DNA of 64,000 nt from Dicyema japonicum (Eukaryota; Dicyemida; Rhombozoa; Dicyemidae): assembly GCA_011109175.1 (NCBI GenBank), contig RDEW01000014.1, positions 196,042-260,041 on the forward strand, written 5' to 3'. Every line of letters starts with the position of its first letter. The first letter of the stretch is position 1. The notes under the pieces are model-generated. The model saw only the letters and a list, made by a program, of their open reading frames with translations. It was not told the DNA's origin and did not search any database. This document shows positions 1 through 64,000 of this stretch, piece by piece. The position numbers were made by a program, and so were the translations under genes.

Positions 1-1690
1 GTACGTCTCCATCTTTCATGAGTAATATCGTCTTCTCTTTTGATTTCCGTAATTTCAGTTTTGTTAACATTTACGCTGAGAAACCATTTCTCAAGCTCCG
101 CAGGTGCATTTTCTAGCAGGTGTTGGAGTGCGGTCACATCCCGTGATACAAAATCCACATCATCCGCATAAGATGTCTCTTCTATGTCTCCTATATAGCA
201 TTTACGGAGGTCGCGGAGTGCAGATTCAAGGTATATGGTGAATAGTAAAGGGGAGAGGGAATCACCCTGGGGTGTCCCAATCGTTGTTTTGAAACTGCGG
301 GAAGTTGCTCCTTCTGTCCTCACAGATAGTCTTGTGTTCGCAAGTAGTAGTCTGATTATCCTAACCGACGATTCATCCAATATTTGCTCAAGCACATTCA
401 TCAGTTTCTGTCTGTTTATTGAGTCGAAAGCTCTGGAGAGATCTATTCCCAACACGGTTGGCGCTCTTGAATCTTTAATGCGTTGCGCAGCGCCATCTGT
501 GGCTCCATACAATGTCTGCCGTAGACCTCCCTTCTCGGAACCCACTTTGACTTGCTAGGTATAAATCCGCCACACCCTTTATTCGGCTTAGTGCAATGTT
601 TTCCAGCACCTTGCGTATCGAATTCAAAAGTATTATCGGGCGGAGATTTTCTACTGGTCCTTTTGATTTGTTCGGTTTTTGAATGGGTATTAATAGTCCA
701 TTTCCAAGTCCTAGATCGGTATTAGTTTCAAAGATCATTTAGGGTTTTTGCAATTGTGTCGCTAAGTTTTTTTGGCCCATATTTTAAGAGCTCAGGGCTT
801 ATGTTGTTTGGCCCAGCACTCTTGTTGTTCTTCAGTTTATTTATCGCTAATTCCACCTTTTCCACTGTGATTGAAATTTTTAGTCCCTTTGGTTCTCCCT
901 GGAGAAGGGGAAAGTCCTTATTTTCTGTATTCAACAGTGTTTCGAAGTGTCGTGCAATCAATTCTGCTTTTTCTTCCGGGTTACCCACGAATTTTCCATC
1001 TTTTTCTTTGATGTGAAGGACGTTTTGTCCCTTCTTTGTCCGCAGCAGCCGCAAACATCCTTGAATTGTCCTTTAGGTATTCCACATCTTTTAATAGGGA
1101 TGTAATAATTTCCTGTGAGTGTTTTCTGTTCATATTTTTGATTTTCCATTTTAGTTCCCTTTGTTGGATATTAAGCTCTTTTTTTACTCTTGTCTGACGT
1201 GTTTGCCGTTTTTAGCCGTAGCTCTCTGCAATGCTTTGCCATATCTGGCACGTTCGGGTGGTGATCCAATTTTAGGGCGTGATGATTTCGGACTCCAAGG
1301 CATACATCAGCCGACTTGGAGATTACCTGATTTGTTTGATATCATAGAGTTTGTACTGATGATTCTGGTGCGGTTTTCTCCATGAGAGTCTCGATTTGTT
1401 CGTGATATTTAGCTCTACAAGTGGGCTATAACCACAATTTTTCTGTCTGAAAGTATATATTGTCTCGCCTTCTTCGCGTTTTCAATGTATTTTTTGCCAG
1501 TCAGGTGCTTTTTTACAGAAAATTTTGCAATGACGATCCTGTGGTCGCTGTCAGTTGTTGTTCCCTGGTAGGAACGTGCACCGTTTATCAGGTGTTTATC
1601 AGACTTTCGGCAGATAATGTAGTCGACTTGATTATATATATTCACGGTCTCTCCGACAGAGTTTTTTCTTTGTCCGTGCCACGTCGTCTT
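1..1690 (-). mobile_element. Decayed non-LTR retrotransposon (endonuclease + reverse transcriptase)
   Basis: On the minus strand the end of an AP-type endonuclease lies near 1415-1645, with a QVDYI motif and TDSDHR like the SDH motif. Reverse transcriptase follows: LRPIILLNSIRKVLENIALS near 560-720, then GTPQGDSLSPLLF and an A-D-D signature between about 130 and 300. Several frameshifts and stops separate the pieces, so the copy is dead. The window starts inside it, so its 3' end is not seen. A related copy of the same family, sharing the GTPQGDSLSPLL block, lies at 12426-14130. The clade (RTE, CR1 or relative) is not settled. Confidence 0.85.
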
Positions 1691-1780
1691 GTGGCAAGCT
1701 GAGTGTTACTTCTAATAAATTTAACAATTAATTTAATTAAAAATTAATTTTATTATTTTAATTTTTCTCGTTGGAGTGTG

Positions 1781-2183
1781 ATGCGTGTGATAGAGTACTG
1801 TAATTATAAACGAACCCTATATTGTGGTAATCTGTCACCTCAGGTCACTGAAAGTATACTATACGAGCTATTCTTACAAGTTTTGGAGCTATTCTCAATG
1901 TATTTTATAGGCAGGACCAATAGAGTCTGTTGTGTACCCAAATAAGCCACACGGCGGAAGGGGGGACTTTTGTTTCATTTTGTTCGACCACGAGGAGTCC
2001 GTCGACTACTCAATCAATATTCTCACGGGGACTAAACTTTTTGGGAATAATCTCGTCCTTAGGCACAAAACGGAAGGAAGTGGAGGACAGTCTGCCAACA
2101 ATAGCTCCACTCAGTTGGATCGATCTTTCAATAGCAGCACCAATGGTGGAAGGCACAGGGATCATGTTCGATCACGTGTGTGA
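1781..2183 (+). CDS. RBM7: RBM7-like RNA-recognition-motif protein
   Basis: Two exons, 1781-1879 and 1911-2183, joined across a 31-nt GT-AG intron, encode 123 residues. Residues about 11-75 form one RRM: RNP2 is TLYCGNL and RNP1 is GDFCFILF, followed by the KLFGNNLV strand. The spacing and wording (LYELFLQAGPIESV) match RBM7/RBM11 best. RBM7 is the RNA-binding subunit of the NEXT complex, which brings nuclear RNAs to the exosome. The tail after the RRM is short and rich in Ser, Asn and Gln, much shorter than the human tail. The start is the first in-frame ATG before the RRM. An AATAAA lies at about 2201. RBM11 or another single-RRM protein is the alternative. Confidence 0.8.
1880..1910 (+). 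other. 31-nt GT-AG intron of the RBM7-like gene
   Basis: It begins GTTTTGG and ends TTTATAG. Removing it joins YELFLQ to AGPIE within the RRM in phase 0, matching the uninterrupted family sequence. It is typical of the intron size seen in the whole window. Confidence 0.8.
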
Positions 2184-2880
2184 CATTAAAGACTTTTTAT
2201 AATAAAATGTAAATTTTTCTTTGTATTTTTTATTACTTGGGGGGTCGATATCGTATGGTCTCTAACTTTAACCTGATACAAGACCGGTTTTCCTTGTCAA
2301 TTACTGTGGATTCGTAAAAAAGGTCACTTTTAAGTTATTTGAATGCCACATAGTATATTTTGGTGAGGTGGTGACGTGCCTCGTTCTTTGACAAGGCAAC
2401 AATTGAGGAGTGTATAGAAAGGAGATGCTTCCCATCGGAACTTTTTACATTTGAAAAAAACGACAATTTTGCTACACAAGTTCAAAGTCACTTTTAAATG
2501 AGTCTATGAAACCTTTTAGCTTGAAACAGCCTTTCACGATATTGACTTTTCTGTTAGAAGCTAGTTATGTCAAAAATGATTAGGAGATGAAAAACACTTT
2601 TAAACTCTGAGCTTAAAGATTTTTAGTTACAAAAAGATATTCATGAAAAAATATTCTATTTATAAAAAATCGAAATTATTTTTGATTGCTTTTCCCCGCA
2701 TCTTAGTTTAGAGGGGCTTCAATGTAGTATCCCAGCTAATTTGAAAAAAAAGAAACAGTTTGGACATTGTGAAAAGAGAATATCTACGATATTTTTTAAA
2801 TATTGCTAAAGGGGGAGATTGATGAAAAAAGCTTTGAAACTCTAGAGTAAAGGTCACTAATCTTGGGCACAAGAGATGAT
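2184..2880. other. Intergenic, AT-rich; LINE 5'-end scrap at about 2358-2390
   Basis: No gene was recognised. A stretch of about 30 bases near 2358 (GGTGAGGTGGTGACGTGCC) is nearly identical to the start of the LINE at 12426, so it is probably a broken 5' end of that family. Confidence 0.5.
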
Positions 2881-4545
2881 TAGTTTGGACTTGCAACCTG
2901 CTCCAGGCAGCAGTCCACGCCGCGAGGAGTTACTTCAACAACAATAATTTCCAGACCCGAAGGCAAGGCCTGAAGCTTGATATATCAAATGCCTTCAACA
3001 CGCTGAGGAGAGACTATATTTTGGAAACCTGTTGGAAGAGAGCTCCAGAGATTGACCGACTTGTACACTTATCGTGTGGGACGGACTAAGCATTAGTTTA
3101 AGGAAACGATATCGTTTATTCACGCACAGGCGTTCAGCAGGAGAACTGTGAACTCAATCTGTGGTACTCGGACGACACCACAATAGCTGGCCCATGAGAG
3201 AACGTATATCAGGATATTTCTTCAACAATTTCAGCTCTAAACGAATTGGGTTTAAATGTCAACGTTATGAAATCAGAACTGATCAATATTTCCTGCTCAT
3301 CTCCAAGCTCTTCTACTGCCTGCCAAGAATTCAGATCCCTACTTCCAGGTATCAGTATATCCTCCTTGGACAAGGTACACTTCCTTGGCTGCCCTCTCGG
3401 AAACGACGAGCTGGAAAACTGCCTTACCAGTAAGAATAATGAAGTTGAAGCCTTTACAAAGAGAGTATCATCTTCGGATCCACATGTGTCTTTTTTCTTG
3501 CTCAAGAAATGTATTTCCGTGTCGAAGATGATGTACATTTTGAGATGTTCACCATGTTTCGAACACCGGAATGCACTATTGTTGGCTGATGGGACTCTGA
3601 GACGATCGGCGGAGTCAACACTGAATGTCAAATTCGATGATCTGGGCTGGACAATGTGCAAACAACCTGCGAGAAATGGGGGCATTGGGTTGAGATCTCC
3701 CCTTGAAGCCGCCCTGCCTGCCTACTTTTCATCCCTTGCGAGCTGCAGTCGCTTGGCCCAAGCAGTCCTACGTAACGCAACCGGACATACCTTGGACTTG
3801 GAGCTTGACAAAGTTTGCAAGTTGTGGGGTGAGTTGGACTTGGAATTCCCGTCGAACTTCGCTTGCCAGAAGAGTTGGGACTCAATTGCATGTATGAGCA
3901 CTCTGGAGGCCGCGAAGAAAAGCGCCAACCAACACCGACTAGCAAGCATTAAGTCGGCCGCACACCGCGGAAATAGAGTCTGGGTCGAGGCCCTACCTTG
4001 CCCACATCTGGGGACCCTCCTTGACGAAAACAGCTTGAGGATCGGGTGGCACTGCGCCTAGGACTGGACATATGCCAGAGACACAAATGCCGTTGCGGTG
4101 GGGACGTTGATACGAAAGGATTACATCCACTCTCTTGTCGACGGAGTGCTGGCCGAGCTCCTCGCCACGCAGCCCTCAATGACATCATTTTTCGAGCCCT
4201 CAAGACTGCGGGATTTTCGGCCCAATTGGAACCATTGGGCTTAGATAGAAGCGACGGGAAGAGGCCGGATGGAATGACGTTATTCCTATACTCCCACGGA
4301 AAATCACTAGTCTGGGACACAACGTGTGTGGACACTTTCTCAAGAGCCAGATTGCTGACGGCGACGCACTCTCCTTAAAACGCAGCCAATCAGGCGGTGG
4401 TCAAGAAAATCCATAAATACAAATCCTCGGAGACCATTACCATTTCGCCCCCATTGCTGTGGAAACAACTGGAACTGTAGGCGCGAAGACGGACGCCTTT
4501 CTCCACAGCATTGGAAGCAAACTCGCCTCAAAAAGGTGCGAGCCA
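2880..4545 (+). mobile_element. Decayed retroelement with RT and a restriction-like endonuclease tail
   Basis: Near 2970-3060 the plus strand reads KLDISNAFNTLRRDYILE, an RT palm motif, and near 3160 WYSDDTT in place of the Y-x-D-D site. A 271-residue open stretch (3246-4061) carries the RT thumb and the region after it. The next frame (4046-4378) has a Cys/His cluster ([17 protein letters not shown]) and then RPDG...VWDTTCVD, which look like catalytic residues of a PD-(D/E)xK nuclease. At least four frame changes mark it as a dead copy. Retroelements with this RT and tail are common in invertebrate genomes; the clade is uncertain. Confidence 0.8.
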
Positions 4546-5266
4546 CGGGAGGGACTCTGGTTGAGACAGGTCACTTTCATTGTATTATTCATGAGCAAAA
4601 TTTGTGCGCAAAGATTTTAAAAATGGAAAATACAATTAGTTTTGCGAAAACGGTAAATATATCAGAAATCATGCCCACAACCACCGGCAGTTTAGTAAAT
4701 GCTGATAGATGTGAATAATCAGTTCAGCGACATTCCTTTCTATACTTGGCTGGTTATCAATTCAAAGTTATAAAAGATTTTATTTGTCGAGACCAGAAAT
4801 AATTCTATTTATGGAAATGAAAGACCAAAACACAGACGAAATGAAAAACAAATGAAAGCTTACAAAGCTATATATTTGGAGGTTGGAATACCTGCTTTCT
4901 TTCATATCTTCCTGGAAAGTTTAAAAACTAAAGTTTGCGACAAAAATCATTGCTATGCTTGGTTCGACATATGTATGTGAACAGCCTCTTCCATGAAATT
5001 GACAAAAACTGCTCAAAAAACTCACTGATGAAAATTTATTTGCTTTAATAAAAGTCGGAACTAAACGAATAGCTGAGCCCGACATATCAAAAATTGTATC
5101 CAAAAAAGATGTCAAGTAACTCTCACAAAAATTAAAGGGTGGTGATTAAATAATTAAGTTTCTCTTATTATTATTTTTTCATTATAATAAATATATTCTT
5201 AAAAAAATATATCAGAACTTCCCTGGTGAAAAATTATATAAATGCGGAATGAGTTTGACACCCCTG
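4545..5266 (+). mobile_element. hAT transposase fossil (GTF2IRD2/ZBED-like) with right terminal repeat
   Basis: Near 4568 the plus strand reads FHCIIHEQNLCAKILKME, the conserved His/Cys block of vertebrate-type hAT transposases. Near 4953 it reads AMLGSTYVCEQ, and after a break LTDENLFALIKV and PDISKIVSKK, the usual C-terminal dimerisation region. The element ends at 5266 in a sequence whose reverse complement is CAGGGGTGTCAAACTC, a typical hAT terminal inverted repeat. Stops interrupt it and the left terminus is missing, so it is 5' truncated and inactive. It abuts the retroelement before it. Confidence 0.8.
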
Positions 5267-5479
5267 CTCTAGGGAGTTTTTAAGTACTCTAAAATTCCTT
5301 CGATCTGCTGACCGATAAACAAAAAGAGCCGATATGACTTTAATCAAAATAAGATCAGTGTCTCTATAACCTCGAAAAAAGCAAGGTCACTCAAACGGCG
5401 AAAATCTCAATTTGATCGGCAAATCTAATCTCTACCAAATTATGTTAGAATTCATAAATAATCAGTTTATTAGTTAAAG

Positions 5480-5912
5480 TTAGATCATTGGCCATTTCCA
5501 CTGGTTAGGAGGTGACTGTTCTACCAAATCGTCCCAGGCTTCATATTTTATGAAGCTTCTGGCCAATTCTAACTCTGCATTAGCCTACTATAGAACGAAA
5601 AAGTACTTGTTCTATCAATTCCTCTACTTGACCACATCCCAGAGAGTTCTCCAGGTTCACAACATCAGCATTCCATGGTTTTGTGACTGCGGCAAGTTTG
5701 CTTGTTTATGATTTTCTCGGTGGATTGTTTGTAGTAGGACTCATTGGGAAGTTTCCTGAGAACTCGTAGTGTGTTTTGATAAGTCTCCTTCAAAACCTAA
5801 AATAAACGTTAATTTTAAGACATCGTGAGGATGCTGGGCCACTGCTAAACCGGTAAGCCCCGTTGTCTTGAACTTAATCATCAATAACAACCTTTTTGAT
5901 AAATTTTGACAT
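5480..5912 (-). CDS. NDUFA5: NADH dehydrogenase (complex I) subunit NDUFA5
   Basis: On the minus strand four exons join across introns of 19, 25 and 22 nt. The product is about 121 residues, close to the human 116. Recognisable blocks in order are KTTGLTGLAV, RVLRKLPNESYYK, KLAAVTKPW, GQVEELIEQANAELELAR and WDDLVEQSPPNQWKWP, the signature C-terminal end of this accessory subunit of the mitochondrial complex I peripheral arm. One extra base is present near NK/KLAAV: the frame before it (TEKIINK) and after it (KLAAV) both match but are offset by one, so this is either a sequencing insertion or a real lesion. The start is the ATG just before a 19-nt intron and is the least certain part. Confidence 0.85.
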
Positions 5913-6033
5913 AACCACACTAAATGTAGTTTTTCAAATAATAAAATAATTTAAATTAATTTGTGTTTTTCGTTTAAAAAGTAAAACCATATTTATTAAA
6001 ACCCTTGATGATTATTAGGTCATTATTTTAACG

Positions 6034-8785
6034 TCATGTGGTTCGCCGTTTTTGGTGACGAAAACTGTGGATTATACATCCCAGAAAAACGAACCACCCA
6101 CTACGTCCAATCCAAGAGGAATGTCTTCTTGGACGGTCTCCCCACTGGCCTCTTTCTCCTGTCTTGATGGAAGCCCACCTAATGCTTTCCGGCGATGTAA
6201 ACCCTAATCCTGGACCCCAAAACTCCTTATTTTGATTCAACTAAACATAAATGGAGTGAAAGGGAAAATCCTTGCACTCAGAAACCTCTTAAAAAGTATA
6301 ATACTGACATTTGCCTACTCCAAGAAACAAGACTAACTCCGTCTTCTTCCACTCCGTCCCAAACTATCACGTCATCAGGCGTGACCGCCCAGCTGGGCGG
6401 GGTAGATGCTTACCTTTATCAAAAAAGAAATTCCGTACGCAAACGAAACTTTTGTCAACCTCATGTCTCCCGTCGAATATATTGGTATTTCAGTCAAGAC
6501 AAGTATCGGAAACATAAACATTTTGAATGTGTATGTACCACCGCCTAACTCATGCCCCAAGGAATTCAGTTTCTCCCTGTCAGACGTCGACAAATCAAAA
6601 AATATGTTACTTTGTGGAGACCTAAACGCAAAGCATTCGACATGGTTCAAGAACCAACCATGCGATGTCAGAGGAAACCAATTGTTATCGAATCTGGATG
6701 ACCTGGTAATATAAAACAATCCTATTCAATACAAGGACTCCTCACAGAGCGAATGAGAGGACATCGTCCCCCGATCTCACTCTTGCCTCGCCAAACATCA
6801 ACATTAACAAACTGGACAGTGCTATACGAGACCAGCAGTGACCATAATCCCGTTATGATTACGTTTGAGGGAAGAGTGTCAATTGTAAAGAAACCTGTTT
6901 TATTTACCGACTAAAAAAATGTCGACTGGAAAAGTTCTCAAATTTTGTCGACTATTATCTACTTGACTTTCATTTATCCAATTTCAACTCCATCGATAAA
7001 GCACTACACTTTTAATAGAGTGGTACGCGAGGGAATGAAAATTTGTATAAAAAGAAGGCCACTGACCTCAAGGAAGATGCATTCTCCCAGAGCCGATCCA
7101 CTCATAAAAGAAAGAAATTACCTAAAAAGCCTCCAAAAACAATCCTGGGAAACAAGATTGAGAATTTTTACATTAGAAAGAGAGATCCAAGAGAAAGTTT
7201 GGAAAAACCTCATGTCCAATCTAAACAAACAGAACTCCCTTACAAAAATGTGGAAAACACTTAGAAGCTTTATTAACGCTGACAATTCGGCCGCACGTGA
7301 GAAATGGAAAAAAAGATCTTCCTAAACAAACTTATGAAGTACTACTCTCCACGAGTTACATCCCACACAAGAAATTCGAAGGTCCATCCATCCTAGCCCT
7401 CAAACCTAAAAGAGCCACCTCCCCGATTGTCCTCTCTGTGGAGAACGTGCAGAAATGGTTAAGGTCAAAAGTCGACTTATTCCTGGTCCAGACGGAATCC
7501 TCCAATAGTTCTGAAAAACATAGGCCCCTATGCTATCATGGCCTTCACAAAATTTTCAACTTTTCAATCGACGAAAATTGTACTCCTTCCATATGGAAGC
7601 TATCAAACATACAACCAATTCTGAAACCCGGGCGACCAAAGGGATCATCAGCCTCATGCAGACCAATATCTCTCCTATGTTTTACATCAAAAATTTTGGA
7701 AAAGCTGATTCTTGAACTAATCAAACCATACCTTCCTGATGCACCTTTTCAACACGGATTCAGAAAAGGACACTCCACAGAAACGCATCTTACATGCCTT
7801 ACAAATTTCATCAAGGATGGCCTAAACGCAAACCGCATCAGAAGTCACTGATATGCTCCATCGATGTAGAAAAAGCTTTGACACTGTCTCAAGAAAGCTT
7901 TTGATAAGGAAGATCTTTACGTCAAAAATCCCAAACAACCGGAAAATCTAGATCGAATTTCCTAAATGGAAGAAGAGGAAGAGTAACTGCTAGAAAAACT
8001 AGTCAGTGACCAAGTTCTTTCCAAATGGGCCCCTCAAGGATCTCACCACACCTGTTCAACCTATTCTAAATGATATGCCCTCCTTTACCAGTGACGATAC
8101 TCTGGTTCTGACATATGCGGATGATATAATCGTCGCAGTCAAAGACCAGTGCGATAATACTGCTGTATACCGCCTGCAAGCTTCATTGGACGATCTGAAC
8201 TGCTGGCTCGTTAAGAACATTTTACATACAAGTCCCGAAAAGTCTTATACAACAATTTTACAACAAGCAGAAAATTGACAAACTCCGCTGCATGTGTAAC
8301 CATAAATGGAAACTAAATCCCCATGACCAACTCGGTCAAGATACTGGGTGTAACATACGACCTACTTTTAACCTTCAGCAAACACATCGACAACGTCATC
8401 TCCTCGGCACAATAAAATGTCGACTCGCTCTACGTGCAGTATATTCAATCGTCTCTAACTTATGAGTGTGCTGCATGGGGAACCAAACTATCAAACGCGA
8501 ATATGGAAAAAAACAATACCTTCCAAAAAATGGCCAGTAAGGCTTTGCAAAGTTTCTTGGACACCTCTAAACCCTACACCATTTGAGGAATTAGTGAAAA
8601 AACCGGAGCCTTACTACCACCCCAAAAAGTAAGAAACCCACGCCCAATCAGGAAATGCGTTGAAACCCAGGAGGAACACCGAGCAAAAATGAGATGGCTA
8701 TTCGAGGCGGCCGGAATCACCTGACGGCTATTAGTTATTTAATTTGTCGGTGATTTTTGGCTTTTAATAATAATTATTATTATTG
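6034..8785 (+). mobile_element. CR1-like LINE, endonuclease and RT, frame-broken
   Basis: The endonuclease lies at about 6300-6720 (LCGDLNAKHSTW near 6610). RT follows: a linker of charged residues at 7040-7320, CRPISLLCFTSKILEKLILE near 7655, FQHGFRKGHSTETHL near 7750 and YADDIIVAV near 8115. The last codons read LFEAAGIT, an ending shared by other copies in this window. The 3' tail is a short run of TAA/ATT repeats (about 8765-8783), as expected of CR1-type elements. Many frameshifts make it inactive. Confidence 0.85.
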
Positions 8786-10600
8786 ACAGAGAAATTCGAG
8801 AGAATTATATTGGTTCGACCCTGACTGCATGACTAATTCCCTTAAGGACTTTGGGAGAGATACACTCAAACGGCCATTGACGCTATCGGAAATCACCGGG
8901 CCGAGTCGAGGTTAGAATTCCGACTCATATCGCCCGTTCTCTAGTGTTTTGGATAACAAAAAATAGAGGTTTTGGGGACTTTCGTGGGCGGGAGTGAACT
9001 ATGTTTCCTCTCTGCCTATAAGATTATGCCTAATTGGTGGAAAATTAAGGAAAGTTGCACTGAGAACACTGTAGAACTGATAGCAAAGAGCATGACACAA
9101 CCAGAACCTTAAGTATTCATTTTCTATGGGCAACGTGGGAGAGCTTTTAACTAACTAAATTTCAGGTTTCGTTAAATGTTAATAAAATTATGGCTTTGGC
9201 TTTTGTGGAGTGAAATTTATTTAGCGGAAACTGCTAAAATCACAGTGACCTGGAAATAAGGGATGAGTAACAGTTTGAATTATGTGGTGTCATGCGGGTA
9301 GGGGATTCTTGTAAAATGAATCAAACAACTTTTCCAATATATCCGATTTTTTTGAAAATTCTGATAGGTGATCCTCCGTTCTTTCATTTTTTGGCTGGAC
9401 GAGATCCTACATGCTCCCGGCGATTCCTTTGTTCAGAATACCTGGTTTCCAATCTCTCCTAAGTCTACAATCTCGTTCATGCTCACGAGATAAACGAAGG
9501 CAAAATCGTTCATCTATCGCAAAGCTAAGTAAACATTTCTTGCAACAGGGGTACTCTCACCTATCGACCAATTAAACCACGTGGCTGACTGGACTGACTT
9601 CATTTATTATTTAATAAACTTTCTTTTCGGCTCAATGGCTTCTGAAATGTGTACTCCATAATTGAAAATTAAGGATTCAAATCACTTAGCCAGTTTTATT
9701 GATAATAGGGAGAATCGGATATAAAAGACAACAGCCAACACGTTAGTTCCCTTTTTCATCATTCTCTCGATATGACCAAACGATTCACCACTAAACCTTC
9801 TTCAGAGTTATAGTTTTGAAAAATGACCAATTCCATTAGGAAGTGGAAACTAGAGGTCACACCCACTTTAAGGAGACTAAGACATTAAGTTTACCAGAGC
9901 TATCTCACGGTGCTCCAGAGTTACCTAACCAGCTACACTATTAATTAACCTCTAGAGTCCAGACTAATTGATCCTTACGTTATCCTGTGTATTGTGAGCA
10001 ATAATCTGATTCCAAAATAAAACCTTGAGTTTTAATCGCTGCTGTAGAAATCCGCTACAAGGTCGACCTCATTCGAAATACTTACCAGGAGGAGGCACTC
10101 AATTAAGCCATGTGTGACTGTCAGTGACACGAGCATGGGAGAATGCTTTGACCCAAAGTAGACCAAGGTAAAATTAGGAGGTCACAAAAGGAGGGGTGAC
10201 CTAATAACTATGAATAGTAGTGATCTGACTATAAATAATAAGCTTTCTCGATTGAGTCACAGTTTCCTTGGGAAAACAATCATTTTTTCTTGAAGTATTA
10301 AAAATAAGCGATCTCCCATTTTTCTAAAAAGACATTAAACCCGTGATTTATCTCCAAGGTTCCTACTCTTAAGAGATCTGGGTTTCTTGCATTTTGATTC
10401 TATAAGATGGCCAATAAATTCAAGTACAATAAAATCAGAAATGCGATTGCGGCACGACTCAGAGACCCTCGCGAATGGAAATAGCTTACACAACGCCTGG
10501 GAGTATCCATCGTCTGCAACTCCCCCTGTCGTTGGCAACTGGAGATTTATTCGTTATAGCCTTGTGTTTTGAATAAAATAAGCATAATTAATGAAATTAG
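8786..10600. other. Gene-poor stretch; a diverged repeat near 8815-8900
   Basis: No gene was recognised on either strand. Near 8818-8890 the sequence (CCCTGACTGCATG and following) resembles 14508-14580 inside the MITE-like element, at about 60 percent by eye. The rest has no feature I can support. Confidence 0.4.
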
Positions 10601-10603
10601 TAG

Positions 10604-11663
10604 TTAAATGAGTATTAGGGGAATTCTCTTTTCGAAGGTAGTGCTTAATATCGAAACCTCTACTGTTAGGAAATATTCTCCTTTAATGAGAGACACCAAC
10701 CTGTTGTAAATAATGCATTCCTTGCGCTAGGGATGGTATAAAATCGGGGGAAATAAAAGTCAAAGGGGATTGGTCGGTTGAGGATTATATTTCCTTTTGC
10801 GACAATATTCTGAATTATAACTTCCTCTGATTCTATGAACTGGAAAGGAACCTTTTTCCTTGATCCTCGGCTGCTTCAACAAAGATTCGATCCTTAGAAG
10901 GGATAGAGATATGGAATTCAGTGGATGCCTCATTTTAGTGACCATAAACTAAAATTCATTTGAATGCAAACTTCTCCTGTAATTGCTTTGTTGTATGACT
11001 GAGTGAGTGTGTCGATCCGTAAATTAATGGCGAATGAAATTGATTTCTAGGAATAAAACCGGGTTACCTCGGGCACGTGAGCTTTCATTGACTCTTGGCT
11101 AAGAATTGTGCTAAACGGAGCGAGATCAGAATCCTTCAAGAAGGTTTTTGTTGGATTAAGAAAAATTGGGGTAGAACTTGATAAATAATTTGACAACATT
11201 GAACGTTTCACGAACACTTTGAGCTGATACTACTGATAAAGGGACCGATATTTATATTATGTGTGAAATCAGTACCTCTATTGAGACTTTAGATCCAAAG
11301 TAGCTGCAATACAGAAAATTGTCTGGAGGGGTTGGTTTAAATGGTATAGAAAATTGGTACATGTGATCTCCTGGTTTTATTTTCTCCCCTTTGGAGATGA
11401 CATTAGATATTTTGCAAAAATATCGCTGCATATCAAAATTCTCAAACCATCGAGGAATTGATGTTATCATCGAATTCAATTTCGCTTTCTTTGTAAAAAA
11501 TGATTCCAAAAATTTCGACTACGATGCTGCTTATTGACATTGGGGATTCGGCAGTTATTGAGATCAGTCCAGTAATTGAGTCCTTCCGTTGAAATATTAG
11601 GAATACATTTTCTTCGTAAAACTTGCTTTGATTGCAAAATAAAATGGACAATGAATCGGACAT
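10604..11663 (-). CDS. VPS26C: VPS26C (DSCR3), Retriever complex arrestin-fold subunit
   Basis: Eight exons joined across introns of 24, 22, 46, 21, 23, 25 and 20 nt give 292 residues without a frame break, close to the human 297. The spliced protein follows VPS26C from end to end: KFYEENDSITGLISI (first arrestin strand pair), FLYCSYFGSKVSIEYQLKVF with KRSMLSNYL, then FAINLRIDTL...KAITGE, LNSISLSLLRIESL, and a C-terminal FDFYFPRFYTIPSA. The family member acts with VPS35L and VPS29 in Retriever, part of the Commander endosomal recycling machinery. The first intron (24 nt) is a multiple of three without a stop, so a naive reading would keep it as coding. Start and stop are both clear. VPS26A/B fit less well. 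Confidence 0.9.
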
Positions 11664-11809
11664 TCGCCCTATTTAATTATGAATAATTAAGAATTATTTA
11701 TCATTTTCAATCTAAAATTGTAAATTTAAAAAATATAAATATTATAAATTATTATCAACAAAAATAAAATAAATAAAATCATTGAAATTTATTTCCAAAG
11801 ACCAGTTAA

Positions 11810-12400
11810 AGACAATAACAAGAAATTATGTGATCCCGGCGAATTTCAATAGGGCTCTCAGCTTGGTCTGGTTGTCTTCCTTCAATCTAACACATGCACG
11901 CAGTGGACCAGTGGTCTTCTGGTATTGCTGAGTTTGGCCTTTTTTTCTTTTTATTAGGTCTTCCAAGGGGGTAGGTTTAGAATTTAGATCACCTTTGATC
12001 TAGTTTTCTATCACGGAAAATGCTCTTTTTAGGTTGCCGCAATTCTCTGGGTATTCGTCCGAGAAATTGAGGGGCCCCATGATACATATGATATGCATGG
12101 CTCGACGTACTGGCTGTATAGTGATTTCAGAACGCGATGATTTCCGATCTTCTATAAATCAGAGATCCCCTTCAAGAGGTTGATTTTCTTTTCACATTTG
12201 TTTAAAACATTTCCCACGAGGCGCGAGAAAGTCATATGGGTGGCGAATGCTACTCCCGAGATCTTCTGCAATTTTTGGAATGCCAACTTACTTCCATCTG
12301 CTTCTATATCCACTGTCCTGTTAGATATTCTCTTATCAGAGGTAAGGAGAGACGTAACCGATTTTTCCGGGCTGATCGACAGACTGTTTTCATTAAATAA
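11810..12400 (-). mobile_element. CR1-like LINE, 3' fragment
   Basis: On the minus strand the C-terminal part of an RT protein can be read: CEKKINLLKGISDL, then YSQYVEPCISYVSWGP, and the end RALLKFAGIT followed by a stop, the same ending as the copy at 6034-8785. Only the thumb and tail remain, so it is a 5'-truncated insertion. Confidence 0.75.
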
Positions 12401-12425
12401 ATTTCAATTTCAATTACCAACTTAT

Positions 12426-14310
12426 TTGGTGAGGTGGTGACGTGCCTCGTTTCTTCTCTGTACAACAGTTAAGAAAAATGTCTAAAAAGCAGAAGATACA
12501 AGAGAAGATGCTTGCCCTAAAACTTCTTACGTTCAATGCTAGAGGAATATCTAAGCCTCGGTCAAGAAATACTCTCTGTGATGACCTAAAAAATATAACG
12601 TTTCTATTGGCAGTATACAAGAGACGAAAATTACCTAATATCTCGATAAAAACCATGGAAAAATCGACTAATATGCCTACCCAGTGACTCAAAACACTAT
12701 GCTCTTGGATTCGCCATTCACAGAAAACTATCATCTGACATCAGTCGCATTTGGCGGGTGAATGAACAACCAATGTTCCCCTAAAAATACAATAACAATT
12801 ATAAATGTATATGCACCACACTGTGGAAGAGTGGCAAAAAACCGACCGAAGTGGATGAATTCTACTCAGCATTATCAAAGACGAATAATGAATGAGTCGT
12901 CCTCACTTGTATTCATTGCAGGCGATCTAAATGCGAAAATTGAAACAAAAAAAACTCAGAATATACCTTCATAGGAAGACACGGACGTGGGAAAAGAAAC
13001 TTGTCTGGGACCATACTGGCTATTTCTGCACGGCAAACAAATTGTTCTCGTGCAACACCAAATTCTCTCATCGTGCATGCCACATAACTACTTGGATGGG
13101 CGAACGAAGAAATTTGCCGGAATAACGACAAACGCTCTCTTATAAACGCACGCTCATACAAAGGTTCAACAACTGTCAGAGATCACAGAATGGTTATTGT
13201 CACCTTCAGCTTGGCAAAACATGGTATCAAACATAAGAAACATAACAACATTACAAACAATAATATTGAGAATACAAAAAATGGATACGCAACGGAAAAA
13301 AAACTGAGCTCTCGCAGATACAGTCAAAAATTACCAAAAATACATCTGCTCTCATCTGAAGGACCTAACAGTGAGAATTTCGTAGGATAGCACAAAGAAT
13401 ATAATAAACGAAGCAGCAAGCCAGTATCTCGGCACGCGGGAGATGACTAGTATGGGTTGGACGATACATACAGAACTAGCAAAGGAGTTAAAAGAAATCC
13501 ATACAAAAAAACTAAACGAAAAAGACTATAACAAGAGAAAAGCTCTTCAGGGGCAGAGGGACCAAATCCGTAGAAAAATCAGGAGACTGAACAAAACACT
13601 CCACCAAGAAACCAAGAAAAACTGAAATCAATGAAGTAACAAAACTAAAAGATAATTCACAAATGTATATGATGCAGTTTGGAGTCACAGATTGAAATGT
13701 GCAACACATCAAAGATATTGAAATGCCACCCATATTCTGGGAATAGATCTATCAAAAGCCTTTGACTCGGTTAACAGGAACAAATTGATGACAGTGCTGG
13801 AAGGGTTTCTTGACAAATTGAGTCTAAGAATGATCCAAATCCTTCTATCTAACACAGAGCTCCTTGTGAGAGTTGGAAAAACCTACTCAAGAAAATTTGA
13901 AGCAAACAAAGGCACCCCTCAAGGAGACTCCCTCTCTCCGCTACTAATCACATTATACTTGGAGGCCGCTATGAGGGAACTGAGACCATTATACCAAAGA
14001 AAAATAGAAAAACCTATGGCTAAAACGGAGAGAATAACATAAAACAAAGGATAATGTTATACGACACCTTTATCAAACCAATCCTCCTATACAACTCTGG
14101 GACCAAAGGCACATCAAAAGAGAAATTGGAGGGGAACATTGGTTGTTCAGACGGATCTGCATTACACAGATCCTGTCATTCACACGCCAAATGCGACTGA
14201 TGTCACATGATAGTATTCTGTGATATTCTGCTTTTTAGACATTTTTCTTAACCGTTGTACCGACAAGAAACAAAGCACGCCACCACCTCTCCAAAAAATC
14301 CGGGGTTAAT
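12426..14310. mobile_element. LINE with an inverted copy of its own 5' end at its 3' side
   Basis: The plus strand reads 5' UTR (12426), the start of an endonuclease (LLTFNARGISKPRSRNTLCD near 12520), and RT blocks LSKAFDSVNRNKL (near 13750) and GTPQGDSLSPLLITLYLEAA (near 13910), followed by LYDTFIKPILLYN near 14055. From about 14130 to 14310 the sequence is the reverse complement of the element's own start: it matches 12716-12785, then, after a skip of about 200 bases, 12426-12505 (for example TTAAGAAAAATGTCTAAAAA). The two arms could fold into a long hairpin. Stops and frameshifts show it is dead. Confidence 0.75.
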
Positions 14311-14342
14311 AAATTAAATTAATTAAATTAAATTAATCAGTC

Positions 14343-14886
14343 TAGTGGTCCTCAAGTTTTTTGTTGACGCGGACAGGTAACTGTTAGACAATAGGCGTAT
14401 GACTAATAAAGCATACAAACTGAGATGAAGAAAATTAAAAACTGCACACACATGCAAACAAAGTTTTATTGAAGAAAAAAATAGAGTAACGGTTATATAG
14501 AAGCTGCCCTGACTGCATGGCTATTCTTTCTCAGGATAGCGAGCGAGATTCGCTCAAATAACCATCAGCGCTCACGAGGGTTTCCTGTTCATGTAGCGAT
14601 CCGCAAACTATATTTTTAACGAAATGAATAATCAAAGTAATCTAATCACTCGATTTGCCGACGTTCATTACTCGCTTTCGTTATCATGACCCGAGCGATC
14701 TTAGAAAAGAGACCGCCTTGAGTCCGAAGACTCTGCTAGTCTCGACGACTAAGGGTTGTACGTAGAATCATGTTGAGAGACTGTCATATTATCATATTTT
14801 GAAATTCTCGAAAGTTCGAGAAGCCTTTCTAAATTGTATTTCTCCCATATCAATTTGGTCTACGGACCACAAGTTGAGGACCACTG
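14343..14886. mobile_element. hAT-like MITE (non-autonomous)
   Basis: The two ends form an inverted repeat: TAGTGGTCCTCAAG at 14343 and the reverse complement of the right end, CAGTGGTCCTCAAC. The core AGTGGTCCTCAA resembles termini of hAT/Charlie elements. There is no coding sequence inside. The 8-bp target duplications are not clean (only AGTC is shared), so the call rests on the terminal repeat. Confidence 0.5.
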
Positions 14887-16209
14887 CCTTAGTCTACGAA
14901 ACTTCTCGCATGCAACTATTGATAAACTAAATATTTTCTAGGTAGTGAATTAAAAAAAACATAATGTTTCAGATTCTAATTGTGTTTGGTTCTCCTCCTA
15001 AAAAGTGTACAATTATTGTACTTAGATAAGAATTGCCTGTTCTGAGACGACTGATTTATTTTTTTAGTCTTCAATTACAACAAGGTGATTACTAACGCAA
15101 GCTCTTCTAAAGAAGCGATGTGGACACGGAAAATGAGAACTTAAGAGGAAAAACAAATATTCTTCGGTCTGTTTTTTGTGTAATCACTTAATTAGTCGAT
15201 TTTAGCACATTCCTGGCATTCTTGAAGATAACAATAAAATTTACATATTAAAACAGGGGTCAAAGAGTTTTCTGATTTTCAGAGAGTAAGATATCGACAC
15301 TCACATGGGAGTGCAATAGAAAAACTTCTCCCTTGAGTTAACACTCCCGAGAGTCATCTAGAGATTTAAAACCAGTCTCAATTTCTTTAACGAATGAACA
15401 ATAGCCTATGGCACTGAAATTCTCGGAATGTTAGAAGAACTCATTCCCGTTTTGTCAGATCTCGGTCTAACCTTTAACGTGTGGAAATAATCAACATTAA
15501 CTTTCCTCAGGAGGAATTTAACGTCGTCTTGACTCACCTAAATACTCTCACCACGCTACGTTGAACGCAATTGTAAAAAAGTTTCACCTGCCTAATCGAA
15601 CCCTTTTGACTTGACAGAGGTGATGGGAAAAATGGCAGATGACGTCACCGCAATGCCACGGAACAGAGGGAAATGAATTTATACACATACATCTACTAGA
15701 CTGCAAATCCGTCTAAAATTTTATCGTGTGTGGGATTGAAAGCATATGGAACCTAAGATATTAAGAGAAGGAAATATCAAGAGCTGTTGTAAAAGTTTTT
15801 TTTAAACTGGTTTCTGTGGAGATCGCAAGATTGCTTGTTTCAAAAACTAGGAAGTTTATGGAAACAATTGGATGACTTGCAGGAACATGGAAGAGTAAAC
15901 ACACAATGACGCAATAGTTCTTCCTAAACAATGACTTCCCCATCATGAAAAGTAAATCTCAATCTGTTCTGAGCACCAGCGTACACTAACCTGTTAACAA
16001 CTTAGAATTCGGTAAAAAATTCTAAACAGTAATATTTTACAGAAAACATATGAAAACATATAAAATAAAGTTGATAGTTCGAAAAAAATTTAATCATTTA
16101 TATTAATTTTAATTTATAATTTATTTTATTTTTCTATAAAAATAATAAATTGTTACGATCAATATTTTCAATTATTGTTCGCGGTACTTAGTATCAGATC
16201 GTTAATAAG
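14887..16209. other. Intergenic; no gene recognised
   Basis: The stretch is AT-rich with no conserved reading frame. A phrase near 15440 (LSDLGLTFN) could be a scrap of RT, but it is too short to assign. Confidence 0.35.
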
Positions 16210-17765
16210 ATGGATAGAAAACATAGAGAATGTCTCAGACTATGCCACGTTTCTCTTTTGGATGATATTGACACGACATTTATAATCCCCCATCTATATG
16301 AATCTGGAGTTCTAACTGAACACCAAAGGGAATGTATTGAAAATAAACGTCGAATCAATGGACGCTTTGAATCAGCAAGAAGTCTTTTGTCCGTTATTGT
16401 CACGTGTGGACCCTCTGCATTTGATGTACGTTTACATTTTAGCTGATAATTGAATTTTTTAGCTGTGCTTTTTAATCGCGTCAAACGCGTCACTGCTATT
16501 TATCAAGTTGTAGTAATAACCCATTATTCTTAATTTACTTCTCTTTACGTGACAATTATAGGCATTTTTGGCAGCTCTCAAAAGCGAATATCCACATTTG
16601 AGGAAACGCGTAGAGGAGCAGTTCAATGAACTGAATGATAATAATACTGAGGAGGAGCCATGTTATGACCAACCAGGTGATTCCTTTAAATTATGGCAGA
16701 TTGTCTTTTATCTTGTGTTACTACCCCGATACTCCTGCCGACATGTGTTTATCCGCTCTTTCGTTGGCAGATGTTCCTTCAGATGGAGTCTTTTTTTTAA
16801 CCACGTGTCAAAATGATGTCGCGTTGCTAGCAAGATTGCTTCGTTCGATGGCTCAGGAAATGTCCTCTTGCTATGATGAGATCTTTAAGCAGGTAGCTAA
16901 CTGATTTGAATTCTTAGTCTGAAAAATCAACAGACGGTCTGTGGAAGAGAGCAGTGATCACTCTTACCTCACTAATCGACGTCGCTGATATCATCCTTTT
17001 GTGGCTGGAGAAGTCCAACTGTGAAGAAATCATCGACAAGGAGACCCTAGAAATCAATGAAAGTGTTTATCGTGGTTTTACTAGTTTGGCTGGTTGGCTT
17101 TGGTCTTGAATTTAGAAATTGGAAGTGTCCTCGGGAGTGCTGCCCTTTTGAGGTATGCCATGAAGTGGTTTAACGTCAAACATTATATTGCCTTCGTAGA
17201 TACCGACAGAGAGCACATTGAGCAAGTTCTCAGAGAAGTTGAATTACGGATACCTTCAATTTATACTGTTACTGATGAGGCTGCCCAGGTTTCCAGCAAA
17301 ATTACCTTAGATTCTATCAAAAATGCTGAGTTCTGACGAATTTGATCCTATCCACGTGCGTCAGTTTGATAACTGCATTCGTGTTGCTTTGATCGAAATT
17401 GATAATCTCCAGGAACGCCTAAATAATGCCTCGATGAACATAAACAGGCTGTTATATAAGCTGAATGTTGTTCTCATGTGAATTGTAGGTTATTCGTTGG
17501 TTTCACAGATTCGCTCGTTTAGTATTATTCATGTTCATCTGCAACTTTCTGTATCAATTTGTGAAGTCTTACACTTTGTCGACAAACAGTGGTATGGGTC
17601 TCAGTCATTTAAGCCATATTTATTGGGGGAATTTCTGGGACTCTTCTTATCTCCTATGGAATGGGGGAGGGGAATGCTTTATATTTGAATATTCAAAAGT
17701 TGCATAATCGATGTGAGTTGTTGGATGGACAGCTTAGTTACCTCACAAAAAAGTTATTCAAGTAA
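16210..17765 (+). CDS. CARD-domain protein with two C-terminal membrane segments
   Basis: Nine exons (16210-16425, 16562-16676, 16700-16744, 16771-16892, 16918-17092, 17116-17288, 17311-17466, 17489-17591, 17614-17765) sum to 1257 nt, an exact 418-residue frame. Introns are 136 nt, then 23, 26, 25, 23, 22, 22 and 22 nt. Residues 1-95 are a CARD of the CRADD/caspase-2 kind: HLYESGVLTEHQ in the middle helices and CGPSAFDAFLAALKSEYPHL at the end. CARDs assemble with other CARDs in apoptosis or innate immune signalling. The middle (about 100-330) looks helical and I do not recognise it; no caspase or NB-ARC motif is present. Near the C-terminus are a basic RWFHRFARLVLFMFICNFL segment and a glycine-rich IFIGGISGTLLISYG segment, probably a membrane hairpin, then a charged tail ending KKLFK. 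By analogy with CARD proteins anchored in mitochondrial membranes, an organelle surface location is possible. The CARD call is strong; the function is unknown. Confidence 0.8.
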
Positions 17766-18474
17766 TTTGTTTTTTATTGAAAGTCATCGTGATTATAAAC
17801 AAGCAAATTATAATAATCGAGGTGGAAATTAATGTTTGATTTGGTTTTTTTTAATTTTGCTTTGATTTAACGTTTCGTGTTAATATCGTGTTTTTTTGTT
17901 AAAACTAGGACTTATCCTTTGGATGTTATTCCATCGGTTAATTGGCCGATTTAGAGCTGGCGACCTAACTCTATTGGACTTGTCGTATGTAAACCATGGT
18001 TCCTTTAATAAGCGTGGAAGAAATAACGATTGAACTTCTCTCTTTGGGCCTGCAAGTCCCAGCTAATGTAGCCATGAAATATTTTTCACCTTCAACGCTC
18101 CCTTGTTCCTTGGACGACCAGGGATCATCCTATCGATGGACCTAGACGGTGACCTCCAAAAGATTAAGAAGTGTCTCAAAAGGGAGGACGACTTAGATTG
18201 ACTAAGAGAGCTTACGACAGGAACAAGTGAAGAATGATGATGTTGTTGTTAGTGTCTTAAAGTCCCCATGTTTACTACAAAAATGGTATAGCGAAAGTAT
18301 ATTAATAAAGGACTCCCCTTTCCACTTCAAATATAGAAAAAATCGATTAATATACAATTAAGTTATTGTTAGGAAATTTTTGTCAATAAAGTCAAAATTT
18401 CATGTTATTTATAATTGTTTGAACACAAAAAATATTAAGTAAATCTTCGCGAACATGCTATTTTTGGCGCCATT
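17766..18474 (+). other. Unassigned stretch with a coding-like patch near 17995-18200
   Basis: From 17995 an ATG opens about 50 codons (VPLISVEEITIELLSLGLQ...). An overlapping frame continues as FLGRPGIILSMDLDGDLQ to a stop near 18200. The amino acid composition is protein-like, and one frame change joins the two. I do not recognise it; it could be a small gene or a transposon remnant. Confidence 0.25.
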
Positions 18475-19880
18475 ATGGATTGCAAGCACTGAGCACGCAA
18501 TGTGAGTTACCGGTCAGATCACAAGTCGAATGTTCTGGAAGAGCCATTGTGCCATTCTAGACTCTCCTTAACAATCCAGGTTCTTCTAGTTGCTTTAAAT
18601 AGTTAAGTTCCAAATGTTTTGTATTATCACGGCCTTTCTTGTCGATTTCAAAAGTAATCAAGTAATTTGAAAACTTTAATCACTCCATAGTCCATTATTA
18701 TCATTATTGCCCCAGGATAGAATTTTTAGGACTGTCATTTTCTTCACTGCTATCACCCGATTTTCCACATTTTTGATGAAAGTCTATGAGCAAACATGAC
18801 TCCCAAAATGTTAGGCGTGCTATTGACTGTAATCAAATCAAATATTTATTCTAAGGCCACAGTTAAATCGAAAAAAAATCAAGTAATCCCGACAAACTAG
18901 ATCCAGGCTTTCAGCCTGGCTCGATCCTACACAAGCTTATTGGTGTGGGTTTTCCCCTGATCACGTTGGATCAGGCCTCCTCCGTTGTTCTTTCTGATCA
19001 GGATTTCCAAGGGTGTCGGCATCATGGTCTGTTTGTCCGTTGACCCTTCCACAATGAACCCGATATTTACAACAACCACTTCAATTTTATTTAATTCCAC
19101 ACAGATTTTATGAGCAGGAAATTGATCAGCCATAAATAAAAATTTTATTTTGTTTTCGATAATTTCCCATTCAAGGAAAAAAGCTTTAAAAAAAGTTTAG
19201 TGTTTCCATGCTTTACTAGAATTTCTTTAAGCTACATACTTGTTTGGCGATAATTATTGAATATTAAATACGATCTGTCAGTAATTTGTAATCTGCTTTA
19301 ATACATGTAACCTGCCTTGAATTGTTTTATAAAAATCTCCGTCTCTTCGCCATTATATGACTCATTTTTCTTAATTTAAATTCATTTTTAAACTTTTCTA
19401 ACCATCCTTGGTTTAAATTCAGGTTTTTTGATCTTTTAATGTTAACAGTATTGGTGAGAATAATCCATGATAAAACATTAAGTTTTAAAATTTTTAAATA
19501 AAAAATTCATCACATGTTAGCGCACGTTAGATCATATAAGTTGTTTTTATTTTTTAAATCGTTAATGGAACGACAAGAAATAGGTTTTTTTAATATTTTG
19601 GGAACTCGTAAAATTGATTTTTTTAATTCCGTTGAATTAATTTTATAATTTCAATTTTTTGAATTTTTTATTATATGCAACGTTGTTTAATGACAACACA
19701 AAAATAAACTATTAATTTGACAAGACAATTAACTTGGCCTGATCACATCTGAGTTTACCAGAGCAGGACTGCGGAAAGAACCTAGAATGACGCGATAGGA
19801 ATTCCAGAACATTGGGCTCGTGATCATGAGAGGTAATTCCCATTGCGTGCTCGATGTCTGCAGGACCTTGTCATGACAAC
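18475..19880. repeat. Pair of inverted repeats about 1.2 kb apart
   Basis: About 100 bases at 18485-18585 (GAGCACGCAATG, GATCAC, AATGTTCTGGAA, CATTCTAG in order) recur in reverse complement at about 19755-19870 with the same blocks in the same order, roughly 70-75 percent by eye. They may be the ends of one element or two opposite insertions of a short repeat. Confidence 0.5.
18885..19135 (-). mobile_element. LINE 3'-end scrap
   Basis: The minus strand has the end of a CR1-like reading frame: GRTDRPL-like linkers are lost, but LKAWI followed by FVGIT and a stop resembles the FAGIT ending of the other copies. It lies between the two inverted repeats. Confidence 0.35.
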
Positions 19881-21108
19881 AACTTTATTTTTATTTTAAT
19901 AAATTTAAATTTAATGGTGTCTGGACTAAAAATTAAAAACTCATTTCCTCACGATCTGTTAGGGAATGATCCAACTTTTTCGTTTATCCTTTACCCAGTC
20001 GCGATAAACGACTAACCAAGACAAATTTAAAAAATTCACAATAAATAAATTAATAAAATAAATAATATTAATTTTTTAAAATGTGGCGAATTTGAGAAAA
20101 TATCTGATTTGAGAATTTTGTTAAAGAAAAATTGTCTTTTATGGATTTGATTGTTGATTCGAGAGGATTTACTATTTACAAATGAAAAAATATAAAGTCA
20201 GAACTTGACGTCAAAATTATGTCAAAAATTAATTTTTGAAATTTATTTAATTTTATTTTTCACTTCGAAATGTTTCACGGAACGTACTTATGGACAAATT
20301 ATTGTGCATTAAGGTGTTTTATAAAAACTAGAGACTATTCTAATAATATAATTTTCCTCATAAATTTCCTAAAGAACAGATAAAAGTTCCGATAAATAGG
20401 AAAATATCCGAAAACCAAAATTTACATTAACGAATTTATTTTACTACGAAAAATGAAAAAACCACTTGTTTCCTTTTAAAAATATAATAAAATATCAGCA
20501 CCTTCACGAACTGTAATACTGTGCTGGAAGATATTTTAAAGAGCAGTTATGATAACTAATCGTTGAAAAGGCCAGGAATGTTCTCAACTACTATTGTCGC
20601 GTGCGAGTCCTTATAGAAAATCCAGTTGCAGTGAGGTATTTACTGATCTCAATGCCACTAGTCAAACAAAGAAAAAAGTTTAAAATTTTGATCGAATTGA
20701 ATTTGTGGTTGAGTTGGTGAAGTAACTCTTAAACACTAGAAAATACGAAATTCAAAGATTAGACTTCTCTCTTTTGACGTCCAGTGTCACCCCCTCGAGA
20801 ACATGGCGATGGAAGACTTTTTTTTCTGGAGACTACGCGTTTCTGTGGTCGACCAAAGACAACCCTAATGACCGTCTCTGATGAAGAGTTTAAAGAACAT
20901 CGGGACGGGAAGGACCTTTACAGGCTACTGGACATGCAAAGATTGGCCAAAATAGAAACTAACTAGGATTTTGATTTTCCATGTTGCTCATGTTTTTTAC
21001 ACTACCAATGACATATCGTGAGTGCCTATAATAATTGTCGCATGCCATCGCGTCCGACCGTGCCATAATGCTCAATAAACTTTAACATAAAAAATAGAAT
21101 AAAAATTG
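19140..21108. other. AT-rich intergenic; LINE C-terminal scrap near 20780-20966
   Basis: No host gene was recognised. Near 20855-20966 the plus strand reads GRPKTTLMTVSDEEFKE and LYRLLDMQRLAK, which resembles the C-terminal end of some LINE polyproteins. The rest is low-complexity AT. Confidence 0.35.
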
Positions 21109-23592
21109 TTATTTATCACGAATGGCTTCACTTAACAAGGACAGAGAATAACCAGCCAAATTACAAATCTGCGAATCTATCTCTTTTTGAGTTAATTCTG
21201 CAATAAGCAACCGATTAACCAGAAAAGCCAGTTGTATAAGACCATCAAATACTCTCCCAAGTCATCACCAATCGTGGAAGGGGCAGACATAAAGAGCATA
21301 CAGCAGGCAAAAACGACTGCCATCCGCACACATCTAAATCAGAAAAACATCAAAATACGGATCACTGTGGGTTATTAACGAGCATATAAAATCTGCCAAG
21401 GTACTCGCCATCCTCTTAAAATTAAGGAATATAATCAAACCGGAGAATACAGGGAAGAAGACTGATAGACTGTTGCCAGACTGTAAACCAACCTTTGAAG
21501 CAAAATCGGCTCCCTTTCGATCAAATTTAAATGAAATTTTTTACTATTGAACAATTTTGCAAAAAAATATACCAATCAGCTTGTTTAATGAGAGGATAAA
21601 AGAAATAGCTGGCCTTACAGTTAGAAACGTGATTTATAGGTCTCCGAGGGCCAGAAGAAATCACACACGTCTTACCACATTTTTTGATTGTGGTTGTTGG
21701 CTTAATTGGAGGTTGGGAAACAGGTTCACTGGCCATCTCCCTAACAGCCCTTGAGATTGAACCCAAAATGTGAAGTCTTCTTACAAAATTCACATTTTCC
21801 GAGTAAAACTCCCCGCAAACGAATGGTCCCCCTATTTCAGGGCATTTCACAAGGATAGAAGCCATAATCTTCACTTTTTGCTCTTCAAAATCAGGCAGAC
21901 CATAAGAATTCTGTAATTTGGTCAATACGCCCAGAAGGGGAACACAAACCTACAACATCACAATTAGAGGACCTCTGAAACTGATCCAATTGGTTTCTCT
22001 CTTACCATAGCTTCCAGTTCATCAAATACGCGTTTAAAGCGATTAAAGTCATCCTCAACCTTCAATTCCTCTATGCACTGTCGAAGATGAAGTGTAGGCA
22101 TCGTTTTACGCTTTTCTGGGAGTTCATATGGCTCTAGGCTGTCGTCACTGTCCAAATTGCTGTCTTCTACGCTCTTGTCATTACTGGGGGCGACATTCTC
22201 GGCCTCTTGAGGTGGTTCATGACATACTGGCAAATAGTTGAGAAACAAGGAGGACAGTTTGACTACTCGAGGACTATTTGCGATATTTGGGGGAATATTA
22301 AATCCTGGCTTGGGCCGGGTAGGTTCAAACTTCTCGAAGAACAGTTCCACGATTGTAATAATCTGGAACTTCTGGGGTCTTCCACGTTGCTTTCAAGACT
22401 GCACTTTACAGCGTTTAGCAGTCCGTCGGTCACTCCTAAAGTATAACGTAATTATAGGAATATTACCGGTCCTCATATCATCACATGACAAACGTCCCAT
22501 GGAATATGCCAGAAATTTGAGTGAATAAAACTGATAGTCCTTCGAACAGGTCTTGTGAAAGGTCTGGGTCTCATGTAAAGTCAGGATATCGAAAATAAAC
22601 TAGGATAAAGAAGAAAACAACTCTAAAAAGCAGATCCAAGTCAAATCTGAGAATTTCTACCAAATTTTTAATGACGCAGTCCTAAAGTCATTTTCAAATA
22701 TTACAGGTTCATAAAAACGGTGGAAGATAACCTTGGGTAGAACAGAGTCTTTGAAAAAGCTAGATTCAATCATTAAAGAGAAGATATGACCACAAATCAA
22801 GGGACTTGATTAAAATGACAAATTTACTCAAAGTCATGAACTATTACTGTTTTGAGATACTTTTCAATTAAAGTATCGCTTATTTGAGCGGTTAATTTCG
22901 ATAGTTTTTTCACTTTGATCTTTGCCGAAATTAGTGGATTCAGAAAATTGTCCCAGAAAATTTCCAAATTAAAAAAACTCACTACCAGAGCCATTCAGAG
23001 AGCAAATGAGCCCGGCCATTGTTGCCATATTCTTGAATCCCAAGACTTCTTCGCATTCTTCGAAGACAGAGAGAAAAGCTCTGCACAAGTGTTGAAAAAA
23101 ATTTCCAAGGTGAAAGATTCACTAACATAAAAATAATCAGAACGGAATATCACTTTGAAAAGAATTGGCCATTTTGTCGGGAAAATGCAAAATAATCCTG
23201 ATTTTGTCCTCAAAGTCCTGATCGGAGGAAAAAAACTTGAATCAACAGAACTTTAAAAATTTCTTGATTTCTGATAATTTTACTCAAAATTGAAATTTCA
23301 AGCCCGTTGTGAAACCTGAGTTTAAAAAAACCTTACTCTGAGATTGAGTTTGAAAGAATGAAGAAACTCTCACAAGGAAATGGCTTAAAAAAATATTTGT
23401 GAATTTTATTTTCTAGTAGTTTCGTCGGAATTTTGTGATTTTTATAATTTTAAGGAGATACATAAGAAAGTAATAATATTGGTTCTTTTCATAATTTTTG
23501 ATCCCTTTGTCGGCTTCATTTAAAATGTTATTGAAGCTTTCTATTGAAAAATTCCATAATAAGCTCCTCAAATCGAAAATCAATTGTTGCAT
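21109..23592 (-). CDS. TELO2: TELO2 (TEL2), TTT complex subunit
   Basis: Minus-strand gene with many short introns (for example 31 and 25 nt). Conserved blocks appear in family order: KDFEDKIRIILHFPDKMANS (near 23200), FLAYSMGRLSCDD and TDGLLNAVKCSLES (near 22400-22520), the acidic DSNLDSDDSLEPYELPEKRK hinge (near 22150), LRQCIEELKVEDDF, QKVKIMASILVKC...GEFYSENVNFVRR, YFFYPL, QRLVYSLATVYQ, STLADFICSLI and a C-terminal IAELTQKEIDSQICNL. TELO2 with TTI1 and TTI2 stabilises ATM, ATR, mTOR and DNA-PK after translation. The start is the ATG at 23592 (MQQLIFDLRSLLW). Near 22390, 21270 and 23130 the frame slips by one base, two of these next to C or G runs; an exact exon map is therefore not given. 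Confidence 0.85.
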
Positions 23593-23715
23593 CCCACAAG
23601 AAATTTGATATTTAAATTTAAAATTATTGTTATTTGCTTACTTTTCATAATTTTATTAATTTAATATTTATCCAGCTCAAGCATAATAAATAAATAATTA
23701 AATAAGCATGTTTAT

Positions 23716-24002
23716 GTGGTCTTTGCGCGGAATCTCGCTGCAGCGGCAGATGTCCCACTTGAGGACTGTAGATTTACCCGCAAGGCCCCTTATTGTAAGG
23801 TTAACGGAATAGTGTTAACCTGTATCAATAAGGCTGTGGCTTATGCGGTGGAGGCTAAGCCAGTAGGGTCACTGGGTGACATCTCCCTAGTGCTGTATGC
23901 AGCACAGATCACCTATGAGGAATTGACGGACAAGCCCAGAACACCCAGTAAATGGAGGGGCAGATCTGTGCCAAGATTGCTTGGAGACAGACTGAGCTGG
24001 AA
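23716..24002 (+). mobile_element. R4/Dong-like LINE, 5' part (before the nested insertion)
   Basis: The plus strand reads SLGDISLVLYAAQITYEELTD and KWRGRS, the N-terminal region that in related RLE-type LINEs precedes the KRKFYTHESRRKRRREN segment found here only after 28090. The last ten bases, TGAGCTGGAA, are repeated at 27976-27985, so the following 4 kb was inserted here. The original 5' end is truncated near 23710. Confidence 0.75.
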
Positions 24003-26774
24003 TCAAATCAAATTTATTCCAAAGTAAGTAAGTAAGGAGTTATTTTTTAGGATATTTAAACGTGTCCGCCTATGCGGCCTGGACACTTCCGATGTATCCA
24101 CACTCCATTTAGTTATCTTTATCGTTGGATCCCATTGATTCTTTTCTCTATGATGTTTTTAACAGGAGTTAGAATCATGTCTTCTTCAGTGCTGAGAGCA
24201 TCCCAGAGCTTTTTTCCTAAAGCCAACTTTATTGCCGACCTTCTGGTTTTTCCATGAGAAACATTATTCTTTCTCTTTGGCAAGAGAAAAACCATGCTTC
24301 GCATCCATATAGCAGTTCCGGTAGGATGATCCTCATGAAGATGAACAAGAAGGTTTCCAGGCTTACAAGCAACTTTCTCGTACATAAGAGTGCTTGAAGC
24401 GCCTTCTTCGTCTTATGTCCTCCATGAAGGAACCATTTCCATCGATTGCTATCCCGAGGTAGCGCATTGAGTTTACTTTAGGAATCTCTATGAGTAAGGC
24501 TGCTTCTGATGCCTCCTTAGGCGACTTACTCGTAGAGAGCTGGATTTCTCCGTAGACAATCTCATCCCTCTTTTTGTGCACCAGTCCTGAACTTGTCCAA
24601 TGAATGACATGATCTTTTCTCCGAAAGAGTTGATTTGCCAGATGTATCTGTGATCAGAATATCATCGGCGTATATCAATAGTTTGTGTTTATCCGGTGGA
24701 GTTGGAAAATCGATAGGAATATGTTGAATAGCAGAGGGCTCAGGACGGAACCCTGAGGAACTCCCCTCTTCAGTATGATGTCTTTCGACATATGTGCTCC
24801 AACACGTACTTGGGAAATCCGTCCTGTTAGGAAATCCCTTATCCATATGAGAAGTTTCTTTTGGATCTGAGCAGCTGCTAGCCTTGATAGGAGTGCTTCG
24901 TGCCACACACTATCAAAAGCCTTGGACAGATCCAAACATACCAGGTTGACTAGTCTTTTGACTTCCAGACCTCTCAATACCGTTGAATGCATCTGGTAGA
25001 TACAGTCCGTGCATGATTTTCCAGGTCTGAAGCCCCATTGTTCTGCGAGGAGGAAACCACTTCTTCTATGTGGTCGTTAAACCTCCTGAAGATAATTCGT
25101 TCGATAATCTTAGAGATCGAACAGATGAGACTTATTGGACTATAGCTGAGAGGGTCCCTCCTCGATTTTCCTGGTTTCAGTATCATTCTGACAATGGAAG
25201 ATTTCCAGCGTTTAGGGACATGACCATGATGAATGCTTGCATTGAATAAATTCTTCAGTATGGGAAATAGAGCCTCTGGGGCTTCCTTGAACAATCTCAT
25301 ACTTAGATGGTCAAGTCCAGGAGCGTTAGCCTTGCATGTCATGATTGCAGTCATGACTTCTCCGTAGTTATTTTCATATCAGTATCTTTAAGATCGTCCA
25401 AACAGTTGAAGAATCTAACGTCTTCCTCAGAATAAGCTCCATCGGGTTGACCCTCTGAATACGATCCAGTTGTTTCTTAAAAATATCTGGGGCTTCTTCC
25501 ATAGAACACAGTCCACCTTCTGGCTTGGTCAAGGAGATTTTTATGTCATTCCTTTTCCGGCTAGTTATTCTTTTGTAGAACTTCCAGAACGAGGAGTCTT
25601 TGGTGTTTAGTTTGCGTGCCTCTACCCTCAAACATTGTTCTTGAGATAGTCTTATTCCTCCTTCAATGGCTTTCTTGGTTATCTTCAATTATTCAGTTAG
25701 TGCAATCCGGTCTATCAATTCCACACATCTTCTGATTTTAGTCCTCAGGTGATTTCTTTCATTGATCAAAGATAATGTGGAAATCGAAAGACTGATGCTC
25801 TTTCCATCGTTAGTAATCGAGGATCTCCTTCTTGCGTAAAGCATTAAGTATGTCTCCATCATGATAGAGAGTTCATTGTCTATGATGTTGATATCACTTC
25901 GGGAATAATCTTTAATCTTCCAGTGTTTAAGGTTTCTTGATATGTAGCTCCTGTAGTGTTCCCAGTTTATTCTTGTTAGGTCGTAACCTGTAAACACAGA
26001 GTCCATGGAGTCTGGAGCTAGGTTCAATAACATCTCTTGGGGTATATGATCACTCCTTATGTCCCACATAATCATCCGCTTTTCTACATAACTGTAGAGT
26101 GATGGTGACACCAGGAACACCCCAAGCATGTCTCCCCCGTAGTGCGAGTAATGATTCGGTTTTTCCGACGTCAAAATCTCAAATCCAGTTTTATCACCCA
26201 ATTTCATTAGTCTGATTCCATCATCGTTAGTACCGAGGACCATATTCAATGTTTTTGGCATTTAGATCACCCACTAGGATGGACATATCATTTCTTGTGA
26301 AGAATTCTTCAATTTCTGCGGAACACTTTCTAAGGTCTTTTGAATACATTCCACCGACGTGAATCCAACTGCCGCAACATCTCACCTCGACGGAAACAAA
26401 TTCACAGTGTGTATTCATAATAATTTTTGGCTCACGTATATGTAGAACTTCACTGTAGAACAATGTGGTTCCAGTACCAGCTTCTGCACCTTCGACCCAT
26501 GGAATTTCTATAGAATTGTATCCCTCTAGCATTGTGTTGTTGGTCTTTTTCACTTTGGTCTCGTTGACCACCAGGATGTCAATCTTGGTGGACGATAGTA
26601 GTAGTGCCAGGTCATGACGCCTCTTCTTTAGGGATCGGGCGTTCACCAGCACTATCTTCAAGTTTCTTTTCAATTTCTTGTTGGTGGCCTGGGCTCTCCA
26701 TGGCCAGGTCCACCAATTGCGTAAATCCACTCCGAGTATGTTACTTAGTTCCTTCAGTCTTGATACTATTTCCT

Positions 26775-27797
26775 TTAGCTCTTTTTAATACTCCTGATAA
26801 CTTTCCTTCGTAGCCAGGCCGACTCTCGCGGAGGAGTTGCTGCAGCTTCGTACTTGTTAGTACTTGGGCCAATTATCCTTTTCAGGGCTGGCGGTTCCAA
26901 TTTCTTGGTTATAATATCCGTCTGTTTTGGTTCCCTGTTGTCGATTCGGGAGTTTAACTTTCGTCTGGCCTCCATGAATACAGGGCATCCTTTGTATCTT
27001 GCGCCGTGTTTTGTTGATCCGCAGTTAACACATTTTCGCTCAAGAGTTGGATCCGCATCACACTTGGTGGTGTCGTGTTCTCCTGCGCAGCGGAAGCATT
27101 TTTTCTTTCCCGTGCACTGGTATGCAAAGTGGCCGATTTGTTGACAACTGTAGCAGATTGGTGGTCCTCTTCGCATCCATTCGCAAGAAATCTTGTTCGT
27201 CCCGATGTAGAAGCCACATCTAATTAGTGATGCAGCCTCCGACTTCATATTAATCGTGGCCTTCGCCAATGGCATGGCCTGCGATCCTCTAGTCATTCGG
27301 GTAACCTTCGTGACTGAGGGAGCCATCTCCTGAAGGTAGTCCAAGAGGTCGTCCTCCTTTACCCTGAAGGGGAGGTTCCTGAAAACAATCTCAGACGGTT
27401 TTGTTGAGATTGTCTTGAAATGGTGATTGTCATTACCAAAGGGACAGGTCTCATTCACCGCTTCTATAAAGGTGGCCACATGGGAGTTATCCAGGAAATC
27501 CAGTCGAAAAGAGCCCGGTCCTCTGTGGCTCATTCTCATAGATCCGTATTGGTCATAGTATTGTAAAACATTTGCGATTTTAATTGCATTCATAGTAGAA
27601 TTCACTGTAATTAATATAGTCTTGTTCTCTGAATGATCGGATTTCATTAGTTCATCCGTATATTTAGATATATCTTTGGGATCGTATTTTGTAATGACAT
27701 TCGGTGGTTTAACAAATTCAGCCTTATGCGGAGTCTTGTTCTCTGGAGAGAATGATTCAGCAGTGGCACTTCCCGGAGGACGAGAAGAGCTCTTCAC
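26775..27797 (-). CDS. Jockey-like ORF1 (zinc-knuckle nucleic-acid-binding protein)
   Basis: One open frame of 340 codons runs to a stop at 26775. Residues about 115-200 form a region resembling the RNA-binding fold of LINE gag proteins (IVFRNLPFRVKEDDLLDYL). Three CCHC-type knuckles lie at about 215-280. The product packages LINE RNA. It is intact here while ORF2 is broken. An upstream in-frame extension to an earlier start is possible. Confidence 0.85.
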   Translation of the reverse strand: MKSSSRPPGSATAESFSPENKTPHKAEFVKPPNVITKYDPKDISKYTDELMKSDHSENKTILITVNSTMNAIKIANVLQYYDQYGSMRMSHRGPGSFRLDFLDNSHVATFIEAVNETCPFGNDNHHFKTISTKPSEIVFRNLPFRVKEDDLLDYLQEMAPSVTKVTRMTRGSQAMPLAKATINMKSEAASLIRCGFYIGTNKISCEWMRRGPPICYSCQQIGHFAYQCTGKKKCFRCAGEHDTTKCDADPTLERKCVNCGSTKHGARYKGCPVFMEARRKLNSRIDNREPKQTDIITKKLEPPALKRIIGPSTNKYEAAATPPRESAWLRRKVIRSIKKS

Positions 27798-27859
27798 TTT
27801 AGTGCTTTTTTACTGGTTTTAATACAGGTATCTTGGTGTTTGTTTTCTTAACCATTTAT

Positions 27860-27970
27860 TCTGTATAACTTTACTGTAGAACTGTAGAATTACTGTAGAA
27901 CTGAATGTAGAATTGCTAAATTTTGTCGGGATTAGAACTTTACTGTAGAACTGTAGAATTACTGTTATCG
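27860..27970 (-). repeat. Tandem repeat in the Jockey-like 5' UTR
   Basis: The block AACTTTACTGTAGAACTGTA and its next bases occur twice, near 27867 and 27942, about 75 bases apart, with further partial units between. It sits at the 5' end of the element just before the target duplication, where LINE promoters usually lie. Confidence 0.6.
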
Positions 27971-27975
27971 ATTTT

Positions 27976-30640
27976 TGAGCTGGAAGCACTGGAGGGCACA
28001 TAAGTAGTGTGGCGAGAGGGGTTAAAGGAAAAGCACCGCCTATAGTAAAGGGGCTAATTAGTAAACTCCGTGTTCCAAATGGGACCTCAAAGAGTTGAGG
28101 AGGGCAAAGGTGGAGTTAGAGGAGGCAATAATGGTGTATAAGAGGAAATTCTATACACATGAAAGTCGGCGTAAGAGAAGGAGAGAAAATAATCTGTTTG
28201 AGTTTAATCACAGATTGTTTTACCGTCGCCTACACGAAAATGGCCATAGTGTATGTTCCCAGCAGGACGCGGAAATGCTTTCCACATGGGGTAGTATGTG
28301 GAGGCTAAACCACGCAGAGGAAATGCGTGGAATGTCCCGTACAGCGCCTCTCCTTTCTTGGCGGAATCTTGCGGAATTTTCTATTTCCGCAAGAAATTTA
28401 AGGCGGTAGTGAGACATATCCATGATTGGAAAACGACCAGGGTCGATAAAGTTTATAATTTCTTTATCAAAAGATGCACTTCATTGCACGAGTCTATGTG
28501 TCGTGTATTACAGAAAAGCATCACTAACCCGGAAACGATTCCTGATTGGGCATGTACAGGGACAACTTATTTGATCCCAAAGCTGGACAACCCTAAGTCT
28601 GCTGCAGATTATCGACCGATAACCTGCATGCCAACCCTGTATAAACTGATGACCAAATTGGTGGCTAATGACGTCAGGAGCTTTGTAGAAGCAAATGGGA
28701 TTCTCTCGAGAATCAGTTGGGTACTGTGCGAAATTGTCAGGGGGCAAAAGAGCAGGCTTTGATCAACAAATGCCTTTCTATGTCTTATGGAAACTCACTT
28801 TTGTCTATGTGGGTGGATGTGAGAAAGGCTTACGATTCAGTTGATCATTCTTACATTGTCGAGTGCCTACACAAGCTGTGTGTGTCTGTTTGGTTCATCA
28901 GCTTTGTAGTGGCTGAGATGAATAGATGGAGTATTCATCTGAACTATAATAGGCACCTGATAGGCGAGGTAAAACTCAAGAGGGGGAACCTTCAGGGGAT
29001 AGCATGTCTCCGCTGCTCTTTGTTCTCTGTTTGGAGTCATTGAGTCGCCGCTTCATGACCGGTTTGAGCAAATACCAGTTCATTGTGAGGGTGTTTCAGT
29101 GCAAATCACCTTCTTTTTATGCATGACCTGAAGATGTATGCTCAAACAGCGAGAAGCTCTTCTCCATGGGGTCTGTGCCAGGGAATTCTTTGAGAGTATA
29201 GGACTAGATTTGAATTATTCAAACTCTGCGACTAACACGTCTGAGACAAAGCGACATTTACTGAAGGCATTCGTAGAAGAGCAACGTAGTTATGTAAGAT
29301 GTTTCTAAATGCAAGGAATTTGTTCCTAGCATTAAATGAGTATGCTGTCTCGCTGCTAAACTACTACATAGGTGTTGTGTTTGAGCCCAAAGAGTATGAT
29401 GAGATGGATGCTATGATCCGTGGAGTACCCAAAGAGAACCATGTCTATGTGGTGGCAGCCAATAAGGAGAAACTATATTTACCCCGTGATAAATTCGGCC
29501 GTGGACTGTTTGGAGTAGTCCAACTAAGTGAGCGCATCCTAATGCGAATGCACGACACCCTGATAGCTGGGTCAAGTGTGTCTGCTAGGAAGCACGCCAT
29601 AATAACGACCGAGAAAACACAGGCAACCCACCTAGGCACTATCAGATTTTTTGTCTGCTAAGTATGGTGTTGATGATGGTGGGCTAGTAAATGTGAAGGC
29701 GTTGATCGAATTACAATATAATAATTTGATGGAAAAGATCAACTTAAAAAGTCTTCATAAGGTCTTCTTCAGAGCATTGGACAACCCACATGTCGACCTT
29801 AAAGTCGTCGACAATATGGCTAAAATACGGTGACAACTCACCTCGATCGGAGGCGCTGTACACGTATTGCAAGACCGCAATATTTTTTGGGGTCAATCAA
29901 CAAATACATGTCCCCACTGTAAGTCAAGGAGCATGTCGTTGATCATTTAGCCACTCGATGTGGATCCATGCCCTGCCACGACTATGTGTGGAGACATAAC
30001 GAGGTAGTTAAGTATCTTCATCTTCTAGTATGCAATAAGTATGGTATTCGCCACACCAGAAAATTGTGGACTCATAAGGTGCAATCTGTAGTTGAGAACA
30101 CCAGGGTCCAAATCAAGGTAGACAGTGTTATTCGTACCTCGGTGCTAGTCAAGCACAATAAACCGGACATTGTGGTACACGATAAGGAGTCTGGCCAAGT
30201 CCTTATCATAGAGGTTGGCATTACGTCTCAAGACCGTTTGCAGACTGTGGAGGTGGAGAAAAAAGGAAGTATGACTTTCTTGCAAACGAGATGGGGCAGA
30301 TGCTTGGTTGCAAGGTCCTCGTTATTCCTATAGTAATGACGTGGGAAGGAATTGCAACAAAGTACCACAAGGGTTATCTGAAGCAGTTGGGGGTAGATAG
30401 GAAGCTCCAGGCCTATCTACAGTCCACTGTATTAAAGCGGACCCTAGAGAGCCTGACACTGGAGTATAGGAGACAGAGCCCTGAGATGCCATATGGGCAG
30501 AGGTTCAATTGGATAAGGCGCTCTCGGAGTTGTTTCAGCAACCAGAATCGAACCTGCCTAGGAGGCTGGCGAACAGACAGGCGAGGTTGATTATTAAATA
30601 TATTAACTTTTTTATTGTTGGTTAAATAAAGTTTATGAAT
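27976..30640 (+). mobile_element. R4/Dong-like LINE, 3' part with RT and restriction-like endonuclease
   Basis: This is the continuation of 23716-24002 after the nested insertion. It carries the N-terminal linker (KRKFYTHESRRKRRREN), RT motifs YRPITCMPTLYKLMTK, QGAKEQALINK and WVDVRKAYDSVDHSY, then a Cys/His segment near 29945-29990 (CHDYVWRHNEV). A PD-(D/E)xK nuclease follows, with KPDIVVHDKESGQVLIIEVG and LQTVEVEKK. RLE-type LINEs of this kind often insert at preferred sites. The frame is interrupted at several places. A second, 3'-only copy lies at 56216-56890. Confidence 0.85.
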
Positions 30641-30989
30641 TATTAAACTTATTGGAACATGGCTTGCAAATTGGTACATCCACCACAATGAACTAGTAAA
30701 CCTAATGCCAATTTATTGTGGAGGGCTTTAGCACTCCAAAACCCCATATGTGGACAGCGTTCATTTCCATGGATATTCAAAAGACCTTCGATTTGGTCTC
30801 GAGGACTCATTTTACAAAAAAGATTTTTGACTCAACATCTATCCTAACTTCAAACTTTTCGTCCTGGTTGGGTAGTAGAGTATGATTGGGGAACATCAGG
30901 TCGAGATCCTGGGTTTTTTTAAAATGGAGTCCCATAAGGCCTCTCCTTTTGGCGTTATTTAAATTGTTCTTCACGACGTTCCCCAGATT

Positions 30990-32340
30990 GACGATCCGAT
31001 ACATTAATCTTGTCTTATGCAGATGATGTCATCATCACTTCCTCCTCCATTGTGATTGGGGTAGTTCAGGCATACCTCGATCGTGTCATTCAAAATTTAC
31101 TATCATTCTATTCAAGTCGAATTGTCACTACAAGGATGTTCCCGACGTCCACCTGGGATATGATAGCCGTTTCAAAGAATCCTAAAATCCTTGATGAATT
31201 TCACAAGACATATCGATTAAATCCCGACGAAAAGACTTCAGAAGTTGATTATCCCCAAGATAATTGTTAGGAAAATCCCATACCCAGAAATTATATCGAC
31301 TGACCATTGTGCCTTCCATAGACTATGGAATCGCTGCATACCGAAGATATTCAACCACTCATTAACAAAAATTGTATCCCAGCTTTATGGAAGCTTGTTT
31401 GTATGGTCCGCAGATTGCCCACCTACGTCCAATTTTGAAACTCGGTAAAGTGAAGAAGGACCCAGCTTCATACAGACCGGTCGCGTTATTGTGCTCAGTG
31501 TCGAAAATTCTGGAACGGCTGGTTTTTGCGAAAATCAAAAATTTCCTCCCGGATTTGTCATTTCAATATGGTTTTAAAAAGGAGAGGTCAACGTAGACCC
31601 ACTTATCTGCATTGACTAACTTTATACGATGTGGTTTCTCGCACAGGCAAGGATACACGAAGACTATACTTTGCTCCATTGACGTCCACAAGGCTTTCGA
31701 CTCTGTGTCAAGGCGGATTCTTATTTGGAAAATTTACCAAACAAAGATCCCTGGCTAGCTAATTTCCTTAGTGGTCGGAGGGGACGCGTCTGCATTGGCC
31801 AGTCAAGGTCTATTTCACGACTTCTCCCTAATGGGGTTCCCCAAAGATCCCCTTTGTCTCCAGGGGTGACTTTTGACATGCATATGTCATTCTCGCCCCA
31901 TGTTGAAAACGTAATTACGAAATGCAAAAAGAAAACTAATGTTCTGAAATGCCTCAAGGCTTATGGAAGATCGGAAAGTTTTCTGTTTTGAGCATGGTAT
32001 ATAAACAATTCATTGAACCATGCATCTCTTATGCATGTGGTATATGGGGTCCACTCATCTCTTGAAGATCGAGGCTAACCGGAAAAGAGCTTCCAAAATT
32101 ACGGAACGCTGGATCTCTGGGGAATTCCAGCCACCAATCCTTTTGAAGCTTTGATAAAAATGTACCACGGAACGCGCCGTCGTGACTGCAAAGGTCCAGT
32201 CACTCGACTGATAGGTGCTTGTGTGCGGACAAGGAGGACCATCGGGCCAAGATGAGGTCCCTGCTATAGCGTGCCGGGATCACGTGATTATTTAGTTTGT
32301 GTAACCGTGATCTCTGGTGTTATTATTATTATATTATAGA
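30990..32340 (+). mobile_element. CR1-like LINE with internal deletion
   Basis: RT blocks are ASYRPVALLCSVSKILERLV (near 31470), FQYGFKKERST (31562), CSIDVHKAFDSVSRRIL (31675) and FLSGRRGRVCIGQ (31765). The catalytic YADD segment is absent here: the text jumps from PLSP to GVTFDMHMSFSPHVEN, so the palm was lost by deletion, although a lone SYADDVI lies upstream at 31013. The 3' end has the RAGIT-type ending and a (TTA)n tail at about 32320-32335. Confidence 0.75.
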
Positions 32341-32532
32341 ATATGGTTGTTTCTCAAGAAAGTATGCATTTTTTACATCCGCATTGGATAATCGGTTTCA
32401 AGTAAAGCGAAAACTTTCTCTCTTCTAAATATATTGAATTTAAGCTTAATCCTAGTTTTCTCAAGCTGATATTGTTGAAAATCGCTTTTACTTCACTCTA
32501 TTTGAGGTCAGATTCCTAAAATCACCAAGGTT

Positions 32533-32835
32533 TCAAGATCGCACATCTGATAATATTTTATTTCAAATTATTAACATGACTTACCAAATATGTTTCTACG
32601 AAAGGAGTCGTTGAAGCTTTTTAAATTGACCCGGACTTGATTTATTGTATTTATTAACCCCAGGCTAACAATTTTTGGTAAGCCCAGTACAAACAGTAAA
32701 AAACTAATTAATCCAAGAAAGGAGCCAAAAGGATAGAGTCTGTTTGTGCCGGTCATATCCATCCTCCATTAGTCCATTACAGGCTTCGCTTCCGAAGGTC
32801 CACCCTTTTCTATCTTCATCTCACGTCCTACCGTC
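32533..32835 (-). CDS. Possible small membrane protein
   Basis: An open stretch of 63 codons ends near 32571 and contains one hydrophobic segment, FLGLISFLLFVLGLPKIVSL, followed by an amphipathic tail. A GT-AG intron of 38 nt would replace the last residues with FDVRS and a stop. Upstream, 32835 has an ATG with MSATVGREMKIEKGG, which could be the first exon, but the join is not clear. I do not recognise the family. Confidence 0.3.
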
Positions 32836-33341
32836 GCGGACATCACTTAATTCATGAGGGAAAAGTTTTCATAATGGTAATCTTTATTTCTTGGAAAGAC
32901 ATCGGAAATAATCAAAGAAAATCATATTTCTGTTTAATGATTATTCAATCGATACATATAGCTTGTAATATTCGAATTTTTGTAAAAATAAATGAAATGT
33001 CAATTTTAACAATTGAACAATTAGCTAGCCAAGTGATTAATTGATCGGACGGTTGAGCTGACGACACACCTTTGAACTAAAAACGGACACACCAATGCTT
33101 TTGATTCAAATTCCGCCTGTCTCAATATTTTAAGAAATGAACAAGTCTGTTTGAGGAGGATAAAGAAATTGTTAGTTAGATTGTTAAATCTCCAACGTAC
33201 TATTAATAGAGACAGTCGAATCCCTTTGATATAGACAAATTGAAAAGGAGTCATAATTTATTAAAAATTCAATTGTAGCTATTCAATGAAAATCGCTATC
33301 CTCTTTTTAGGAGAGTAAATTGTCAGTTCATCCCTATCCCA

Positions 33342-33659
33342 GCCGGGTGACATAGTGGTTAGGTGTCTGGCTTAAGTGACTTAGGCTATGAATTCGAATC
33401 TCGCTGCTGTTCACCTGGTGGAAGGTTCCACGCATCTACGATGCAGAAGGGTTTGACGAGTGACGCCGTCATCAGTGGATACTCACTGCGGAACTGGATT
33501 GTCTAGAAAGGACATCACAAGAAAAAAGAAAAAAAGAAGTGAAGATCATTCCTTGTTCTACGATTAGTTAAAATTAACTGTTCTTTACTTAAATAAAGTG
33601 TGTGTCCTGCCTATGCGGAGCTATATATACTATGGCTCTCGTGAAAAGGCTTTATTATT
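33342..33659 (+). repeat. tRNA-derived SINE with 12-bp target duplication (copy 1)
   Basis: The head (GTGACATAGTGGTTAG as A box, TTCGAATCTC as B box) resembles a tRNA internal promoter. A shared body follows (GTTCCACGCATC, TGACGCCGTCATCAGT, GGATTGTCTA). The copy is flanked by ATCCCTATCCCA at 33330-33341 and 33660-33671, which fixes its ends and shows insertion by target-primed reverse transcription. Confidence 0.85.
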
Positions 33660-33809
33660 ATCCCTATCCCATTTGTACATTCGTATCAGTCGTCTCTTTT
33701 CTTCCCTCATTTAACGGTATGTCGTCTGAACTACCACGTGAAATTCCACAAGTGGGTCGAAACAGAAATAAACTCTTGAATGTCGGATAGCCATTAAGCG
33801 TCTTTTGAG

Positions 33810-33935
33810 TTAGGTGGATACAATGACGCCTCTAGGAATTGAGGAAGGCAAAGAATAGAAAGGAAATACGTGAATCAACCCACAGCTAAGTGCACCGCTA
33901 GCGACACCACTAACCTTGTCAAGAGACATCTCTAT
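33810..33935. repeat. Dispersed repeat related to the 39 kb LINE 5' UTR
   Basis: GGTGGATACAATGACGCC here resembles the reverse complement of 39290-39320 and a stretch at 50045 (GGTGAATCCAATGACGCC). It is probably a scrap of the same LINE 5' region. Confidence 0.4.
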
Positions 33936-34068
33936 CCAGTTAACTTTCTAATCAATATATTGACGGCTAATTAATAATTCAATAAATTTAAAGTTGCAAA
34001 ACTAACTTCATAATTGATTAACCAATTTATTGGAGACATAAATTTAAGTAAAGACGACACTTATTATG

Positions 34069-35313
34069 CTAACTGAAAACTCCCCTTACAGATCCACGAC
34101 GAGCTCGTAAAGTGGATGACGCTATTTTAGCTTGCTTGTCCATTTTGTCAAAAGATCTTGCATTCAGTCGTCTTTTGTTTCTTTCAATTTCCATGTCTCT
34201 CAATTCTTTTCTAACAGAATTAACTCTGTTTTGTTTTTGCGCTGCTTTTGCGTTTAAAACGTCATCTTTTCGCCCAAAGTTTTGCTGGAGTTTTCGACTT
34301 TGAAATTCCTTTTCGAGTTGAATTCTACATAAGTTGATAGATTACTTTTGTCGATTTGCCTTTATTCTATTTTCATTAAATTCCCGAATCCTTGAGGCCG
34401 AGTTGGCTCTTTCATAGTTTATTATTTGGGCTCGCTTTTGTGCCATGGTTTCTCTCTTGGACATTTTTTTCAAATTTATACTTTGAACATGTCTCGGGCA
34501 ATTCCTTTGCGGTACTCAATGAGGTTCTCACGTTCTTTGGGACTAAAATTAACAGTTTTGTTTTTCTTTTTAATTCTTAGTTTTAAATAATATTTTAGCA
34601 CGTTTCAATGTAGGGATCGTCTTTATATTTACGGCTTCGTCTGTATGGGTCCGCAGATTTTTGTGACTCTTCCAAAAAGGTGACTCTTTTCTTATTTTTT
34701 TAAATCAACAAAATTACCGATTCTTTACGAGAATACCTTGTAAGTAATTTCTCACAATTTTTTATTTCATTTTCAAGGTTATTCAGTCTCCGATGGAGTT
34801 CATTATCTTCGGAAGCGTCATTTACTTGTTCCTCTCTAAAAAAGTTTCTGCTCGTCGATGCGGCTCTTCTACAGATTCCATGAACAAATTTAATTGAACC
34901 TTGGCTGAGAAACCTCCGGAGTGTTAAATCGAACACGGGGGGCTGAACTTGACCGTAAAAAGGTTTGACTTTTATCGTCTTCTGGAATCTGCTGATTTCG
35001 AAGACTTCTGCACAATTCGATAAGTTCTCAAAATGAAATTCAAAATGACTTTTTCTATGTTCTTCGTGGGCTTCATAAACACAATGGACTTCGTCAATTG
35101 GGATTCCATCAGGGACCAACTCATCCTTGAATTGACTAAATGGTTTGTATAACAAATTCACGGGCTAAATTGGTAAATAGTATTCCTTACTTCAACGCCA
35201 GCCATTTTTGTAGCCGAAAGAGACCGAGGGCTTGTCAAAACATAATCAGCATCTTCAAATTCTGAATTTTCAAAGTTTTCTAAATTTATCGTATATTTGG
35301 CTGTCTGTCTCAT
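34069..35313 (-). CDS. CCDC177-like coiled-coil protein
   Basis: Six exons joined across introns of 26, 27, 26, 26 and 21 nt give an exact frame of 372 residues. Near the N-terminus is DADYVLTSPRSLSATKMAGV, then VNLLYKPFSQF and VYEAHEEHRKSH. This arrangement (a V-L-T-S-P-R-S-L motif and a following Y-E-x-x-E) is what I recall from the CCDC177/CCDC185 family, whose function is poorly known. The C-terminal half is charged and coiled-coil-like (SKRETMA absent by splicing; RIREFNENRIKANRQ, RKELRDMEIERNKRR). It ends about 500 bases downstream of the CCDC40 stop on the same strand. Family membership is likely but not certain. Confidence 0.65.
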
Positions 35314-35454
35314 AGCAGTCAAAGTTTCTAGGAAACAAAATAGAACTTTCACAAAATTTGTATTTTTTTATTATTTTAAACCTTAATAAATTTTCATAAT
35401 CAATATTTATATTTATCAAATCTCACAAATTAATTATTTGTAAATTGATCGACG

Positions 35455-35640
35455 AAATGCAAAAGAGGACTTTCAGAGTAACAGAGCGTTGGATTTGTGG
35501 AGATTCCCGAATGGGATCGACGTCTCTTGAGGCCTTATGAGACTAGATTCCAAAAGAGTTTGATCTGGGACTTATTACACTGTGACATAATTAATGCGGC
35601 GTTGACTGTCACAATAGCAAATTGAATAAACAAATAAAAT
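35455..35640 (+). mobile_element. CR1-like LINE 3' scrap
   Basis: The plus strand reads MQKRTFRVTERWICGDSR, matching the RASKITERWISGE segment of the element at 30990-32340 (near 32085). It lies between two host genes, so insertions tolerate short intergenic gaps here. Confidence 0.6.
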
Positions 35641-35811
35641 CCATAATTTTGCAGTTTTTTTTGCAATCGTCAAGGAAATGAGCTATCAAAACTAATTTTT
35701 AACAAAAATATTTGACGCTTAATTAATTTCCCCGAATCGCATTGCAACAAAATATCTCAAGTTCTTGTTTAATAAAGAATTCGTATTAATTTGTTAGAAG
35801 TATTAGAGTTT

Positions 35812-38800
35812 TCAAAATATCCTAACCAATTTATCAATCACACTCAGCTTTGAGACCAATTGGGGATATTCTTTACTCAAAATGTCAGCCAAAGATATCA
35901 ATTTCTCCTTTCTCTCAATCTCTTGTTTGTATTCATCCTCCAATTTCTGTTCAGATTTCACCCGTCTTTTATATTTCCCGGAAATAATATTTTCATAGTT
36001 CTTTCCCCTCTTCTGCAGTCTCATCAGTCCGTTTGTGATCTGAAATCATTACATAAACAAAACATGTGCTTTCTCGAACATTAATCCATCTAACTCTTGA
36101 TTTCCTATTACATTGGACTCCTTTAGTTCTTCCAATTCCCTACTATCTATCGATGACTTGACTTGTTTGATTTCTTGGTCAATTTTTGCCTCCTCGTTCG
36201 TCAGAGACTTCAACTCCTAAAATGATAATATTTATCAAAACGAGTTTAAGTTCTTTTAAACTCCTCTTCAACTCATTTATCTTTTTCAAAGCTATGTTTA
36301 CCGGCATTTTATCACGTGATCTGATCTCTCCTTTGATCCAAATTGTTTCACGCCTTTTCAATAAAATTTACAACCTCGAAACAGCTTTTTCAGTCTCCTG
36401 TATCAAAATTTCTTGATCACGCCTCAAAATGCTTAAGAGTAACTTCCATTCTATGAATTTCGCATTTCATGGCCTTTATTTCACCATGGTCGACGTCCTG
36501 CTGCACGGTCTCTTTAGTTTCTTTTGTCAGCTTATTTCTCTTTTCCCATAAAAGAACTTCCTTTCTACATTGAATAGCAAAAGTGACTCTGATTCCACTA
36601 AATCACGGAAAATTTGTTCCTTGACTTCCTTTAAGGCTTCCAATTTATTTTCCATGCGAATAGCCTCACTTTCAGCTTCCTTTACTAAATAGATTAAAAA
36701 ACCTTCAATTGCTTTACAAAATCCTTTTCTTTAAGGATCGTTTCTGTTAAAAGCTGCTGTTCATTCTTCTGTTTCGCATAGACGAGAGCATTTAGTTTTT
36801 CAATATCGGATTGCATATGCAGGACGTCTCTTTCCACCATGACGATCTCTCCGAGTTCTTTATCGATATTCCCTACAGATTTATAATAAACCAGACTTTC
36901 TACTCTTATTTTCTTTTTAGAAAGTACTGTGAACTCTCTTCTGAGGGCATTTATCTGTTGTGTCTCGCTTTCAGTAATTTCAGTGTAATGGACAAGCTGT
37001 CGTTGATTTCTAAGCCAGTTGTTTTGCATAAATTTGATTTCATCTTCTTTCGTTTTGATATCGATCTTGTAGTGGTGAAGCTGTCGTTCGATTGGACTCA
37101 ACTCAAGTCCCTATGTTTCAAGTAAAAACAAACCCCTGATTGCTCAATCAACGTTTCCAGACTCTTGTTGAGTAGTTGTATCGTCTGCTGTTTTCGCTCG
37201 ATAATTCTCATCCTTTTGTTTATTTGAGTTTCACTGAGATTAATGTCCCCATTTCGAGATTCAATCGTTTTTTCCAAATCCTCGATTTTTTTCTTGTTCA
37301 CAGTAAGAGCTGCTTCCAAATCCAACTGTTCGAGCGTCTTTTCGGCAATTTTGTTGTCTATTTTCGCAATTTCTGATTCCTAAAAATAAAATATTCGTTC
37401 CAACCAATTCTTGTGTCAGATCACTTAATTTTACGGATATTTTTTTGCTATATTTTGCAGCTTTGCTGACGGATAGTCTCCCACGAATTTTCATTTTGAT
37501 CTCCTCTTCCAGCTTGACTTTTTTCAAATGCGACTTCTCAAGTTCCATGAACAGTGACTCATTCAATTTTTTGTCTTTTTGAAGGTCCTAAAGGGTCATT
37601 TGGATTTTATACATAATTGTATTTATTAAGTCCACTTTCAGTTTCTTGTAGCATAGACGAATATGTCGTGTACTCAACCTTCAAACACTCGTATCTGTTG
37701 TTCTCGAGGTTCAGTTGTTTGTTCGTATTGGCAATCCAAACTTGGATTTTGTGAAGAATCTGAGCCAACTGCTCGTTTTTGACCTGCTCACTGTCAGTTG
37801 ATCTTTTACAATGCTGGATCTCCATTTGCCGAGTCAAAATTGTCTTTTTAGAGTCACTGCCATTTATGGTTATGGTTACTTTATAGCGTCCATCATTTCA
37901 GAATAAATTTCGTTTCGATTCTTTACTCCCAGCAAAGCAGAATTCCACTGCTGGAATATTTTTACTCGCTCCATCTCAGCTTTCTACAAAACATAAAATA
38001 AGGCTAAAACCTGAATCTCAGCCTCAGCATCTTTCAGAATATCCTGAGCAGCTTCTTTTTCAGTTTTCTGAGCCATAATTTTGATATTCAAGCTGTCAAT
38101 TTCCCGTTCGATTCTCGCGCTTTCTTCATTCATACGGTTTAAAAAGAAATCCTAAAAAAGTTAAATTCGTAGTGACTTGTGTCAATTTGTCATCTTGATG
38201 TTGACTGACTTCCTTTTTAGCTTTATCCACTGTTCTTTCTATCAGAGAAACGTCATCTGTTTGACTTCTATGAGCTTTCTCAACGTAGAATAACATCAGA
38301 CTCAATTCATCGGTTTCTTTCATCAATTTTTTAACTTTAAATTCAAAATAGTTTTATAAACCAGTTTTCGAATCTTCATTTTGTTTTTCTGTTAATTTTT
38401 GTACGATTTTCCTCTGCTGATCAATGTTATATATGACTGTTTCATTTGCAAGGGACTTCTCCGCCAATTTCTCAACTAACTCTTCAAGATTTGCCTGCAT
38501 CATTGCTAATTCTTGCTGCCGTTCGTATAGCCGTACTCCAACTTCCTCGCGTTTTTCCTTAGTCTTCTTTAATTGCTCATCCTATATTAATTAATGAACT
38601 ATTCAATGTTTAATTAGTGCTATTCATAATAATGTTTATTAACCAATGTCGCCGTTTCTAGCTCACATTTTTCATATTGCTTTGTTAAGTGTGCACGCAG
38701 CTGATTCTGAAAACGAATCATCAGTGGGTGGTTTGGATCCAAAATCATTATTTCTTCTGGGGGACGTTCATCACGATTTAAGTCATCTTCGTTTTGGATG

Positions 38801-38976
38801 GTATCATCTAGGTTCTCTTCATGATTTCCTTGATCGAAATTATCTTCCTCATTTTCAGTACTGGGTACCTCCTGATTATCCATCATGTCTGGGGACACAT
38901 CATTGTTGTTTAAATTGCTGATTTCTTGATAATCTTCGTTCTCTAATGAAAGCTCTGAAAAATTATCGTCGCTCAT
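35812..38976 (-). CDS. CCDC40: CCDC40, axonemal ruler protein
   Basis: A long coiled-coil gene with many introns; the first is 62 nt (38582-38643) and several others are about 23 nt, for example the one near 37103-37125. After an acidic N-terminal tail comes ILDPNHPLMIRFQNQLRAHL, nearly the LDPEHPLMKRFQ block of CCDC40. Further matches are EEVGVRLYERQQELA, NEQLAQILHKIQ...YTTYSSMLQETES, INKRMRIIERKQQTIQLLNK, LELSPIERQL and the C-terminal LSKEYPQLVSKLSVIDKLV. With CCDC39 it forms the 96-nm ruler that places radial spokes, inner dynein arms and the nexin-dynein regulatory complex on motile axonemes. Start (MSDDNFSE) and stop are clear. It implies motile cilia with a standard axoneme. Confidence 0.92.
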
Positions 38977-39120
38977 TTTTGGTTGCTATATGAGTTACTC
39001 CTAGAGACAAATTTATTGAGAAAAAATAAATATAATATAATTAACCTGTCTATTTTTATTTTAATTAAATTTAATTAGTAATTAATCAGTTATCTTTAGA
39101 ATAATTTTTCAATAGCGCCA

Positions 39121-41236
39121 TGTGGTGCTATGTCACTAATTAGTTGGTTTACTCTTTCTTTCTTGGTGTTCTTTTTTTGGGGTTACTTAATTAGTTGGTT
39201 TACTCTTTCTTTTTTGGTGCTCCCTTTTCGGGGTTATTAAATAAAATAAATTATGTGGTGCTATCTGGCTAGTTATTTTTTTCTTTCGATAGCGTCATTG
39301 GATCCACCTTACTGAGGAGACTCCCAATTCCTGGCCCGTATCAAGAGGATCCAACTATTCTTTTTTCGGGAGACATTGTCGTTATCTGGAGACAAGTTCT
39401 GGAGCACTGGACGAGTCAGGATCAAAGAATTAGGTAGTTTGGTTATCTCTTGGTTATTGGAATAACAATTTTTTAATTTAATAGATTCTCTGAGAAAACA
39501 CTCTCTCGCAGGTACCGGTCTTTTCCTCGTCTGTCAAGGATCACTTAGTTTGTTGAGGATATTCCTTTTCTCTTTTAATCGAGGGATAATAAACTAATTA
39601 AGAATTTTTTGTGATGCCTCGACGGAGAGTTGTCTGATCATAATCCCCCGAGCTCCTATATTTCAGGCTCTTACGGAGAGTGTAGGTTTTACTGTGAGTA
39701 ACCTGTTGTTTTTTTGTGTAAATCAACGTTGAGAACTATTGAGAGAGATGTTTTCGGCCTTTAGTAATTTTATGTTAGTTTTTTTAAAGACAAAATATTC
39801 GAATTCAGAACATGTTTAGAGTTTCAAATGATCTTGATGATTTCCGGTGACGAGTATGAGGAGAGATTATATTCAACGTCTTCTTTGGTCAATACTCACT
39901 GTCTACGATTGAATGTGTCTAATTTTTGTGGTAATTCTCATGTGCTGATTTTTTATCTTCAATTTGAACTATGAAGACGCTGTAAAATTATCATATGGAT
40001 TTAGACTTTAATCAATTTTTGACTAAATGTGAGGCAGTTTGTTAATTTTCACAAAATTCAAAAGGATTTGGCAACGCCCAGAGGGCTTTTAATTTCCTCC
40101 CGAATAGGACCATTAGACCCTTTCTTCCCGGGGTCATTATCGGACTCCATAACAATACTGAACGACCCAGCGAAAAATACAAGGACCTCACTCAGAGAGA
40201 CGGATCAGCCTACCTCTCCCGACGTAACACTCTGCTCCACATCACTTTCATCGAAAATTACCTGGTCAGTCTTTTATGAAACGAGAAGCGATCATAACCC
40301 GATTGTGATGAAGATCAAGTGAGAAGTCAAAGTGAGAGAACACTTACTTGTTATAATTACAAAACTGCTAATTGGGAATTGTATCGCGCAATCCTGAATG
40401 ATAGACCGAAGAATTGTTACTTGGACAGCTTAAAATGGCTAGAAAAAGCGATCAAATACTTTACTCATTCAATCTTAGAAGCAAGACCATTGGCTATTCC
40501 CAAGCATCGTCTAAATTCCTCTAATGGTCGAGGGAAGTCGGCATTGGTAAAAGAAAGAAATCACCTTAAAAAATCCAATTGGATCACATTAGAAACGAAA
40601 CTTCGAATCAGAGCTTTAAACAACGAAATAAAGGCCAGAGAGTTCGAGGCCCAGAAATTGAAGTGGAATCGGATTCTTACAAAGGTAAATCGCAATCGTA
40701 GTACCGGAGAAGTGTGGAAAGCCATCCGAAATGTTGCAAAGTGAGAAGAAGCTTCCCCGAGGATGACTATACTCTACGAGATGTTAACAATTTGATAAAA
40801 TTCTACACAAAAATTTCGTACAAAGAACACAGGAAGTCGGAAGTGTTTCTCTCATCACGCAGAAAACTGAAAAGAATTCTTACCCATTTTACTTCTCGGA
40901 TGAAAAGTGAAGAATGCGCTGCGTTTTACAAGAACAACGTACTCTGCCGACAACATTCCCGTAGTATTATTGAAGAATTAACAAGGCCTTTTATTCTATT
41001 TCGAGAAAAAATATTATCAAAGAAAATTTTCCAGTCGGAGATCCCGGGAAGCTTAAACTTTTGATAACAAATTTCTTAAGTGGACGGAAAGGACGTGTAT
41101 GCCTCGGAGGACTGAAATCAGCCTTGCGTCTACTTTCAAACGGTCTCCCCAAGGATCTCCTTTATCCTTCGCTTTATTCAATTTATACTTACCGACCTCC
41201 CGACACCGGAATCCAATAACGATGTTCTACTCTCAT
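39121..41236 (+). mobile_element. LINE, copy A (5' region to RT, internal deletion)
   Basis: The long 5' leader (39121-40010) is followed by endonuclease remnants (ILNDPAKNTRTSL, SDHNPIVMKIK), a charged linker (KSALVKERNHLKKSNW) and RT scraps (KLKRILTHF). Compared with copy B it lacks about 570 bases of endonuclease: the join at about 40140 shares ATCG with both deletion edges. It stops abruptly at 41236 in TTCTACTCTCAT, exactly at the ambiguous base. Confidence 0.8.
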
Positions 41237-41237
41237 N
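41237..41237. other. Single ambiguous base (n) at a repeat junction
   Basis: The only N in the window lies exactly where copy A stops and the leader of copy B begins. It may mark a scaffold join rather than real sequence. Confidence 0.9.
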
Positions 41238-43960
41238 AATTAGTTGTTTATACTCCTTCCTTTTCGGTGCTCCCTTTTCGGGGTTATTAAATAAAAATAA
41301 ATTATGTGGTGCTATCTGGCTAGTTATTTTTTTCTTTCGATAGCGTCATTGATCCACCTTACTGAAAAGACTCCCAATGCCTGGCCGGCATCAAGATGAT
41401 CCAACTATTCTTTTTTCGGGAGACAATGTCGTTACTGGAGACGAGTTCTGGAGCACTGGAACGAGTCAGGATCAAGGAATTAGTTAGTTTGGTCATCGTT
41501 TGGTTATTGGAATAACAATTTTTTAATTTAATAAATTCTCTGAGAAAGCACTGTCTCGCAGGTACCGGGTCTTTTCCTTGTCTGTCAAGGATCACTTATT
41601 CCTTTTCTCTTTTAATCGAGAATAATAAACTAATTAGGAATTTTCTTGTGATACCTCGACGGAGAGTTGTCTGATCATAATCCCCCGAGCTCCTATACTT
41701 CGGGACTCTTACGGAGAGTGTATGTTTTACTGTGAGTAACCTGTTGTTTTTTGTGTAAATCAACGTTGAGAACTATTGAGAGATATTTTTCGGCCTTTAT
41801 AATTTTTTGTTAGTTTTTTTTTGAATATTCGAATTCAGAACATGTTTAGAGTTTTAAATGATCTTTGATGATTTCCGGTGACGAGTATGAGGAGAGATTA
41901 TAATCTATTCAACGTCTTCCTTGGTCAATACTCACTGTCTACGATTGAATATGTCTATTTTTTGTGGTAATTCTCATGTGCTGATTTTTTATCCCCAATT
42001 TGAACTATGAAGACGCTGCAAAATTATTATATGGGTTTAGACTCCAATCAATTTTTGACTAAATGTGAGGCAGTTTGTTAATTTTCAAAAAATTCAAAAG
42101 GATTTGGCAACGCCCAGAGGTTCTAATCCCTCGAAAAGGACCATTAGACCCTTCCCGGGGTCATTATCGACCCCGGCGATGTGTTCAAAAAGTCCAAACA
42201 TTCCCGGAGAAAACCCTCAGCCCACTGTGGAGAAAGAAGTTTACTGCTCTCCAATTGAAACATCAACGGAATTAATGGAAGGTCAGGGAACTCCTTTCAA
42301 TCCTGGCAAATCAGAAGATCGATGTGGCCATGATTCAAGAAACTAAACTCCGCATGCATGATTCCACTCCTTCATTCTCTGGATACGAGGCAATTAGGAT
42401 AGACCGTAAAAAGAGAAGAGGGGGTAGACTACTTACTCTATTCAAAAAGAACCTAAAATGCAGAGACATTACTTCGGAAGTGAGGAAACTTGTTGGAAAT
42501 GACGAGGTTACTGAGGCAATTGGAATTTCGCTTAGGACAACGAAAGGAAATATGTGCCTCGTGAATATCTACTTGCCTCTTCCCGGCTCCTGCCCAAAGG
42601 ACTATGTTATTCCAAACCTATCAAGATTGGCTATCTACGATGAGATCAATCATATGTGGAGATTTAAACGCAAAGCACCCATTATGGTTGTCAACCCAAC
42701 AGGCCGACACGAGAGGGAAGCTATTGTTATTGAAATCGGACTCCCTAACGATTCTGAACGATCCAGCGAAAAATACAAGGACCCCACTCAGAGAGACGGA
42801 TCAGCCTACCTCACCGATGTAACACTCTACTCACATCGCTTTCATCAAAAATTGATTGGTCAGTCTACTACGAAACAAGAAGCGACATAACCAATTGTGA
42901 TGAAGATCATGAGAGTCAAGTGAGGAGAACGCCTACAAGTTATATTACAAAGCTGCTAATTGAGAATTGTATCGCGCAATCTCTGATGATACACTGAAGA
43001 ATTGTTACTTGGACAGCTTCAATTCGTTAGAAAAAGCGATCAAATGCTTTACTTGCACAATCCTAAAAGTAAAATCATTGGCTATTCCCAAGCATTGTCT
43101 AAATTTCTCTAATAGTCGAGTGAAGTCGGTATTGATTAATAAAAAAATAACCTCAAAAAATCTAATTGGATCAAATTAGAAACGAAATTCCGGATCAGAG
43201 CTCTAAACAACGAAATAAAGGCCAGAGAGTTCAAGTCCCAGAAATTGAAGTGGAATCGAATTCTTACAAAGGTAAATCGCAACCGTAGTACCGGAGAAGT
43301 GTGGAAAGCTATACGAAATGTTGCAAAGGGAGAAGAAACTTCCCCCGAGGATGACTATACTCAACGAGACGTTAACAATTTGATAAAATTCTACACAAAA
43401 ATTTCGTACAAAGAACACAGGAAGTCGGAAGTGTTTCTCTCATCACGCAGAAAACTGAAAAGAATTCTTACCCATTTACTTCTCGGATGAAAAGTGAAGA
43501 ATGCGCTGCGTTTTACAAGAACAACGTACTCTGCCGACAACATTCCCGTAGTATTATTAAAGAATTAACAAGGCCTTTGATTCTATTTCGAGAAAAAATA
43601 TTATCAAAGAAAATTTTCCAGTCGGAGATCCCGGGGAAGCTTAAACTTTTGATAACAAATTTCTTAAGTGGACGGAAAGGACGTGTATGCCTCGGAGGAC
43701 TGAAATCAGCCTCGCGTCTACTTTCAAACGGTCTCCCCCAAGGATCTCCTTTATCCCTCGCTTTATTCAATTTATACTTACCGACCTCCCGACACCGGAA
43801 TCCAATAACGATGTTCTACTCTCATATGGGGACGATGAGACTCCATCCACCCCGAGGGATTCTCCCGAATCTCCTTTTCGCAGAGTTGACAACCATTGAG
43901 ATCCACTTGATCCTGTCACCTGATCGAATCTCAGTGATTAATGCTTTGAAGGACAGCAGA
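41238..43960 (+). mobile_element. LINE, copy B (same family, endonuclease kept)
   Basis: It repeats copy A from the leader onward with small indels. The endonuclease reads VAMIQETKLRMHDS (near 42330), MCLVNIYLPLPGSCPKDY (near 42555) and GDLNAKHPLWLS in the adjoining frame (near 42655). RT scraps include LLSNGLPQGSPLSLALFNLY (near 43720). Where copy A ends, copy B runs on (TCATATGGGGACGATGAG, a degraded YADD-like site), showing that copy A is truncated at that point. Frameshifts make it inactive. The insertion lies about 140 bases upstream of the CCDC40 start codon if copy A is included. Confidence 0.8.
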
Positions 43961-46065
43961 TGAGCAGGAACATTTCCCACAGGAGATCGTATATTAGTAC
44001 CATTGGCATCATGTAGTCCAGAAGACACACTTCTCACGTCTAATTGGTTTCTATCTTCAATATTCTCTGTAAGACGGCCCTCAGGATTTGTTTGCAAACT
44101 GGTGAAAACAGACGTACACACCACCACTAGCACAAAAACTATTTCCTAATAGCTTTAATAATATAGAAAATACAAACCTGTCATTAAATGAAAACTGTTA
44201 ATGCACAAAAAACAAATTATAATGTGTAATTTAAAATGAAATCAAAAAAACTAACAAAATAATTATGTATTATTTTAGGACAATTTTATCTTTGAAATAG
44301 GACAAATATGAAATTGTCCTATTTTTTGTCCTAAATAGGTCAATTTTCGCACTAGTGATTACCGAATGATCATCTTACCTTTAGAATCTCGCAACTATGG
44401 GCTGAAGTTCGCTATTCACAAAAGTTATTGGAATTCAATCCACAAATGTTATCGAGATAACGACCGAATGATAGTCCTGACACACGTGGGAGCTTTAGCA
44501 TATTTGACTATTTGTTCCAATGATAATGTTAATAATACGGTTATTTCTTTCAAAGACTTTCATTAATTTGCAACTGTTCACTGTATCGAAGGTTCTGGAA
44601 AGTTATATACTCAGGATATGAATGCACGTTTGTATTTTTGGCACAAGGCCCCGAATCACCTGTGCGTCTGAATAGTTTCTCCAATAAACCTTCGGAATCC
44701 ACTCTGGTTAAAAGACTGATATTTGTCGACCTTATGCCTGATTCTATCAAAGATAACGATTGGCAGTGTTTTTCGTAAGGTAGGTAGAATAATTATTGAC
44801 GTAAACTGTTTATGGAGCCTTTAGGCTTTCAAAATTCTGTGTTAGAACTAGTGTCCCTAGCCAAAAGGATTGGGATTGTCCTGCGTTGCTAATCGATGAG
44901 GAATTTTGTTATCGATGTTGTAGTTCAATTGGTTAGTACTTCAATAGTTCTGTTGATATTCGACAGATGGGAGATTTTCAGATATTAAGCCTTCAAATTG
45001 TAGATGTTGTGTTATCGGATTTTTAGGCCAACGAGACTACTTTTGACTAGAATATGGTAGCCTGTTTTGTGTACAATTAGTAATATTTCGAAATCTTCCA
45101 ACAAAAAGGTCATCTCGTTCTTGACATATTGTGCATTCTCTTTGCAAAAATCGAAGGAATTAAAAACCATCCGCGAATTAGAAAGATCAAAATATCATTA
45201 GCTGTTCTTCCTCTATTCAGTAGGCAAATCACTTTGAATATTTTCGCTCCGTTTCTATATTTTTCAATTTCGTTTCCCAGTGCTACAATTTTCTTCTTTT
45301 CGGATATTCTTTGTTGCTGTCTAATTCGCGGATGGTTTTTAATTTCTTAGATTTTTGTGGGTTTGTTGAGCTTTCTGCTGTAGTCGATTTGTGGATGTGA
45401 AAACTTTAATTATATTGAAGTATCGTTGACTGGTTTCGATATCTTTTCTTGCAACCTTCTTGGTTGTGATGAGTGATTCCTTCCACCATTCTATGTGGAA
45501 GATAAATTTTCAAGTTGTTTGATATATTTAATCAAGGAGACCTTGTATCCTTCTTGGATTGTTTCGTCACGCACTAGGCTTTCCAATGCAAATCTGTGCT
45601 ATTATCTTTTTCTTCCAGAAATACCAAAAGCACACTTCATACTATTCTGGATCCGTGGAATTCACGTGACTAGGATTTTAAGTCAACTATTAATCTTTTT
45701 GGGCTTTACCTGCATGCCACGTATTGATTTGGCTGTTTATCTAGGTTAGGGTCCATTCTGGTTTTTTCTATTCCTTGTCCACGTGGGTATGTCTCTTGCT
45801 GAATGTTATAATATTGTGTTACAGATACAAATACTTCAGTCGACCAAGTATCCACCAGGAAGGTTCCTTCTGTTTTTTTCATGTAAACCAATAAAATATT
45901 CTCCATCATGTTCTTTCCCCACTCTTGAAGTCGAGACAGGGACAATTTTGCGCACACATGTGAGAAATCTTCATAAACCACGTATAACTTGTCTATTTTG
46001 GGAGGATAAATATTTGTAGGAGATATTGCTTTTATCGTAAATTTTTATTAGACAATAATAAAGCC
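43961..46065. other. Retroelement debris and unassigned AT-rich sequence
   Basis: The minus strand between about 44560 and 46000 has short coding-like pieces with the charged, Lys/Glu-rich texture of LINE linkers, but no diagnostic motif. A perfect small inverted repeat, ATAGGACAA...TTGTCCTAT, sits at about 44297-44323. No host gene was recognised. Confidence 0.3.
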
Positions 46066-46376
46066 ATTTCACGAGAGCTATAATATTTATAGCTCCGCAT
46101 AGGCAGGACACATACTTTATTTAAGTAAAGAACAGTTAATTTTAACTAATCGTAGAACCAAAGAATGATCTTCACTTCTTTTTTTCTTTTTCTTGTGTGT
46201 GGGTCATTTCTAGACAATCCAGTTCCGCAGTGAGTATCCACTGATGACGGCGTCACTCGTCAAACCCTTTTGGCATCGTAGATGCGTGGAACCTTCCACC
46301 AGATAAACAGCAGCGAGAATCGAACCCGTAACCTAAGTCACTTTAGCCCGACATATAACCACTATGCCACCGGCTG
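46066..46376 (-). repeat. tRNA-derived SINE (copy 2)
   Basis: Reverse complement of the copy at 33342, about 85-90 percent by eye over its full length, including the CCGCATAGGC motif near the 3' end and the GGCTTTATTATT terminus. The A box reads GTGGCATAGTGGTTAT. Target duplications are no longer visible. Confidence 0.85.
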
Positions 46377-46599
46377 TCCTACATTAGAATATTCTAACTC
46401 CGGCTGATTACGCAATGGAAACTTACTTAACGCCAATCATTCATATGAACTCATACTGAGAATAACCCTGTCTTTAACGAGATGGCCTACAAAAGATAAG
46501 GATTAAATTGTAAGACCAGAAAGATTTGAAAATTCACAACAGAGAGGAGTAGATAAAACTAGTTATTCGGATCTGGTGCAAGTCAACACAAAAGAAATA

Positions 46600-47095
46600 T
46601 TAATGATTGAATAATATGCTATCGAGACAACTAGATGAATAAACAGGAAGTTTTTGCTTTTTTCTGAAGAGTCTTGGACGTCTGACTACATTTAGAAGAA
46701 ATAGCTTTCGTAAAACCCATGGGTTCTTCGAGTTGTTCTCTATTGCCATCGTGAGAATCAACGCTGTGTTTATTATGTCAACGGGGGTCAATAGATTTTT
46801 ACTATCCCTGGATATACATGAAAGAGTTTTTATCCACTTACCCAGTCTGAATGATACGTCCGTCATATTGTGGGAACCCATTTACTGGACTGGAGAAGAG
46901 AGGGCTCCTTTTTGAATGCCGCCCACTTACTGGGCATCTCCTGAGTTAACTAATTAGATGATCCCAGCCACTAAAATTATAGAATTCTTCTAGCGTGATC
47001 CACCAGCGATCCCATCGTTTCTTGAAGTTCTTCCGAAAATGTCGACAAATGAACGACGAACGTTTTATAAATGGTTTAGTTTAAGAATGATTGTA
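46600..47095 (-). CDS. Uncharacterised spliced gene
   Basis: On the minus strand the exons HFRKNFKKRWDRWWITLEEF, FSSPVNGFPQYDGRIIQTG, NLLTPVDIINTALILTMAIE and LPVYSSSCLDSILFNH (stop at 46600) join in frame across introns of 21, 34 and 26 nt with GT-AG ends. The intron at about 46815-46848 has a GTAAGT donor and an exact phase match. The start is not seen; it lies upstream of about 47095. I do not recognise the protein: it has a basic, Trp-rich segment and no obvious signal or membrane segment. The consistent splicing argues for a real gene. Confidence 0.45.
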
Positions 47096-47330
47096 CGAAG
47101 AAAACTAAGATCGAGAAATCAAAAATAATGATCTTTTCATGTGAAACTTGAACCTCTGCAGAAAGAAAAACATCGCTTTTAATAAAAAAATGAAAAACCT
47201 TTTGACATGTGACCTTGCAATTTATTTTTGCTGTAAAATTTAATATTTATTTATTAAATTACTGAATAAATATTTAATATATTTTTTAATAAAATTGAAT
47301 ATATTTGAATCTGAATAAATTTTGACCTAA

Positions 47331-48109
47331 ATGATTTCTTTCATAAGTTTTACCTTAATTTAACATATTTAGTTTTTCTAAAATTTTCGACTGGGGATGA
47401 TTTCATGGATTTACTAAATGGAAATAAGAAAGTAGTCCTCAATAATGCTGTCGCAATGTGGACCGCAGAGGTCGATGGGGTTGTTAAAGGTATTTTGGAA
47501 GGTGTAATAACCATCAAATATATGGACGACAATAGTGAAGTAATAAATATTTATAATACGAGTTCGTAACTTATACTTTTAGTCAGAATGATACTTTGTC
47601 CTTTATAAGTGATGGAACAGAAAATATCTTTGAATTAACTGCAAATGAAAGTTCACTGAAATTTTACGTTGTAAGCAATATAAATGGAAGCTATGTGAAC
47701 CGAACAGAACTTGAACTAGGTAAAAATGGCTTTTTATGTAGCTGAGGGAGGACAGTCTATTAATTACACTTCTTATGGAAATTTTGACGATAAAGGCTAT
47801 TACTCGTGTAAGAATCAAAAAATTGTCTTTAATTCTTATGATTATGTCATCTTCACCAACATCAAAATGAATTTTTCTAAAGACGACAAAATCAAAAAAT
47901 TTGTCGGAGAAAGTTTGAGATTTTTATTAGCTTGCATAGATAATAGTTGTTTCTCCCAAAACCAAGATAAATTTCCTGCACGTTTTTTAGCAAAAATATT
48001 TGGATCTGTGTCTGCGGCCATTGTTACGATGATTGTGATATCTCTTTTCGTTGTTCGGCGATATCAATATGGATATGAATGTGATGAGTTGGAATTCAGG
48101 TCAATGTGA
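47331..48109 (+). CDS. LAMP-like type I membrane glycoprotein
   Basis: Four exons (47331-47346, 47373-47539, 47563-47719, 47742-48109) with introns of 26, 23 and 22 nt encode 235 residues in an exact frame. The N-terminus MISFIIFLKFSTG is a short signal peptide. The lumenal part has about six N-glycosylation sequons (NDT, NES, NGS, NRT, NYT, NFS) and few cysteines (YYSCKN, LLACIDNSC). One membrane segment (IFGSVSAAIVTMIVISLFVV) is followed by a short cytoplasmic tail, RRYQYGYE and an acidic end. This layout and the strand pattern suggest the lysosome-associated membrane protein family. A classical GYxxI tail signal is absent. An alternative splice at the last exon would end the protein as LEFS. 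Another single-pass glycoprotein family is possible. Confidence 0.55.
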
Positions 48110-48900
48110 TTCTAATAATTGGTTCCTTTTAGTTAATAAATCGGGCTTATTTTATTGGTAAAAATAAAACTTTTAACTTTTTATTCCGAAAGATTACTTG
48201 AGAAGATGGACACAACCAAAGGCGAAAATTCCACCATTTTTCTATTTTAATGATCGATCAACCCGTTTAACCGACTAACTAATCTTGTTCGTACACGATT
48301 TTTTCTAAGAGGGAAATATTATAATTATCATTTTAAACGATAGAATTCCATCATTGACTCGTATGTTGTAGCACAGAATAAACGATAAGAGTGGTCTGAG
48401 AGCGCAGAGAAGACTCCACGAGTTTGCAGGACTTGCGGCATGAGGTCAAATGACTCACTCTTTAATTTTCCTTGCACATAAAGTTTTTTAAAATTAAAAA
48501 GCTTAACTTATAAGATTATCCTACTTCATATACCAAAATCAGCGCTACTATCTAATGCCTTCCGTCTCTCGAGGTTGATCACCTGGTACGTCAACGGCGA
48601 CCAATGAAATCGACACTACACATCTGTTTTCTACTTTTGAAAGCATACAAACAACTATCTTATAATTCACAGACAGCGATAGTGCTAGTCTGGACGGCAT
48701 GTTCCAGCCTCATAAAAGACCTTATTTATGCTGCAAGAGGAAACGTCCTAATTAACGCTACGAAAATTCTTAGAAAACATTCTCCGAGACGAAATTTCAA
48801 ATTACACTCAAAAACTTCTGTTTGCATCCAAATCGGTCATTTTCGGAAAGTCATGTGAAAACGTTCGCCCAATTACCATTGACGCCTATCGTCCAAAATA
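48110..48900. other. No gene recognised
   Basis: The stretch contains AT-rich sequence and a short coding-like piece near 48604-48760 that I cannot assign. Confidence 0.3.
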
Positions 48901-48924
48901 TAAACCGAAGTTGCATGGACTTGG

Positions 48925-49130
48925 TTTCCCTAACTCTTCGCCGTCACTACCGTATTATTTGGAACCACAAAAACCCGAGAAACAGCATGGCAGGGGTGAT
49001 TTGTTTTGCAGTAATACAGACATGCATGCCTTGCTTCTGCATAGATATATGAATGCAGTACATGGTTCAAGGCTCTTCCCTGCGCATCACATGGGCACTC
49101 TTAGACAGTGACTCTACTCAGGAGTCCGCC
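48925..49130 (+). repeat. Unknown dispersed repeat (copy 1)
   Basis: GGAACCACAAAAACCCGAGA and, about 95 bases later, CATGGTTCAAGGCTC with CATCAC and CTTAGACA recur in the same order at 55470-55620 (TGAACCACAAAAACCCGGAG and so on). No terminal structure or protein was identified. Confidence 0.55.
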
Positions 49131-50307
49131 TCCGGCTCTTCAATATATGCATGAGCCAACGATACGGATACGGAAAAACAGTTGACGCAAGAGAACGTCG
49201 AAAAGGCACAAAATGATAAAAGATTCCTGTGGAGGCAAGACTAAAATATGCAGATAAGAGACCCAATTGAATAACTCTTCACGGGAGGGTGGAAAATATT
49301 GAGACGCAACTTGTGATGATTGCTTTTCTCCCTCAAATTTAATACAGACATCCACTCGCTACGGATCTGTTTGAAACGGAAAAATATGAAACATTGGAGA
49401 TTTAATCATCAGTTAAAACCTTTTTGCTCACTGGACCCAAGTCTTTTACTTTTCTACGTGTCTTCGGATTTTTGATAACCAAAAAAATAAGTGACAGTAG
49501 AGAAAAGGGATAGTGGCTTATTTGACCCATTTCTATACAAGTTATAGTAAAATATTATTATGTCTGTTCTCATTCTGGAAGTATTGTTCCATTACTATAT
49601 TTTCAGGGGGATCTATGCTTATACGCAGTGCCCAAAGAATCTCCATCTCGATTCAATGATTTCCATGCTCAATAGGATCGATTTGGTTACACGATGTAGT
49701 CTCTTATTCGACATTTTCTTTACCCCGAGCCTAATAGTTTTATTAAATGTTTCCTGTGTCTTTATTGCAGAGATTAAAGCTCATCAAAATAGTATTAATT
49801 TTATTTTAAAGATCGCGATATTCAATACATCATATTCTTTTCTATAAGGCTAGTCACGGTCTCCCAACTACTGAGTACCAAGGGCAACTGCAATAAAATA
49901 TGAGTCTTGTAATTTTTAATATCCCCAGATATGCCTGAAATAAGTTCAGTTCTTTTCAAGATCCCCATTAGTAGAACTTACCCACTGAAGTAAGTAAGAA
50001 AAGGTTCTTTTTTGGATGCTAATAATTAGGAGTATCCTGATTTAGGTGAATCCAATGACGCCCTAGGAATTGAATACGGAAGAAAGTAGAGAAATTCTAA
50101 AATAAAATAGGTATCAGTGTGAGAATCGATAGAACTAAATGCAACTAATGTAGCAGAACTTACCATTCAGCTAATTGGTCGAAGGATTTCCATTAAACCG
50201 GGTAGTCCCAAATAAAATTTATTCTTAAATCGAATAATCTCAAATAAAAGCTAATTCAAAAATTTAAATGTAAAATCATTTAATTTGAGAATATCAAAAA
50301 ATGGTAA
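49131..50307. other. Unassigned; possible short spliced pieces
   Basis: On the minus strand at about 49105-49340 two open pieces (KFEGEKQSSQVASQYFPPSR and LAHAYIEEPEADS) join in frame across a 22-nt GT-AG intron. On the plus strand near 49560 an ATG is followed by a 26-nt intron. Neither is recognised. Near 50045-50110 lies another scrap of the LINE 5' repeat. Confidence 0.3.
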
Positions 50308-51650
<1,343 letters not shown>

Positions 51651-51790
51651 AAGTGCTGGACTATTGAATTAATAACATATAATTTTAAATAGATAACAGA
51701 CAGTAAATACACTCACCACATAAATAACTAATTTCAAAATTATTTATTTATTATTATTTGATAGTTAACTTTTTAAATATAATAATTCTT

Positions 51791-52021
51791 TTATTTAGTG
51801 TCAGATTCACTCATAACCAATGGTAACCAAACTAACTCCTTGATCCTGACTAGTTCCAGCGTTCCAGAACTTGTTTCTAGGTAACAACATTGTCCCCGAA
51901 AAAAATAGTTAGATCCTTTGACGCCGGCAGGCATTGGACGTCTTTCAGTAAGGTGGATTAATACAATCGGAGGGAAAGAAAATAATTTTCGACCGACTAG
52001 CCGTATGTCACCACATGGCAC
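51791..52021 (-). mobile_element. LINE 5' leader fragment
   Basis: The reverse complement matches the leaders of the two copies at 39290-39530 and 41345-41520 (for example AGTTCTGGA, AGTCAGGATCAAGGA, GGTTAT in the same order). Only leader sequence is present, immediately upstream of KAT5. Confidence 0.7.
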
Positions 52022-52543
52022 ACGCGAGAAAAATGAACTTTTTGGTTTTTAAATAAATAAATTGTTTCAGAAAATAAGTAAAAAATGTTTTTAGTTCTGT
52101 CTCATATTTATGCAGCAAAAATGTCTCCACTTAGCAGCGAAATAATTTAAAAAATTAAAATTTATTGAGCCAGAAAAACTCCGTCATAGCCAGAATAAAA
52201 AATTCAGTCTATCTAATTGAAGCAAATGCTGTCCAGGGGAACTCTATGAATGAATGTTGATTAATGGTTCTTTTGGTTATAATGATTATATCTGGAGCCA
52301 CCTGAGATGGTGAACCACATGACGCACGCTAAGAATTCAAGTTCCCTGGAGCCTAAGGGAAGATGAGGAACAGAAGAAGCACAAAAAATCTTCAATTCAA
52401 GTAGCTGTATAGCACCACACTAACGTTGCCGCCACGTGGCATAGTTGCCCTAATAAGTACAGAAATAACAAGACTGTCTGGGTAGAAGTCGGTTGGCAGC
52501 CCCACCATTTCGTATTACTTCCCCTTATCTCAATTAGCAGTGT
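52022..52543. other. No gene recognised; degraded LINE-leader repeat near 52310-52440
   Basis: A repeat scrap (CATGACGCACGC... and CCACGTGGCATAG) resembles the ends of the 39 kb LINE leader. Otherwise the stretch is AT-rich without a supported feature. Confidence 0.35.
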
Positions 52544-53220
52544 TTACTCATATTCGTCACAGTCTTCCTGTGCCCTCATAAATATGTACATCTCCCTTTG
52601 ACGTACTGTCAACTTGAAATTCTTTCGTAACTTTGAGACATTACCTTCTACGGCGACCTCAATATAATAGATCCCTCTGGTATCACCTGAGTCTTCAAAT
52701 TCCAAAAGAAGACAAGTTCTTTTTGAACTCGGACATCTCGTCATATTGAACAACAGGTATCAGCACATGGGGCATTTTAGAGATCTAAAGATGTTCCAGA
52801 CTTCTCGTTGATCTCACTCTTTCGTAACATCGAAAATATACTTGTTGGATTCGTCCTGGACTACAACCCTTATTTTAGTTAAAAATCTTTTTTGTGAAAA
52901 AATAAATCCAAAAAGATTTAAGAAATCCAACCGTCAACTCGAACTGTCATTATTGAATAAAGAAAATGGGTGGATTATCTTCCGTCTTAACTCAAAATCA
53001 AACCATAAAAATTCTGGCGATTCATCAAAGTTTTTCTTACCAATCGAACTGATTTTGGTTTTTCTTATGGTGAGACGTTTATTACAGCAGTTTATTACAC
53101 AAAAATTTGAATCGTCAAGCAGATGATCTAATGGTCCATTATTACAAAGTAAATTACCTCTCAATGCCAAAAAAACCACCCAAGAAGGTTCAATCACCTC
53201 GATGGTCTAGAACGCACATT
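52544..53220 (-). CDS. Uncharacterised spliced gene
   Basis: On the minus strand several protein-like pieces fit together with short introns: HLLDDSNFCVINCCNKRLTI, then after a 27-nt GT-AG intron EFLWFDFELRRKIIHPFSLF. Further on come a piece with PHVLIPVVQYDEMSEFKKNL and another with GDTRGIYYIEVAVE. Several alternative joins are open, so no single model is given. The texture is that of a globular protein. I considered a 9-1-1 clamp subunit but could not confirm it. Confidence 0.35.
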
Positions 53221-54337
53221 CAAATCCTATCTCACCTATTCACAATTTAATCAAAATCTCCTGAGAATCTCTTTTCAAAGGCAACAGATAAATTTTTCGA
53301 TTTTATAAATTCCTGCTATTAAATTTTCTATCTTCTCTTCAGTAGTATGCCCATAACTGATACAACTCACCCTACGCTGATGACCTCATCATTTCATCCA
53401 CATATAAAAGCTTCAAATAGCTCAGATAATGTTAAAAATCACCTACTTCATTTTGATTGGATTGTATCATGCTAGATGTCCCCATCCCAATAGAAATCTT
53501 CATTAACCTAATTTACCATCGACTGAAAGCAGTTCAACTATCGTCCTACTCTATCGCTTTTGACCCGCTTCTTTATACAGTACAACCCCGCCCCAATAAA
53601 ACCCAGACTTGGGGCACCCTCTATATATTGTGCACTTCTTTATAAAGTTCAGTTTATGATAGTTTATTTAATTTCCGACCAATAGAATAATAATAAATAT
53701 AAATCATCGACCCCGCTTATTGGGGTATTTTTGTTAAATAAAAATTTTATTATTCTATTCAAAATTATAGCGTGGCAAAAAGATTTTTTGCCGCGTAGTG
53801 AATAGGTGATGTGAATCAGGCGCCTGCATCATAAATGGAAAAGATGCTTTTTATATTGAAAGAGAATGAATTAACTAAAAAAGATTTTTTGTGCCTTGAT
53901 GCAAAATTTTTGAAGCCATAGCAAGGAACTCTATGTCCGAAAGGAAAATATCAAAGATGTATAAAGTTGGAAAAGGAACAGTATCGAGAATAAAAATGTA
54001 GATTAGACAAGGATTTGATTCTGTTTCCGGAAATTTAATTAAAAACATTGCCAGAACTATCGCGGCACGGATAAATTTTAAAATTTAAAGGCTCAAATGG
54101 ATGGCTCAACCGCTTTAAGTAGCGTCATGGACTATCTTTTAAAACAATTTTTGGTGAAAAGAATTCCTGCGACAAAATTCAATTAAAAATAATGAGTTTT
54201 TGACCAAGTTTAATATGGAATATGTTTTTGTGATGAAACTTCCTTTTCATTAAAAAGAATTAAAATAAATCATTTGTCACTAAAGATGAAGATTGTTTTG
54301 GTAAAAAATCTGTAAAGATATCAGTCCTTTTATCAGT
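53221..54337. other. LINE debris (YADD near 53372) and unassigned sequence
   Basis: Near 53368 the plus strand reads SPYADDLIISS, an RT active-site scrap, and a 62-codon open stretch follows. Near 53940-54000 a helix-turn-helix-like phrase (RKISKMYKVGKGTVSRI) may come from a pogo- or Tc1-type transposase, but nothing else of such an element is seen. Confidence 0.4.
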
Positions 54338-54343
54338 AGTATA

Positions 54344-54535
54344 GCCGGGTGGCGCTGTGACGGTTGCTGGGCAAGAGGCCTGAAGGTCGCTAGTTCGAAT
54401 CCCGATACTGCACATTTCGGTTGAAAGTTCCACGCATCAATATGCTTTGGTTTGACAAGTGACGCCGTCATCAGTCAACTTCACTGCGGAACCGGATTGT
54501 CTATAAAGGACATTCACCCAAGAAAAATTAAAACC
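54344..54535 (+). repeat. tRNA-derived SINE (copy 3, second head type)
   Basis: GGTGGCGCTGTGACGGTTG (A box) and GTTCGAATCCC (B box) form a tRNA-like head that differs from copies 1 and 2. The body is the same: GTTCCACGCATC, TGACGCCGTCATCAGT, ACTGCGGAACCGGATTGTCT. The 3' part after the GGACAT block is missing. Confidence 0.85.
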
Positions 54536-54869
54536 GTTGATTGTTGGAAAGTTTAAATCACGGAGATGCCTTAAAATATAAAATCTGAGGATTATGGAGT
54601 ATTAATTTTAAATTTTTTTTTCAATGCTTGTCCTGAAGCACTTAGAGAATATTATGATTTCAAATTACGAAAAAATACAATATTGGGGGAAAATTAGCGA
54701 TACTATTTTTATTAAAAATGGCTTTTTTATTTTTAACAAGCTATTTAATTTAAAAAAAATTAAAAAATAGTATCGAAAAAAAGGATAAATAATTTTATTT
54801 TATGTGTTTGGGGGGCTTTTTATTGGGAGAGGGATTGAACTGTATTAGCAAACGCGTCGATAATCTCTG

Positions 54870-55090
54870 CACTAAAGCTAAGAAAAAAACAAATATCCTT
54901 TACTCAGTAGCAGGCTGCTGGAAAGTTTGACCCAAAGAATGTCTGACTGTCTTATACAAACAATTCATCAAAACGACGTTTCATTATGCCTTTTAAAGTG
55001 GGGCCCTGTGATATTACTAACCCTTCTACAAAAGCTACAGTGGCTGAAAACTCAGTCTTGAGGTCTATAATAAACTTTTAAAAGTTCATC
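54870..55090 (+). mobile_element. LINE RT thumb fragment
   Basis: The plus strand reads LCTKAKKKTNILYSVAG and LTVLYKQFIKTTFHYAF, the region that follows the RT palm in CR1/Jockey-like LINEs (compare CEKKLNVLKSL and YKQYIEPCFSYA at 61 kb). Short and isolated. Confidence 0.6.
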
Positions 55091-55469
55091 TCCTGTTAAC
55101 TACCTACACTGGGAGGATAAGACTCTGTTATTTGTGAACGCTTCGAAACGGGGGAAACCATATTAACGAAATTTTGCAACAACTCCTTTTTTTCAATTTA
55201 AGTCAATTAAGTCGTATCTTTCTATGACAATTTTACACAGGCGTTGACCAGTCGATTAGGCGGACCTTTTTTCCAATAAGGGCGTTCCTTGCCTTATGGA
55301 TCTCAACCTCTGAAGATGTAAAATAGAAAGCCGTTCACCCTATCTCTCGATAACAATGTATAGAATTGATATAAATTACAGCTGGATTTGGTGGAATTAG
55401 AATTTGTTTTCCATCGAACTCTCTTTTCTAGTTTACCGCATCTACCGGTCATACGCACTACATCCTCTA

Positions 55470-55625
55470 TTACTTTGAACCACAAAAACCCGGAGAAGCA
55501 GCGAAGTGATCAAAAAATTGGATCAATACAGCTTTACTTCCGCATAAACAAATAGGGGCAGTGCATGGTTCAAGGCTCTACCCTGTACATCACTCGTGCA
55601 TTTTTAGACAATTCCCTAAAGGTTG
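55470..55625 (+). repeat. Unknown dispersed repeat (copy 2)
   Basis: Second copy of the repeat at 48925-49130, sharing CCACAAAAACCCG, CATGGTTCAAGGCTC and the blocks after them. Confidence 0.55.
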
Positions 55626-55898
55626 TCAGCTTCCTGAATGAAGTTGAAGCTGATTTTATTTTCCTAATCTTAGATCATTCCTTCAATAGATTCCTAAACT
55701 GCTTTGTACTGACCATTTTATTTCCTCTCTGGAATCAAATAGAATTAATAACCAACTAATTTCTTATGTTTTGCACTTTATACCTCAATTCTTATCCGAA
55801 TCCTCCCACTGTACGTTGATTGTCAAGGCTTAGAGCTGAACATGACTCGAACTCGTATCTACCATTTCGAATACCTTTGCATCCGATATTTCATAAAT

Positions 55899-56160
55899 TT
55901 ATGGCGCAGTGTAACGGTTGCCGGGCAAGAGGCCTGAAGGTCGCTAGATACTGTACATTTCGGTTGAAGTTCCACGCATCTCTATGCTTTGGCTTGATGA
56001 GTGACGCCGTCATCAGTAGACATTTCACTGCAGAACCGGATCGTCTATATAAGACATAAACCCAACAAAAAAGAAAACAAAAGAAGTGAAGAGCATTCCT
56101 TGATTCTCCCTCATCGATTAGTTATGATAACTGTTATTTGCTTAAAATAAAGTGTGTAAG
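55899..56160 (+). repeat. tRNA-derived SINE (copy 4, second head type)
   Basis: The A box TGGCGCAGTGTAACGGTTG is well kept. A short deletion has removed most of the B box (CGCTAGATACTGTACA where copy 3 has CGCTAGTTCGAATCCC). The body and the 3' end (AGTGAAGAGCATTCCTTG, TTAGTTATGATAACTG, AAATAAAGTGTGT) match copies 1 and 2. Confidence 0.85.
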
Positions 56161-56215
56161 GAAGACATTAATTCATTATATTCTAAATCAATAAACTATT
56201 TGCAATTTTAGTTGA

Positions 56216-56890
56216 TCCATGTGTGGATAGTCTCTCTCCTTCTACTTTAAGAAAAACTAAGAAACTGAAGACCCAATCAGTCTAATCTGTTGTCGCAAAT
56301 GAATTTGTGGAGATTCATGTAGACACGACGATCAGTACGGATACAACTGTAAAGAATAACAAACCCGACATTTTCGTTTAGTATAAGACAAAAAATACGA
56401 TTACTCTTGTTGAAATTGGAATCACTTCGCAAAACTTCCTTAAGCAGGTAGAGGTAGAAAAGTTCCTCAAGTATAACCTACTGGCGAACGAACTTGAGAT
56501 TACTCATCGCGCAAAGGTGAAAATAATCCCTGTGGTCATCATTCACCTGGGATGGAATTGTTTCCAGATTCTTCAAAGGCTACCTAGATGCCCTCACGGT
56601 GAAGGAGAGGGTCAAAGTTTATATACAAACGCTAGTGTTACGGAAGACTTTGGAGGGTAGCAAGCTGAGGAGAGGCATGGAGTATCGATGCCTGTTGGTG
56701 AGGAAGACGGAATGGAATGTCAACCTAGGGTAGTCTCTGAATGTGGGGTATGCAGCGACATGAACACGCTAAAGGCAATAGGGGTTGGCCCCCAGAAAAG
56801 AAGATTGAGTTAGATGGGCGTTATAAAATAATTACTTTTACTTATTGTTTGATAAATAAAATTGATTTATTAAATAAAACTAATTAAAAT
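56216..56890 (+). mobile_element. R4/Dong-like LINE, 3' end only
   Basis: The nuclease core can be read as NNKPDIFV, ITLVEIGITSQNFLKQVEVE and LLANELEI, colinear with 30100-30290 in the complete copy. The same short 3' UTR, ending in ATAAATAAAATT-like sequence, follows. It is a 5'-truncated insertion. Confidence 0.75.
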
Positions 56891-58871
56891 TAAATTAAAT
56901 TATTTTTGTGATTCTACGATGGTCAAATAGATCACACCTAAAAATAAGTTATAAAATACCAGCCAATATCAAAAGTGAGATTATAAATATAGAGAATTAG
57001 AAATTTCATTAACGTCCGGGCAATCAATCGAACTTTATATACGAATTAATAGTACTAAATTATTCATTAATTTAAATAATTCAAATCTAGATTACACTCC
57101 TCTCGATTTATTTATTCACCATAATCCCTTCTAGCGAAGGAAACCCGTGGCTAACTAGAAAGTCACAGTTAAAATCGAACGCTACTAAGAATCCATCAAG
57201 TGCATTTGTGTTGTGAGAACTCGGAAACGGCCCAAGAGTTGCACGTATTCTGGTCTACTCTTAAATTATTATTTGCTTAGAACGTTTTTATTATTTTAAT
57301 TTAAAAAATCAACTAAAATGAATTGATAGAGTCTTTCCCAATTAATTCGTCTCCTCTGAGCCGGGCAAACCGACAATTTTAGGCTCTTCATAGTAAATAT
57401 TTTAGACAGTCAATGGACAGTTTTCTTTGACCGCCGTTATACGAACAAGATCACATGCTAATGTGAGAGGAATATCAATGCTATATTAAATTATTCAAAT
57501 TACCATTTGAATATGAGGGTTAGTATAAGAACCCTCAGACAACTACTTCATCACAAAATGTTCGGAGAAAGGGGCTGTAAAAATGGAGAAGAGACATTTC
57601 TTATTATCATACAGAGATGGATGATGTCCACACCGTAGTTTTGCGAATCCTACTCTGATAGTTTTGAATCAACAATTTTAGACGCTGATTTTGGAGGGTC
57701 TATGCCAAAGTATTTTATTGTCCAAAGACCCCCTGAGGTACTGGTGGACGCAAATCATGAATTCTTTCGCTCCAGTTCTGTTTTTATCGGAAGTGAAATT
57801 TTCCGGAATATTCTATTATAGGATTTTAAAAAGTTAGTTTTCAAAACTGAGTTTTGCATCATTTGGAGTTTTATGAGAATGCATGGCCCAGCTTAGGAAT
57901 GCACAACTAAGTGTTGTCTTTATAAATTTCTTGTATAAGAAAGTGAGGCATTTTTAGGTTGACCGTTGAGGAACTGGTATTGTAGTCTGAATACTTGTAT
58001 TTCGCTCGGTTTAGTTTGGAGATTTTTTATGTTTGTGATTTTTTTATTTTTTTTATTTATAAAAAATGTCATAAACAACTTCAATAATTACGTTCATGTC
58101 AATGAGCACTCACAATTCACAAAAATAAATATTATCAAATTATGTTCAAAATTTAAATCAAGAATGGCGGAACCGCTTCTGAACAGAGGAAATTGAAAGA
58201 ATGCTCGGTCTTTGAAGATTGTTTTCACTTTATTCAAATCGCCTTTGAAAAAAAGAGATTTTCTTTGAAGTTTTAGAAGGATGAGTAATGGAGTCGTCAA
58301 CAAAATCTAAAAAATATATAAAACAGCCCTTCCAATAAGGAGTAGGTAATTGCAGACTGGTCAATAAGGGGAAGGAAAAATTGAAGTGACTGGTTACTTA
58401 GAAATTTTATTTATTTAAAGATCAGGAATTAAAAAACGAACCGCTCCAGACAACACAAACCTAGAAATATCCACTTTCACCTTGATCCCTGATGAGACAT
58501 GGCAAGAAAATATTCTGAACAACTCTTCCCGCCAAATATGGAAAATTTCCCCACTGCAGGAGCGATAATTCCACTCTGACGACCCTCGGGAGGGCCAGTT
58601 TTGAAGCGCTAATCTCAGAAGGTCAACGTTCCAGTATCTTGTTATCTTCTAAGGTCTGTATGGCACACGTAGACACGAATTGTGTATACTCTCAGTCCAG
58701 GTTTGGTCTTTTTCCAGAAGTGGGTTCTTTTAATGTAATTGAGGGTTCTCCAGAGGTTCTCAAGACTTGAGTCAATAAATAAAATAAATAATCGAAAATT
58801 AATATTTAATAAAGATTTTAATAATTAATATTAAGTCATAAATAATATTTCCATAGATATTCAAAGCTGAG
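56891..58871. other. Mostly unassigned; START-like coding patch near 57663-57840
   Basis: A plus-strand open stretch reads STILDADFGGSMPKYFIVQ and DANHEFFRS, similar in spacing to the C-terminal helix region of StAR-type START domains (D-x-x-G-x-x-P-K-x-x-I-x-Q). I could not join convincing upstream exons, so no gene model is given. Near 57200-57260 a Cys/His scrap may belong to an R4-like LINE. Confidence 0.3.
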
Positions 58872-59570
58872 ATGCAAAATAATGAAATATCGGTCTTCAT
58901 GATAATGCTAAAGGGACAAATCGAGACCGCCAAAGTTTGGAGTTATTATTATAAATCAACAGTTTCCATCCTGTAGTGATATTTACTGCAAATACTGTTT
59001 TGTATATGGAGATGACTGGCAGAGAATATCCGTAAATAAAATCTAAGATTTTAGGGACTGGAAGAAGGGATCTCTCAAATAGTTAAACACAGCATGGACT
59101 ACAGGAAAGAATTTGTTCTCAATTTCCCGATTGATGTCACTTTTAAGAGTACGAACCCGTTTGGATGTATTCCTTGCGTTGAATTATACAGGGCCTCAAA
59201 TTGTAGTAGAATGCAGTTCATATGACACGTTCGGGAGAGAGTATATCTGTGGATATGGAGTATCCCACATCCCCACAGTAGCTGGAAAGTCAAAGTCATT
59301 TAATTTTTAGTCATTCTGTTGAGATTCCGATGTTTGTCCCCAAATCATCTTCCTCTTACAATTCTTTTTTATCCCTTCTGACAGGAAAGTACCCAATTTT
59401 CGTGGATGAGAAGAGATTAGCCACTGGTGAGGACAGACAATGTGAGAATTTGTGAATTGTGATTGTTAGTAATCAATGTGACCACACAAGGAATCTTAAA
59501 GATTCAATTTAATGTCACAACAAAGGATGTCAAAAAAATGAATTATGAAATTCAAAAATTCAATAATTAA
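58872..59570 (+). CDS. B9D1: B9D1, ciliary transition-zone B9 protein
   Basis: Six exons (58872-58934, 58963-59031, 59055-59166, 59192-59288, 59311-59441, 59470-59570) with introns of 28, 23, 25, 22 and 28 nt give an exact 190-residue frame; human B9D1 has 204. The spliced protein follows B9D1 throughout: [61 protein letters not shown] (B9 domain core), [35 protein letters not shown] and [19 protein letters not shown]9D1, with B9D2 and MKS1, forms part of the MKS module that gates the ciliary transition zone. No frame break is needed. Start and stop are both clear. Confidence 0.95.
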
Positions 59571-60945
59571 ATAAAATGTGTTTTAAAGTTTAATTTATCG
59601 GTTGTCCTCCAGGTAAACCTGCCATATCTACGATGTGGGCAACACCCCTCTCTACGGTCGTACGTAAGTAAACTGGATGATGTAAAAATTTATTCTGTTC
59701 CTTTTGTAACCTCTTCGAGTTGACACCAAATCACCTTTTTGAATGTCTTGAATTAGTACACTGTTCGCCTGACCGATCTATGGTAGCGACCGGGATTTGC
59801 TCCGTTCTGCTGGTCTCCTACAAGTTAGTGAGGCCGGGATTACTTAACTAACCGGTTTTCCGGTCTTCCTGGATAATGATTAGAAAACATCTCTAAGAAT
59901 ATAAGACCGATCTCATAGCAATAAATAGACTACCGCCACATAAGTAGAGAGGTCTTCGAATATACAAGTCCATCTATAATCAGGGGAAAGGAAAAAAAGC
60001 TTCCAGTCTTTAAAGTTGTGGAAACGCATCCAAAGGCGTGGGGAAGTTGAATTGAAATTATTTTTTTTCGAGTCATCCTAGCAATAGACGTCATCTGAGA
60101 CAGTTAGGTCACGACACCATTTAGTAGGACAAGATAAGATAAGCAACAGAGTAAAGTTAGAGAACCTTCCGTCGAGAAGATCAAACTCAGGACCGTTGTT
60201 ATAGTATGACTATTAATCATCCTTGCATATATTATGGTCGTCCTCGATATCCTTGAGTCATTGCTGATGATCTCTCTTAGAAAGATCTTTAATGGCGAGG
60301 GTAGGTGTTTTCTGGGGTATATTTCCTACTTCCCGTATTGCATCCGGCATATGCCCAACGTCCAATAATTGTATGAAGATATAGGGAGAACGAATGTAGT
60401 TTCACTGAAAACGATGCATGCTAACTCCTAAATGATTTCGACAGTAGTTTTCTTAATGCTATCGTTGCAGTCACCAAATAGTGATCTGACCTTTTTTCAG
60501 TTTTAGCCAGCTTTTCATCATCATAACAGATCCATTTTCTACAAGTTCATTTTAAAGAGATCATATCAAATATTTCAGGTACACACTTTATAATGTCTTA
60601 GAATGTTAATATCATCAGTTCATTGGTGATATGTTGTCCAAGCTTTAACTAAGACACATAGTACAGATCGACCTTCCACTCCTGATACCAGATTAGCGCA
60701 TAGACTACTTCTCAGTTTCTCTTGTGAAGTGGAAACCTGTAATGGACTATTCGAAGATTGATTTGGCAGCAACAAGGAAACATTCTCCCTGGAGATCCTT
60801 CTTTAGATGAATTGGTGGTGACTGTTTGTTATTGACTTACCAAAGATTGTAAACCTGTGGTTAATTTATTTAACAGCCCAAGACTACGGTAAAACCATAC
60901 TAATTATCACGTGATCCAGATGCATTCCAACAGCGACCACATCTT
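59571..60945. other. No gene recognised; coding-like patch near 60255-60395 (-)
   Basis: On the minus strand a frame reads QLLDVGHMPDAIREVGNIPQ and then TPTLAIKDLSKRDHQQ to a stop, which looks protein-like, but no upstream exon could be joined and I do not know the family. The rest has no supported feature. Confidence 0.25.
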
Positions 60946-60949
60946 TGCC

Positions 60950-61480
60950 CGCTATTCTTCCCTCGTACAGGACAGCTGACTTATTTTACGGGGGTGCACT
61001 CCCGTGATCTGGAGTCTGGCCACATAAGAATCTCCAGAAACGTCGGTTAGGCTCGGCAATCTCCACAAATCTAACGATCCGTTACTCTGAAAGCCCATTT
61101 TTGCATTTCCTCGATCTTCCTCATATTTGTCCAAAATATAGACGGTCCCTACGAGGCGCATGCATATGAGAAACATGGCTCGATGTACTGTTTGTACACG
61201 TTCATCAAAACTGGGTAAGTACCACTCTTCCATATTCCCGATAAACTTTTCAATACGTTCAGTTTCTTCTCGCATTTCGATAGAATGTTTTCTACGTGTG
61301 GTGTCAAACAGAGATGCATATCAATTGTCACACCCAAGATCTTTTGACATCCGGTTTTCCATTATCCAGGCATTAAGCCTGTAAGGTTAATTTATATTCT
61401 TTCTGTGGCCTTCTGGATGTCCTGATCTCGCGAAGCCAACACAATATCATCCGCATAGGAAAGTAGAACATCATATAAGG
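60950..61480 (-). mobile_element. CR1-like LINE fragment
   Basis: The minus strand reads LSYADDIVLASRDQDIQK (near 61450), then GVTIDMHLCLTPHVENILSK, KSLSGIWKSGTYPVLMNVYK and YIEPCFSYAC. This is the RT palm end and thumb of the same family as 30990-32340 (which has GVTFDMHMSFSPHVEN). One frame change lies between the catalytic site and the thumb. Confidence 0.75.
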
Positions 61481-62425
61481 GATAATAATTAAATGAAACC
61501 GGAAAATAAGTACTTATCACGATCAGCTTTCCAGTTTTTATTAAAAATTAAAATTTTATATTTTTTACTGGAAAATCTAATATTTTAATTTATTAATTTC
61601 TTTACCTCGAATCTGTCTGAATAGATTGTTTATTAATGCTAAATAGTTTGGAAATGCTCTAAAATTTGATGTAAATCACAATTTTCGTTAAAGCGGTAGA
61701 TTTTGTGTTTTATTGTATAACCACCAGGCTTTAAAACACACGCATATCTCTCCCGGATGTCATACGATTTATATTTTTATGGATTTTTAAATTTTCTATT
61801 AATAATTCTTAATTAATTAATTAATTAAAAGTTTTTTTTTCTATTACAAAAATGGAAAAACAACATATTTCCCTATGCATGGACGGCTATTTGAAAAAAA
61901 TTCCTTTCACATTATCTATTCAGAATAGAGTTTTTATTATTGCAAAAACGTTTACTCTATATTTTAATGAAGTCTTGAGTAGCTTTTTTTCATATTTAAA
62001 AAAATTTTCTAGAAAAATTTGTCACAAAATCAAAAACATCAAAATTTAGAAATTTAAAAAAAATAAAATTAATTTTTAGGTCAGAATTTTGGATTTGTAA
62101 AGTTGAAAAAATCACCATAATTATAATGCTTATTTGCCTTAATGGTTGTCGTGACTAATAAAAAGTACTATATATTCTAAGAATAATAAAATAATAGCAT
62201 GAGTAATGGGATTATTAGAATTAAAAGGCATTAATGAACCACAACTCTAAACGCTAACTATATACTGAGAATCTAACCCTTACTTTATTTTTTTACTTTA
62301 TACTAGTAGTCTACAAAAAAGTAATAAAATCGACTCCAAAATGGATTTACAATAATAAGATAAAATAAAAAAATTAATTTAATATTGTAAAATTAAATTT
62401 AATGCGGCATTGTTAGGTGGTATAG
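61481..62425. other. AT-rich intergenic upstream of NRBP
   Basis: Homopolymer-rich sequence with one open stretch of 65 codons at 61852-62049 of extreme A/T composition, which I do not regard as a gene. Confidence 0.4.
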
Positions 62426-64000
62426 ATGCATGAGCCCGTTGAAGAGAAAAAGATAGAAGAGAACGTAGAGGATTCTGAAGAGGATAACGATGTGATTGAG
62501 TACAGTCCATGTGGAAGATGGCAAAAAAGGAATGAGGAAATTTCTCAAAAGGAACTATCAGGCATAGACGCCACTTACTTAGCAATGGATCTTGAAGAAG
62601 GAGTCGAAGTTGTTTGGAACGAAATTGAGATCTCTGATGGACGAAACGTTGAAAAGGTAAAGGTTTGGCTCTTGGTTCTAATTCGAGGACCAAATAAATA
62701 CAGTGTTAATAAATTTGGTGAATCTTACTCACCAATACATAATCAACTTCCATCACTACTGGATTGATGCCGACAGAACTCCTTCAAGGGTTTTTTCCTC
62801 TCCGAGAATTTATAGGTTATATTCATCACGGAGTATATGAGGTGCTGGAAGCTCATGCCTTTTCTTAAGAAATCCCAGAAAACGGTCAGATACTCTCTCA
62901 AGGTTTATATCTATTTGTCTTAAGCTCAGACATGGAAGCGTTGGTGTGGGCAGATAGTATGTGCGCTCATGTATTTTTCGTTTTAATTTAAGGTTTTTCC
63001 ACCGAAATAACCATATCGATTATTCACGGAAATCTTTCGTGCGACGGAATATTTATGCAGCACAACGGAATCCTCAAAATCTGTGCAGGTCTCTTCTGGT
63101 TTTATTCCTAGTCGCCCCAGACGCCATATACAGGGGAGTCAAAACTAGTCGACTCTCTGTGGACAGACTTCTTTATATTGCCCCTGAATATGCCTCGGGT
63201 CTCGTTTATTTTTACTTTCAGAGTCTGCACCATCACTACAGCCTCTGATATTTATTCCTTTGGGATTTGTGCTTTGAGAGTATAATCTTAGTTCACTTCA
63301 AGCTTTATGTTTGCATTTTGGGACTCCCTGATGACTCCAGTCAGTTCACTCAAAAAGAGAAGCGGGACAAACTGGATAGAATCCATCGAAGACAAAAAAA
63401 TCAGGAATATGATATCAAAATGTCTTATGGAAGACCCAGAAAGTCGTCCTACTTCTCGTGATCTTCTTTTGGACCCGTCTCTAGTTGATATACCCCCGTT
63501 AAAGTTTATTGCTATTGATAAACACGGGAGAATCAGTTTGATCTGTGTATTATTTAGACAACAATCAAGTCTCTCCCAGTAATCATTACAAATCACTCAA
63601 CATTTCTGCAGATCGGACATTTGCCTTGGTGGGCACTGCTAGACAGCCTTGGCTGTTTATGTTTGCTTTCATACTTGTAGATATTCTCAGTTAAATAAGC
63701 CAGCCTTCGGGGAACTTGTAGACACTCTGAGGTTTTCCAAATTTTGAGTTTGTAGGAGCGGGAAATTCCCTTTGTTATGCTCGGATGTGTTCTCCCAATC
63801 TTTGGATGACAGCAAAACTCAAATCGTAGATAGTGCGTCCCTATCTGGAGAGAGCCATGTACAGTTATCTTCACTAATCGGTGGTGGTGAAAATACGTCA
63901 CAGGGATCTCAAAATGAGAGAGAGGTTGTCCTTCAATCCAGTCCCTTGGAGGAGACCAGACTGGCCCTGTCAATCGAATGTTCAATCAAAGAGTCAACTG
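62426..64000 (+). CDS. NRBP1: NRBP pseudokinase (3' end beyond the window)
   Basis: Eleven exons lie in the window, with introns of 25, 26, 27, 22, 23, 25, 23, 25, 26 and 24 nt. After an acidic start comes SPCGRWQKRNEEISQKELSG and AYLAMD-like TYLAMDLEEGVEVVWNEIEI, the NRBP signature. The kinase-like fold follows: NLVNLTHQYIINFHHYW, VIFITEYM, WKRWCGQIVCALM, IIHGNLSCDGIFMQHNGILK, VAPDAI, YIAPEYA, ASDIYSFGICAL, MISKCLMEDPESRPTSRDLL, then LYSQLNKPAFGELVDTLRSG. The usual HRD aspartate is replaced by N (HGN) and DFG is absent, so it should not phosphorylate. Known relatives scaffold ER-Golgi traffic and BC-box ubiquitin ligases. One extra base is present in exon 5 (about 63020) and one in exon 8 (about 63370); the exon sums fit a protein frame only if these are removed. 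Confidence 0.9.

Follow-up and report, generated by a model that had tools for sequence, protein, structure and literature searches.

The window analysed here is the whole 64,000-nucleotide stretch of the Dicyema japonicum genome, and GT-AG introns were tabulated in nine of its genes. Ab initio decoding under loose length limits, by means of a self-trained codon model, skipped exons and spanned frameshifts by long pseudo-introns; it was dropped and the genes were read by eye. The resulting table, which leaves out the remaining introns of the CARD-domain gene and an unassigned gene at 34000-35400, holds 36 introns. Thirty-three of them belong to the 20-31 nt class (actual range 21-31 nt), as the first-pass annotation had proposed for nearly all introns of this DNA. 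The lengths are mostly 22-28 nt, and the median, calculated for 35 of the 36 introns, is 25 nt. This places them with the shortest animal introns on record, which have been described before in dicyemids, minute parasites of octopuses.

On the forward strand, an RRM gene at 1781..2183, presumably RBM7-like (the name is that of the first-pass annotation), has a 31-nt intron (1880-1910); in the spliced product, the match to RRM_1 (E 1.1e-12) runs through this junction. The CARD-domain gene (16210..17765, ends set by eye) has a 136-nt intron (16426-16561), whose junction is covered by the CARD match (E 1.1e-12), and a 25-nt intron (16893-16917) placed by frame. The gene of a LAMP-like membrane protein (47405..48109) contains introns 47540-47562 (23 nt) and 47720-47741 (22 nt), both resting on the reading frame. 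B9D1 (58905..59580, 3′ end approximate) carries introns 58935-58962 (28 nt), 59032-59054 (23 nt), 59167-59191 (25 nt), 59289-59310 (22 nt) and 59442-59469 (28 nt); the spliced product of 175 aa aligns with Nematostella B9D1 without gaps over all five, at 55% identity. An NRBP-like pseudokinase gene (62426..64000, running off the window) has introns 62663-62687 (25 nt, or 31 nt if begun at 62657), 62790-62815 (26 nt), 62903-62929 (27 nt), 63089-63111 (23 nt) and 63199-63223 (25 nt). Its junctions 1-3 lie inside an N-terminal kinase match that is below the Pfam cut-off (25.1 vs. 31.7 bits), while a second piece of the match is above the cut-off.

On the reverse strand, NDUFA5 (5480..5912) has introns 5867-5891 (25 nt), 5797-5821 (25 nt) and 5585-5606 (22 nt), the first two junctions being within a gapless match to NDUFA5 chains and the third placed by frame. 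In the TELO2 region (21560..22620), the Pfam Telomere_reg-2 match (E 2.6e-15) covers the junction of a 56-nt intron (21950-22005), and a 31-nt intron (22436-22466) was placed by frame. A coiled-coil gene at 35812..38976, which we take to be CCDC40-like, has 13 introns of 62 (38582-38643), 27, 25, 27, 23, 25, 25, 23, 23, 23, 21, 25 and 24 nt; the frame is open for 758 aa across the first 10 and is then shifted, and the last three were placed by eye. No Pfam family was found in its protein. Finally, a KAT5-like (MYST) gene (50300..51700, name and ends by eye) contains introns 51568-51592 (25 nt), 51475-51498 (24 nt) and 51385-51406 (22 nt). A Tudor-knot match (E 1.3e-19) covers its first two junctions, the third was placed by frame, and frameshifts lie downstream.

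Taken together, a homology match covers the junction in 17 of the 36 introns (five each in NRBP and B9D1, two each in NDUFA5 and the KAT5-like gene, and one each in the RBM7-like, TELO2 and CARD genes), and 15 of these are 20-31 nt long. The remaining 19 junctions (13 in the CCDC40-like gene, two in the LAMP-like gene and one each in NDUFA5, TELO2, the KAT5-like and the CARD gene) were placed by reading frame, partly with the help of human proteins; 18 of them are 20-31 nt long. The first-pass count of more than 35 introns in at least eight genes is matched in number, but homology, its stated basis, reaches the junction in those 17 only. The exceptions that it listed (34, 46, 62 and 136 nt) are found in part: the 62- and 136-nt introns were located, the 34- and 46-nt ones were not, and the 56-nt TELO2 intron has to be added. 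VPS26C, named as a window gene, was not located in a search with words of the human protein. Exact frames, claimed for six genes, hold for B9D1 with its five introns, but frameshifts without an intron (1 nt, by eye) are present in NDUFA5 (one), TELO2, the KAT5-like and the CCDC40-like gene. At NRBP, one junction is unsolved. Given frameshifts in several genes, some copies could have decayed.

The Prp8 gene, located elsewhere in the genome, was successfully decoded by the method that had failed on the window genes; with introns of 12-120 nt allowed, 29 of 32 introns came out at 20-26 nt. Two mis-decoded places (one of 56 nt and one of 12 + 73 nt) are 23-nt introns by eye, the second of which adjoins a frameshift. 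In the final table, which omits two further decoded introns of 22 and 24 nt, all 29 introns are 20-26 nt long, with a median of 23 nt. Of the 58 introns in the initial decode, whose range included DNA upstream of the gene, 27 were of this size. The splice-site weights of the later decoder had been trained on introns from the window and on those Prp8 introns of the initial decode that were 20-31 nt long, which makes the decoded lengths partly circular if taken by themselves. This does not apply to the ungapped alignments: 22 of the introns lie inside ungapped alignment to solved Prp8 chains (729 aa without a gap over 12 introns and a further 564 aa over 10). A retrocopy origin was considered for Prp8 fragments found elsewhere and rejected, since these had been copied from the 5′ part at the DNA level.

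Donor sites conform to approximately AG|GTWW and acceptors are mostly TAG. A G at position +5 is present in 12% of 64 donors (35 from the window, 29 from Prp8), and a pyrimidine run of at least 8 occurs in one of 64 short introns (33 from the window, 29 from Prp8 and two from an NHE gene), so the loose donor and the lack of a long pyrimidine tract that had been noted at first sight are both confirmed. A contrast in A+T content marks the introns and is sharpest in Prp8, where intron interiors are 96% A+T and exons 67%; the window introns are less A+T-rich (77%). When tested on Prp8 alone, a rule requiring GT-AG borders, a length of 20-31 nt and an interior with no less than 85% A+T caught 28 of the 29 introns together with three exonic decoys and five overlapping alternates. 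Pairing with U1 is also stronger at the Prp8 donors than at exonic GTs (median -4.0 vs. -1.9 kcal/mol; 29 vs. 262 sites) and is therefore not irrelevant. A TNAY motif that places the A 6-14 nt before the 3′ end was present in 52 of 64 short introns, compared with 41.9 +/- 3.5 in shuffled introns (3 of 500 shuffles reach the observed number); the shuffles preserve single-base composition alone, and the branch signal is weak. A TACTAAC-type branch score was not clearly above that of shuffled introns, its value being reached in 14 of 200 shuffles. The candidate branch A with the highest score is separated from the donor by 9-21 nt.

Several components of the major spliceosome are encoded in the genome, and its U1 and U2 snRNA genes retain the canonical motifs for the 5′ splice site and the branch site, respectively. 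Among the part of the first-look candidates that was scored, there were 25 matches to U2 snRNA, 22 of them above the cut-off, with GUAGUA in both aligned copies, and 11 matches to U1 snRNA, all below the Rfam cut-off (best, 69.0 vs. 69.5); the eight U1 copies inspected all have ACUUAC at the 5′ end. Genes for Prp8, SF1, RED, a U2AF65-like protein and a G-patch protein, presumably SPF45-like, are also present. The U2AF65-like gene gave no match at the family cut-off, and the same model also matches in two of 14 control genomes. The SPF45-like frame ends just after the G-patch, and no UHM was seen downstream by eye.

Are the short segments introns of a dicyemid? The frameshifts described above, together with others seen by eye in Prp8 and an NHE gene, would be in keeping with chance GT-AG stretches that merely span frameshifts in decayed genes. 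The 22 Prp8 and five B9D1 introns under ungapped homology refute this for these two genes; moreover, for four of the five introns of B9D1 there is no alternative GT-AG pair within 12 nt that would keep the frame, and the A+T contrast of Prp8 also speaks against it. We consider it highly improbable. DNA elimination is said to occur in the somatic cells of dicyemids, which counts in favour of the segments being cut from DNA, like ciliate IES, and not from RNA. Their GT-AG borders, the exonic AG|GT context and the genes for U1, U2, Prp8, SF1 and the U2AF65-like protein point to splicing instead, and comparison of Dicyema genomic and cDNA clones is reported to have revealed introns (PMC2222250), which makes removal at the DNA level scarcely credible.

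A different eukaryote with tiny introns as the source of the DNA is also unlikely, if less remote than the two preceding readings: introns of ciliates and nucleomorphs are described as equally small or smaller (PMC2222250, PMC9505925). However, the best named B9D1 matches among those listed are animals (none was named as dicyemid among the named entries of the best 120 of 313 matches), and the CARD-domain, NRBP-like and KAT5-like genes likewise look animal. Orthonectid introns are longer, with a reported median of 57 bp compared to 27 bp in Dicyema sp. (PMC6543705). U11, U12 and U6atac are present, unlike in the available accounts of Stentor (PMC9505925) and of the ciliates considered in PMC12862383, described there as being without the U11/U12 snRNP. 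A dicyemid origin, one of the two sources proposed at the outset, fits the intron lengths, the assembly size (64.67 Mb in 191 contigs) and the GC content of the window (37.7%), the D. japonicum genome being described as 67.5 Mb with a GC of 36.7% and 49% repeats (PMC6736024); by eye, retroelement-like stretches are many.

Searches for minor spliceosome RNAs returned one match each for U11 (67.6 bits, cut-off 39; 39 of 6592 candidates scored), U12 (85.4 bits, cut-off 53; 42 of 5642) and U6atac (37.0 bits, cut-off 33; 46 of 2792). These sequences point to a minor spliceosome retained beside the major one and probably serving very few introns; in the literature searched, no earlier report of such genes in a genome of ~25-nt introns was found. 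A strict U12-intron pattern gave 12 hits, at nine distinct places, vs. 41 in the reversed control. Read by eye, none of the nine is a convincing U12-type gene intron: four have neither A nor G at +1 (and one of these adjoins a gene-like frame), one is in a retroelement-like frame, one is opposite a gene-like frame and three are without a clear frame. When mismatches were tolerated, a scan of 279,706 bases yielded 16 listings, none convincing. The NHE family, in which a conserved U12 intron might reside, gave five matches, and the gene read has GT-AG introns of 25-26 nt, with no U12-type intron seen. We tentatively suggest, at a little below an even chance, that a minor spliceosome still works in an animal genome whose major introns are compacted to ~22-28 nt, and that its few U12-type introns are either about as short (some 28-40 nt) or the sole introns spared compaction. 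If so, either outcome would set a lower size limit of U12-type splicing. An intron of about 28-40 nt would bring the U12-type donor (RTATCCTT) almost into contact with its branch site (CCTTAAC).

We hold with high confidence that the segments are dicyemid spliceosomal introns, 20-31 nt long in nearly every case, which would be removed by an ordinary U2-type spliceosome with a donor-branchpoint distance of about 10-20 nt, the genes for U11, U12 and U6atac indicating a minor one alongside it. Since the splice sites hold so little information, length and A+T contrast to the exons may do most of the work (intron definition), and the branch A would lie about 6-14 nt before the intron end. In human tests, the minimal productive donor-branchpoint distance is given as about 46 nt (PMC11291888), and with candidate branch A at 9-21 nt it follows that the spliceosome must tolerate a very short distance, as the first-pass annotation had argued. 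Because the U1 and U2 motifs are unchanged, this tolerance would have to reside in proteins or in the order of assembly. The early complex could plausibly form by the human short-intron path, with SMU1-RED bridging and SPF45 replacing U2AF65 at a short pyrimidine tract. Dicyemids, whose introns operate at less than half of the donor-branchpoint distance where human splicing fails, would thus be a natural test of minimal intron requirements. The minor spliceosome RNAs beside tiny introns make it testable how short U12-type introns can get and why a lineage with heavy losses retains a second spliceosome.

Human introns that depend on SPF45/RBM17 or SMU1-RED are likewise short, with a truncated pyrimidine tract, and RED and an SPF45-like gene are found in D. 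japonicum. They differ in a donor-branchpoint distance of at least about 46 nt (PMC11291888), the candidate branch A of D. japonicum lying no farther than about 21 nt from the donor, and in the UHM of SPF45, reported to be required in human cells (PMC8363638) and not seen in the D. japonicum gene. Minor introns of Blastocystis had the shortest average, just under 42 bp, in a pan-eukaryotic survey described as excluding introns under 30 bp (PMC10639083), so that the lower size limit of U12-type introns could not be seen there. Blastocystis also has U11, U12 and U6atac snRNAs, but its minor introns have been found, whereas those of D. japonicum so far have not. Paramecium (20-35 nt) and the Bigelowiella nucleomorph (18-21 nt) have introns of the same size class in unrelated lineages (PMC2222250). 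The 15-16 nt introns of Stentor coeruleus are A+U-rich, with no strong branch consensus and with canonical U1 ACUUACCU and U2 GUAGUA (PMC9505925); D. japonicum shares these traits and differs in its U11, U12 and U6atac genes, no minor-spliceosome snRNA having been found in Stentor according to the available text of that report. The closest likeness is to published dicyemid introns (Dicyema acuticephalum, D. japonicum and Dicyema sp.), described as GT-AG, uniform, about 26-27 nt long and dense in genes; their donor is loose (0.5 bits) and a branch signature is lacking (PMC2222250, PMC2483917, PMC6543705, PMC6736024). In the introns studied here the donor is likewise very weak, and the sole trace of a branch signature is the weak TNAY excess. 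Since tiny introns, loose donors and the missing branch signature have all been published, this finding is already known; there is no essential difference in length, the Prp8 introns being shorter still, and the present analysis goes beyond the published descriptions in that snRNA genes and several splicing factors were examined as well.

The window belongs to an assembly of 64.67 Mb in 191 contigs. The whole 64 kb was read, together with three-frame translations across gene regions, and a table of 36 GT-AG introns from nine genes was drawn up (RBM7-like, 1; NDUFA5, 3; CARD, 2; TELO2, 2; CCDC40-like, 13; LAMP-like, 2; KAT5-like, 3; B9D1, 5; NRBP, 5). Thirty-three of the 36 are 20-31 nt long, bearing out the statement of the first-pass annotation that almost all introns fall in this range; the remaining three measure 56, 62 and 136 nt. 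Seventeen junctions are homology-backed, i.e., lie within a match (for three of them a kinase match under the Pfam cut-off), and 15 of these introns are 20-31 nt; the other 19 junctions were placed by frame only, and 18 of those introns are of the same size. VPS26C, listed in the first-pass annotation, was not found in the window; the KAT5-like gene (a MYST acetyltransferase, 50300-51700) and TELO2 (21560-22620) were absent from that list.

B9D1 is the strongest case: over 175 residues the spliced product is 55% identical to Nematostella B9D1, and the alignment runs across five introns with zero gaps. A same-frame GT-AG alternative no more than 12 nt away exists for only one of the five, giving 16 nt; 22 nt was taken because the alignment then stays ungapped. 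By the same homology standard the 136-nt intron of the CARD gene is real: the CARD match crosses its junction. Intron 1 of NRBP is either 25 or 31 nt, and no placement was obtained for one NRBP junction.

The Prp8 gene (contig C87, region L033) was chosen to probe intron size genome-wide. With introns of 12 to 200 nt allowed and upstream DNA included, 27 of 58 decoded introns were 20-26 nt; a second decoding, with 12-120 nt allowed and weights for the splice sites that had been trained with window introns plus first-decoding Prp8 introns of 20-31 nt, gave 29 of 32. Since this training favours such sites, the real test of the Prp8 introns is ungapped alignment: the decoded protein matched a solved chain, named Prp8 by its depositors and presumably human, over 729 ungapped residues across 12 introns and, in a separate ungapped run, over 564 residues across 10 introns. 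The 29 tabulated Prp8 introns are all 20-26 nt (median 23). By eye, with human sequences as a guide, introns of 25 and 26 nt were read in the NHE gene (C1) and one of 25 nt in the RED gene (C68). The observation of tiny introns is sound and its original interpretation as dicyemid-type compaction right; the phenomenon is already known.

Homology-backed and frame-only introns were pooled for counts of splice signals. At 64 donors (35 window, 29 Prp8), the exon side carries A at -2 in 66% and G at -1 in 50%; A or T predominates from +3 to +8, and only 12% have G at +5. T occupies -3 in 72% of 64 short introns (33 window, 29 Prp8, 2 NHE). Pairing with U1 is stronger for Prp8 donors than for exonic GTs (median -4.0 vs -1.9 kcal/mol). 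Interior A+T reaches 96% in Prp8 introns, as compared with 67% in Prp8 exons, and a rule of GT-AG, 20-31 nt and interior A+T of at least 85% picks up 28 of the 29, along with 3 exonic decoys and 5 overlapping alternates. Intron composition differs strongly by gene, the mean interior A+T of window introns being 77% vs the 96% in Prp8. The pattern TNAY with its A 6-14 nt before the intron end occurs in 52 of the 64 short introns; shuffled sequences average 41.9, and 3 of 500 shuffles get as high as 52. The TACTAAC-type branch score of these introns is not clear of shuffles, 14 of 200 reaching it. Measured from the donor, the top-scoring candidate for the branch A sits at 9-21 nt; the script accepted no distance below 9 nt.

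Intron-less frameshifts (by eye, 1 nt) were seen in conserved NDUFA5 (window 5440-5860), TELO2 (21560-22620), CCDC40-like (36400-36450), KAT5-like (50280-51300), Prp8 (L033, at a T-run) and NHE (region L059) genes; they are either assembly indels or gene decay. The Prp8 5' part with upstream DNA (L033, reverse strand, about 1443-2027) recurs at three further sites with 83-85% identity (L003/L006 on C181; L004 at C87:709 kb; L005 on C109). Neighbouring 77-137-base stretches of the C181 copy are 87-88% identical, and two copies terminate at the identical base. This recurrent part is a dispersed repeat containing a gene start. Two NHE-like exon matches (L059 and L063, C1:508-513 kb) share a strand and stand about 2.5 kb apart; over the short stretches that were compared they are almost identical bar a few indels, a probable recent local duplication. 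In the window, a SINE-like dispersed repeat was seen by eye on both strands (about 33340-33660, 46070-46390, 54345-54540 and 55900-56170), as were long similar retroelement-like units at about 39120-40060 and 41237-42120, and at about 40080-41220 and 42110-43830, with an N at a unit junction (about 41237).

Among the candidates scored, U2 snRNA gave 25 matches, 22 of them above the cut-off, and both copies aligned contain the branch-site motif GUAGUA. All 11 U1 matches are under the cut-off (best 69.0 vs 69.5), and the 5' end ACUUAC is present in all eight copies whose flanks were inspected. SF1 and RED each gave a single match above the cut-off. The U2AF65 model TIGR01642, which also matches in 2 of 14 control genomes, gave 32 matches, none at the whole-protein cut-off; the top two adjoin on C114, and many of the others are probably other RRM proteins. 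Six G-patch matches are above the cut-off. One of these genes (L053, C130, reverse strand, about 1160-1650), which resembles SPF45/RBM17, has a frame that stops directly past the G-patch, and no UHM was seen by eye in its downstream open frames.

Single matches, among the candidates scored, were also obtained for U11 (G000:C1:1591391-1591510, L051; 67.6 bits, Rfam cut-off 39), U12 (C68:163471-163599, L032; 85.4 bits, cut-off 53) and U6atac (C34:237761-237858, L050; 37.0 bits, cut-off 33). What we take to be their functional stretches are intact: GUAAGGAAAA in U12, AAAAAGGGCUU in U11, and AAAGGAGAG and CCCUUGACAAGG in U6atac. That these genes come from contamination is unlikely, because their contigs carry tiny-intron genes, common repeats or U2 copies. 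The U12 contig also holds the RED gene with its 25-nt intron, and the U12 flank has repeats common to the window and other contigs; the U11 contig holds the NHE gene with introns of 25-26 nt, and a repeat in the U11 flank recurs on another contig. The U6atac contig holds U2 copies resembling those elsewhere; no repeat in common with other contigs was seen in the U6atac flank. A strict pattern search for U12-type introns returned 12 hits vs 41 in the reversed control, none convincing, and no such intron was found. The three snRNA genes indicate a retained minor spliceosome, and its presence beside introns of ~25 nt is the part worth following.

In the available parts of the sources, dicyemid introns are given a mean of 26.2 nt (n=16; PMC2222250), a median of 27 bp with two thirds under 30 bp (PMC6543705, citing Ogino 2010) and a mean of 38.2 bp in a 67.5 Mb genome (PMC6736024); the dicyemid donor is described as the weakest known, at 0.5 bits, and no branch signature was detected (PMC2483917). 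Further comparison is offered by the human lower limit for the donor-to-branchpoint distance (PMC11291888), Stentor (PMC9505925), ciliates (PMC12862383) and SPF45 (PMC8363638). Searches on minor splicing in dicyemids brought up at most PMC2483917, whose available part, on Dicyema and mesozoa, treats intron length, donor and branch alone. The literature searched, which omits most subscription papers, thus gave no account of snRNAs of the minor spliceosome from dicyemids. The string "dicyem" occurs 0 times in the available text of a minor-intron survey that excluded introns under 30 bp (PMC10639083); according to the same text, the minor introns of Blastocystis average just under 42 bp.
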